64,000 nt of DNA from Ehretia macrophylla. Taxonomy: Eukaryota; Streptophyta; Magnoliopsida; Boraginales; Ehretiaceae. The stretch is from assembly GCA_037974665.1 (NCBI GenBank), contig CM075768.1, forward strand, positions 3,064,501-3,128,500, written 5' to 3'. The notes below the pieces were generated by a model. It saw only the letters and a program-made list of their open reading frames with translations. It was not told the DNA's origin and made no database searches. Positions within the stretch are counted from its first letter, which is position 1; every line of letters begins with the position of its first letter. Below, in pieces: positions 1-64,000 of this stretch. Both the position numbers and the translations under genes were made by a program.

Positions 1-1602
1 CCCTGGCAATCTCCGGACCAGGCGAATGAGGGAATAGGGTACGGAGTTTTAATATCCACTGGCAAGCCCTCTGTTGCCCAGCCGATATTCAACACATCCG
101 CCCCTGACACTATGGTGGCGTAACCAAATGCAATGCACTTAACAATGACAAGACCATATCAACAATATAAGCAATAACACGTGGGAGGAACAACAAAGTA
201 GTTTGACCTCAAAACAGTTAGAATAGAAGCATTTTATATAAACAATTAAGCCAATTTCAAAGAGGCATATTCAAGATCCATATAGAACTATACCAAAAGC
301 TCCAAAACATCTTGAAACTACATTTAAACATACAAGGAATCATGTCAAGGTCTTAGAAGCGTGAGACAATCGAATTTGTACTTAAACCCCTTTGTAACCC
401 AACCCGTTTTCCTTCCAAACTCATGTTATGGTTCTAGATTAGCAAGCGGCCTATACCATGCTTCTAGTTAAACCTTTAGGCATCTTTAGGACCCTCGAAA
501 TCATGCAAACACCCGCATTTAGCCCGAAAGCCCCAAATTCTCTCTTTTAACTTTGTACTTCACGTACCTCAACCGGGACTCAAATGGGAGCTAGCAAAGC
601 TTAGTTAGGTCTTAGATAGCCTAGGATTACTAAATGTGGAGGCCAATTCAACCCGGATTCGCGATAACCCCGAAATCCCTTTCTAAAAGTTGGCTATTTC
701 CTTCTTTTGCTAGGTTATGAGCAATTAAACCCTACGGGGCCTTTACATTACTTTCATTAACATCTAAAGCACCTATTAAAAATATTAATTCAAGCTATAA
801 GGTCCGATTTCACAAAACCCTAACATTCCCGTCACTATTCATGCTAAATATTCAACGAGCAATTTCAACCAATTAAACTATAAAACAATAGCATAAATTA
901 GGTCTCTACTACTTATATATAACATACATAAGCATATTTGAGCATTGCATAAACATTTAATAGCAAATCTACAAATTTGATAAGTTGACAACATTTTTAA
1001 ATAATGCAAAAACTCATGAAATCCCTCACCTAAAGCGCGTAGGAGCACCTAGAAGGCTTGCACACACCCTAAACTACTTGCAACTAGCTTGGCTTGGCTT
1101 GGCTTAGAATGAAGAATTGGTGAGCAAAAATTCCTCCTTGGATGCACAAAGGGCAATTCAGATTTGCTACAATAATTTCTGCTTCTTTTTTTTTTTTGCT
1201 AAGTTATGACTTGTTTTGTGTGTTGGTTGAGTATATATGTCTAGGTAAACTATTTTAGTGAGAGTGTGTGGTCAAAATATGAGTTAAACTAGCAAAAACC
1301 AAGTCCTAAAGTGCAAATTAATGCTAGCTAATTAAAACACTAAGTTAAGTTACGTAACACTATTCATTAGTTTCAACAAGTCATTTTCTAAATAAGCATT
1401 CCTAACACTTTTAGCCCAAATGCACATTTTCTCATTCCTATAACAATTAATATGATTTATGAAAATGCTAATTCAAGAAAAATAAACAGTTGAAAAATGT
1501 GATGAATAGTAGTCACGTAAAGAAACAAGTAAAGTACAGTAAAAATGCGCAAATAGTGGATACAACAATAATCAAATGTACGGCTAAGTCTCGGGCGTCA
1601 CA
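1..1602 (-). mobile_element. gypsy-type LTR, 3'-sense part cut by window edge (family A)
   Basis: The right end reads CTCGGGCGTCACA, the same terminus (5' end of the LTR in sense) as the units ending at 15297, 58586 and 4474. Bases 1-120 carry the GC-rich island shared with 13690-13820 and 56980-57110, so the LTR runs on the minus strand and its other end lies left of the window. A short CTTGGCTTGGCTTGG tract at about 1087-1107 also occurs in the copies at 14768-14796 and 58064-58079. The TSD cannot be tested; gcctg at 1603-1607 would have to precede the missing end. No protein is encoded. Confidence 0.8.
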
Positions 1603-1920
1603 GCCTGGCCACAAAAATGAACATAATTCCAATCAAAACCACACAAGGCACACAATCACGTATCTACTCATATGCATACACATAATCACATTGGTGCACA
1701 TTATTCACATAGTCACACATAGTCATACATATCGCACATTCTTCATGTTTCACACAAGTATAACACATAAGAACACATTTCTATTTAAGTAAGTACGGCC
1801 TTTTATGCAAGCACACGTTCATTTAAACATACTTTCACATGCACACACTCGAGGTTACACTACCCAACAAACCAAGGACCTTGTCCTGGCTGCAAACTAA
1901 CTAACCTTTGATACCACTTC
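1603..1920 (-). mobile_element. 5' untranslated internal region of a minus-sense gypsy-type element
   Basis: This CA-rich stretch is homologous to 47500-47788: both contain the cacatagt...catacatatcgcacattctt motif cluster, the sequence tacccaacaaac..ggacc, and end in a reversed priming site next to an LTR. It is therefore the start of the internal region belonging to the LTR at 1921-4474. The rest of the internal region is absent or lies left of the insertion at 1-1602. The 100-codon frame at 1490-1792 crosses the LTR boundary and is not a gene. Confidence 0.7.
1906..1916 (-). other. primer binding site (initiator tRNA-Met type)
   Basis: On the minus strand this reads TGGTATCAAAG, one base off the usual plant iMet site TGGTATCAGAG, four bases beyond the end of the LTR 1921-4474. 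It fixes the orientation of that LTR as minus. Confidence 0.75.
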
Positions 1921-2006
1921 TGCAACGTCCCGATCCCTCACGAGATCGGAAGCCCCGATTCCATTCCTAAGGTCACGGAAATGAGAGAAAACAGACAGAG
2001 TCTCCC

Positions 2007-2016
2007 CTATTTATAG
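2007..2016 (-). promoter_or_regulatory. TATA-like element near the LTR 3' end
   Basis: In LTR sense the sequence is CTATAAATAG followed by GGGAGACTC, about 95 bases before the LTR end. The same CTATAAATAGGGGAGAC string occurs at 8927-8943, and CTATAAACAGGGG at 63043-63051 (minus). It is a plausible core promoter that would put the start site in the last tens of bases of the LTR. Other copies lack the TATA (for example near 25305), so its function is inferred. Confidence 0.45.
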
Positions 2017-2440
2017 GACTATATAATACTTGTACACAGGCTATAACCACAAAACAACTCCTTCACAATTCCCGTCCACCAATATCAACACATACAACAA
2101 ACTCTCCAAGGCCATCCAAGCTTTGGAACCCAACAACTCAACAAAAATTTACGAACAAGCATGCAATCTATAGTTATCAAATTCAAATCACACATGCATG
2201 CAAGCTAACCAAACAATAAGGTATTTCATTATAGTTAATATATGCCATAGTGTTGGGAGACTAAATACAATTCTCTACGATACAATATAATTACATACAA
2301 TACTTCTTCGAACACAATTGACTACAATATAAACTTTATGTTTAATTTACATAGACTACAAATAACACACTACCTAAACAAATTCAATCTTGAACCTTAT
2401 GCCGCCAATCTTCGCTACCTGAAATATGTTAGGCGAGGAA

Positions 2441-2465
2441 TGAGCATACTAACCACGTATGCTCA
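2441..2465 (-). other. hairpin H2, perfect 9-bp stem
   Basis: The arms are TGAGCATAC and GTATGCTCA with a 7-base loop. It is one of about 15 positional equivalents in the LTRs of this window, whose stems differ by paired substitutions. Confidence 0.7.
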
Positions 2466-5233
2466 GTGAAGGAAAGGTCACATAACGGGAAGTCTCAAAA
2501 GGGTCTCGTGCATTGCATACAAGACATGTAGACAATTAATAAGATAAGTCTTCATTTGAGATAATAACCTAGTAGCGTATTAAATAACCAATTAGTAAGC
2601 AATAATAGGTAAACAATGATGCACAATGGCCAAGGAACCACAGTTAATAAGGCAAGATTAAGACAATTGACAACTAAATAATACATGCCAAGAAAGGAGT
2701 TCATTCACATCGAGATAAGTACACAACATAACTATAAAATCACAATCAAGGTAACTCTCCAAGGAACAAAGGCCTAAGCGAGAATTACACAATGGACAAC
2801 TATATGACAAGAATTGCAATTAAGACGATTAATTCAAGTATCACTTAGTCAAGCTTGACTCAATCAGGAGATAAACTCCGGTACATTCTGGTGATAGCCT
2901 CCGGCACATTCAAGAATTATATCCGACACTTCGCACATTCGGGAGGCATACCTCGGTACATTCAGGTGATTTATACCGTATGCCGATTAATCACATAATC
3001 AAGATAACATTCACCCAGAAATCATCACGATTTAACATGTAATCCAATACTCTAGTATACCAATCACAAACCACATCACACAACAACCACTTAACGAACT
3101 TTAGAACCATACAATTAGGATATAAGCGTTAACCATGAAATAACCACAAATACACAAAGGGTTAGTAACATGTCTTTTACAAAACTTCACCAATAGCTCA
3201 CATATACCTTAGAATTAAATTTAACATACTATGAGCAATTACAAAGCAATACAAGTACCAAAACACTTAAATTCCCATATTTCCTCTTTGTTAACTTAAG
3301 CCATTTAGCTTCATAACGGAATACGAAGCTCGAGATACGCAAACCAACTATTCTACCTCCCTAATGGTACCTAATGACACCATTTAGAACCTTTAAACCT
3401 CACTTTAAAGCACTATTACACAAAATGTCTGAAAAGTCCTATTTACGCATTTACACTACAAGTACCCTAACTGGGGTTCAATTAAATGAAACGAATGCAT
3501 TTCTAGTACTTCCACACCTATTAGACACTAGCCATGATGCCCAAATGTACCCGGATTCACTTCTAACCCGAAACCCCTTTATAAAGTGAGCTATTTTTGC
3601 ATTTTACATAAGTTTCGAGGAATTAATTCATACACGAACTTTAACCTATCTTCATCAGCACCTAAAGCTTCTATAGATAGCACAAAATCAAGCTGATAAG
3701 CAAATTTTATCAAAACCCTAAAAATGATACTATTCATCATCTTCACCAATTGAGCATTTCAAATTAACCATTAAATTACTCAAATGAGGTCTCTATAGCA
3801 TAAGAATAACACTTTGTAAAAGAATCAAGCATATAAACATCATATAATCAAAAATCTAAAAATTAAAGTTAGAGTCAAAAACTTGAAAGCTATATGAAAT
3901 GCAAATCCCTCACCTAATGCTCTAGATAAGCGAGGAGAAGACTTGGGAGGGCTTGGAAACACTTGGAGATTGCTTGGTTGAGCCAAAGGATGAAGATTGC
4001 AAGCAAAAGTTTCCTCCTTTTTCCTCTCGTGTAGCCACAATTTTGGGGGGGAGGGGGGTTTCTGCTTTGTTTTTATCTCTCTTTCTTAGGCTTAAAATAT
4101 GACAACTAAAAAAGGTCAAAGGGTCAAAGGGTCAAGCTTGGTCAATGGGTGTTTGGGTGGGTCAAAAGGTCAAATAGCTAGCATTTTGGGTCAAATAGAA
4201 AAATGAAAATGCTGAAATTTTACTATTCAATTAAGCTTACTAATAATTTTTTTCCCGTTGCTCCTGATATTCTATGCACGTAATTCCAATTCATTCATGC
4301 CTCTAAAATGTCAAGTAACATAGGAAAAATATAAATCCAAGAAAATAAAACAGTCGAAAATTTTATAAATAGTAACTATTTTTAGTCAAGTTTCTTAAGA
4401 AATAAATGCACATTAAAATGCACAAAAAATATGTAATGTATTACATGCACATGCTTTAGATCTCGGGCGTCACATATGATATGTTCAAATTTGGTATTAT
4501 ACATTGTATATAAGTGCTAGAGACCACATTTATGCCATTGATTCGCTTTTTAAACGGTTAAATTCAATGGTTTGATTTTAGGGTGTGAATAGTGACGAAA
4601 TTTTAGGATTTGTGAAATTGTGTGATATGGCTTGATTCATTACTCCTAATAGGTGCCTTATATGTTAATAAAGATATTTTAATAGTCTCGTGACGTTGAA
4701 TTGCTCGAAACTTCGATAAAACATGAAATAGGTGACTTTTCACAAGGGGTTTCAGGGTTATCACAAATCTGGGTTAATTTGGCCTTCACTTTTGGTATTC
4801 TTAGGCTATATAGGTGTTAAATAAGCTTTAATAACTCCCGATTGAGTTTCGGTTGAGGTACATGTAGTACAAAGTCATAAAGGGAAAATTAGGATTTTTG
4901 TGCTAAACGCGGATAATTGGGTAGTTTCGAAGGTCCTAAGGGTGCCTTATTGGTTAATTAGAAGCTTGGAATAGCCGCTCGCTAAACTAGATCAATAGCT
5001 TGTGATTGGAAGGAAAATGGCTTGTGTTACAAGGGGATAAAGTAGGAAATCTGTTGTCTCACGCTTCTATGACCTTGTAAATGTTGCTTAAGTGTTTAAA
5101 TGAACTTGTGAGGCAAGTGTACTTAGTTAGAGTAATTCGTTAATATGCTTATATTGTTTATGTATTAGTTGTTACGAATTGAGTAAATATGCTTATATCT
5201 TGTATAATGTTTATATTACTTGTATATTGTGTT

Positions 5234-7546
5234 TGTGAAACCCTGGATTTCAGACTTGCATAGAATTGCGTGCTTTGACATGTTTATGGGTTATATGAGT
5301 TAGAATGCGCAAATTTTGTGATTTATATTCCTATTACATGCTATGTGTGCATTCATGAAATTTTCATCAAAATTGGCATTGGAAATTTCATTGTTGCTTT
5401 TTGTGAATCGTATTTTAAATACACGTCCGCTAAAATTTTTACACGGGTGTTTTAGGTGTTTTAAAACCTAGTCCTGATATCTTAATAGACCAGTGTCTGA
5501 TTAAAACGGATTTCAAATTGGATTAGAAATTTAAAGGTTTTTACCCCTTCTTTTGCAAAAATCGAGTTTTAACCGAGTCGGGGGTAAATGTGTGCTTGTG
5601 AATATTGTTGTCACCTAAAAATATGCTCCTTAAAATAGTCTAAGTGTTGTATGCATGTAAGTAAGCAAAATAGTCAAGAAAAACTAATTAAAAGACTAGA
5701 AAATCAACTTTGACTTTTATTATTTTGTTGACCTTAAGCTATATATGCATCAACACACATTGAAATAGCACAAAAACACCCTCAAAAGCACACACATGGC
5801 CGAGAGCCCTTAGAGAGAAAAAGAGAGAAAAGTTCAAGGTTTTTCAAAGCAATTTTGTCTTAAGAAACTCATTTTTTGGTCAAACCTTTTCAAACCGAGT
5901 TGGATTCCGCTTGTTGGGCACCTATTGCATGCATTCCAAGCCTTGTTTTGGACCAAAGGTGAGAGAAAATTTTTAGATCTCAAAATGCTATTTTGTGTCA
6001 ATTTCATATAATTGCATTTTTATCCGATAAAATGTTAAATTGCCTTTAGATTATTGCTCAGCAGTTGCCAAGGATCATTTATATGAGTTATAGCTGTTCT
6101 GAACGGTTGTAGTATGTATTTCTATTTTTCAGGTATTAAAGTTGAGTTATAGCTTCAATGTTGAATAATTGTTGTTGTGGCAGTTGGAATTGAGCGATTA
6201 TGGCTTCTAAAAGTTTGTTAATTGTGGGGTAGTTATGTTGTAGCAAAATCCTAAAATTTTCAGCCAAGAGCATTGCCAAAATTAGGGTTGTCGGGCTTGT
6301 TTTGGATGGCTTTTGATTGGTCTTTAGTGGGGTTATTGTAGTTACATGTGTGGTTGAGTGATAGAAAGTGGTTTGAAGGTTATTGGATTAGTAGATTATA
6401 AGTTATGATTATTGGAAGTTTTTGTAGTCTTTCTTTAAATGTTGAAATATTGTCTTTGGTTGTTTGGGTAGTGTTTGAGTGATTGAATCTTGGGTTGTTG
6501 TTGGTTAGATTCGGGTTTGGATGTGTGGTTTAATGCATATAAGTTGGGTGGCCTACTTTGTCATCTAACTTAGTGGTTTAGCTGTTAATTGATTAATTGA
6601 TGTTATGTTGTTGAAATGTTGTTAACTGATTGATGATTGATGATGCCGGGAGATAGGCAACCTACTTTTGTTGTCCTTCCGTGATATGAATGATTATTAT
6701 TATTATCAAGAGTCTTGATAAGTGTGTGCTAATTCTCGGGCAGCATTGGGCTGTCGGATTGATAACGGCATGACTATCACAGACTACCCCCAGCTCACAT
6801 GGGTAGAGATGCCATGGAAGGAGGGGCTAGATGAGGTACCTCGGGTGTGTATTATGGGGTGTTATAAGAAGATGGTTGAGATCGTGATGACGTTTGGAGC
6901 TATACCAACTAGAGTATCCTTTCACAATTGAATGGTCATTTATGTGGTTGAATTGAAAAGATGATGTTATTGAAGTTGTTATTGTTGTTGAAAAGATCTA
7001 TAGAATTCATCACTGGGCTTTGTTTTATATAAGCTCACTCTCAATCGTTATCTGCAATCAGGTGTTACTGAACCGGATTACGGGTACGTGCCTCAGGAAG
7101 CTGAGAATGTGCCTTACGTGGACGAGTCTTATGTGCCAGAGTCGTTACCATTAGTTTGTTATAGTTTTTGTAATATATTGTATTGTTCAACCTACTTAAG
7201 GATGAGCACTTATGTAATGCTAGTTTAGTAGTCTTTCTTTTGAATATGATTAGGTTGTTAGACTAGTCTATAATCTATTTTGCTAATGTATGATATAGCC
7301 TATGTATGATGTTGGAACGAAGGCTTATAACTTATGGATGAATTGTTGAATGGTTGTTTAATATGTGGAATGGTTATGTTGTATGTTGTTGAAATAGTTG
7401 TGGAGTTGTTGTTGTTCTTTGGAGTTATTTGTATGAAGTTATAAGGGGTTGGTTTAAAGCCCCGGTATCCGTGTTACTGTCGTTATACTGCCAAAATTTC
7501 ATTGTATCCTGACTGGTCGTAGGTGGAGTCGAGTTGGGGCATGACA
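5234..7546 (+). mobile_element. solo LTR, family B, TSD gtgtt
   Basis: It starts TGTGAAACCCTGG, ends GAGTTGGGGCATGACA, and is flanked by gtgtt at 5229-5233 and 7547-7551. It belongs to the same family as 20580-26715 (same sense) and 39794-42236 and 59357-61811 (reverse sense). No internal region, PBS or PPT is present, so it is a solo LTR of 2,313 bp. Two H1-type hairpins (6541-6571 and 6656-6676) and an H2 hairpin (7014-7037) are present. The 69-codon frame at 6722-6931 lies in its GC-rich island and is not supported as a gene. Confidence 0.92.
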
Positions 7547-7930
7547 GTGTTGAATGGGTGAAGTTATACTTAAGACTTGTAACTGGGTTGCTGGAATGAT
7601 TACTTGGATGATATGTTTAGCCAGAGTATATAAAGGTGGCTTCTGCTAAAGATAGAATTCTAATAGATATTGTATACTAAATAAGTGAAGTTATAAGTTA
7701 GCTAACCTAGCTGAATAATTAATGCATGTTGTAGTTAAAGAGTAATTGAAGTAATGCTTGCTCATAGGTTCAAGGTGACAGGAAATGTTGTGATCCAAAC
7801 TTACATCTTGGAGTTGATAAAGGTGAGGAACTCTTCATCCTTATGTGCATAATAGTTTATTTACTTGTACCTCGATTATGTGCCTTAATATAATTGTTAA
7901 GCATTGTGCACTTATTGTCTATATATTGTG

Positions 7931-7960
7931 TTGAGGGCAACCTACTTTGTTGTCTCTCAA
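7931..7960 (+). other. hairpin H1
   Basis: The arms TTGAGGGCAAC and GTTGTCTCTCAA pair over 11 positions (one G-U, one bulged T) around the loop CTACTTT. Equivalent hairpins with different stems occur in at least a dozen other places. Confidence 0.65.
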
Positions 7961-8808
7961 TCATGTGTTTATTGATATAATCTATTGTTATCATTTTGAG
8001 TGCATTACATCGTGGTTGCACAACCATTTGGGCATGGTAGTATCGTGGAAACCGGGCGACATTGGGCTTATTAGTCTACCTCGGCTACCATGGTTGCCCA
8101 GTCCTTCTCTCACTTAGGATTCCGCCCAGGGAGAGTTGAGTTGTAGGATTTCGGGGTACATCCAGAGTATACCTATTTTGGAGTTATAAGGGGATGCCGG
8201 CTTATCAATATCAGTGACATTATTACATCAGGATTTCAGTTCGTGGCTCGTGGTTCGTGATTGAAGAACAAGTTAATCGTATCATTTTTAATGTGTGGTA
8301 ACTTGTTGTTTCAATTGTTCTTTGGTTGTTAAATGCTCTATTTGTATTAACTGCTGCATTGCACGCCCCGGTAGACTTTATCCCTCATTGAGCAATTGTG
8401 ATTGCTTAGACCTCACTAAACATGTTTCAGGTGGCGCAGTTGGAGTAGTTGCCTTGGTTGATATGTGCTATTGATTGAGATTGGAGTGTTTGCCTACTAA
8501 ACTGTGGAAGACTTTATTTTTATTATGTTGTGTTCTATTTTGTGCCTATGGGTTTGTATATATTTGAAGTTGTTGAAGAATTGTAATAGCTTGGTTAAGG
8601 TATGGCTTGAATGGTAATAGATTGTGATAGTTTATCCTTACTTTCCTTTATACCGCTTGCTTGTGTGTTAATGAAAGTTAATATTCGTTTGGCTTTAGTT
8701 TATAGGAAAGTCTAATGGTTAAAATAGAGTGGTATGATAAGCAGATTAAAAAGATAAGGTTTCAAGGATTGATAAATGCATGCTTGTGTGTGTTTTCTAG
8801 GTCTTGCC

Positions 8809-8827
8809 CAAGGCTCGGTCGGCCTTG
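8809..8827 (+). other. hairpin H3, perfect 6-bp stem
   Basis: Arms CAAGGC and GCCTTG enclose TCGGTCG. In other LTRs the loop is TCGGATG and the stem is TTAAGGC/GCCTTAA (13006-13026) or AAGAC/GTCTT (47958-47974). Confidence 0.6.
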
Positions 8828-8926
8828 AGGCTGGGGATGTTAGGGAGATGAAGTTGGTGAATGTGGTGGATATTGGATTTTGTGTGGTTTGTGACTTTGT
8901 TTTCTGTTTACAGGTTTTGATTTATC

Positions 8927-8940
8927 CTATAAATAGGGGA
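8927..8940 (+). promoter_or_regulatory. TATA-like element near the LTR 3' end
   Basis: CTATAAATAGGGGA lies about 115 bases before the LTR terminus at 9043 and runs into the GGGGAGACTCYGTCC motif that all family A copies share. It is the likely core promoter of this LTR; this is inferred from sequence only. Confidence 0.5.
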
Positions 8941-9043
8941 GACTCCGTCCCTCTTTCCTAAAATTTTATGACCGGGTTGGAATTGGGTTGAGAATAGTAT
9001 GGTTATTAGAGCCTTCGGTCTCATGAAGGATCGGGGCGTTACA

Positions 9044-9493
9044 TAAACTTTCCGGTTTGTTTCTAAAATAATTTTACAAAGTCACGGGTCAATAAATAAT
9101 GATAGACTAAATTTTAAAATATTTAAAAGACTAGTTTCAAAAATTTAAAGGAATAGTACTCAAATAAACTTTAAAAGTATTTTAAATGCAATTTTTACTA
9201 AAAATCTTTATAAAAATAATATGAATGCACATATAACAAATACTAAAATAAATAAACTCGTAATTTTACTAATAAAAGTTAATTAAACACATAATTGCAC
9301 GTAAAAGACAAATAAACACAAAATTTCACATATTATTACAAAGAAATATTTTAAACAATTAAATGCACCTATCTCATTTACTAAAATAAATAAACACATG
9401 ATTTTATTCATAAAAGTTAATTAAACAAGAAATTCACATGTAAACTTCAAATATACACATAATTGCACTTATGGTCATAATCGGGATGCCACA
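9044..9493 (-). mobile_element. 5'-sense end of the 3' LTR of element E0
   Basis: This 450-bp stretch closely matches 50770-51220, the right end of the E0 5' LTR. It ends GGGATGCCACA immediately before a reversed polypurine tract, so it is the start of the 3' LTR of a minus-sense element. The remainder of this LTR was displaced by the plus LTR ending at 9043 and lies left of the window. Confidence 0.8.
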
Positions 9494-9677
9494 CTCTCCC
9501 CCCTTAAACAAATTGTGTCCTCGCAATTCCTTCTTATTAAAGAATTCCATATCAACTACGGCAACTCTAGTTAGGTTTATACGAAGAACACCGAAGACCA
9601 AACTCCAATTATTCATCACTGTTGCAAGGTAGAAGCACTATATAAGAATACCGGTGAGAGATCCCAAATCAGAATAT
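9494..9677 (-). mobile_element. 3' internal end of E0 with polypurine tract
   Basis: The reversed tract CTCCCCCCTTAA at about 9496-9507 abuts the LTR. On the minus strand it reads TTAAGGGGGGAG, then TGTGGCATCCC, a typical Ty3/gypsy PPT-LTR junction. The neighbouring gaggacacaattt motif also occurs before the PPT at 62934. The remaining bases, with degenerate repeats like those at 47068-47340, continue at 47068 on the other side of E1. Confidence 0.8.
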
Positions 9678-10892
9678 TGTTGGGGATATGCCCTAATGCT
9701 ATAGTTGAGATGACCTGAATTAGGGTTTAATAAGAATATATTTATGTGTTTTATACACTATGTTATTTCCAGGATGTTCATATTCTCCGCTTCGATATGA
9801 ATGTGTCCCTAATGTTTATCCGAGAAGAAAAATGTTCTAAAAGGGTTTAGGATATTTCACGGTTTTTCTTTGATATGATAAACATTAAGAATTGATTCAT
9901 AGCCCTTTAGATTATTCGACCAGGACTAGAATAATCCAGTACGGGTTATCATATGTTATTACCTTTGATTAACATAGTGATGTTAATGATAAAGGATGGT
10001 GTGCGAAGTGCCAGAACAACATGATGATGTGGACTAATAAACATATGAGTGATCGTCAATGTACGGATCATTGAATGTGACAATAAATAGTGAACTGCAT
10101 GATTTCAGGTTAATAGTTTACTATTTAGTTGGGAATTGTGCAAATTAATCCTCATGCTTGAGAAATTGCGGCTGCCAGTTATATCAGGGGCTAAATACTG
10201 CGTCTGGACAATACCCGTTTTCCAAAAATATGGGTTACGGCCTTTCATGTTTTAGTTTTGTGATATGAATTGACAAGTAATTGTCATGATAGGATATGTT
10301 AACCTCGCGCGCAAAGCGATTTCCTATGATATTTGAGAACTGTCGTTAAACGATGAAGTCCTTGGCCAAGGCGAGTATGAAGTGATGGAAAGGGGTTTGT
10401 CCATAGTAGTAATCTCTTGTTTCACCGGTTCAGATTTATTCATAGTATCGAAGGTGGACTTAACCATTTAATGGTCCTTTCCCGATCGGGACATTTTAAT
10501 AGAAAGATCAAACTACACACTAATTCTTGATGGTTAAATAGATTCATATACATTCTCATGGTACGTTCGTTGCTAGTGCATCACTCATGAGCATGAGGGT
10601 ATTTCAGTAAATGGCAGAGACATTTCTGAAATAGATAAGGAAGTTTATCGGTCCCTTATCGGTTCGTGATTATGAATCTCAAAGGTCACACACTAATAAG
10701 TATCATGAATAAGTTCACCGGAAGCTTGTATAATGTGATTGGTGGCTTTAAGGTGTTAAGAGTCATCTATGTTGGTATTTAGGCCAAAAGTATAATTTTG
10801 GAAAGTTTGGGGTCAAATTGTAATTACTGAAACTTTTGGGGCCAAATTACAATTATTGAAAAATAGTTTCAATATAGATATTACAATGGGCA

Positions 10893-10933
10893 AATATATA
10901 TATATATGTGTGTGTGTGTGTATGTGTGTGTGT
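10893..10933. repeat. TA/TG compound microsatellite
   Basis: A short TA run passes into TG repeats inside the E1 5' LTR. The partner LTR near 46020-46035 has only a few TA units at this place. Confidence 0.9.
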
Positions 10934-11238
10934 TATGGTGATGTAATTTATGAAATGTCACGTCATCATCCAAGTCGTCAAAAGAGAATTGGAAATTAAT
11001 GACTAGATATGTACATGTGGCGTATGCAAGTAGAGATTGATGACTAGGATAGTCCATGTCATCAATCCTAGTCATTTGAATTTGAATTGAATGGATAGGA
11101 TTAAGTCTTGAATAAAGACAAACTAATCATAGCCTTTACTTTTGAAGATAAGTGTTTTTTGCATGATTACAATCCTAGGATTTGCATGGCTTTGTCTTTA
11201 GAAAAAAGCAATTATGATTGGCTATCTAATAAAGATAG

Positions 11239-11360
<122 letters not shown>

Positions 11361-13005
11361 TAAAAGATGACAACATTCTCTCTCCTTCCACTCACAATTT
11401 TGGTCAAGCAAAGGAGGAGAGAGAATATTGAAATGTTGCCATCTAATGCTAATGATTGTGATCCTAAGACACGCATGGCTTGTCATGAAAAGGTGGAAAT
11501 TGTGATTGGTCACTTATTATGATAATTGCTTATATTAATATATGATGACAACTCTCTCTCTCTCTTAATGCCTCTCACACACACACGACACACATACTAG
11601 CAAAAACAACAAGAAAACTTCATCTTTTCTCTATGGTGTTTCGGCTATATCATAGAAGGAGAAGAAAGTTTTTGTTTTTGCCTTTTGATATACACACATA
11701 GCTTCAAAACCTTGAGGAGATACTAGCACTTTACATCTTCAAGTGGTGGTAGAACTTTGGATGCTTGGTGGACCAACTAGGGCCTTCAAGTTAGAAGGAT
11801 TCAAGGGCTAGTCTTCAAGCACCATCATCTCCAAAGTTGTCTACAAAAGGTATACCTTTGTACCACCCTTTTGTTTATATATATAGTTGATATATAGATT
11901 GTGCTTATATGTGGACATTGATAGAATAATACATGTTGAAGTTAGCTAAAAAATTTTGAAATATGTTATTGTCTATTTTGGCCCTAGCTAGCTATCCATG
12001 ATAGTATTCTACGATCTTGAATCCAACAATAGTATATGTAGTGACATGATCTCTAGTTGTTGGCTTGTACTTTCAAGTGGTATCAGAGACTTGGTTTGCA
12101 TGTCCATTATACTTGCTCGTTATGCTTGTGATTATTTTGTATGTATGTCGTGTGTATGTACGTAGATAATGGGCCGATTGTTGGCATTAGAGTTATGCAC
12201 GTTAGAAGCTCATGGTGGATCTTAGTTAATGTATGAAGATCTTGAGGAAATAAGTCTAACTTTGAACATGCATGTTTGTGCCTATGCTTGATGATGGTCG
12301 AAATACACACGGATGCTTGTGATGATTTGCCTTCTTGTTATATGAGCTAAGATGTAAAGATAAATGGTGGATTTGGTCTTTGCTTGTTGACATTAGACTT
12401 TAGATAAGAAGACTATCTTAAAAAGGTACTTGTTAAAAAGTTTCCTTTTGCATGTATATAAAGTCAAAATTTAAAAAAAAAAAAAAACAAGTCTAGTGTG
12501 TTTTTTTTTTATTGAGATGGCCGAAAATCTTCTTGTATGTAGGAAAGTGTTTTTGCTTTTGATGGACATGTAAAGTTGATAGTAGTTGCCTTGGAGTTCT
12601 CATAAGTGTATGTATATTATATGCATGTGTTGGAATGAAAGTTTGATAGTTTGTTTTAAGCTTGTTTTAATATGTTCTTTCATATGATTTAAGTTGAGGA
12701 TTACTTGATGATTAAAAGTGTTTAATAGTCAAGAATGAAACTTATCTATGTGTCTTGAAAATATCAAAATGGATTTCACATAATTGAAGGCCATAGTTGT
12801 AATGCCCCAATCCCTCACGAGACCGGAGGCTCTAATAACCATGCTATTCTCAACCCAATACCAAGCCCGGTCACAAAATTTTTCCTAATGGTTAAGTCCG
12901 GACCCGACACACGGACAGAGTCTCCCCTGTACCGTTGACATTCTGAAAACCTGTAAACACTCAATAAAGCCACAAGACATTCATTTATAACTAAAGATCT
13001 TACCT

Positions 13006-13026
13006 TTAAGGCCATCCGAGCCTTAA
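13006..13026 (-). other. hairpin H3, perfect 7-bp stem
   Basis: Arms TTAAGGC and GCCTTAA surround CATCCGA, which is TCGGATG in LTR sense. The outer pairs differ from the CAAGGC/GCCTTG version at 8809-8827, with both arms changed. Confidence 0.65.
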
Positions 13027-13805
13027 GACATACAAACAGTTTAGATACAGACAAGCATGCATTCATAACTTAACTCTTTACAAAACCGCTTATCATGCCA
13101 CTCCATGATAGCTTTTAAGTATTCTTAGAAATTGAAAACAACCAGTCATTCACTCCCAAGCATGCGAAGCAGCTAATAGCAGAAATATAAGTTATTACAT
13201 GCCATGGTTCTAAATCTACCACTACAACATCTATCCCTCAATTTGCAAACTATATAATATACACATATCACTTAGGTTACAAAATAGAACATAAAGTAAA
13301 GAAAACAAGTCCTACTCTCATCAACAAGAACATAGTCCACCTCAAGCAACTAGACACAGCAACTAATGCAACTCCTCCAACTGCGCCACCTGAAACATGT
13401 TAGCGAGGTATGAGCAACCACTGTTGCCCAGTGAGGAATAAGGTCCCGGGGTGTGCAATGCGACAAGTAATACAGTTAACAACAATAACAATTGAGCAAA
13501 TCAAGAAACAATGATAGCTTAAATAACCACATATTTGAAAGGATACATTTCTCATAACCCCTATACACTAATCTTCACTGGTCTTCATTCACGATCCACG
13601 AACCACGATCATGATCACGATAAGCCGGCATAACCCCAAACACTCTAGTTGGTGTACTCCGGATGTACACCGATAATCCTACGACCCAACATCCCCTGGC
13701 AATCTCCGGACCAGGCGAATGAGGGACTAGGGCATGGAGTTTGAATATCCACCGGCAAGCCCTCTGCCGCCCAACTGATATTCAACACAACTGCCCCTGA
13801 CACTA

Positions 13806-13819
13806 TGGTTGCGCAACCA
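13806..13819. other. 14-bp perfect palindrome TGGTTGCGCAACCA
   Basis: The same palindrome occurs at 48985-48998, 52236-52249 and 57091-57104. A 12-bp core is at 24414-24425, TGGTTGCACAACCA is at 8013-8026 and GGTTGCAACC is at about 37313-37322. It always lies between H1 and the GC-rich island of an LTR. It could be a dimeric protein-binding site; no binding protein is known to me. Confidence 0.6.
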
Positions 13820-15734
13820 CGATGCAATGCACTTAAAAATGACAAATTAATAGCAATAATATAAGCATTAACACATAGGAGGATCAACAAAGTAGGTTGA
13901 CCTCGATGCAAATAGAATAGAAGCAATTATAGAAGCTAATAAGCAGTTTACAAAGGAACATATACAAAATAAGCATAGAATCATACCAAAAGCTCCAAAT
14001 CAATTTAAAATCACATATAAACACTCAAGAAGTCATACCATGGGTTTAGAAGTATGAGACAACCGAAATAGCACATAAATCCCTTTGTTTTTCAAACTAT
14101 TTCTCTTCCAAACCAAGGTTAATGATTCCATTTTCAAGGGAAACTCTCCCAACCTTCTAACTAACCCTCAAGGTACCCTCTCAACCCTCTAACTCATTCA
14201 AATGGCTGCGATTTCCCCGAAAGCCCCAAATTCCCTCTTATGGCTTTAAACTACACATACATTGTCCGGGCTTCAAACAAGGGATATCAAGGCTTCTATA
14301 GCACCTAGGTAGCTTAAGGATACTAGAATTGAAGCCCGAATCCACCCGGATTCGCATGAACCCCGAAACCCCTTTGTTAAAGTCGGCTATTTCACGTTTT
14401 ATGCGATTCTAGAGCAATTCAAGTGCACGGGGCTATTAGACTACCTTCATTAGCACCTAAGGCATCTATTAAGAGTGTTAAATCAAGCTAATATGTGCAA
14501 TTACACAAAACCCTAGAAAAACGTCACTATTCACCTCATAAATTCAAATGACGATTCCAACCGTTTAAAATGTGAACTAATAGCTCAAATGTGTTCTCTA
14601 GCACTTATATACAAGGTATAATAGCATAGATAAGCTTTGCAATAGCATTTGATAACATTTTCAACAAATCAAGAAAAATGTAACATTTTAGATATGCATA
14701 AAAAGTCATGAAAACCCTCACCAATTGCGCGTAGGAACTCTCGGGAGGCTAGCAAACACCCTAAACTACTTGCTCCTAGCTTGGCTTGGCTTGGCTTGAA
14801 GATTTGATGAGCAAAATCCTCTCATTCTCCTCCTACACTATTCTCGGATTTGCTACAGTGATTTTTCAGCATTTTTTTTGTTTTGTTCTTTGCTAGTTAT
14901 GAGCTAAGGTGGGTAATATAGGGTGCATAGTTGGGTGGGGTCAAGTTTGGGTATTTAAAAGGTCACTTATAATGCGCGTAGTAAGCTTAAAACGAGCCTA
15001 AAGTGAAGCATGTGTGCTAGTTAATTAAAACTCTAAGTTAGTTACGTAACACTATTCATTGAACTACTAAAATCATTTTCTAAACGAGCGCTCCTATCGC
15101 TTCTAGTTCAATTGCACATTTTTCTCACTCCTTTAACAATTAATATGATTTAATAAAAATGTTAATTCACTAATAGAATGTAGTTTGAAAACGGAGTGAA
15201 TAGTAGCTACAGAAGTCAGTTAGTAAAGTACAGAAGTAAATGCGCAAGCAAGGGATGCATCAGTAATTGAATGCATGGCTAAATCTCGGGCGTCACAATA
15301 GTGTTCTAATCTTGAAATTGGAAATAGTCTAATATGTTGTATTAGGATATTTCTAAATTTAAGAAAGATAAAAGTTGATTATATATTGATATAATACTTT
15401 TAAAGGACTATTGGGCTAGAGTTAATGTATGTGGACCTTAAAAGACAAGTTGATTTGGGCTTATGCCTTGTGTACATCTGCTTATGCTTGATTTTAACCT
15501 ATTGGGCCACTTTGTGTTAATGGGCTATGGACTTGTGTTTTTCTTTAAGTTTTGGACTTGCATATGAATGTTATTAATTATAATGGGTTATGAATTAATG
15601 GGTCATCATGTCTTGCGCTAATAAAAGGTGTTTTATGATTATGCAAAAAGTATGAGCTTAGTTTAATTTTTCATGTTTGATGAGTAGATTAAACTTGAAT
15701 GCTAGCAATTTTATATGTTGATTATTATATATAT

Positions 15735-15969
15735 TGTGGTGAACCCATCCCACATCGGAAGGTTACGAGCTGGGACTATTGAATATATAGTGCGGGGTTC
15801 CGCCTTATATTCGACAAGAGGCCTTTTCCCGTGGAAACATAGGGGGAACAAAACCGTGAGGGGCCCAGTGGGGTAACCTAGAGCGGACAATATCTTGTTG
15901 GTGTGCATCGCTGGTGTGCCTCTGCCTTGGACCCTTGTGGCCAGGTATTCGCTTAGCCGGGGTGTTACA
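15735..15969 (+). repeat. TRIM 5' LTR (235 bp)
   Basis: TG...CA bounded and directly followed by ttaag and the PBS. The minus-strand frames in this region are non-coding shadows that repeat because the LTR repeats. Confidence 0.95.
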
Positions 15970-16044
15970 TTAAGTGGTATCAGAGCGGGCCTTCCTTTGC
16001 ATCAGTGACCCGCGAGGGCGCTGGGTCCTCCTAGTGGGGGCGGA

Positions 16045-16279
16045 TGTGGTGAACCCATCCCACATCGGAAGGTTACGAGCTGGGACTATTGAATATATAG
16101 TGCGGGGTTCCGCCTTATATTCGACAAGAGGCCTTTTCCCATGGAAACATGGGGGGAACAAAACCGTGAGGGGCCTAGTGGGGTAACCCAGAGCGGACAA
16201 TATCTTTTTGGTGTGCATCGCTAGTGTGCCTCTGCCTTGGACCCTTGTGGCCAGGTATTCGCTCAGCCGGGATATTACA
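16045..16279 (+). repeat. TRIM 3' LTR (235 bp)
   Basis: Same length as its partner, preceded by the purine tract. The terminus changed from GGGGTGTTACA to GGGATATTACA by two transitions. Confidence 0.95.
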
Positions 16280-17278
16280 TATATGATATAAGTAATCATG
16301 CATATTTATTTACCTTGGTGAATGGTAAAATTAGATCATGGATTTGGGCTTTAGGGTCAAAAGTTATTGGGTTGTAATTTGAGACATAAGTCTCAATTTT
16401 ATTTTTGTCATTTGAGAGAATTATGTAGTGAGGACTTCTATGTAATTCTTCAAAAGAAACTTGAAAGAGGCCCAATGGACTTTTTCAAGGAGTTGGAGGC
16501 CCAATGGAGATTTCAAGGAGTTCAAGATCTTTTAAATAGAATAGTTTAATTTCTTTAAGCCCAAAACCCAAGCCCATGATCCACCATTCATGCTATAATT
16601 ATTATTATTAGCTTATAGTATGTTGAATGCATGATTATTTGATGAGATTATAATGACTCCCTGTGTGCAAACAAATATTAGATTAACAAAAATAGTGAAA
16701 TGAGTTTTATCGTAGTCCTCCGCCATCCTAGGATATTTAATAAGACCTAAATGAATACAATCCATTCTTACCAAAGGTAGATGATTTGTTTCAAAGTAAG
16801 TTTATTAAAATCGCTAGAATAAAACATAGAGATGTGGTTATCTTCCAAAATCTAACAGCCAATTATAGCCACAAAGGCTTGAGGTTATTGATTCAATTTG
16901 TCGGATAACTCAGTGATGGCGGGTACAATCTAACTAGATCACCTAATCAATTATAACCACAAAGGTTTGAGATCAAGTGATTTAGGGACTAAAGTAGATC
17001 ATGCCCTATTTAGAGAAATAGACAACAAAGCGTTGTTGACCTTTAGTACTTGTATTTCAATTATAGCCACAAAGGTTTGAGGAATACATGAGATCAATGG
17101 AACTTGGTCATCCCACTTAGAGTCTTCTCATAGATTCATGTTTTCTCATTAAGGAAGTATGAGATTTAAAACAAATAGTGGCAGTAGCTATTTTATCTTG
17201 CAATTTAATAGCTTACATATATTCTTGTTAACCTGCAATCTTATTTTCTGTTATATTTATTTTTTTTGCAGTTTGTAA

Positions 17279-17330
17279 ATGACATCATTCATAAATTCTA
17301 GTTTGTCCATCCTTAATCATGATTACTTAA
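17279..17330 (+). pseudogene. E1 copia Gag, N-terminal 17 codons
   Basis: The ATG at 17279 opens the frame that resumes at 35852 on the far side of E2; the copy of cttaa at 35847-35851 is target duplication. The start is chosen because it lies just behind a leader ending in a splice-acceptor-like TTTTGCAG, and because the downstream piece then continues in frame into the conserved GPNFxxW Gag motif. E2 inserted after codon 17, so the gene is broken here. Confidence 0.75.
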
Positions 17331-18787
17331 TGTTAAAGATATGCCCTAATGCTACATATTTGGATGACATATATTGGGGCATTTTGACATTAACTTGTAT
17401 GTTATGCCATTCGTGTCTATATGTGTGTTTTCATATTGACATATTTAGGACATTCATATTCTCCTTATTTCTGTGTATGAATGAGTCCCTAGTATTTTCA
17501 TTAGAGAAATGTATTCTAAAAGCATTTAGAATATGTTGGCGTATTTCCTTAATATGATAAATACTTAAAATATTCATAGTCCTTAGATTATTTGATCGGG
17601 ACTTCAATAATCTATTACGGACTATCACATGTGTTGTTATATTTTATTAACATTGGAATGTTAATGATAAAAGATAGTGAGTCACGTGCCATAACAGCAT
17701 AACGATGCGACTAACAAACATGTGGATGACTATTAGTTGAATAGATCATTGAATGTGACGTGAATAACAAATTACATGACTTTGGATTAATAATTTGTTA
17801 TTCGTTCCGATTGTGCATGTAATCTTTAGACTTGAGACATTACGGTTGTCATATGTATTGGGGTTTGATTCAAGCGTTTGGATAATGCCTGTCTCGACAA
17901 ATGAGATGAGATACGTCTTCTCGCAGTTTCATTCGTCTGGTATAGTGATTGACAGGTAGTGGTCAAGATAGGATCCATTAACCTCCGGCATGAGGTGATG
18001 TCCTATGCGATCCAAGTTTGGTTGTTGAATGAGGAAGTCCTTGGCCAAGGCATGAATGATGGAAATGGGTTTTTCCATGTGTTATCTCTCATTCCACCAT
18101 TTGGATCGATGCATTGTTTCGAGTCTATGAACTTAATCGGATCATGGTTCTTGCTCGACGGGACAACTAATGGAAGGATGGAATTGCATGATAATCGGCG
18201 ACCATAAATAGATTCATTTGAATAAGACTTCATTGCTTTATAAACTGTCTTGATACGTTGATAGCTAGAACGTCACTCAAGAACTCTGAAGGTATTTTGA
18301 GAATGACGGGATATATTCTCTAAACAAATCGAATAGTTTGATTAATATTGAAAGTGTTCAACGTTTCTTTAGTGCTATATAGCGGTGAATCTAAAAAGTC
18401 ACACACATTCAAGCATCATGAATCGGGTTTCTGTAATGAGCTTACAATGAGTTAGGAAACGTTAAGGAGTTAACATTGTTGTGTTTGGTCATTAAGGTGT
18501 AATGGGCCAAAAGTATAATTATTGAAAGTATTGGGGCCAAAGTATAAATATAAAAAGTTAGTTTCCAATAAATTAATCTAATATTGATTATGATTAATTT
18601 AATTATATGTATATTTACATATATATATAATTAACAAAAGAAGATGAAATCTTCCATTAAAATAAGTCAATGGAAGATGACATCCAATGGCCAAGATTTG
18701 ATCTTGATCTTAAATCTATGGCTAGGATTAATACTTGGCAAGTTAGTGGAGAATTACATATTCTTCCACTATAATATTCAGCCCAAT

Positions 18788-18853
<66 letters not shown>

Positions 18854-19521
18854 CATAATTACACAAGACACAAAGTTGCATAGGAGACATAAATGTATGG
18901 AAAGCTACAAAGTGCATTACACAAGAATGCCTAGAAAGCTTGAATGCATTGAAGACTACATATGCATCAAACACAAGAGTGCATAGAGATAATATATGCA
19001 TAATAAACATGTAGAGAAGAGAGAGAAGACACATTGCAAGAACTAGTGGAAAAATTCTGCACTTTTTTCCTCTTCATTCTCTTCTTCTCTCATTGTATTT
19101 TCAGCCAAGAGGTGTAGTCTTGGGCAGCCTTGTTCTCTAGCATTCTACTCTCATGTAAGCTCATATTTCCACCTAAATAGCTAGCACAAATATTTGGTTT
19201 TGTGGAGAAGAACTCGTGGATGCTTGTGTGGACCAACTAGAGCCCTTGTGCTTTCAAGGGATGGTTTCTTCAATCAAGTGAACAAAATTTCATATTTGTG
19301 GCTTCCTTGAGTTGTCTACAAGAGGTATATCTTCGTCTATCTCTTGTTCATTCATATATATGCTTCTATATGTTGTAGATATGTTGATTACATGGACTAG
19401 ACATAAGGCATTATGGTGAATACAAATGATATGTATTGCTGGAAAATTTTTGAAATTGACGTTTTTGCTTCCGCTTAGCTTATATATATGTTGTGATTCA
19501 CCTATTGCAATGGTCCTTTCA
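17331..19521 (+). repeat. E2 5' LTR
   Basis: 2,191 bp, with an AT microsatellite at 18787-18852 that is longer than in the 3' LTR. By eye the two LTRs differ by a few percent, mostly transitions. Frames such as 17959-18207 recur at 34303-34551 because they lie in the paired LTRs; they are not genes. Confidence 0.93.
18787..18852. repeat. (AT)n microsatellite
   Basis: About 66 bp of nearly pure AT in the E2 5' LTR. The same site in the 3' LTR (35139-35175) is about 37 bp. Confidence 0.95.
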
Positions 19522-22500
19522 AGTGGTATCAGATCCTAGGATATGTAGTCCATGTAATCACATATATGTATGCTTAAGGTTTCTAGAGTTTTGAGCACAA
19601 GAGAACTAGAACACAATCCTTGTATGTTTGATGCTTAGAAGTTTTCTGAAAAATGTTTCTGTGCACTGTTTTTGCGTTACTGTTTTGACATATTAAATGT
19701 TGTTGTTTGGGGCTGATTTTTTGGTATGTTATGCTATAGAGATAGTAGAACATTTCATCCTCTAATATGCATCTCCTAATTTCATGGTTAAGATTTTCAT
19801 TTTTGGCAAAATCAGTAAGTTCACTGATTCTCGCGTAAAGCTGGACAGTTTGCGCAGTTGTGTTCTAAGAGGCATAACTTAGTCAATTTAACCCCGAATC
19901 GAGTTTCATTTGATTCTAAAACTATCTACACTCGAAGAGATACATCTCTGTAAAATTTCAGAATTTTTGGAGATCTGTAGATAGGCTAACCGAATCAATA
20001 TAATTAGTATATACGCAGTAAGTTTGTGATGGGTCATAAATTTGAATGCCATGGCTAAATGATTGGATTTTGGTTTAGCCCAATGGGCATAAAAATCAAT
20101 GAGCTTAAGTCTAATAAGATTAGATGTGTTTTTCTTAGTGAAGATTAAAAATTAAGCCTAGGAACTCATATTGGGCCATGAAATGATAAAGGATTTGTAT
20201 TAGGCCTTATTCAACAAGTATGTGCTTAAAATTGGTTTTTTCTAGTTTTTTTGTGTTGTTTAACATGAGATGTTAAAATCTCAAGATATGAAACTTATTG
20301 CAATCATGCTATCATTTATTTTATGTATAGAATACATTATTTTATGTTACCTTGCTTGTTTAGCTTTCTTGAGTTTATGTATATGATGCATATCTCATGA
20401 TTTATGAGCTTTGATCTTACATTGTGATGTTAGATGATGATAAATGGTGATTTGATCATGGACTTGGTTAATGAATGGTTAGTTAGTTGTAATTTCATTA
20501 AATGGCATTTAACTAATTCTATCATTCATTAGTATGTAATTGAGGCATAAGTCTCGTTTTATTTTCTTGCAATTGAGAGTGGGAAACTCCAGTTTTCGTC
20601 TTTGCCTCAATTTGCATGTCTTTGCCTCGATTTGCGTGATTTGACCTGTTTATGTGTTATATGAATTAGAATGTTCTAAATATGTGATTTATATTCCAAA
20701 TACATGCTATATGTGCATTCATAAAATTTTCATCAAAATCAGCACCATAAATTTTATCGTCGGTTTTTGTGAATAGTATTTTAAACGCACGTCCTATAAA
20801 ATTTTTACACAAGTATTTTAAACATCTTAAAACCTAGTCCTTTATTATTAATAGACTCATGTTTGATAAAAATTGATTCTGAAACGAAATAGTAATTTAA
20901 ATAGACTTTTCGGGCGAAAAATAGTGTTTTTGAGCCAAATAGTGATTTTTTCTAAACCCGATTCTTGCATTGACTTTCGTTGACCTAGTATATATTAATA
21001 TAAATGTATTTATATGTGGTATTAAATGATTTTAGATTAATTGTGCATTCAAAAGACATTTGAAAACAAATAATATGACTTTTCACTTTCTTTTGCAAAA
21101 ATCAAATTTTTTTAACCGAGTCGGGTGTAAGTCTATGCTTGTGAAACTTGTTGTCAACTAAAAATATACTACTTAAAAATAGTCTAAGTGTTAATTGCAT
21201 TTGGGTGAGCAAAAATAGTATAAAAACAATTAAAAGACTAAAAATACTAACTTTGACTTTGCAAATTTTGTTGACCTTGAGCTTATATCATCAACACATA
21301 TTAAAAACAAAGCAAACACACTCATAAAACACACACATTACCGAAAATCCATGAGGAAGAAGAAAGAAGACATTTTCAAGGTTTTTCAAAGCATTTTTCA
21401 CATAGATTTTGTAATTCAAGTCCAAATCACTTCATTCAAAGCTTGATTTCACTTGTTGGGCATCCATTCTACATCTTTCTTGCATCAAAACACATCAAAG
21501 GTGAGAGAAAAATTCTAGATCTCAAAATGTCATTTTTTATGTTTTTGCATATAATTGAATTTTGAACCGTTAGAATGTTGAATTGATGTTATATTATTGC
21601 TCAGTGCATGCTAAGGATCGTTTATATGTGTTTATATAAGATTTGAATCGTTGTAGCATGAATTTTATTTTTCGGGTATTAAAAGTTGAGTTGTTGGCTA
21701 TTGGTTGAATATCTAGAGTTGTGGTTGTTGGAATCGATTGTTGTTAGCTTATAAAAGTTTGTTAAATACGTGGTAGTAATGTTGTAATGCCGAAATTTTG
21801 ATTGCAATGTCGGTGTGAAAGTCTGAAAATTTCAGCCATGGTGCATTAGGGTTGTTGGGCTTGATTTGGATGGATTATGGTTGGTTTCCGAGGGGGCTAA
21901 TGTTGTTGATTGAGTGAGTGAGTGTTAAAAACTGGTTTGGAGGTTATCGGATTAGTAGAATGTAAGTTATGACTTTTAAAAGTTTGGGTTGCCTTTCTTT
22001 AAAGTGTTGAATTATGCCTTTGGTTGTTTGGGTGGTGTTTGTGTGACACCCCGAACCCAGCACTTCATTAATTGCATTCATTAAATGGTTAACTTAGATG
22101 TAATTTAGCTAATTACTTTATTTTTTTTCATATTTTCATAAATTCAACTGTTTCTGTTCATGCATTTTATATTTTTATAAAATACTACATATTTTTGGGG
22201 GACTATAGCCCCTGACCGTGCGTGCATTGCATATCAGGATCAACGGAAAAAAATTCGCGAAATGTCTGATAAATAGTACCAGCGGAATTTTTCCAGATTT
22301 TTCAGATTTTTGGCATTTTGTTTTGCTGAAATTTAATCACCAAAATGACCCATTTACCCTTACTAAAATACCCTAACTGCTTGACCTACCCTTTGACCAT
22401 TTCATGAGAATATTATAAGCCTACAAACAAAAAAAAAAATGGCCAAAAAAGAGTTACGGGAATAGTAACTTCTCAAAAAAAAAAAAATTACTCCTTGCTT

Positions 22501-23447
22501 CATTTTTGCTTCCATTGCTTCTCAAATTGGTTGTGCTTCATCCTTAAGACCTTAAGACCATTCTTTGATCTTCAAAAGAGGTGAGGGTGCATTATATTTT
22601 TGTATTAAATTCAATTAAAGTTTGTATTATTATTTTTGTGATCTAATATTGTAGTGGTTTAATTCTTGTTCCGTTGATTCTTATATGCTCTAATGACTTC
22701 ATAGAATATGTTTGATGGTTTAAAATGCTTGTTGAATACTTGAAAATGAAAATGGCACTTGGGGAAGATGATGAATAGTGCTAAACTAGGGTTCCGAAAA
22801 AAGTTACAATTTAATTCGATTCGAGGCTTCTAGTAGTTGCTAATTAGGTCCATAAGCGTGGGAAAAATATTAATTGCACTTGCTATGTTCAAAATTTGAG
22901 AAATTTGATCAAAATAGGCTACTTTAATAAGGGGTTTCGGGTTTAACTTGAATCCAGGCACGTTTCGAGGTTATGGCTAGTCTTTATTAAGTATTGAAAC
23001 CTTAGAAGTGCTTTCGTTTCGCTTGTTTGGGTTCCGAAATTGGTACTTGTAGTATAAACTCACAAAGAGGCATTTTTGGTGTTTTCGTGTACTTGTGCTC
23101 TAGGTTATGATTTGGAGGCTCTAAATAAGGTATTTAGGTATCCTTAGATTAGTAGGATGGTTAGCTAGCTTAACTTGATCATTGAATTCCGATAGGAAGC
23201 TAAATAGCCTAGTTGAACAAAGGAGAAATGAATGAATTAATTGCTTTAGTACTTGTATTGCTTTGTAGTTGCTCCTAGAGTGTCTAAATGCTATTTTAAG
23301 GTATGTGTGAGCTTTTGGTTAAGTTTTGTGAAAAGTATAATATTGACCCCTTTGTGTTCGCATAGTTAATTTCATGATAATTGCTTTATAATTGAGTAAT
23401 TAAATGTTTATATGCCTTTGTGTAGTGTACGTATTAGAGTAGTGAAG

Positions 23448-23581
23448 TCTCGTGAATTAAGTTGCTTGGTTTACATGGCTTTGGTTGAGTATGGATTTAG
23501 AATGGACTAAAGGATCTCGTGAATTAAGTTGCTTGGTTTACATGGCTTTGGTTGAGTATGGATTTAGAATGGACTAAAGGA
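23448..23581. repeat. 67-bp perfect tandem duplication
   Basis: Units 23448-23514 and 23515-23581 begin TCTCGTGAATTAAG and are identical as far as I can compare. They lie within the solo LTR 22042-25421. Confidence 0.95.
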
Positions 23582-24321
23582 ACTAGTAATGAACCATGGT
23601 AATAATTGTTGTTAGTTGATTCTTGATTGATTAGATAAATGTTTAAATGTACTTATGTAATAAGTTCATCTATTCGGAGAAGTTGTGAGTTAAGTTATAT
23701 TGATACTAGTTAAAGATTGAGTAAACATGTTTATATTGCTTATTAATTGCATTATATGTGTAAAGATACGCTTATATAACTTATTGGTTAGATGTTATGT
23801 AGTATTTCTACTTATATGAATGGCTATGTATATATTATTTATTATGCTATTGTCTTTGTCTGATACTTGAAAATTAAAGAATGTTGCATATGTGATCACT
23901 TGAGTTTATGTATTGTTCAAATATTGATTAGAATGATTGTTAAACCATGAAATATATTGTTAGTTATGTGAATTAAAGGGAATCAAATAGAGTTGGATAA
24001 ATTAATGGCTTTATGAACTAGCTTTAGTTGAGAATAAGAAATCACTTATTATAAATATAGTTGATTGTATTAGGTAGTGATAATTTGAAGGGAATTGATG
24101 ATTTTGGAGAATATTGAGGGAATCTTGGCTTAATTCGCGCAGGTTTGGCTTCCTAAAAGGTGAGGGATCATTTCTATGTGCATTCTATGTGTCTTATCTT
24201 GTTATATGCTAAATATTCGATACTAAGTGATTTAAGTGTTTTAGTTGGATTAGTTTAACAATTATAGACTAATGAATGTATCATATTTCATCGTATGGCG
24301 TGTTTGATGATGTGTGTGCTC

Positions 24322-24346
24322 GAGGACAACCTCTTTTGTTGTCCTC
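24322..24346 (+). other. hairpin H1, perfect 9-bp stem
   Basis: The arms are GAGGACAAC and GTTGTCCTC, loop CTCTTTT. It is the cleanest stem among the family A versions of H1. Confidence 0.7.
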
Positions 24347-24793
24347 CTTGTTTGTATATCAGCTTATTTTGTTATATTGTTATTATTATTGCTTCCTGTG
24401 TTATCGAGTCAATGGTTGCGCAACCTTATCGTCGGGGCAGATGCGATGGGCCTCTCTGGGCGGCAGCGGGCTTGCCAGGGTTGGTTGCTCTAGCTCCGTA
24501 CCCTATTCCCTCACTCGCCTGGTCCGGAGATTGCCAAGGGGTGTTAGGTCGTAGGATTGGGTACATCCGGAGTACCCTTTGGTGTTTGGGATGCCGGCTT
24601 ATCGTGATCGAGATCGTGGCTCGTGGATCGTGAATGAAGACCAATTGAAGATTGGAGTACTGGGGTTAAGTGAATGTATCATTTTTAATGTGTGGTTACT
24701 TAAGCTTTTGTCATTCTTGAATGGTTTAATTGCTATTATTGTTTAACTATAGTACTTGTTGCATTGCACGCCCCGGGAGACTTTATCCCTCAC

Positions 24794-24813
24794 TGGGCAA
24801 CAGTGGTTGCTCA
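24794..24813 (+). other. hairpin H2
   Basis: TGGGCAAC pairs with GTTGCTCA over 8 positions with one G-U on this (sense) strand, loop AGTG. It is followed 21 bases later by ATGTTTCAGGT, a 3'-splice-site-like string that recurs after H2 in other LTRs. Confidence 0.65.
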
Positions 24814-27597
24814 TACCTCGCTAACATGTTTCAGGTGGCACAGTTGAAGGAGTTGCCTTAGTTGCTGTGTGATTGTTGTCTGAGGTGGATGTGCTTTCTA
24901 GTTTCTATGTGAAGAATTTGTTGTTCTATGTTATAATCTATTTTGGGGCCTTAAGGCTCATATATGTATTTGTGTAATATGTAAGTTGGAAGCCAGACGA
25001 CTGTAGTAGCAGTGGTAATTCTATGGCTTGTAATAACTTATATTTCTATTTCTTGTTGCTTTGCATGCTTGGGTGTGATTGTTTTGATACATGTTGGTTC
25101 AACTTCTAAGTATGTTTCAAAGTTATCATAGAATGGCATGATAAGCGGTTTTATGAAGAATTCAAGTTGGTTGCATGCTTGTGTGAATCTAAACTATTGT
25201 ATGCCCCAAGGCTCGGATGGCCATGAACCTTTGAACTTTAGTTATAAAAGCTTGCCTTATTGTGTTGTGACTTTCTTGAGTATTTACAGGTTTTCAGATT
25301 GTCCACGGTACAGGGGAGACTCTGTCCGTTTTTTCCTAAAATTTTGAGACCGGGTTGGGATTGGGTTGAGAATAGCTTGGTTATTAGAGCCTCCGGTCTC
25401 GTAAGGGATCGGGGCGTTACAGTTTGAGTGATTGACTTGTGAGTTGTTGATGGTTAGACTAGGGTTTGGTTGTGTGTTTAATGCCTATTGAGTTGGATGG
25501 CCTACTTTGTCACCTAACTTAATTGTTTCATGATTATATAGTTGTTGATTGTTAAATATTGTTTAATTGATTGTTGAAATACAGATTAATTGATTATTGA
25601 TTATTGATTGTTGTTACAAAACCATGAGGAGCATGCTCGGGGTTAATCTGGGGTGTTATATTGTTATCTGATTGTTATTGTTGTTATAAGTCGGGAGTCG
25701 GGCAACCAATGTTGTTGACTTCTCAAATTGTTATTGTTATTGTTATTATGAGTCGGGAGTCGGACAACCAATGTTGTTGACTTCTCGATTTGAGTCCCAT
25801 TGTTGTGAGCTTTGATAATGTTGTGTCACCTCGGGAGGCATCCTGGGCTGTGGGCACAGTTATTATGGCTAATCCCTATCTCGCATGGGCGGAGAGGCCA
25901 TGGGGTGTGGGTCTAGGTCAAGGTACCTCAAGTTTGTGTCATTGAGTTTGGAAGAGTTGATGAGCACTGAATTGGTTTATGGAGCTTCATCAGCAAATGT
26001 ATCGTATCCTTATTGTGTGTTTACAGTTATTGCTATTGTTGCATTTATAATGTTATTGATGTTCATTGTGTGTTTACTACTCAAATGATGATTTCTAAGG
26101 AGTATAGTAAATACTGTTAGAGATCTATCGAATCCTCACTGGGCTTGTTTTATATAAGCTCACTCTCAATTATTGCATGCATACAGCTGAAGTTGATCCA
26201 GGTTACGGGTACGTGCCCTAGAAGAGGATAATGTGCCATATGGGGACAAGTCCTATGTGCCAGAGTCTTGTCCCTGATTTATGATGTTGTACTTTTTGTT
26301 ATATTGTATATTAAACTTAGTTGTCTTGTATTTTACTTAAAAGTTCATGTTATATAGGATGTTTTAAAGATAGTAGATTAAATGTTGCTAGCTTAGTAAT
26401 CTTGTTTTGGAACATGATTAGGTTTCTAGGTGGGCTATAATCTATTTTGGATGTGTATGTTATATAGTAAATGTATTATGTTGGAACGGAGGCACATAAC
26501 TATGAAAGAGTTGATGAAGGAATGTTTAATGTATGAAATGGTTGCATTGTATGTTATTAATTTAATTGTGGAGTTGGTTGGTGACTTGTGGAGTTTGATG
26601 TATGTTGTTCTTAAGGGTTGGTTTAGAGCTCTGATGTTCATGTTACTATCGTTATGCTGCCGAAATTACGTTGCATCCTGACTAATCATAAGAGGGGTCG
26701 AGTTGGGGCGTAACAGAGAGAAATTTGTAGTGAGGCATAATATATGTAATATCTACAAGAAGTTTGCAAGAAGACCATTGGAGGCTTTCAAGGAGCTGGA
26801 GGTGCTTTGGATCATTGAGGAAAATCAAGAAGACAAGACCAAAGAAGACATAAAGATGTGCTTGTTTAGGTTTTAGTTTTGTCTTGATTTGATTCATAGT
26901 CCAAGTCCATGATCCACCATGATGTATGATTTTGCATGTATATTTATCTATTTGCCTATATGTGATGTATGCTTGAAATGAACTAATGTGCAAAGTGAGA
27001 CCTAATTAAATTTAAAATCTTCCTACGTGCAAACAATATTAGATTGTAAAGCGGTAAAAGTGTTTATCGTTGCCCTCCACTATCCTAGGTTATATTTGCT
27101 CGATTGGGTATGTTTTGGCTAACCCAAAGGTAGGAAGACATATTCCATGAAAGTATTATATTTACCTAGCAAGCATAGTGATGTTATGTTGTTCCAATAT
27201 CACGAGGTCAATAACGCACTAAAGCTGAGGTCCGGGATTCAAATTGTCGCAACACTGTGACGGTGGGTGTAATCTAACTAGATCACGTTTCCAATAATGC
27301 ACCAAAGCTGAGGTTACAGTGATTTAGGGGTAATATGACCATATCCTATATAGTGATATTGATAGTAATCGTTGCTAACTCTTTGTATATATATTCTAAT
27401 AATGCACCAAAGTTGAGGGGTATTCATATTAAAGAGAACTATGGTCACCTACTAATGAGTCTTTAATTAGATTCACGATCTCATTTAGGAAGTATGAGAT
27501 TCGATAAAATTAGTGGGAAGTATCATTTAATTAAAGGCCAAATTAAATGTTTTAACAAGTTTATGTCAACTAGCGATCTTATTTTCTGCATACGCTT

Positions 27598-29996
27598 ATG
27601 GCTACAACAATGAACCCATTATTTCAATTATCTAGACTTTATATCGCACAACCGGACCAAATTTCGATTAACGTTATTATCTAAGAATAGTTCTTAGAAA
27701 CTTAATAAAATCTTAGAATTACATGCTCTGTTATTTTTCATCTTGATAATGTATCAAAACGAAAAGTTATAGTACTTATAGATAATAAGTAAAACAAATT
27801 AAATATGCTAAGGATTTGTATTCTTTCATAGTTTGCATAAGGGTATGCAAGATGTAAAGAATATAATTCTAAACTAACAAATGGTTTTGTGGTAAGCATA
27901 TTTAATGCATGATATTAGATATAAATGGAATTCATTCTCATATTTGTATTTCCTCTTTGGTTAGTGGTAATGCAAAGAAGAAAGGCAAAGAGAGATGATT
28001 TCTATTAGCCAGTGGGAACATATCTAAGAAGAAAATTAAGGATTGTATAGGCATGTGTAATTGATATTTTCATAGCCTTAAAACCGGACATTAAAAGAGG
28101 TTTTAATCCAAAGTATCTTTATAGCTTGAATGTCAAGGTTGTAAAGCTACTATGAATTATAAATCTTCTTTCATTGTGATTGGTAATACTTTATGGATTC
28201 TAGTGAAACATTAGTGAATGTGTTTGATGATAGAATCTTAATCTCAGTAGTGCGCTTTCGGAAGCGTGGAATATTTTCAGTGTTAGCAAATAAAACAAAG
28301 GTTGTTGCGTTAGCTAAACACAATTTGTTTGGATGCCTTCTGGACATATTTTGTATTTTAAGGTTTATACCTAAATGATATTAGGAATAAAATGTATATT
28401 CCTAAATCATGTAAAAGCGCATTATGGTGTAGTCTTTATTATCTTGATATGGATGAAAGAATGTATTGCAAACATATTGTCAACCGTTATAACCATCTAC
28501 CAAATTTTAAGATTACTCAAATAATCCAAATTAATTGTAGTTTCTACATGATTAGGTTTTTCTAATAATAAGATGATGATTAGGTTGGTTTGATCAACTT
28601 ATACATCTTATTTATTGGAATGGTAACTAAGTCATCCTTTGTTTGATAAATGATTAAAACTACTAAATTGTTTGGATTAATACATGTTGATTTATGTGGA
28701 GCTATTTGGAATAGGCTCGTGTAGGAAAATGTATTAGTGCCTTATGATTAGATCATGAAGGTAAAATACTTAAGTACTATTTTGTTTAGGTATCCTAAAA
28801 TTTTGATATAGGATCGAAATTAATAATGTCCGGTGTACCACAATTAAATAGGATTTTCTTAGTGAAGAAACCATGCTTTGTTGGACATAGTACAGTTGTT
28901 GATTAGTTTGACTAATCATTATATTTATTTGTGGGTCATGCTTTCCTCAATTTAATTTTATGTTGAATAGTAAATTCCTACTATTGCTAAAACTTTATAT
29001 TTGATATAAGTTGGACAGCAACCAAGGATTAAATGTGTTAATTTTGGTTTGTCCTACTTTTATTGAAAAGTTTTTAAAGGACTAGTAGGAGTTTTGGTTA
29101 TATGTAATTTTATAGTATATCTTAGTTTTGTAGGATATAATTTCTATTTAATGATTAATGTCTATTGATCTATTATATTATAATCTTTCTTGAAGAAAAG
29201 GTTTTGTTCAAGAAGATGTTACTTTCTAATAAAATAGAAATTGAGGAAATGTCCTCTAAAACTATAAAATCACCTAGACCAAAGTAATGAATCTATTCAA
29301 AAAGGTCCAGAATGTGTCATCACACAAGATCATTGCAAATCTAGTAGTGTATCTCACACTTTATATGGATATCTTTTTGAGATGCACAAACGTTGTTTGT
29401 GTATTTGAGATAATGATCAATTAGTTGATCCTACGATTTACAAAAAAATGCTATATTTGATATCAACTCCAAGAGACTATATAATGCAAAGCATAATAAT
29501 TAAACTTCATATACTTTAGCTTAATCTGGATATTGATCACCGAGATAAATGTAGAAGTTAATATAAAAAGGTAATGACCTTTTATAGCTATACTGGTTTC
29601 TGAAAGATATCATCAAAGCCAAAGGGTTGACTACGATGAAGTCTTTTTACCAATAATTGTGCTTAAGTCTCTTTGTATTATGCTAGGCATTATAGCACAT
29701 TGTGTTACTATATTAATGATTTATATCAATGGATATTAGTAACATGTGCGTACTTGATAAATCCACTTGTGGATTTTTATGTAAATTTCTTGAAATTATT
29801 TTGTCCAATTCAAATGAGATTAAAGAGTTAGATTTCATTTAGAATGTGGATAAACCTTATGATTGCAGAAGAATAGTGGGAGTGCATCTACTTTTCTATG
29901 ACTGCAATAATGATGACTTGAATATCATGATTGATGATATATGTGTTGTGATATTAATTAAAGTCTAGTCATATTAAATGTTCTCCATATGGAACA
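27598..29996 (+). pseudogene. E2 copia gag-pol remnant, Gag to RT
   Basis: The frame opens at ATG 27598, and codons around 27650-27700 read GPNF, a stop, then LRIVLRNL, the usual start of copia Gag. A protease-like TLWIL occurs near 28190. Integrase-like IHVDLCG lies near 28687-28710. RT is clearest: QRVDYDEVF at 29621-29647 matches the copia GxDYDExFSPV motif, and NDDLNIMIDD near 29910-29945 matches the YVDD catalytic region in decayed form. Stops and shifts are frequent, and parts of integrase and RT are missing. It ends at the solo LTR 29997-32826. The domain order supports Ty1/copia rather than gypsy. Confidence 0.7.
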
Positions 29997-32826
29997 TGTG
30001 ATAACCCGAACTCGGCATGCATTTAATAGCACTTGACTGCATTTGATTAAATGTTTAATTAGTTAAATCATCTAGTTTTCACTGTTTTGCTATTTCCTTT
30101 AGAAGAATTCAAAAAGGATTTATATTAATTGATTAAAAGATTATTACCTATTTCTAATAATTGTAGTAATTGAATTTATTCTCTTGTGATTAATTAAGTG
30201 TCATCTTAAATGTTAATATTTAATTGCACTTGATTTCATGTTTATATTTATTTGTTCATTTGTAACTTAATATTAACTTCATAATTCTTTAAAATATTCT
30301 AGAAATAGTTAAATTAATTAATTTAAATTAATATTGATTACTTTGAATGTTTTGATTATTTTAATAACCGGTTTTGGTTGTCTTGCATTAAAATCACTCG
30401 GTTTTCAAATAAATAAGGAAAGTAACTCCGAGCCGGAGTGAATTTTAAACTATTCTACTATTCTACTTTTCAAAGAATTAAAGTTTTATATTATTGCTCA
30501 TCACTTTATTAGCGATCGATTATTGACCGTTCGATCGTAGCTTTTCGAAAACGAGAGTTAGAGAAATATTTTTTGAATTTAGTGAATAGTGTTTGTAGCT
30601 TAAATTGAGTTAGTTTTAGTTGATTTTCATTTAATTGCATTGTTTAACTTGAATTAGATTAAATGGCATCAAAATAAGCTAATTTGACCATTTTTAACTT
30701 GATTTTGACCAATTCTTTTGCCATTGACCATTTTACCCTTTATGTGTCATCTTTTAAACAAAAGAAAAGAAAAAAAAATAAAACAAGGCAAAGAAAACCA
30801 GCCATGGCCGAAAGCTCAAGAGAAAAAAAGAAAAAAATTGGTTTGCATTTTCTTTCTACAATTTTGCGTAGAATTGAACGAGGATCGAGGCTAGGGTTCT
30901 TGCAAGGCTTCCTCTTCAATCTCTGTGAGGGTTTTCATGCTTTTGTGCATTTTAATATGAATTTGATTTTTGAGTCAATTTTTCATATTCGATATTTATT
31001 ACGTTATAATGCCTGTTGTTGCTTGAAATAGCTTGCTTAGGGTTCGTAGAGCATTGTTTGATAGTTATTTAGCAATTTTTACGGTTGAAAATGCGTATTT
31101 GAAATTGGGGAAGAACATGAATAGTGTATTATGAATAGTAAACCCTAGAATTTCAGAATTCGATCCGAATTGCGATTGATTGATTTGGATAGGTGCCATT
31201 AGTGATAGAAAGATAAAATGTGAAATAAAAACGGATCAACCTTTGTTAAAATTGGAAATTAGACAAAGAAACGTAAAGGGGTTGTTTGACCAAAAGTTGA
31301 CCGTGCTTGAATTGAGTTGGGGGTATCGTAATTGAGGGCATGGAAGCACTTTTGGCGCTGTTGTGGCATTGATTGAATGGCCGGTTAGCATAGCTATAGT
31401 TCAAACGCAGTAGGTGGACTTTCGGGTCTCGAGTGAGAAAGTAAAGTTTAGTGACATAGAAACGTTCCTTGTAGTGCCTGAGTGAATGTAGTGAAATCGG
31501 TTTCCTAATCCCGTAGCTCGTTTGCTCGTAATTGTCCTTGGAAGTTGGGGTTGAATAGTGATATTTGTTGTTTTCGTGTTTAAACTGTCGTTACTTGTTT
31601 AATTGTTGTTATTGTTGCTTATTATTGCTTGTTATGCTTGAAAAGTTAGTTGAATGCTAGTATTGATTGTGATTGCTTGTTATCTCGTTTGTTGTCACTA
31701 GTTTGTATTGTTGTGCTATCGCTCGTTTATTGCCTTGTATAGAGTCTTGCATTGCATAGTGTCCCGCACATGAGTGATGGGCCTCTCTGGGTAGCCTCGG
31801 GTTGCCAGTGTTGGTTGCTCTAGCTCCGTAGCTATTCCCTCTTCTCGCTTGGGTTGCCTCCCAGGGAGATTTGGGTCGTAGATTGATGGTTACTTTCGGG
31901 GTATTTCAAACTGGTGTTATAAGGTGGATGCGCGCTTATTGTCATCGTTGTCAACATCAAGCTCGAGATTGATGTATCGCTCGTGAAATGGTACATTGCT
32001 CGTATGAGTGAACCATAGCCTTCAGAGTGTGGTATAGCTTTGAATGGTTGTGTTAATGCTTTCAGTAATTGCTTATTGTATTGATTGTTTGTCTTGATTG
32101 CTTATTTATCAGTTATATTGCTTAACTGTCCTATTTTCATTGCACGACTTTCTTTCTCTCCAACTCGATATCTGTCTCGCCCTCACTGAGTATACGTGTT
32201 GTGTATACTCACTCCTCACCACCACATTTCAGGAAATGTCATGTTAGCTGGAAGTTCATGATTTCGTGAAAGTTCGTGCCTGAAGAGTTGTCTTGCGTGC
32301 CTATGTGGCTTGAGTGTTGAAGTTGTAAAGATATATGCTTTCATATGTTGTATGTATTTATTGTTAAAAGAAATGTAATCTAAATTAGCTAAATAGTTGA
32401 GGTAAATTGATAAGCTAGTTATGTAATCAGTTAGCATAGCTTAACTTCAATGCATGTTTGTAATGTCCCAAGGAAAAGAATTAGAATGGCATGATATTTT
32501 ATTTTATGCAGTAGCTTAGTATGGTATAATTGTCTAGTTTGAATGTACTTGTCAAAAATGTAAAGAGATAGGTTTGCTTTTAAATTGGAAGTGTATGTAT
32601 ATTTGCTTGTGGTTGCTTGTTGAGAACAAGGCTCGGATGTCCTTGAGGTGGTTAAATGTTTGGACATGGTGTTGGTCCACTTATATGATGTCGCAGGTTT
32701 TACCTTTCGCCTAGAAACAGGGCAGACTCCGTCCGTTTTCCCTGAAAATTATGCCGGGGTTTGGTTTGGGTTGTGATTAGTTTGATTGATAGAACTCCCG
32801 GTCTCGAGAGGGATCGGGGTGTCACA
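29997..32826 (+). mobile_element. solo LTR, family A variant, TSD gaaca
   Basis: It starts TGTGATAACCCGAACTCGG and ends GGATCGGGGTGTCACA, with gaaca at 29992-29996 and 32827-32831. It is 2,830 bp long. H2 (32187-32211) is a perfect 9-bp stem with a sequence unlike the others, and H3 lies at 32627-32645. H1 and the palindrome were not found. The 115-codon frame 30684-31031 has a lysine run from an A-rich tract and is not supported as a gene. Confidence 0.94.
32187..32211 (+). other. hairpin H2, perfect 9-bp stem
   Basis: Arms TGAGTATAC and GTATACTCA with a 7-base loop. Relative to TGAGCAAC/GTTGCTCA several stem pairs have changed on both arms. Confidence 0.7.
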
Positions 32827-32831
32827 GAACA

Positions 32832-33674
32832 TGTCGTTCGTATCTTGTAAATTTGTAGCTATAATGATAGTACAAATAGATTACTCGGCATATTCCTTAG
32901 ATTGTACATAAGAGTGGTTTTGAAGGTGTTCAAGAAACTCTAGTTGCGTAGCAAATTTTTATTCAAGTTATAGTAACTTCATATTTGCTATACTATGTAC
33001 AAGACTTGATATTGCATAAACTGTAAAGTGCTACGAGTGAGTAAATATTAGTCCAATCCAGGTTTGGGAATGGTGGATTGAATTGAAGTATATTCTTAAG
33101 TACTTGGAAGCACAAAAGATATATTTTAGTTCATGGAAGAGGTAAATTCCGTAGTGACGGATTTACTAGTTCAGATTCTTAATCTGAATCTTATAATAGA
33201 ATGTCTATGTTAGGGTTCACGTTTATTTATAGTCAGAGCTCAGTAAGTTAGAAAGGTTCTGAGAAAACTGTAGATTCCATTACATAACTCATGTATTTTG
33301 TGATATGTAATATTACGAAAGAAGTTGTTTGGATCGAGGAAATCATACGAGTTGGTTATGGTTCCTATCGTTAAGTTGTGATACTTTTGTGTTACGACTA
33401 TACGGAGCTACTGCACAAGCTTGTGGAACCCAGGTCTCACTGTATGTCCAAATATTTGGAAAGGTATTTCCATCTTCATGCGTTGTATCTGTAGCTCATA
33501 ATCATATTGAGATATGTCTTTGCAGAAAATAGCCACATCTCTTGATGTAGCTGATCCACTAACCGTAGCTATGAATCAGTCACAGCTAGGTCCTCGTTTT
33601 GAGAAGTTGGATATGAGATACCATTATATGTACTGCTAATACTATGTAACATAGCATTAGTGCAAGTAGGAGAT
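32832..33674 (+). pseudogene. E2 copia RT C-terminus and RNase H remnant, with PPT
   Basis: The reading resumes after the solo LTR. Codons at 32981-33016 give IFAILCTRLDIA, matching the copia MYAMLCTRPDIA motif. Near 33050-33120 the sequence matches the SNPGxEHW...LKYLRGTKD region across frames. The 67-codon frame 33329-33532 includes GATAQA, corresponding to the RNase H GAIAQAKEPRSH stretch. Stops and frameshifts remain throughout. The purine tract AAGTAGGAGAT (33664-33674) abuts the 3' LTR. Confidence 0.7.
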
Positions 33675-35138
33675 TATTAGAGATATGCCCTAATGCTACA
33701 TATTTGGATGACATATATTGGGGCATTTTGATATTAACTTGTATATTATGGCATTCGTGTCTATATGTGTGTTTTCATATTTACATATTTAGGACATTCA
33801 TATTCTCCTTATTTCTGTGCATGAATGAGTTCTTAGTATTTTTATTAGAGGAATGTATTTTAAAAGCGTTTAGAATATGTTGGCGTATTTCCTTAATATG
33901 ATAAATACTTAAAGTATTTATAGTCCTTAGATTATTTGATCGGGACTTCAATAATCTATTACGGACTATCACATGTGTTGTTACCTTTGATTAACATTAG
34001 GATGTTAATGATAAAGGACGGTGAACCACATGCCATAACAGGATAACGATGCGACTAACAAACATGTGGATAACTATTAGTTGAATAGATCATTGAATGT
34101 GACGTGAATAACAAATTACATGACTTTGGATTAATAATTTGTTATTCGTTGCAATTGTGCATGTAATCCTTAGACTTGAGACATTACGGCTATCATATGT
34201 ATTGGGGTTTGATTCAAGCGTTTGGATAATGCCTATCTTGACAAACGAGATGAGATACGTCTTCTCGCAGTTTCATTCGTCTGGTATAGTGATTGACAGG
34301 TAGTGGTCAAGATAGGATCCATTAACCTCCGGTGTGAGGCGATGTCCTATGCAATCCAAGTTTGGTTGTTGAATGAGGAAGTCCTTGGCCAAGGCATGAA
34401 TGATGGAAATGGGTTTTTCCATGTGTCATCTCTCATTCCACCATTTGGATCTATGCATTGTTTCGAGTCTATTAACTTAATCGGATCATGGTTCTTGCTC
34501 GACGAGACAATTAATGGAAGGATTGAATTGCACGATAATCGGCGACCATAAATGGATTCATTTGAATAAGACTTCATTGTTTTATAAACTGTCTTGATAT
34601 GTTGGTATCTAGAACGTCACTCAAGAATTCTGAAGGTATTTTGAGAATGACGGGAGATATTCTCTAAACAAATCGAATAGTTTGATTAACATTGAAAGTG
34701 TTCAATGTTTCTTCAGTGCTATATAGCGGTGAATCTAGAAAGTCACACACATTCGAGCATCATGAATCGGGTTTCTGTAATGACCTTACAATGAGTTAGG
34801 AAACGTTAAGAAGTTAACATTGTTGTGTTTGGTCATTAAGGCGTAATGGGCCAAAAGTATAATTATTGAAAGTATTAGGGCCAAAGTATAAATATGAAAA
34901 GTTAGTTTCCAATAAATTAATCTAATATTGATTATGATTAATTTAATTATATGTATATTTACAAATATATATAATTAACAAAAGAAGATGAAATCTTCCA
35001 TTAAAATAAGTCAATGGAAGATAACATCCAATGGCCAAGATTTGATCTTGATCTTAAATCTATGGCTAGGATTAATACTTGACAAGTTAGTGGAGAATTA
35101 CATATTCTTCCACTATAATATTCAGCCCAATAAATATA

Positions 35139-35177
<39 letters not shown>

Positions 35178-35846
35178 CATAATTACACAAAACACAAAGT
35201 TGCATAGGAGACATAAATGCATGGAAAGCTACAAAGTGCATTCCACAAGAATGCCTAGAAAGCTTGAATGCATTGAACACTACATATGCATCAAACACAA
35301 GAGTGCATAGAGATAATATATGCATAGAAAACATGTAGAGAAGAGAAAGAAGACACATTGCAAGAACTAGTAGAAAAATTCTGCACTTTTTTCCTCTTCA
35401 TTCTCTTCTTCTCTCATTGTATTTTCATCCAAGAGGTGTAGTCTTGGGTAGCCTTGTTCTCTAGCATTCTACTATCATGTAAGCTCATATTTCCACCTAA
35501 ATAGATAGCACAAATATTTGGTTTTGTGGAGAAGAACTCGTGGATGCTTGTGTGGACCAACTAGAGCCCTTGTGCTTTCAAGGGATGGTGTCTTCAATCA
35601 AGTGAGCAAAATTTCAGACTTGTGGCTTCCTTGAGTTGTCTACAAGAGGTATATTCTTCTTCTATCTCTTGTTCATTCATATATATGATTATATATGTTG
35701 TAGATATGTTGATTACATAGACTAGACATAAGGCATTATGGTGAATACAAATTATATGTATTGCTGGAAAATTTTTGAAATTGACGTTTTTGTTTCGGCT
35801 TAGCTTATATATATGTTGTGATTCACCTATTGCAATGGTTCTTTCA
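33675..35846 (+). repeat. E2 3' LTR
   Basis: 2,172 bp. Its first two bases are TA instead of TG, and it ends CTTTCA followed by TSD cttaa. It has an AT microsatellite at 35139-35175. Confidence 0.93.
35139..35175. repeat. (AT)n microsatellite
   Basis: Shorter counterpart of the run at 18787-18852 in the partner LTR. Confidence 0.95.
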
Positions 35847-35851
35847 CTTAA

Positions 35852-36186
35852 TTGGACCAAACTTCGAGAAATGGTACAAAAGTTTAAGGGTCGTCCTCCG
35901 ATTTGAGAGAATTGAGTATATTCTGGATGTTCCGACATTTGTTCCTATAGATGAGACTGCATCAGAGACCGACAAGATCACTTACTATAAATAGGTCCAG
36001 GATGACATACGCTCCAGGGGATATATTTTTTTATCGATGAGTGATGATCTACGTCGATACTATGAGGGGCTTCCTCATTCTGTGGATATCATTCGTTCTT
36101 TGGAGGAATCCTTTGGTGAGCACAGTCAGTGTATGAGATTCTAGTTGACCCATGAGCTTTTTAGTAAGAGACTTGAAGAGGGAGGT
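35852..36186 (+). pseudogene. E1 copia Gag, middle part
   Basis: It continues the frame of 17279-17330. It contains GPNFEKW and LRVVLRFE, the standard copia Gag N-terminal region that binds or packages RNA, followed by a tract resembling the LxxSMxxxL...F helices of the family. In-frame TAG stops lie at 35992-35994 and 36142-36144; no frameshift is needed. The solo LTR at 36187 interrupts it exactly between codons. Confidence 0.8.
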
Positions 36187-37365
36187 TGTCACGCCCCAAC
36201 CCAACCTATAGAGGCCAGACTAGGGTATGACCTAAATCATTATCGTTATTTTACGACTTTAACCGTTTGACTATAATTAATGCTTATTCGTTAGCCTAGA
36301 ACTCAAAATGTTTTTTCGAAAAACCGGCAGCATAATGGCTGTAATTAGGATCTTTGGTTTGACCTATTTTCTAGAACACCTCAAAATTCTGAATCTTTAA
36401 TTTGCTTACAACTAAAACCCTTGTTTTATCATCAATTGATATGCCCACTAGTTTATCTTGAAAGCTCCATTTGGATTAATAAGCCCTATCATGATAACTA
36501 CATGCCATTTATTTGTCAAATTCCTATTTATACAAGTACCTATTATCATTAAGCTTACAAATGAGTACCTTAATGAGTATAGGTAGAGCTAACTTAGTTG
36601 ATTCTTCACCTATTGGTTTAAACACCTAATGATAACTACTATCTATAATGATGAAAGGAAACTACCGAAATAAAAGAGTTCGTCCGGTTTATAGTTAGTA
36701 CAAACCAAAATTAGACCCCAAATTATGACGGGGGTCATTTACAACAACAACATAAATAGTCTTCAATTTAAACACAACATCCCTAATAATATCCATGTTC
36801 ATGAAAAACACGTAATGCACATAGTCATTCTAAAGGTTCATCAACTAGCACATTCTCTTTGGGCACCTGTTCCAATTCTACTTCACCTGTAATAACATAA
36901 AGAGGGTGAGTTCTTATAAACTCAGCGAGAAGGGGAATAAGTAACGGGGCCTTTGAAATTCTTTTCCGGTTAACTTGTGAAATCTCCTTTGGAAACATGT
37001 CATGTATTACAAGTAAGTTCATAACATAGCATAAATATAAATGAACACATTTACCACATCATTTCAAATGATACATTTCGTTTTCGCTTTTACTTTCGCT
37101 TTTGCAATCACATGTAGTGACCAGCCTTGAATATCATACTCTTTATCACTCCCGCATGGGTGTACTCCAGATTGTACACCAAACCTAAGACCCAACTCTC
37201 CGAGGGTAACAAAGTTTCAAGCGAGAGAGGGAATACGGACCACGGTAGTCACGGGAGCACCAGCAAGCCCTATGCTGCCCGGCGTTCATGAATCGCTACC
37301 ATGCCGAAAGAAAGGTTGCAACCTCGTATGAAATGCACATTTATGCCAATTAACATTTCACAATA

Positions 37366-37391
37366 GGAGGTCAACAAAGTAGGTTGCCTCC
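37366..37391 (-). other. hairpin H1
   Basis: In LTR sense GGAGGCAAC pairs with GTTG(A)CCTCC around CTACTTT, with one bulged A. It is another stem version with the same loop. Confidence 0.6.
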
Positions 37392-39793
37392 ATACACGTA
37401 TATGATCACATATTGACATGTTGGCATATAAGGCATCGTTAGAACGTATGATCACTTCATATACCAATTTAAAAGCATTTATATATTTATGGGCAGCCAC
37501 GTAATCATATACAATACAAGCCAAAGAATACATTTTAACAATATAACAAATGCATAAGAAGTATACAAATGTGTTATAATATCATATACAAGATCGGATG
37601 CACGAATAGTTAACGTATGACCCCATAATCAATATAATTCATGCATGAGGCTATAATAACTTTTCTAGGCAGTCCACAGCTTCAATTAAAACCTCAATTA
37701 TAAGTTATGTAAAGCATGATTTAATACTTAGAAGACCTAGTTTGCAATTAGGGTTTTAGGTTCATGCTCAGCTACAAGATTCGTCAACTATTAGCTACAA
37801 GGAACACTTAGATCATCATCATACATATCTAACAATTATTGGACAGCATTGAAACATTGCAAATATCATCATTAAAACCACATGCAAGCCATGAAATCTA
37901 CCGATATGAACACGAAATCATCAAAAGACATTATATACGTGTTTACCACTATGATTCAACCCTAAAATCAACATGGAACATTCTCCTAAGCATTTAAACA
38001 TTTCCGGGCAGCCTACTACGCAACTCATATAAATCAATTAAAGCCATGCAATTCATAGTGATCACCTTAAACAAGCATTTCAACCGACTAAGGGCTTCAA
38101 ATACATAACTACATGCTATAATAACCACCAATCTTCCAAGATATCATCAAGAATCAAACAATAACATGTGGCCAGCCTACTACATATCATAATAGCATCA
38201 AAATACATCATGAAACCAAGGAATTAAACCCCTAACAAGTATATAATTAACTATAGCCTTCATATACATGGTCATACTCAAGATTAACCAACATTCATCA
38301 TTAAAATGAACTAAGAACATAAGAATAGTCATTTAAACCAATCTGTCCAGCCTTAAACAGTCCATGCAATCCAAGTTCTAAGCACTACAAACATATGCAA
38401 TGGCCCGATATGCTTCAAATCACAATTTCTAGCAACCACAACCATAGATCTTCACATGCAAGACCATATACACATATATATATGCTTATGAACTTTAAAA
38501 ACATTTATAAATCAATTTGAAACCCTCACATTGCAACCCTATATCACATATTTCAGTTACGACCTTCACTAATTGTCCTAACTTTCATCAGTTAGTTACC
38601 CAAGTAAATGATCTCCAAATTCAATGAATCATATATCAAATTGAAGCTTTACGAATTCTTTAACTCTTACCGCAAACCTCATTCAATTTCAAGTTAAGAT
38701 ATAAAAGTTATAACCATTCTCATGAGACCGCACAACCAGTCCAGTTTTAATAACTATCTAGTATACCCTACGATGTTTTCCCTATTAGGTGGTCTTAACG
38801 TCCGAATTACCTCTCGTGTATTTCTGCAAGATATGTTAAAAACTGAAAATTCTAGCTGCTTACTAATTTTTGTCAATTTTTGAGATCGTTTACTACTTTA
38901 AAAGTGCTCAAAACTGTGAGGTCAGTGAGCTGTCCGAGATTCTTCAGTCATGTTTAAACTCATTATATTTGCTTCTAAGCATGCAGGACTATATCACATA
39001 TATACATATGCTTATAAGATTTAAAAACATTTAAGAAACAGTTTTAACCCTCACCTTAGCAAATCCTAGCTAGAAATGCAAGAGCCGCTTGTGAAATGGT
39101 CTTGAAAGTGCCAAATCTCTTCTCTTCCAAGCTTGGCCGAATAGAACTCTTGTTTTTCCTTGGCCGAAAATGGAGAGCTTAGGAGAGTGGTTGAGTGTTC
39201 TTAGCAATTTTCCTTGGCTTAGGCAAGATGTTGAGAGCCTTAGGGAGTATTCTTGAGTCTTGAAAGCTTCTTGAAGATGGCTGCCTTTCTAGGTCCGAAA
39301 ATGGAGAAAAATAAGAGAGAATGGAGAGAAAATGAGAGTTTTCGGTGTGTTAGGTTTTAAGAGGGAGATTTAGAGTGTTGTTTTGTTATTTTGATATAGT
39401 TTGACTTGTTTTTGTCTGGGTGTGTTGCTAGGTCCGAAAATTAGAGCTTGTGTGTGTGTTTTGAGTCATGTATGGGTGCAATATTTTAGATATCTTGTGT
39501 CTTGTGATTGTAGTATTTTAGGTGTCTAGTGTTTAGTGTAGTGTAGACAAAGTGTGTAAGAATGTTTAGAGTTTAGGAAAAGTGTATAGAAGATGTTGGC
39601 TTAGGTGTTTGTGTAGCATTGAAGTTAGAATATAATATAGGGTATGTTTAGAGGTTTGTGAGGTTTTGTCTTGTAGTGATTTGAATTAGGATTAGAATAA
39701 TGTTAGTGGAAGATGTAGGATAGTTTTAATAATATTTTAGTGTTAGTGGAGTTTGTAGGATTGGTTTAATAGTATTTAAATAGTTAGTGGATT

Positions 39794-42236
39794 TGTCACG
39801 CCCCAACTCGACCCCACCTACGATCAGTCAGGACGCAACGGAATTTCGGCGGCATAACGACAGTAAACATATTTCCGAGGTTCTAAACCAACCTCATAAA
39901 ACATCATACATCCCGTAATTCCTCAATATAAACAACAACATACAACACAACCATATTATATAATAAAACATCCTCGTTATACGCCTCCGTTCCAACATGA
40001 CATACAATACCTCAACTTTAACATACATTTCAAAAGTAAGTTGAGACACAACTACAATTTAACCATAGACAAAAGGAAACCGCTAAGTTAACATCATTAG
40101 GTTCATCATCTTTTCAATATCTATTACATTAAGAACCGTAAAGCATATAAAGTCTATTAAACTAATATACAAGACATTTAGCAACATAAAGTCATAGATA
40201 AGACTCGGGAACATATGACTCATCCACAAAAGGCACATTTTCCACATTCTCCTCTTCAGGAGGCACGTACCCGTAATCTTGTGAAAGTACACCTGAAACA
40301 TGCATTAATAGAGAGTGAGCTTATATACATAAGCCCAGTGAGGATCCGATAGATCTCGACAGTATTCACTACGCTCCTTGGATTTAGTCCTTTGAGCAAG
40401 TAAACACACAACAACAATAATAACATAAATAAAGCTATCATCACATAACTATATGACCATTCAATAAGGATACTCTATTTGGTGTAGCTCCAAACGCCAT
40501 CACGATCTCAACCGTTCTTCTTATAACTCCCCATTACTCACGCACCCGAGGTACCTCACTATCCCCTTCCCTCCATGACATCTCCGTCATGCGAGCTGGG
40601 GGTAGCCTATGGCAGTCATGCCGGTTTCAACCCGACAGCCCGACGCTGCCCGAGAGGTGGCACACACATACCAAGGCTCCATTTTCATCAATCATCATGC
40701 AAGCATAAATCGATCAATCAATTGGGAGATCAGCAACAAGAGTGCCCGATTCCCGCATTCAATAATAATCAATCAATAACATCAATATAACATCAATATA
40801 ACATCAATATTAAATTAAACATCAAACAACGTAGTTAGATGACAAAGTAGGCCATCTAACCGGACATGCATAATATTCATAATTAAACTCTAAATTACTC
40901 AACAACAACTCACCATTCATCACTCGAACACTACCCAACCATCTAAGGCATCGTTCAAGAAATTAAAGAATGACAACCTAACTTCTAAAATTCATAACTT
41001 ACAATCTACTAATCCAAACATTGCCAAATCAGTTCCTATCACTCACCCATTCAACCTACTACATTAGCCCTCTCGGAAATCCACCATAACACCTCCAAAA
41101 CATGCCCGATAACCCTAAAACCCTATGACGTCATGGCTGGATTTTCCGGATTTCCACACAAACAATGTAATCGAAAATTCGGCATTACAACAGCGCTAAC
41201 ACGTAATTATCAAGTATTTAGAAATCGACGGCAATCGATTTCGAGCAACGCAACTCAATTAAATCAACTTTGAACATTTTAATCAAAATTAAATACCCGG
41301 AAAATAAAAATTATGCTATATCCGACAGAAACTTGTAGTATTAGTATATAATGATCCCTAGCATGCAAGGAGCAATAATCTATCATCAGATTTCAATTCT
41401 AACGGTTCAATCTTCATTTATACGCAAAAACACAAAAATGACATTTTGAGATCTAGAATTTTTCTCTCACCTTAGATGCGATATAAGCCTAGGAATGCGT
41501 GCAATGCGTGCCCAACAAGCAGAATCCAAGTCGGTGCGAAGTTTCACGGACAAAAACTAGGTTTTTCTTTGAAAAATTGGATTGAAAGCTTAAGTTTTTC
41601 TCTTCTCTTTTCTCTCCTCTTCCTCTCGGCAATGTGTGTGTGTGTGGTGGTGTTTTTGTGTTGTGTGAGTGTGTGTTGAGGACATAAGCTTAAATGGTCA
41701 ACTATTTAATTAAAGTCAAAGTTATTTTAATAGGTAATTTTGTGTTTTTAATGTCTTTAATTGCATTTTAGTGATCACCAAGTTAAAATTAATTATGCAA
41801 CCCCCAAGATATCTCAAGTGAGTTATTTTTAGGTGACAAGAAGTTTTACATTCAAAGAATTCCACCCGAGTCGGCTTAAAACTCGATTTTCGCAAAAGTC
41901 GGTGTAAAAACCCTAATAAATTCTTAAGCCGATTTTAAAACCGTTTTCATCAAACACAGGTCTATTAAAGTCCGTGGACTAGGTCTAGAAGGGTTAAAAA
42001 GACCAGTTTCAAAATTATAGCGGACGTGTTTCGAAAACACTATTCACTGAAAATCGACGATAAAATTTCTGACTCCGATTTTGATGAAAATTTCATGAAT
42101 GCACATTTAGCACGTATTAGAAGTATTGAAATCAAAATTATAACTTTCTAGGTCCTATAGCACATAAACAGGTTATATGCACGCAAAACGAGGTAAAACA
42201 CGTAAAACGAGATAAGCAAGAAAGTGGGGTTTCACA
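39794..42236 (-). mobile_element. solo LTR, family B, TSD ggatt
   Basis: It starts TGTCACGCCCCAACTCGAC and ends GTGGGGTTTCACA; ggatt flanks at 39789-39793 and 42237-42241. It is 2,443 bp long. H2 (40316-40337) and a perfect 8-bp H1 (40834-40860) are present. Much of it (about 40245-41580 and 41815-42160) is almost identical to 59357-61811, while the rest is clearly more diverged. The 71-codon frames at 40575 and 60138 are copies of each other for that reason. Confidence 0.95.
40834..40860 (-). other. hairpin H1, perfect 8-bp stem (family B)
   Basis: Arms GTTAGATG and CATCTAAC enclose an 11-base loop that in LTR sense reads GCCTACTTTGT. The loop matches the family A hairpins while every stem base differs. 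An identical copy is at 60397-60423. Confidence 0.75.
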
Positions 42237-42309
42237 GGATTGTCTAGGAGGAATATTCTATTGTCTAGTGCTTTGTGCAAGAATCTACCTAGATTAGTGT
42301 GCAGACACG

Positions 42310-42740
42310 TTTTTCTAGGTCAAGGCACGTACTACGAGGCATGCACATAAATCAATACAGAGCACAAATCCTCAGGTAATGCACACAGTCCAATGCTAAT
42401 ATACGTATTCCTAGGTTAGGGCACGTATTACGAGGTAATGCACATACTTCAAGACAAATGCATACAATTTGAGGTAATGCACGTAAATCAAGGTAAGGCA
42501 CTTAAATCTAGGTTAAGGCTCCTACTTCGAGATAGATGTATATATTCTAATAGGAGTGCATGTAACCCAAGGTCGGTCATGTAAATCTAGGTTTAAGGCA
42601 CGTAAATCGACGTAAGTGCATGTTGGCTAAGGAAATGCACGTATTCAGGGTTAAGGTATGTATCTCAAGGTAAGTACACGTGAGATAATATATGACACAC
42701 TAATCGAGATTAGGGCACACTAATCGAGATAAAACAAGTT
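42310..42740 (-). repeat. degenerate tandem repeat, about 20 bp per unit, with CACGTA
   Basis: Roughly twenty imperfect units resembling AGGTAAGGCACGTAAATCG fill the sense 5' end of the 36187-42760 LTR. Two or three similar units occur at the same end of the family B LTRs (42170-42225 and 61745-61795). In sense the recurring core is TTACGTGCATTACCT. Confidence 0.75.
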
Positions 42741-42765
42741 ATTTGGGGTCGGGCCTCACAGAGGT

Positions 42766-43131
42766 GACGTGAGCCAGTATCACCTCCGGATGATTTACTT
42801 GGTAACTCAATTAGAGGCATTTGGTTTCGTCATGGAACCCCGACTTCAAGTAGACTTGATCTTGCAGTCTCATCCATCATCCTACTCTCCTTTGATCTTG
42901 GACTTACACGTACACATGATTGAGGTCACACTGAATGAGTTGCCAAATGTTCTGACTAACTGGCAGAATCTTAGTTTGGGTGCAGTCCCAATCCCCATGT
43001 TGAGTTCTCTCCTTCTGTGGCTGAACCCAGCCAAAATAGAAACATTAGAAGGAGGAGAAGAAGGAGACATAGAAGGAACCAGGCTATGGAAATCTTACCA
43101 GGAGATCTCTCATCAGGAGGGGATTGAGTAG
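42766..43131 (+). pseudogene. E1 copia Gag, C-terminal part
   Basis: It resumes in frame after the gaggt duplication and stays open to a TAG at 43129-43131. It matches the copia Gag segment with an LxxQLxxxG helix and the VDLILxSxPxSY motif (residues roughly 110-145 of the interrupted frame), then NELPNVL. The joined reading would be about 250 codons with two stops. From about 43035 an alternative frame carries an arginine-rich run, which may be the original basic nucleic-acid-binding tail reached before a frameshift. Confidence 0.8.
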
Positions 43132-44766
43132 TCGGCCCTAATTATGCATGATTTGGTTGTTTTAGATCAACTCGGTATGCGATTCCAATTTTGAAAAATG
43201 TTTATAAATATTTGGACTGGTTTGATTATTTCTTTAAGAAATAGTAATGGCTATTTTCAATCATTTCTAACTGTGGGGAATTTTGGAATTATTTTCATTA
43301 TAGTAATGAAATGATCGGAATGCACATCAAAAGAAGGAACGTCTTCAAACTCAAACCGCATAAACATTTATATTTCATTACTTAGCATTTAATGAAATGG
43401 CTAATAACTAAATCATACTTAAAATGTCTGAAACTTTGAAATGGTCAAGAGTTAAGGACTTGAATTCGTTTATGTATCTATTCAAATGAGTTTGATCATT
43501 TAATTATTCTTTTTGACAAAAGAGTTTGCTCAAAATAAATAATTGAAAGGAATGGAGCTTATGAGACTTGTCTAGAATATGTTGGGTTATAAAAGAAGAT
43601 TAGAGAACGCATCTTTTATCACCAAAATCTCTCAGATTGTTTTTAAACTTATACCATGTTTTTAATTCTATGTTTAGATAGAATTTAAACTATTTCATGC
43701 ATAGTTTCTTTAGAGAAAGTAACTATGATGAATGAATAATAAATGTATTAAAATGAAATGATAGAGATCGTTTTCATTAATGAATAGAGATGATATCTAA
43801 ATTTATAAGAAAAGTTAGTGGGAGGTTTTTGCCCTTGACAAATCTTGTAAAGTTATGATACCTTCATTTACCAAGGTCCAACTAAATTAAATATCATGAT
43901 GCATATCTAGGGTATACCGATCATGTCTTGTAGTATCATGTCTATGAAGTACAATGATATGATTATTTGTTTTCTCATAGTCTGTACACCGAGTCACAAT
44001 CTTAAAATTTTCTTTAAGATTGAGGAATCTAAGAAATTTTGGTCTCTAGCCTTTATGGTAGGGCATCCGTCTTTTCTTGTAAATTTCCTTCTGACTGTTA
44101 AGCAAAGGTTTCGAAAGGTTTCCGCACCTAATCCATTATCCGATTGCAATCTCCTTAATGCAATGGCAAGTACAAGGCCCGATATAATGTAATGAGTTAC
44201 ATGATATAAATATCGGAGAGGATACACATAGGTTCTATTGATCTTATTATGATAATAATGATCTCTATATGAACTGTGGCCCGAATTTTTATTTTTTTGT
44301 GGATATAGTGAAGTTCTTAGTGAAGAATTCACTAAAAAGGATAAAAGTATGAATAATAGATTTATGAATTTTGGAAAGAGTTCCGAATAATAATAAGTAA
44401 TCTTTATCTTATTATTTGAGCCAAGATACTGCTTGGATTTTAATGATGTTTGGACATTGTGTGGTTCTGTCTATTAATAGTAGCCGATATTTTGTAATAT
44501 AACAACTATTATAGAGGCTTCTTGCACAAGCTTAAAAGAACCCGATCTCATCAAGCATCCAAACATGAAAAAGAGTCAATTCAAGAAATACTTTTTTGAT
44601 GTAAAATGGTTTAACAGAAAATATCCTATGGATGTTTCTATAGTTGAACCACTGATCATGTAAAGATAATTACAGTTGATCACCATCTTAGGAAAGATAT
44701 GTATATGGATACAAATGTACAAATGCGTTAATTCTATGGCTGATACCTTTAGTGCAAATGGGAGAT
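43132..44766 (+). pseudogene. E1 pol remnant, mostly unrecognisable, with PPT
   Basis: Most of this stretch shows no domain I can name, and the expected protease-integrase-RT length is missing. At 44158-44187 codons read AMASTRPDI, the copia RT/RNase H junction motif. Around 44527-44566 a decayed KEPRSHQxSKH motif of RNase H appears as KEPDLIKHPN. The purine tract AAATGGGAGAT at 44756-44766 abuts the 3' LTR. Confidence 0.6.
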
Positions 44767-47067
44767 TGTTGGGGATAAGCCCTAATGCTATAGTTGAGAT
44801 GACCTGAATTAGGGTTTAATAAGAATATATTTATGTGTTTTATACACTATGTTATTTCCAAGATGTTCATATTCTCTGCTTCGATATGAATGTGTCCCTA
44901 ATGCTTATCCGAGAAGAAAAATGTTCTAAAAGGGTTTAAGATATTTCGCAGTTTTTCTTTGATATGATAAACATTAAGAATTGATTCATAGCCCTTCAGA
45001 TTATTCGACCGGGACTAGAATAATCGAGTATGGATTATCATATGTTATTACATTTGATTAACATAGTGATATTAATGATAAAGGATGGCATGCGAAGTGC
45101 TAGAACAACATGATAATGTTGACTAATAAACATATGAGTGATCGTCAGTGATACATGATTGAATGTGACACCAAATAGTAAACTACATGATTTCCGGTTA
45201 ATAGTTTACTATTTAGTTGGGAATTGTGCAAATTAATCCTCAGACTTGAAAAATTACAGTTGTCGGTTGTATCAGGGGCTAAATACTACGTCTGAACAAT
45301 ACCCGTCTTCCAAAAAGGTGGGTTACGACCTTTCGCATTTTAGTTTTGTGATATGAACTGACAAGTAATTGTCAAGATAGGATATGCTAACCTCCGGCGC
45401 GAGGCGATGTCCTATGATATCTAAGAACGGTCGTTAAATGAGCAAGTCCTTGGCCAAGGCAAGTATGAAGTGATGGAAAGGGGTTTTTCCATAGTAGTCA
45501 TCTCTTGTTTCACCGGTTCAGATTTATTCTTAGTATCGGAGTTGGACTTAACCATTTTATGGTCCTTTCCCAATTGGGACATTTTAATAGAAGGATCGGA
45601 CTGCACGCTAATTCTCGACGGTTAAATGGATTCATATAAGACGTCGTCTTCATTATCGTATACATTCTCATGGTACGTTCATTGCTAATGAGTCACTCAT
45701 GAGTATGAGGGTATTTCAATAAAAGGCGGAGATATTTCCGAAATAGATAAAGAGGTTTATCAGTCCCTCATCGGTACGCGATTATGAATCTAGAAGGTAC
45801 ACACTAATAAGTAACATGAATAAGTTCACCGGAAGCTTGTATAATGTTGTTGGTGTCTTTAAGGTGTTAAGAGCCATCTATGTTGGTATTTGGGCCAAAA
45901 GTATAGTTTTAAAAAGTTTTAGGGTCAAATTATAATTATCAAAACTTTTGGGGCCAAATTGTAATTATTGAAAAGTAGTTTCAATGTATTTATTCTAATA
46001 GATATTAGAATGGGCAAAAATAATATATATATACATGTGGAAATTAGTGACTAGATATGTACATATGGCGTATGCATGTAGAGATTAATGACTAAGATAG
46101 TCCATGTCATTAATCCTAGTCATTTGAATTTGAATTGAATGGCTAGGATTAAGTCTTGAATAAAGACAAACTAATCCTAGCCTTTACTTTTGAAGAAAAG
46201 TGCTTTTTGCCAAGTGTCAAGAGAAAGAATAAAATTAACATTTGGATTGCAATAATTACAATCTTAGGATTTGCATGGCTTTGTCTTTAGAAGAAAGCAA
46301 TTATGATTAGCTATCTAATAAAGATAGTTTAATATATATTATATGTTTATAATAAAAGGTGACAACATTCTCTCTCCTTCCACTCACAATTTCGGCCAAG
46401 CAAAGGAGGAGAGAGAAGATTGAAATCTTGTCATCTAATGCTAATGATTGTGATCCTAAGACATGCATGGCTTGTCATGAAAAGGTGGCAATTGTGATTG
46501 GTCACTTATTATGATAATTGCTTATATTAATATATGATGACAACTCTCTCTCTCACTTAATGCCTCTCACACACACGGCACACATATTGGCAAAAACAAC
46601 AAGAAAACTTCATCTTTTCTCTATGGTGTTTCGACTATAGCATAGAAGAAGAAGAAAGTTTTTGTTTTTTGCCTTTTGATATACACACATAGCTTCAAAA
46701 CCTTGAGGATATACTAGCACTTTACATCTTCAAGTGGTGGTAGAACTTTGGATGCTTGGTAGACCAACTAGGGCCTTCATGTTAGAAAGATTTAAAGGCT
46801 AGTCTTCAAGCACCATCATCTCCAAAGTTGTCTACAAGAGGTATACCTTTGTACCTCCTTTTTGTTTATATATATATAGTTGATATATAGATTGAGCTTA
46901 TATATGGACATTGATAGAATAATACATGTTGATGTTAGCTAAATTTTTTTGAAATGTGCTATTGTCTATTTTGGCCTTAGCTAGCTATCCATGATAGTAT
47001 TTACGATCTTGAATCCAACAATAATATATGTTGTGACATGATCTCTAGTTGTTGGCTTGTACTTTCA
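44767..47067 (+). repeat. E1 3' LTR
   Basis: 2,301 bp, starts TGTTGGGGATAAGCCC and ends TTGTACTTTCA. It lacks the long AT run of the 5' LTR. Confidence 0.88.
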
Positions 47068-47788
47068 AATACTACCAAGAATTCCACTGAGAATACCAAG
47101 AGGAGATCTATATAAGAAACCCAAGGTAAGAGGCCAAATAAAGGCTCCAGTAAGAATACCAATCCAAAAGCCTGAAGAAGAATCCCCTCCGAATATGAAC
47201 ACCATACATAAGAATTCCCAATATAATTGTTGTATAAGAGTTTCACATAAATAATCCAAATGTGAATACTAGAGAAAATACCGGATATTGCTGAATAAGA
47301 ACTCCAAGCTAGAATTCCGAAAGAGATTACCAAGAAAATATCCAACGAGAATCTCAAACTTGCTTTTCGAAGTACTTCTTGTTGATCACTAATATAAACT
47401 ACGGTCGGCTCTGCTGTTTTACATCTTCAAGAGATCTGCTTCTGGCTTTCTCTATAGGGGAAGAGTTTACTTACCAATTCAAGGGATAACGTATGCATGC
47501 AATTGGGTTGACGTAACATAAACACTTAGTACACAATATTACAAATAACTGGATAAGTAGCACGCATAATCACATAATTAAACATATCACATAGTTATAC
47601 ATATCGCACATTCTTAATATCTCACATAAGCAAATCACATAGAAACACATTTTCATTCAAGTTACACGAGTCTCACATGCAAGCAAACCACTACTCAAAG
47701 TACATTTCACATACACGCACTCGGGTTCGCTACCCAACAAACTGAGGACCCTATCCCGGCTAAGAGCTAACTAAACTCTGATACCAAT
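47068..47788 (-). mobile_element. E0 internal region with 13-bp repeats and PBS
   Basis: 47068-47340 carries degenerate 13-base units like CCAAATAAGAATA in minus sense. 47500-47788 is the CA-rich leader homologous to 1603-1920. The PBS CTCTGATACCA (TGGTATCAGAG in sense) at 47776-47786 is two bases from the LTR. Together with 9494-9677 the internal region is only about 0.9 kb and encodes no Gag or Pol. E0 is therefore a non-autonomous element, or one that lost its coding region before E1 inserted. The frames at 47001-47357 and 47057-47259 read through the repeats. Confidence 0.75.
47776..47786 (-). other. primer binding site (initiator tRNA-Met)
   Basis: Sense strand TGGTATCAGAG, two bases beyond the LTR end at 47789. 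It is the clearest PBS of the gypsy-type elements and sets the sense direction for all family A LTRs. Confidence 0.88.
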
Positions 47789-50700
47789 TGTAACATCCCA
47801 ATCCCTCACGAGACCGGAGCCCCGATCCTAAACCTGAGGTCTCGAAAAATGAGAAAAAACGGACTGAGTTTCCCCTGTTTCTAGGACTATCCTGTACTCA
47901 GAAGAAATGGCCGCAATAACAACATATAACATTCATTTCATGACTTTCTAAGACTATAAGACCATCTGAGTCTTTCTACTATATCAAAATATAACATACA
48001 AGCATGCATTTCATTAACTATTGAAATTCTATGTGATAAAAATGATTATCATACCACTCTAATTTTATCGACTTAACTTTCTTATATTTTAAGTAAATCA
48101 TCCCACACAAGCAAGCGAGCCATCTAAGCAATTAAAGAAAAGTACTAAAGTTATTACAGGCCAGCTATTAACTACTAAATCTTACAAGACTTTAATACAA
48201 CCCTCTAAATCAAATACATTTACATACAAAACCTCTATAATCATAAAGTAGATTACAAGCCAAGCTATTCAAATGCTCTACATAAATTCACATATATCAA
48301 TCAGTAAAAGCTAAAACATCCAGTCACGATAACTCTCGAGTTTTCTTTTCCTTAGACTCTGAAGACACCGAACCTAAAATGGTTAGAAAGAGGGAGTGAG
48401 CAACACAATTGCTCAGTGAACAACACAATTGCTCAATGAGGGAGAGGAAACAGATATTCGGAGAGTTTTGAAAATCTTTCATGCAATGCGGATAGATCAA
48501 GTATATAATCAACAATATAAACTAATGTAGCTATGTTGACAATATATCATAAGCAATTACCTATTAATCATTAAAGAAGGCAAACAACCACAAAAGACCA
48601 AATACAATAAATATTACCTTGGAAAATCAATATCATTATAATACATAACTCAGATATACAAGCTAGATATCACATATAAAAGAACATAAGCAATGGTAAC
48701 TTTCCAAGGACATAGGGCCCAAGTGAGAGTTACTAAATAAAATGATACGATTTTGATCACGAGCACAAACCACGATCCACGATCCAAGAACTCAAATAGA
48801 CAATAATGATTTCGATATCGATAAGCCGGCATAATTTTATACCCCCGAATATAATACCCCTTAATCCTACGACCCAACTCTCCCAGGGCGGTATCCCTAG
48901 CGAGAGAGGGAATAGCTACGGAGGACGAACAACCATTGGCAAGCCCGATGCCGCCCAGTAGATGGCCACCACATCCGTGCAAAATGGTTGCGCAACCACG
49001 ATAGGTATGAGTTTTCACTCGATGATATCTATAATTTCCATGGAAAACTGATTCGATAGCCATACTAGATAACATATACGAGACAATTTTATAAGCAATA
49101 TAATAATATAAACAAGGGACAAATATGTATATATTCACTCAATTTATAACAAAGTACACATAAATATAAACAATTATATTAAACTGTACAATTTATGAGC
49201 AATAAGTAAACTAAGATGCACAAGAAAATGAAAACCCCCTCACCTTGGGATCTACTCTCAAACACCTTGAATTGGTTTAATAGATCAAGCCCTAGCAGCA
49301 TGTAGGAGAACACATACTCATCATAAGAAATCCCATAGATGTCATTCATAGCCAATATAATAAAGTTCACATTAATGGCTCAACTAGCAATTCCACACGA
49401 TTAAATGTCACTTAGCAACAATGGACATTGGCAAGAATTATCAATATAAACAACTCATAAGCATATTCTCTCAATCCCCAACAAAGCAAACATGTAGCTC
49501 AACTCACAAACTTTTCCGAATAAATAAACATTCCACACAATTATAATTAGACTCTTCAATTTCTATCCACTATTAATCTAACCAATCAATCATGCTATAG
49601 ACATGAAATAAATGCTATCAATACAAACAACCACTTAACACACAAAGAACTCTAACAAGCTAACTAATCAATAACTAAGCACTTAAGCCACATTAAGACT
49701 CCAACTCAAGTTAAGCATACATGTCTAACATAAGGACTCCAACACATATTACACCATACTCATAAGGATAGAATCCTAATTCTACAACACATTACCTCAA
49801 CACACATTCATGCATTATTATAAGTTAAATTACAACACATTTTAATTAACACATTTATTAAACACTCAACCAACCACTCAATCACTTAAGCTACACTTGA
49901 CACCCACATTCATCTTTCAACTAAACCACGTGAAATTGACACCAATTAGACCTTATCAACACAATTATCACAAAAGAACATACTAAATCACATTCTAACT
50001 AACTTTTAGCACAAAAATACAAGCTACATCAACAACATTTGCATCATAACGCAATTTCATTTTACTCCAATCATCACCTAACATCAACCTAAGCTAGCAA
50101 GCATTTAAATACCATAAGAATAATTCAAAAGGCTCTTAAAATCTGTTTATTCCCAAAAATTCAGCCAACGTAGCCCATTCTTTTTTGGCACATTCATGCA
50201 TTTCTAAGCTAATCTACTATGCTGAGATGGCATATAAATATTTATGAGCAACAGAACTAGGCTAAGAATCAAGTTTAGGCTTCAATTTTAGCATTTCAAC
50301 ACAAAACCCAACTACTAATCATCATGAAAATAAAATACATTATAACTAAATTCTAAAATGGTAAACATGTGACATAACACCTAAATAACTAGTATCAAAG
50401 GTAAATTTAGCAATATAATGCAAGAATAATGTGTTTTAAAGCAATTTTTTTAAAAAAAGCCCTCATAAATTTTTCGTTCCGAAAGTTGAAAAACGAATGG
50501 TAGATGCGAAGTAGAAGTTGAGACGAGTTCAAAAATGTCTAGGTTGGCCTTTGATTCAACCTCTAACCCCTTCAAATCGCTAAAAATACACAAAATTTAC
50601 TATTCCCGTAGGCAAGGGTTTTGGCTTATTTTGGGCATTTTTGGCTGATTTTGAGCATTTTTTTGGGTATTTGCATTATTAGGTAAGTCAACAAAAGTCA

Positions 50701-51220
50701 ATGCAAGACTTAGTTGGGGATTTTTCACTATTTCACTTTAAAATGTTACTTTTTTCACGCGAAAAGGCTACTTAAACTTTTTGGTTTATTTCTAAAATAA
50801 TTTTACAAAGTCACGGGTCAATAAATAATGATAGACTAAATTTTAAGATATTTAAAGGACTAGTTTTAAAAATTTAAATGAATAGTCCTCAAATAAACTT
50901 TAAAAGTATTTTAAATACAATTTTCACTAAAAATCTTATAACAATAATCTGAATGCACATATAACAAATACTAAAATAAATAAACTCGTAATTTTACTAA
51001 TAAAAGTTAATTAAACACATAATTGCACGTAAAAGACAAATAAACACGAAATTTCATATATTATAACAAAGAAATATTTTAAACAATTAAATGCACCTAT
51101 CTCATTTACTAAAATAAATAAACACATGATTTTACTCATAAAAGTTAATTAAACACGAAATTCGCATGTAAACTCAAATATACACATAATTGCACTTATG
51201 GTCATAATCGGGGTGCCACA
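47789..51220 (-). mobile_element. E0 5' LTR
   Basis: It starts TGTAACATCCCAATCCCTC and ends CGGGGTGCCACA (sense start TGTGGCACCCC). It is 3,432 bp long. H3 (47958-47974) has a stem changed to AAGAC/GTCTT, H2 (48397-48415) is followed by a degenerate second copy (48417-48435), and TGGTTGCGCAACCA is at 48985-48998. An H1 was not found. After its right end, ttgtc (51221-51225) should be the TSD; the partner lies left of the window. The 162-codon frame 48650-49138 covers the GC-rich island and is not supported as a gene. Confidence 0.85.
47958..47974 (-). other. hairpin H3 with compensated stem
   Basis: Arms AAGAC and GTCTT replace the AAGGC/GCCTT of other copies, a paired G-C to A-T change. In sense the loop is TCAGATG instead of TCGGATG. 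Confidence 0.6.
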
Positions 51221-52156
51221 TTGTCGGTCTTCTCAAGCCAAATGGAGAAGATTTCTCTTGCAATCTTGCTTATTTGTGCTCTTCTAAGCAAATTACAAGT
51301 GATTCCAAGCTACCCTAAGCCTATTCCTTGTATCTTCAAGCTTAGTTGGTGAGGGATTAGCATTTTTGTGCATATTTAAAGTTTATGTAATGTTTTTAAA
51401 TTTCTAGATTTTTTGTTATTTGCTTATAAGATGCTTGGTTATTGAATAATATAGTGTCTACATACTATATAAACTTGTTTTGTGTAGTTGAATAGCTTGG
51501 TTGGTGATTTATTGCAAAGGGTGCATTGTAGAAGATGATGAATACTAATTTTCTAGGGTTTTTGTGAAATGTTGATTCTAAGCTTGTTTATATGCTATCT
51601 AATGATGCCATAGGTTCTAGTGAACCTAGGTTAGTGATTATAATAGATATAAACTTGAATAATCTTGTTAAATTAGCTTGGTTACAAAAGGGGCTTTGCG
51701 TAAATTGGTTATTCTGGTATGGTTGAATGCCATAATTAGTGTTTATTATATGAGTTAGTGTTTAAAATGTAATTATGATATTGATTTGAGAGGTGGTTTG
51801 GGTAGTTGTAGTTCAAAGTGACCACGGGACTTTTGGGGCTTTTGTGGTAGAAGTGGTTAAAAGTGAGTTTTCTTAGCTTAAAAGGGGTTCATAAAGTGTT
51901 CTTAGGAAGATGGAATGGTTGGATTGTGGTTTACTTGGGTTTCGTTTTGTATGAGCTTGAAATTTTACTAAGGGGGTTAATTATAGAAAGTTGTAATAAA
52001 TGTTAGTTTTTTACCCTTATGTGCTTAGTTTAGTGCTTAAAGACGCTTGTTTAGAATTTTCACACATTTGGTGAAGTTTCGTGAATTGTGTTGTTTGGTT
52101 ACTTTGAATGAATATGTCTAATTCGTGTTATATTGCTTATATATTATAACTATGTG

Positions 52157-52184
52157 TGAGGGCAACCTACTTTGTTGTCCCTCA
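52157..52184 (+). other. hairpin H1
   Basis: TGAGGGCAAC pairs with GTTG(T)CCCTCA around CTACTTT, ten pairs with a single bulged T. Confidence 0.7.
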
Positions 52185-52640
52185 ATTGTGTTCATTGAAT
52201 TATATTGTCACTGCTATCTTCAGTGCATTGCATCGTGGTTGCGCAACCATCTCGTCGGGGCGGATGTATTGGGTATTCACTAGGTAGCTGCGGGATTGCC
52301 AGTGGATATTCAATCTCCGTGCTCTAATCCCTCACTCGCCTGGTCCAAAGATTGCCAAGGGGTATTGGGTCGTAGGATTTCTGGGTACATCCAGAGTACA
52401 ACCACTAGAGTGTTTGGGTTTATGCCAGCACATTAATCGAGTTCGTGGTTCGTGGATCAAGGTTCGTGATCGAGATCAAGACTTTGGAGTGTTTGGAGTT
52501 ATGGAGATCGTATCCTTTTTAAATGTGTGGTATTTAATTGTTTAATTGTTTCTTTGATGTATAGCTGCTTATTTCTTGTGTTTAACTGTTGCATTGCACG
52601 AAATGATTTTTGAAAATGCCCCTGATTAACTGTACCCATC

Positions 52641-55082
52641 TGTAAAACCCGGCACGTGACCCTATACGTAATTATACTATTAATAATGCATTTATAACAT
52701 TTCATATGCATGAGCATCAATTCACATGCATTAATATCATTTAACGTGCATATTCATCGTTTTATGTGTCAAAATGTTCATTTACGTGCATTTAAGTTTT
52801 TTTGGTATAACGTAGGCATTAATTATATCCTAGCAATACAAGTCTATCAACTAATTAGTTGCAATTCAACCAAAAGGGCAAACCAGCAAAACATGACTTA
52901 GTTGGAAGGCAAGGTGGTCATTTGGCTCATTAGATATTTGATCACCTAATAACACTATTCTCTCCCACTCAAAACACACACAAACACACTCAACACACAA
53001 AAATTCTGCAATACACACTATACACACTACACTACTCAACCAAAGAGAGAAAGAAGAAGAGAAAGGGAGGAAGAAGAGGGAATGAAGAAGGGTTTAAGGG
53101 CATTTTCTTCAATCCTTTATCATCTTCAAGCTCCATTGAGCCTCCATTGTTGCATCTAAGGTGAGGGTTGTTTTCTTAAAAGTTTTCCAAAGCTACATTG
53201 AGTATGATTGTGATTATATATGTGTATTAATCTTGCTATAGATTGTGCATAAAGACTTGGATTGTGATTTGTTGGGTTTGTGTTCTATTTGAGTATTGTT
53301 GGTAATTGTTGATTAGATGATGTTTTTACATGCTTGGTGGAGGTATTGAAGAGTTGATGAGGTGGGATTGAGTTGGATATTCATGTGTTGCTACAGGTAG
53401 GAGAGTACTGATATTTGGTGTTGTTAGAAGAATGTGTTGTAGAAGATTGAGTTTTTCCCGTCAGGTCATCCGGGAGATATAGCCTTCATCCAGTTGACTG
53501 GATGAAGCAGGTAACGGCCGGATAGGGATTCTCTACTGGGCGTAGAGGCCTCCATCCAGTCGCCCGGATAGGGGCTATAATGCCTGGATGCTTGACAAAT
53601 TTGCGCAGTGATTTTGCGGAGGCCATATCTTATTCGTTTTAGCTCCGAATTGCGCTCCGTTTGATTCTAGAGTCATCTACTTTCAATAAAATTTAATTAT
53701 AAACCAAGATCATGTTAATTGGAATTTGGGAAAATAGGTAAATTATCTAATTAATTTAAGTTAATGTAAAAGTATTGGAAACGCTTGTATGATGAAAAAT
53801 CTTCCTTATTGACCTTCACATTGTCTTTATGAATTCTAAAAGTGAGATGTTGTATTTGCTTACTCGTTGATATGTTGGAATATGTTCATGGATAATTGTA
53901 TGCTTAGTATGCTTGAATAAATTTGGCTCATGTATAAGTTTAAACATGTTTGGATTATGCTCAAATCATGAATATGCTTGAATAAGCTTGAATCATATAT
54001 ATATATATATGTTCGAATATGCTTGCTTGTTATACGGGTTTGAGCAACCTACTTTGTTGCCTCCCCTCTATGTTATTATTCATGTTATGGTTACAATGTT
54101 AACCACTACGGGCGCAATGGTTACAACCGCATTATGGGCATGGTAGCGTTCGTTTCCTCTGGGTAGCATCGGGCTACCAGTCAGTCTCAACTACCATGGT
54201 CCCTGGTGGATATCCAGATATCACCTAGGGGTTTGGGGATATTGATAAAGATTGATCCAAGGCCGGCCGTCTACAACAACTGTAAGAACAACCGTATCCT
54301 TTTAATATTATGTGTTACCACTCCCATAGAAGTCTTTGCCCTGGGAATTGGGTTATCTATTGCTATAGCCTATTATTTATATCCTGTTAACTTATTGTTA
54401 CGTACATTGCATGGCATGGTTTTCAAAAGGATTTCGAAAAGGAAAAATGTTTGCAAAAATCACCTGTGACCTTTAACCCTCCCTGAGCTAGTTGTAGCTC
54501 ATTCCTCTTTCTTTACTATTTCAGGTATAGTTAAGCCTGCCATGGGATGGAAAGCTCCAGTTCTTTGTTGAGTTGGATCTTCTGCCTTTTTTATCCTACT
54601 TGATGTCATGATGTGCTCTCTTATGTTATATTATTGTATGATGTAAATGAGAATACTTGTAGGACTGTACTTATTCTTTTGGATAGGTAGGTTGTAAATA
54701 ATTAGTTTATTGTTCTTTTGAGGTCTAGATACAGTAGTTGAACCTAGAAGATGTAATCTGAAGGATCTCAGTCTTGCAGATAAGTATTTGTTGGTTGTAA
54801 TTTTAATTATTAGTGATGAAGTTATATAATGCATTTTATTAGAATTAGGTTATCAATGGGTGAAGTAATTGTGATAATTAACAACATGGATGTTTAGTTC
54901 ATCGAAATCAGAGCCCGGGCTAGTATATTGTGCCTTAGCGGATCTAAGAGGAGTGATCTTCTTAAGCTCGTGGCATCATGATCCCGGATTTGGAAGTCTA
55001 TGTAAGTTGAAGGTAATCATTCTTGTTTCATTAATGCGGTATCAGAGACTATTACATTAACTAGGAAAATGGGATCGTGACA
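52641..55082 (+). mobile_element. solo LTR of a distinct subfamily, TSD ccatc/tcatc
   Basis: It starts TGTAAAACCCGGCACGTGAC and ends ATGGGATCGTGACA; flanks are ccatc (52636-52640) and tcatc (55083-55087), four of five equal. It is 2,442 bp long. Its first 170 bases hold repeated ACGTGCAT-like strings. H1 (54042-54063) and H2 (54484-54501, TGAGCTA/TAGCTCA) are present, while the palindrome is degraded (about 54116). A GGTATCAGAG string at 55038-55047 lies 35 bases before the end and looks like a PBS, though it is inside the unit as I delimit it. Confidence 0.8.
54484..54501 (+). other. hairpin H2, perfect 7-bp stem
   Basis: TGAGCTA and TAGCTCA enclose GTTG, another stem variant in the same position before ATTTCAGGT. 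Confidence 0.65.
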
Positions 55083-56084
55083 TCATCCCTCACTAAGCAA
55101 CTGTGTTTGCTCATTCCTCTTTTTAACATGTTTCAAGAGGAGTTAAGGTTGATCCCTAGTTGTAAGCAGTAGAGGAAGGAGATGAGGTTCAGATTGATTA
55201 GTTGCCTTGACTTGTTATTTGCTGAGGTTGGCTGGCTTGTGTGAAGAATATGCTACTATTGTGTATATGTTCTATTTTGAGACCCTGGGTGGTCTTTTAT
55301 GTATTTGTGTTGTCTTGGGAGGATTGAAATTTAAAATTAAAGTAATTGTATGATTTGGTAGTAGTAGGTGGCATGTAATAACTCTAAAGTTTTACTTTAT
55401 TGCCTAGATATCTTGCATGCTTGTATAGGTTAATAGAAGTTGGTTGATGGACTTAAAATCTAAGAAAGTTAATTAGAAAAGATTAGAGTGGTATGATAAT
55501 CGAATTTATAACCTTAGTATTTCTGCAATCTAGTGACATGCATGCATGTTTGCCTTATTTTGTTATAGTAGAAAGGCTCGGATGGCCTTATAGACTTGGG
55601 AAGTTATGAGATAAATGTTGTATATTGTTGTTGTGGTGATTTTATCTGTGTACAGGTAACCGGTTAGTCCACGGTACAAAGGATACTATGTCCGTTTGTC
55701 AAGTCCGGACTTACCTTTTAGCGTGGGATTGGGTCGGGGTGTGACAAAAATAGTAGGGTTCTGATTAACCCGTAGGTGCAGGACAGATTGTGCAATTAAC
55801 TTCTAGATATCATAACTTGATGAATATAGCTCCAAATTAGAATCCGTTTGAGGCTAAACTCATCTACACTTAATGAACTATATGTCTGTGTAGGTTCAGA
55901 GATTTTAGAGAACTTTAAAGTTGATAACTTAATCATTAAATTCATGCCTGTGCAGTCTAGAATTTCAGTTTGTATCACTAAGTGTTATATGTTGTATTAG
56001 TGGTTAATTCTTGGTAAATAATGGTTGTTTGATGGAATTAAGGTATATGTAAGTGAAACAAAGTCATGTCATGTATAATGAGGG

Positions 56085-58586
56085 TGTAACGCCCCGATCC
56101 CTCACGAGACCGGAGGCTCTAATAACCATGCTATTCTCAACCCAATACCAAACCCGGTCACAAAATTTTAGGGGAAAAACGGACAGAGTTTCCCCTGTAC
56201 TATGGACATTCTGAAAACCTGTAAATTCTCAAATAAGGTAACTACAAGGTAAACAAACTTTTCATGGCTAAATATTTAAAGATTCACGGCCATCCGAGCC
56301 TTGAAGCAAACAATAGTTCCAAAACCACACAAGCATGCAAGTAACTTGTTTATAATATAGTCTAATAACCATGCCATTCTAGGATAATATTAAAACATAC
56401 TTAGAGATAAAACATTATACACTAAGCCATTCACTCCCAAGCATGCAAAGCAACTAGAAATAGAAATATAAGTTATTACAAGCCATAGAATTACCACTGC
56501 TACTACATTATCAGACTTCCAGCTTACATATTACTCAAATACATACATGAGCTTTAAGGCCCCAAAATAGATTATACATAGGACAACAAATTCTTCACAT
56601 AGCAACCAGAAAGCACATCCACCTCAGACAAATATCACACAGCAGCTAAGGCAACTCCACCAACTGTGCCACCTGAAACATGTTAGCGAGGTATGAGCAA
56701 CCACTGTTGCCCAGTGAGGGATATAGTCCTGGGGCGTGCAATACAACAGATAATACAATTATACAACAATATCACTTAGACAATTTAAGAAGCAATGATA
56801 ACATAAGTAACCACACATTTAAAAGGATACATTTCACACAATCCCCTATACACCAATCTTCACTGGTCTTCATTCACGATCCACGAACCACGAGCACGAT
56901 CACGATAAGCCGGCATAACCCCAAACACTCCAGTGGGTGTACTCAGAATCTCCCCCGATAATCCTACGACCCAACATCCCCTGGCAATCTCCGGACCAGG
57001 CGAATGAGGGACTAGGGTACGGAGTTTGAATATCCACCGGCAAGCCCTCTGCCGCCCAGCCGATATTCAACACATCCGCCCCTGACACTATGGTTGCGCA
57101 ACCACTTTGCAATGCACTTAACAATGGCAAGTTAATAGCAATAATATAAGCATTAACACATATGAGGATCAACAAAGTAGGTTGACCTCGAGGCAATTAG
57201 CATAGAAGCAATTATAGAAGCTAATAAGCAGTTTACAAAGGAACATATACAAAATAAGCATAGAATCATACCAAAAGCTCCAAATCGACTTGAAACCACA
57301 TATAAACACTTAAGGAGTCATGCCATGGGTTTAGAAGTGTGAGTCAACCGAAATTGCACCTAAACCCCTTTGTTTTTCAAACTATTTCTCTTCCAAACCA
57401 AGGTTAATGATTCCATTTTCAAAGGAAACTCTCCCAACCTTCTAACTAACCCTCAAGGTACCCTCTCAACCCTCTAACTCATTCAAATGGCTGCGATTAC
57501 CCCGAAAGTCCCAAATTCCCTGTTATGCCTTTACACTACACATACAATGTCCGGGCTTCAAACAAAGGATATCAAGGCTTCTATAGCACCTAGGTAGCCT
57601 AAGGATACTAGAATTGAAGCCCGAATTCACCCGGATTCGCATTAACCCCGAAAGCCCCAAATTAAAGTCGACTATTTTACATTTTTAGCGATTTAAGGAC
57701 AATGCAAGTGCACGGGGCTATTAGATTACCTTCACTAGCACCTAAGGCATCTATTAGAAGCCTTTAATCAAGCTAATTCGAGCAATTACGCAAAACCCTA
57801 GAAAAACGTCACTATTCACCCTAAAAATCAAACTAACGATTCTAACCGTTTAAATTACGAAACGATGGCTCAAATATGTTCTCTAGCACTCATATACAAG
57901 GTATAATAGCATAGATAATCAATACAATAGCATTTGAACACATTTTCAACAAATCAAGAAAATAGCAACTATTTTAAAATGCAAAAATAAGCCGTGAAAT
58001 CCCTCACCAATGCGCGTAGGAGCTCCTAGGAGGCTAGTAGACACCCTAAACCACTTGCACCTAGCTTGGCTTGGCTTGGAATGAGGATTTGTTGAGCAAA
58101 AAAACTCTATTTCTTCTCCAATGCAATTCTCGGATTTGCTACAGTGTTTTCAGCATGCTCTTTTTTTTTTTTTTTTTTTGCTAAGTTATGAGCTAATGTG
58201 TGTGTTGTGTGAGTTATATATTAAATGGGGCTAAGTTGCTTGCTTAAATGGTTCACTAAATGCGCTTAGTTAGCTTAAAACGAGCCTAGATAGTAAAATG
58301 AATGCTAGCTAATTCATTCCCTAAGTTATGTTACGTAACACTATTCATTCAACTACAAAAATTATTTTCTAAACGAGCTCTCCTATCGCCTCTAGCTCAA
58401 TTGCACATTTTTCCCACTACTTTAACAATTAATATGATTTAATAAAAATACTAATTAACTAATAGAATGCAGTTTAAAAACGGAGTGAATAGTAATTTAA
58501 GAAGACAATTAATAAAGCATAGAAAGAGGTGTGCAAATAAAGGATGCAACAGTAATTGAATGCATGGCTAAATCTCGGGCGTCACA
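56085..58586 (-). mobile_element. solo LTR, family A, TSD gaggg
   Basis: It starts TGTAACGCCCCGATCCCTC and ends CTCGGGCGTCACA; gaggg flanks at 56080-56084 and 58587-58591. It is 2,502 bp long and closely related to 12798-15297. It holds H2 (56693-56712), the GC-rich island, TGGTTGCGCAACCA (57091-57104) and H1 (57164-57189). A T run of about 20 bases lies near 58160. Confidence 0.95.
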
Positions 58587-59356
58587 GAGGGTATATTATA
58601 ATCTATGTTGTACAAGAATGCATGTATATTCTTTTGTCTTTAAAGTTATTCATGAGCTACATGTTGTTATCTTGTTGAATTCGTGAAGTTAATTGCTATC
58701 CATGTGAGTTAAGTCCTATTTATATGCAAGTGATAATTAGCAAAGCATGTTCCGAAGCATGTAAACTTGAGCTTAAATTGAAGTAGCATATGTTTTAGTA
58801 ATTATTATGCATGCTAATGCTTATGTGCTCGAGAATGGCCTACTTTGTCATTCCTCACTTACGTGCTATCAAATGTTAATACAATGCGTGCTATATCATG
58901 TTTACATGCTATGTGCTATCACATGTTTACGTGTTAAGTGATATCTCGTGTATCTCGTATCTTGTGTATCTCATGTCAATGGTTGCACAACTATCTCGTT
59001 TGGGGCGGATGTGTTGGGCCTTCCTGGGCGGCATCAGGCATGTCAGTGGCTGGTTTCTCAACCTCTGTACCCTATTTTATCTCTTGCTAGGGCACACATT
59101 GCTACCCCAAGAGGATTTTCTCGTTGGGGCACACAATGCTACCTTGGTAGAGTTTGGTCATAGGATATTTGGGGTACATCAGAAGTACACCCACTGGAGG
59201 GAATGGGATTTACCGGCATTATTATCGTGTTCGTGCTCGTGATCGTGATCGTGATCATCATCGAGTTGGAGTGATAAGGGTTGAATCGAAATCGTATCCT
59301 TTTTTAACTATTATCTAGCTTCATAAACTTGAATGATTATCTCGTATTAATGTGGT

Positions 59357-61811
59357 TGTCACGCCCCAACACGACCCCTCCTATGATCAGTCAGGACGCA
59401 ACGGAATTTCGGCAGTATAACGACAGTAAATAGGATACCGAGGCTCTAAACCAACCTCATTAAACATCATACATCCAGCAACTCCTTAATTCAAACAACA
59501 ACATACAACACAATCATAATATACAATAAACCATCCTCGTTATACGCCTCCGTTCCAACATAACATACAATACTTCAACCTTATCATGCATTTCAAAAAT
59601 AAGTTGAGACATGTTTACAACTTAACCATAGACAAAAGAAAGCCACTAAGTTAACACCATTTGGATCATCATCTTCCAACATCTATTACAATAAGAACCA
59701 CAAAGCATATAAAAGTCTATTAAACTAATACACAAGACATTTAACAACATAAAGTCATGGATAAGACTCGGGAACATATGACTCGTCCACGTAAAGCACA
59801 TTTTCCACATTCTCCTCTTCAGGAGGCACGTACCCGAAATCTTGTGAAAGTACACCTGAAACATGCATTAATAGAGAGTGAGCTTATATACATAAGCCCA
59901 GTGAGGATCCGATAGATCTCGACAGTATTCACTACGCTCCTTGGATTTAGTCCTTTGAGCAAGTAAACACACAACAACAATAATAACATAAATAAAGCTA
60001 TCATCACATAACTATATGACCATTCAATAAGGATACTCTATTTGGTGTAGCTCCAAATGCCATCACGATCTCAACCGTTCTTCTTATAACTCCCCATTAC
60101 TCACGCACCCGAGGTACCTCACTATCCCCTTCCCTCCATGACATCTCCGTCATGCGAGCTGGGGGTAGCCTATGGCAGTCATGCCGGTTTCAACCCGACA
60201 GCCCGACGCTGCCCGAGAGGTGGCACACACATACCAAGGCTCCATATTCATCAATCATCATGCAAGCATAAATCGATCAATCAATTGGGAGATCAGCAAC
60301 AAGAGTGCCCGATTCCCGCATTCAATAATAATCAATCAATAACATCAATATAACATCAATATAACATCAATATTAAATTAAACATCAAACAACGTAGTTA
60401 GATGACAAAGTAGGCCATCTAACCGGACATGCATAATATTCATAATTAAACTCTAAATTACTCAACAACGACTCACCATTCATCACTCGAACACTACCCA
60501 ACCATCTAAGGCATCGCTTAAGAAATTAAAGAATGACAACCTAAACTTCTAAAATTCATAACTTACAATCTACTAATCCAAACATTGCCAAATCAGTTCC
60601 TATCACTCACCCATTCAACCTACTACATTAGCCCTCTCGGAAATCCACCATAACACCTCCAAAACATGCCCGATAACCCTAAAACCCTATGACGTCATGG
60701 CTGGATTTTCCGGATTTCCACACAAACAATGTAATCGAAAATTCGGCATTACAACAGCGCTAACACGTAATTATCAAGTATTTAGAAATCGACGGCAATC
60801 GATTTCGAGCAACGCAACTCAATTAAATCAACTTTGAACATTTTAATCAAAATTAAATACCCGGAAAATAAAAATTATGCTATATCCGACAGAAACTCGT
60901 AGTATTAGTATATAATGATCCCTAGCATGCAAGGAGCAATAATCTATCATCAGATTTCAATTCTAACGGTTCAATCTTCATTTATACGCAAAAACACAAA
61001 AATGACATTTTGAGATCTAGAATTTTTCTCTCACCTTTGATGCGATATAAGCATAGGAATGCGTGCTATGCGAGCCCAACAAGCGGAATCCAAGTCGGTG
61101 CGAAGTTTCACGGACAAAAACTAGGTTTTTCTTTGAAAAATTGGATTGAAAAGCTTTGAAATTCTCTTTCTTTTTCTCTCCTCTTTCTCTCGGCCATGTG
61201 TGTGTTTGTGGAGTGTTTTTTGTGTTGTGTGAGTGTGTGTTGATGACAAGGAGTATTTAAAAGGTTGGTCAATGAAAAAAATGCAAAGTCAAAGTTAGTT
61301 TTAATAGGTATTTTTGTGTTTTTAATGACTTTAATTGCATTTTATTGCTCACCAAGTTAAAAATAAATATGCAACCCCCAAGATATCTCAAGTGGATTAT
61401 TTTTAGGTGACAAGAAGTTTTACATTCAAAGAATTCCACCCGAGTCGGCTTAAAACTCGATTTTCGCAAAAGTCGGTGTAAAAACCCTAATAAATTCTTA
61501 AGCCGATTTTAAAACCGTTTTCATCAAACACAGGTCTATTAAAGTCCGTGGACTAGGTCTAGAAGGGTTAAAAAGACCAGTTTCAAAATTATAGCGGACG
61601 TGTTTCGAAAATACTATTCACTGAAAATCGACGATAAAATTTCTGACTCCGTTTTTGATGAAAATTTCATGAATGCACATTTAGCACGTATTAGGAGTAT
61701 TGAAATCAAAATTATAACTTTCTAGGTCCTATAGCACATAAACAGGTCAAATGCACGTAAAACGAGATAAAACACGTAAATCGAGTTAAAGCAGAAAAGT
61801 GGGGTTTCACA
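59357..61811 (-). mobile_element. solo LTR, family B, TSD gtggt
   Basis: It starts TGTCACGCCCCAACACGAC and ends GTGGGGTTTCACA; gtggt flanks at 59352-59356 and 61812-61816. It is 2,455 bp long. H2 (59879-59900) and H1 (60397-60423) are present. It shares long near-identical blocks with 39794-42236, separated by diverged blocks. Confidence 0.95.
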
Positions 61812-62400
61812 GTGGTACTCTTGTGTTTGCCTTTATATATATGTTACTCGACTTTATGACTCACTTACATGCATTGCACGAATGGGTTTTCAAAAATTCC
61901 CCGTTTTATTCCCTTCACTGAGCATTGTATATGCTCACCCCTTTTATCAATCATGTTTTAGGAGAAGCTATGGTAGTCTCCTAAGATGAGGTGGAAGTGT
62001 AAAGCTATTTGCTCTTGCTTGCCCAAGGTTGAATGCCTTTATGTTATGTTGATCGGAATATGTTGTGTAATAAAGTTGTACTTGATATTATGAAGATGTA
62101 ATCTATTTTGGGACATGGTTAATCTTGTGAATATGGAATATATTGTAGCACTTGTAACTGTAATGTATTAGCTAGTTAGTGAAAAGGCATAAAAAGTCTT
62201 TTGTACTCTATTATTCTATTAGTTGGCTAGGTTGGAAATGTATATATATCTAGCTAAAGAAGAGAAATGTTAGGCCTACCATGCAGTCTTGAATGGAATT
62301 TTATGTGGTGTTGTGTTGTTGGATGTTGTTGAACTTGATTGACTAGATTTGGTATGGCCATAGTATAGGGAAAACTCCGTCCTTTGTACTCAATTATTCT

Positions 62401-62955
62401 ATAATTGCTCTTGAATATGTGGAATGTGCATTGCATGATAATTGTGTACTATGTGGTCCATTTTCCCTCTCATCTGGTGATCAGCAATCGGAGATCAGTG
62501 CTTGGTGACTGGCGATCGATAATCAGTGCTCGGTGTTCGATGGTTGGTATTTGTATTTGGTACTTCTATTGTGTATTCTCATCCGGATTTCTTATTTGGT
62601 ATTTTTTTAAGTATTCTACTCGGGATTCTTATTTGGACTTCTTATTCGGAATTCTCATTTGGTATTCATATTTGGAGATTATATGGTGCTCTTATTCAGG
62701 GAGTTATTATCTGGGATTCTTAGTTGGTATTTTCAATCGGAGAACTTATTTGGCATTCTTATTTGGGCTTCTTACTTGGTATTTATTTTTGGTATTCAGA
62801 GTTCTTGCTCGATGACCTTGATTGATGATCTTGCTTCGTATTTGGTATTAAATCATATGCACTTGAGCCAGAGCTAATGCAGCACAATAAGGAGTTGTCC
62901 TACGAAAGAAGAATTTGAGGACACAATTGTTTTAAGGGGGGAGAATGTGACACCC
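62401..62955 (+). mobile_element. gypsy-type internal 3' region, 13-bp repeats, PPT and start of a 3' LTR
   Basis: About 62579-62800 is a run of degenerate 13-base units ending TTGG, such as CATTCTTATTTGG and TATTCATATTTGG. After GAGGACACAATTG comes the polypurine tract AAGGGGGGAGAA (62934-62945) and the LTR start TGTGACACCC (62946-62955). At that point another LTR has inserted. It is the same kind of internal region as E0 but on the plus strand, and probably the tail of the element whose LTR is 55747-62400. The 136-codon frame 62405-62815 is a reading of the repeats. Confidence 0.75.
62579..62800 (+). repeat. degenerate 13-bp tandem repeat
   Basis: At least ten 13-base units can be laid end to end, with consensus NATTCTTATTTGG and occasional 14-base or longer units. 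Reversed units of the same type lie at 47073-47220. Confidence 0.8.
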
Positions 62956-64000
62956 TGTAACACCCCAATCCCTCATGAGACCGGAGCCTTGATCCAAAAC
63001 CCAAGGTACGAAAACACAAGGGAAAACAGACGGAGTCTCCCCTGTTTATAGGACTATCCAGTTACCCGCACACAAAAGAATTGGCCACAATGACAATATC
63101 CAACATTCATAACAAACCCCAACCTTCAATATCATATCCTCCTCTAAAACTTAAGGCCATCCGAGCCTTATAACTAAGACAGAATAGGGCATACAAGCAT
63201 GCATTGACAAAAGCTATTGAAATTCTGTATTTTTAAAACCGCTTATCTTACCACTCTAATCTTTTCTACTTCATTTTCTTAGATTTTAAGTCGATCAACT
63301 GACCTTCACTCAACTCCATACAACCATGCAAGTTGGTTAGGCAACAAAGTAAGCATTGAAGTTATTACAAACCACTACCACTAGGTGAGCCTTTTTTAGT
63401 TACATTTATTACAACTAACTAATATAAACAAGGCACGCAGGCCTCAAAATAATACATATCATACACAAAATTTTACATAGAGGCAAACAATTGAAGCTAA
63501 GTCATGCACTCAAAGAGACTCTTGATCTTTCTTCTCCTCAGCCTCTGAAGGCTCCGAACCTGAAATGGTAGAAAGGAGGGGTGAGCATACAATACATGTA
63601 TACTCAGCGAAGGAGGGATACGGTAAACCGGGGCATTTTCAAAAAGTTTTTCGTGCAATGTAGCAAATAACACAAGAACAGCAACTAAACAATAAAGATC
63701 AATAAAGCAATTGGATACCACATATAACAAAAGGATACGATTTCAATAACCCCAAACACTCCAAAGTCAATCTTCAATCATGAATCTCGAACCACGAACC
63801 ATGAACTCGATCAATGTCCCAGTGTAACCCATAACACTCCAGAAGGTGTACTCCGGATGTACCCTGAAATCCTACGATCCAACACCCCGTGGTAATCTCC
63901 GGACCAGGCGAGAGTGGGAATAGGACCATCGTAGCCAAGGTATACCGGCAAGCCTGATGCCGCCCGGAGTTCCCCGATACTACTATGCCCAAATGGTTAC
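62956..64000 (-). mobile_element. gypsy-type LTR (family A), right end outside window
   Basis: It starts TGTAACACCCCAATCCCTC, ten bases into another LTR, so caccc (62951-62955) should recur after its end. It carries a TATA-like motif (63043-63051), H3 (63152-63170), H2 (63582-63606) and the beginning of the GC-rich island (63840-64000). The two frames near its end are not supported as genes. Confidence 0.85.
63582..63606 (-). other. hairpin H2 with sense-strand wobble
   Basis: In LTR sense TGAGTATAC pairs with GTATGCTCA, nine positions with one U-G pair. On the plus strand the same position would be a C-A mismatch. Confidence 0.65.

What the first reader, a model, noticed from the sequence alone, without database searches (positions are those of the whole stretch)
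6541..60423. Covarying hairpin H1 with invariant CCTACTTTGT loop
Stems differ completely between LTR families while the loop stays: GAGGACAAC/GTTGTCCTC (24322), TGAGGGCAAC/GTTGTCCCTCA (52157), GGAGGCAAC/GTTGACCTCC (37366, sense), GTTAGATG/CATCTAAC (40834 and 60397), AGTTGGGTG/CATCTAACT (6541), GAGAATG/CATTCCTC (58831). Others are at 6656, 7931, 13879, 25491, 54042 and 57164. A fixed loop on a compensating stem is typical of a protein- or RNA-recognised hairpin. Its conservation between LTRs whose flanking sequence no longer aligns is striking.
Basis: partly seen in the sequence, partly recalled or inferred. Interest (0 to 1): 0.85.

Follow-up and report, generated by a model that had tools for sequence, protein, structure and literature searches.

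The report
Retrotransposon RNA hairpin inside LTR intron
Many jumping-gene ends in this genome carry a small RNA hairpin whose loop hardly changes while its stem does, and it sits inside an intron that is sometimes spliced out, so it probably labels the unspliced copy of the RNA that becomes the next generation.

Summary
The hairpin is real and far above chance: 11 exact CCTACTTTGT in the window against 0.19 expected, and 80,965 against 5,382 for the reversed string in the window's 1.58-Gb assembly. Own arms pair much better than exchanged arms (0 of 500 permutations), and G-U pairs favour the sense RNA. The loop is CUACUUU on a C-G pair; the stem varies within limits, so 'stems differ completely' is too strong.

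New here: H1 lies inside a GT-AG intron within the LTR of Ty3/gypsy chromovirus-like elements. Genomic copies lacking exactly this intron show splicing in two families: one full element with both LTRs intronless and a GAGTG target duplication, a solo LTR with CTGCC, and one 3' LTR. Such LTRs are 4 of 10,117 counted by matched patterns. H1 opens a roughly 300-nt predicted RNA domain.

Best reading: a cis signal present only in unspliced RNA, most likely for selecting genomic RNA, much as retroviral packaging signals sit behind the splice donor. Structure and intron are supported by the genome; the function is inferred.

The parts
6540..6572 (+). H1 hairpin, TAAGTTGGGTGG-CCTACTTTG-TCATCTAACTTA
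6648..6680 (+). second hairpin of the same LTR, F1-like stem, 8-nt loop CTACTTTT (variant)
5959..7061 (+). predicted LTR intron (AAAG|GTGAGAGA ... AATCAG|GTGTTAC) holding both hairpins
7930..7961 (+). H1 hairpin; no donor found upstream in the strict test
13879..13904 (-). H1 hairpin GAGGTCAAC/GTTGATCCTC
13390..14721 (-). predicted LTR intron holding the hairpin at 13879
24322..24346 (+). hairpin with perfect stem but loop CTCTTTT (variant)
25488..25522 (+). H1 hairpin; no acceptor found
37366..37391 (-). H1 hairpin GGAGGCAAC/GTTGACCTCC
36887..39054 (-). predicted LTR intron holding the hairpin at 37366
40833..40861 (-). H1 hairpin GGTTAGATGGC/GTCATCTAACT
40293..41470 (-). predicted LTR intron (CATCTAAG|GTGAGAGA ... 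TTTCAG|GTGTAC)
39794..42236 (-). solo LTR, TGTGAAACCCC..GGGGCGTGACA, flanked by GGATT on both sides
52157..52184 (+). H1 hairpin; donor-like site at 51349, no acceptor found
54036..54066 (+). H1 hairpin, weaker stem
53161..54524 (+). predicted LTR intron holding the hairpin at 54036; acceptor found by the looser patterns only
   Evidence: strict acceptor test failed
57164..57189 (-). H1 hairpin GAGGTCAAC/GTTGATCCTC
56673..58007 (-). predicted LTR intron holding the hairpin at 57164
56085..58586 (-). solo LTR flanked by GAGGG on both sides
58831..58856 (+). H1 hairpin; no convincing splice sites found around it
60396..60424 (-). H1 hairpin GGTTAGATGGC/GTCATCTAACT
59856..61034 (-). predicted LTR intron (CATCAAAG|GTGAGAGA ... 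TTTCAG|GTGTAC)
59357..61811 (-). solo LTR flanked by GTGGT on both sides
185..210 (-). degenerate copy of the hairpin (closing C changed to A)

Best explanation
H1 is a sense-strand RNA hairpin (7-nt loop CUACUUU on a C-G pair, variable stem, often one bulged base) inside a spliceosomal intron that lies within the LTR of a group of Ty3/gypsy chromovirus-like retrotransposons, probably in their leader RNA. Spliced RNA loses H1 and the roughly 300-nt domain it opens; unspliced RNA keeps it. The most likely role is a cis-acting mark of the unspliced genomic RNA, read by a trans-acting factor (the element's Gag or a host RNA-binding protein): selection for packaging first, export or splicing restraint second. 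Supported by the data here: the structure, the compensation, the sense-strand bias, the position between conserved splice sites, and exact intron loss in copies of two families. Inferred: transcription start upstream, trans recognition, and the packaging role.
For: Compensation. Sense RNA rather than DNA: over 30 unique arm pairs G-U pairs are 23 of 296 in sense stems and 5 of 275 in antisense stems; mean energy -11.2 against -9.6. Loop nearly constant when only the stem is fixed: 94 of the 100 listed copies in one family (13,669 copies in all) and 98 of 100 in another (11,260 copies). Intron: both splice sites at the expected places around 25 of 43 loops against 1.2% of 12,600 random positions. 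Exact intron loss: the F1 junction occurs twice, in LTRs that jump from donor to acceptor, one of them a solo LTR with TSD CTGCC. The F2 junction occurs twice, in the two LTRs of one element, about 98.5% identical, with PBS and TSD GAGTG. Rarity of spliced integrants: 2 against 7,787 intact donors and 2 against 2,326. Three loci with 3.5-kb non-autonomous-looking elements (L024, L025, L027) keep H1. The hairpin is duplicated in tandem at 98 and 184 bp. Domain of further stems: 17 of 49 predicted pairs have a change on both sides in at least one of six sequences. No conserved cis partner for the loop.
Against: No RNA data: transcription start, polyadenylation and the spliced fraction are not measured. 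Some spliced RNA did retrotranspose, once as a full element, so the intron is not absolutely required; its 3' LTR RNA may still have held H1. Rarity of spliced integrants may only mean that spliced RNA is rare. Even after splicing, 29-33 ATGs remain before gag in three loci, so the spliced RNA is not an obvious gag messenger. The intron is not clearly richer in T than exon 2 (0.35, 0.35, 0.35, 0.38 against 0.41, 0.40, 0.34, 0.38; for L011 only part of the intron was measured). The sense strand folds better in only 12 of 30 arm pairs, the rest being equal or worse. F3 and F4 junctions were not found (0 each). The strict two-site test failed in 18 of 43, though looser patterns recover several F4 acceptors. 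The two F1 breakpoints lie in a shared AG|GTG and could in principle be microhomology deletions.
Confidence: 0.5

Rival explanations
1. H1 is an intronic splicing regulator: a host RNA-binding protein binds the CUACUUU loop and holds back (or promotes) removal of the LTR intron, setting the ratio of spliced to unspliced RNA, without any role in packaging.
For: Same anatomy: where an acceptor was found, H1 lies about 470-580 nt before it. Families with Pol proteins only 73-75% identical share one loop, which suits a shared host factor. Exon 2 often starts with GAA/GAG-rich sequence that looks like a splicing enhancer (the label is recalled).
Against: Does not by itself explain a ~300-nt domain with further compensated stems.
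Confidence: 0.25
2. H1 and its domain are an RNA export or stability element for unspliced RNA, comparable in role to the transport elements of mouse IAP and MusD.
For: Unspliced intron-containing RNA must leave the nucleus; such structured elements are described in a review (passages). Domain structure.
Against: No Rfam match at gathering score in the window and none below E 9.2 on one copy of the domain. No export data.
Confidence: 0.15
3. H1 is a DNA-level element (protein-binding palindrome or cruciform) of the LTR enhancer; the intron is ordinary leader-intron enhancement of expression.
For: It is in the LTR, and leader introns often raise expression in plants (recalled).
Against: G-U pairs concentrate in the sense strand (23 of 296 against 5 of 275); the stem sequence changes while pairing persists, which a double-strand-binding protein would not need.
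Confidence: 0.08
4. H1 is a selfish passenger: duplicated and inherited by descent with no function, its stem held by recent common ancestry.
For: In the first 100 listed sites 98 fall into four stem families, so most copies descend from a few amplified lines; related rows inflate covariation counts.
Against: Between families most flanks no longer align while the loop is identical, and arms covary even within inner-pair classes. The F4-like LTR with the intron at 5959-7061 has two hairpins of different stem type; at the corresponding downstream place L022 and the window LTR at 39794 have lost the loop.
Confidence: 0.02

Closest known systems
Retroviral packaging signal behind the major splice donor (HIV-1/MLV type)
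   Same: Structured hairpins located where splicing removes them, so only unspliced RNA carries them (general concept recalled; only the start of the abstract of PMC5035971 was seen, in the listing).
   Different: Here the intron lies wholly inside the LTR, and Gag binding is untested; the loop is not self-complementary.
BARE1/BARE2 of barley (Ty1/copia), distinct RNA pools
   Same: Plant retrotransposon whose spliced and unspliced RNAs have separate roles; its non-Gag relative BARE2 keeps dimerisation and packaging signals (abstract and passages of PMC3735527).
   Different: [quoted passage not shown] here it is 1.1-2.2 kb, in the LTR, in Ty3/gypsy elements, and contains a conserved RNA domain.
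Ogre (Ty3/gypsy Tat) and EVADE (Ty1/copia) introns
   Same: Partly spliced introns in plant LTR retrotransposons (passages of PMC6317226 and PMC12786077).
   Different: Those introns lie between or within coding regions; a 2025 review passage names them as notable exceptions to generally intronless plant elements.
IAP RTE and MusD MTE transport elements
   Same: Structured RNA elements acting on full-length retroelement RNA (passages).
   Different: No sequence relation tested or shown; different hosts.
Conserved LTR motifs of Benachenhou et al. 2013
   Same: LTR-wide conserved elements, with stem-loops mentioned for long R regions (passages of PMC3601003).
   Different: Plant Metaviridae could not be modelled there because of variable LTR length; no such hairpin in the passages seen.

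Membership tests
Ty3/gypsy chromovirus, Tekay/Del clade | gag, protease, RT, RNase H, integrase in the Ty3/gypsy order | tested here: met
   Pfam order in L011 and L012; best PDB sequence match of the L012 frame is Ty3 Gag-Pol
Ty3/gypsy chromovirus, Tekay/Del clade | chromodomain at the Pol C terminus | tested here: inconclusive
   PF00385 E 0.0014 and 0.0064, 18.9 and 16.8 bits, below the 25.1 cut-off
Ty3/gypsy chromovirus, Tekay/Del clade | PBS to tRNA-Met and 5-bp target duplication | tested here: met
   TGGTATCAGAGC just after the LTR (tRNA identity recalled, tRNA-Met found in most chromoviruses per passages); TSDs GGATT, GTGGT, GAGGG, CTGCC, GAGTG
Ty3/gypsy chromovirus, Tekay/Del clade | RT/INT phylogeny within the clade | not tested
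   no reference proteins of the clade were at hand
Spliceosomal intron | GT-AG ends and precise removal | tested here: met
   (F1 and F2; not found for F3 and F4)
Spliceosomal intron | plant introns more U-rich than flanking exons | tested here: not met
   T fraction 0.35-0.38 against 0.34-0.41 in exon 2 over four loci; exon 1 not measured
Retroviral-type packaging signal | structured element confined to unspliced RNA | tested here: met
   H1 between donor and acceptor; the intronless LTRs lack it
Retroviral-type packaging signal | binding by Gag and need for packaging | not testable with these tools
   needs protein and particle assays
Retroviral-type packaging signal | spliced RNA largely kept out of reverse transcription | tested here: inconclusive
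   4 junction LTRs of 10,117 counted, but the spliced fraction of RNA is unknown
Dimerisation kissing-loop (DIS type) | self-complementary loop or complementary loop in the same RNA | tested here: not met
   CUACUUU is not a palindrome; AAAGTAG absent in 12 of 15 loci
Any Rfam family | match at gathering score | tested here: not met
   0 in the window; best E 9.2 on the domain of L013

The most novel reading that the evidence does not exclude
A whole group of plant-type chromoviruses keeps its genome-selection signal inside an LTR intron. Splicing of the same transcript therefore decides between a coding or discard RNA and a genome RNA, the loop-reading factor is shared across families and by non-autonomous parasites, and the stem is free to drift. 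This would be a retrovirus-like packaging switch built into the LTR itself.
Probability: 0.33. Interest if true: 0.86.

Novelty: new variant of a known kind. Interest (0 to 1): 0.72.

Why it matters
How LTR retrotransposons, which fill much of many plant genomes, tell the RNA to be copied from the RNA to be used is open outside a few Ty1/copia cases (as far as the abstract and passages show). Here the genome itself archives part of the answer: an intron inside the LTR, spliced retrocopies, and a compact loop motif present in tens of thousands of copies, ready for binding and probing tests. Annotators should also expect intronless LTRs and can count them as splicing records. My paper searches showed no report of such an LTR intron or of this hairpin among the titles and abstract starts listed; they cover only the open-licence library, fixed word forms and capped lists.

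Tried and rejected
Initiator reading: the loop resembles a plant transcription initiator (recalled consensus) with TATA-like sequence before it in a few copies; rejected after viewing other families without it. Kissing loop within the element: not supported. Known RNA family: none. IMG/VR scan for the 15-mer CAACCTACTTTGTTG: 53 stretches, which I judge near chance from a rough estimate of collection size, not a computed one; not pursued. Plasmid collection: no match for window 6300-6900. Exon 2 as a coding exon reached from exon 1: rejected for the two F1 junction copies, whose upstream in-frame stretch has no ATG. Extension of Pol into the LTR acceptor: no suitable donor seen near the Pol end in four loci (the exon-2 frame printed in that script was off by one and is not used). 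Host identification by a RuBisCO search did not complete; 'plant' is inferred from element type and genome size. F3 and F4 spliced junctions: none. F1 junction breakpoints lie within a shared AG|GTG; the F2 junction shares only G on either side.


Full report
Observation. The exact string CCTACTTTGT occurs 11 times in the window; dinucleotide shuffles give 0.19 on average and at most 2. All 11 sit in hairpins. The assembly that holds the window (1.58 Gb, 20 contigs, unnamed) has 40,334 + 40,631 copies against 2,669 + 2,713 for the string read backwards.

Structure. The loop is CUACUUU closed by C-G. In 55 of 55 sites found by CCTACTTTG in the window and loci L009-L028 the next base is T, so the second pair is A-U or G-U. 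The first 100 listed genome sites with arms (67,419 sites match, those whose arm ends are A being excluded by the pattern) fall, by a crude script, into four main stem types: F1 GGAGGCAAC/GTTGTCCTCC, 47; F4 GTTRGATGGC/GTCATCTAAC, 20; F2 GAGGTCAAC/GTTGATCCTC, 18; F3 GAGAGTAAC/GTTATTCTC, 13; and two others with a weak G-U-rich stem. A second search with GGC..GTC inner pairs gave 267 further sites with many stems, control 1. Own against exchanged arms: -9.7 against -6.0 kcal/mol, 0 of 500. A count on 18 hand-chosen distinct hairpins: 100% of inner cells paired, shuffles 90.2%; covariation score 0.593 against 0.375; 0 of 500 for both, while two further measures were not above the shuffles. That tool warns that related sequences can exceed every shuffle without structure, and the 18 were chosen as hairpins. 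One unexpected limit: purine at the fourth 5' position with A-A-C is almost absent (6 against 486). G-U pairs concentrate in the sense strand (23 of 296 against 5 of 275), although the sense strand is the more stable one in only 12 of 30 arm pairs. With only the stem fixed, the loop is exact in 94 of 100 and 98 of 100 listed copies; requiring intact stems favours young copies.

Host elements. Twenty 10-kb stretches around clustered sites show long LTRs, several ending GTGACA, with PBS TGGTATCAGAGC. The seven frames scanned hold gag, protease, RT, RNase H and integrase domains of Ty3/gypsy type between them, two of them with an SH3_Tf2-1 domain; the chromodomain is weak. Pol proteins of F1 and F2 are 73% identical, F2 and F3 75%. 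The window copies at 39794-42236, 59357-61811 and 56085-58586 are solo LTRs with 5-bp target duplications. Two other LTR families in the window (17333/33677 and 9676/44765) lack the exact loop.

The intron. In F1 to F4 a donor ([A/T]G|GTGAGRR) lies 0.6-1.7 kb before H1, and in F1 to F5 a YAG|G with a branch-like CTCAY (or CTTAC) before it lies about 0.5 kb after it. Around 43 loops with full flanks the strict test finds a donor in 38, an acceptor in 27 and both in 25, against 12.8%, 2.0% and 1.2% of 12,600 random positions; related copies make these counts non-independent. F1 junction search: two hits, reversed control none. Both are F1 LTRs aligned up to the donor and again from the acceptor. 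One (L085) is a solo LTR with CTGCC on both sides. The other is the 3' LTR of an element whose 5' LTR still has the intron, the two being 97.5-97.7% identical on either side, so that copy had a recombination or conversion history. F2 junction search: two hits 6.2 kb apart. They are the 5' and 3' LTRs of one element: PBS behind the first, polypurine tract before the second, 18 mismatches in 1,168 aligned bases (a few of them flank), GAGTG on both sides, no exact loop in the two 3-kb loci. This is what reverse transcription and integration of a spliced RNA leaves behind. F3 and F4 gave none. The patterns allow one mismatch, so diverged spliced copies would be missed.

The domain. An alignment of six LTRs of F1, F2, F3 and F5 from H1 onward yields 49 consensus pairs, 17 with a change on both sides in at least one sequence, in several stems over about 300 nt. 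No shuffle control was run for this prediction, and a few predicted long-range pairs at the H1 base are doubtful. Rfam has nothing for the copy tested.

Mechanism. Because splicing takes out H1 with its domain, any function at RNA level belongs to unspliced RNA (or to the excised intron). Non-autonomous-looking elements with a ~1-kb internal region (L024, L025, L027) keep H1, as expected for a signal needed in cis. The loop has no conserved partner in the element, so a trans factor is likely. Spliced integrants are rare and in the searches made appear as single events, not as amplified families. I therefore favour selection of genomic RNA, then splicing control, then export. Against this: spliced RNA was copied at least once in full, the spliced leader still has 29-33 ATGs before gag in three loci, the intron is not richer in T than exon 2, and nothing here measures RNA.

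Known systems. Retroviral packaging signals behind a splice donor are the closest in logic (recalled). BARE's separate RNA pools are the closest in plants (abstract and passages). Ogre and EVADE are the intron-bearing plant elements named in the passages seen, with introns in or between coding regions. None of the passages seen describes an intron inside an LTR or this hairpin. I call it a new variant of a known kind.

Noticed in passing
L011, L012, L013, L017, L018, L019, L022, L026 and window 7062, 40292, 36886 (start of exon 2): Exon 2 often starts with a short acidic reading frame in one fixed phase that ends after 19-32 codons in most copies of coding families (for example EEEQVQEPEDNVPNDEPLE, VVEADPIEVIEEEEQVEVFP); it is interrupted in one L009 copy, runs on at window 7062, and is lost in L024, L025, L027. 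In F1 the synonymous/nonsynonymous counts are 192/261 in that frame against 48/413 and 87/242 (pairs not independent). The two F1 junction copies show no in-frame ATG upstream, so its start is unexplained.
   Followed up: partly
L086 and L084 (C5:72.40-72.42 Mb): One element has an intron in its 5' LTR and none in its 3' LTR, with 97.5-97.7% identity on both sides, which standard reverse transcription does not give.
   Followed up: partly
L016, L018, L020-L025, L028, L084-L086: Many of these LTRs lie in or beside tandem arrays of a roughly 650-680-bp repeat.
   Followed up: no
L028 4550-4754; C1:506507-506691; C1:1403372-1403556: H1 with its surroundings is duplicated in tandem at 98 or 184 bp within short stretches.
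   Followed up: no
window 6540-6680; L022 minus strand; window LTR 39794-42236: One F4-like LTR carries two hairpins with the loop (one an 8-nt variant), of different stem type, about 110 bp apart; in L022 and the LTR at 39794 the downstream place has lost the loop, which looks like turnover.
   Followed up: partly
window 17333-19521 with 33677-35846, and 9676-12076 with 44765-47068: Two other LTR families with TGTT..CTTTCA-type ends and a tRNA-Met-like PBS at 12078 and 19524 lack the exact H1 loop; they look copia-like (recalled label).
   Followed up: no
C1:665653-665686 and C1:2149938-2149971: Two identical sites with the loop but an unusual weak stem GGGTTCTTTTGGC/GTTCAGAGATGCCC.
   Followed up: no
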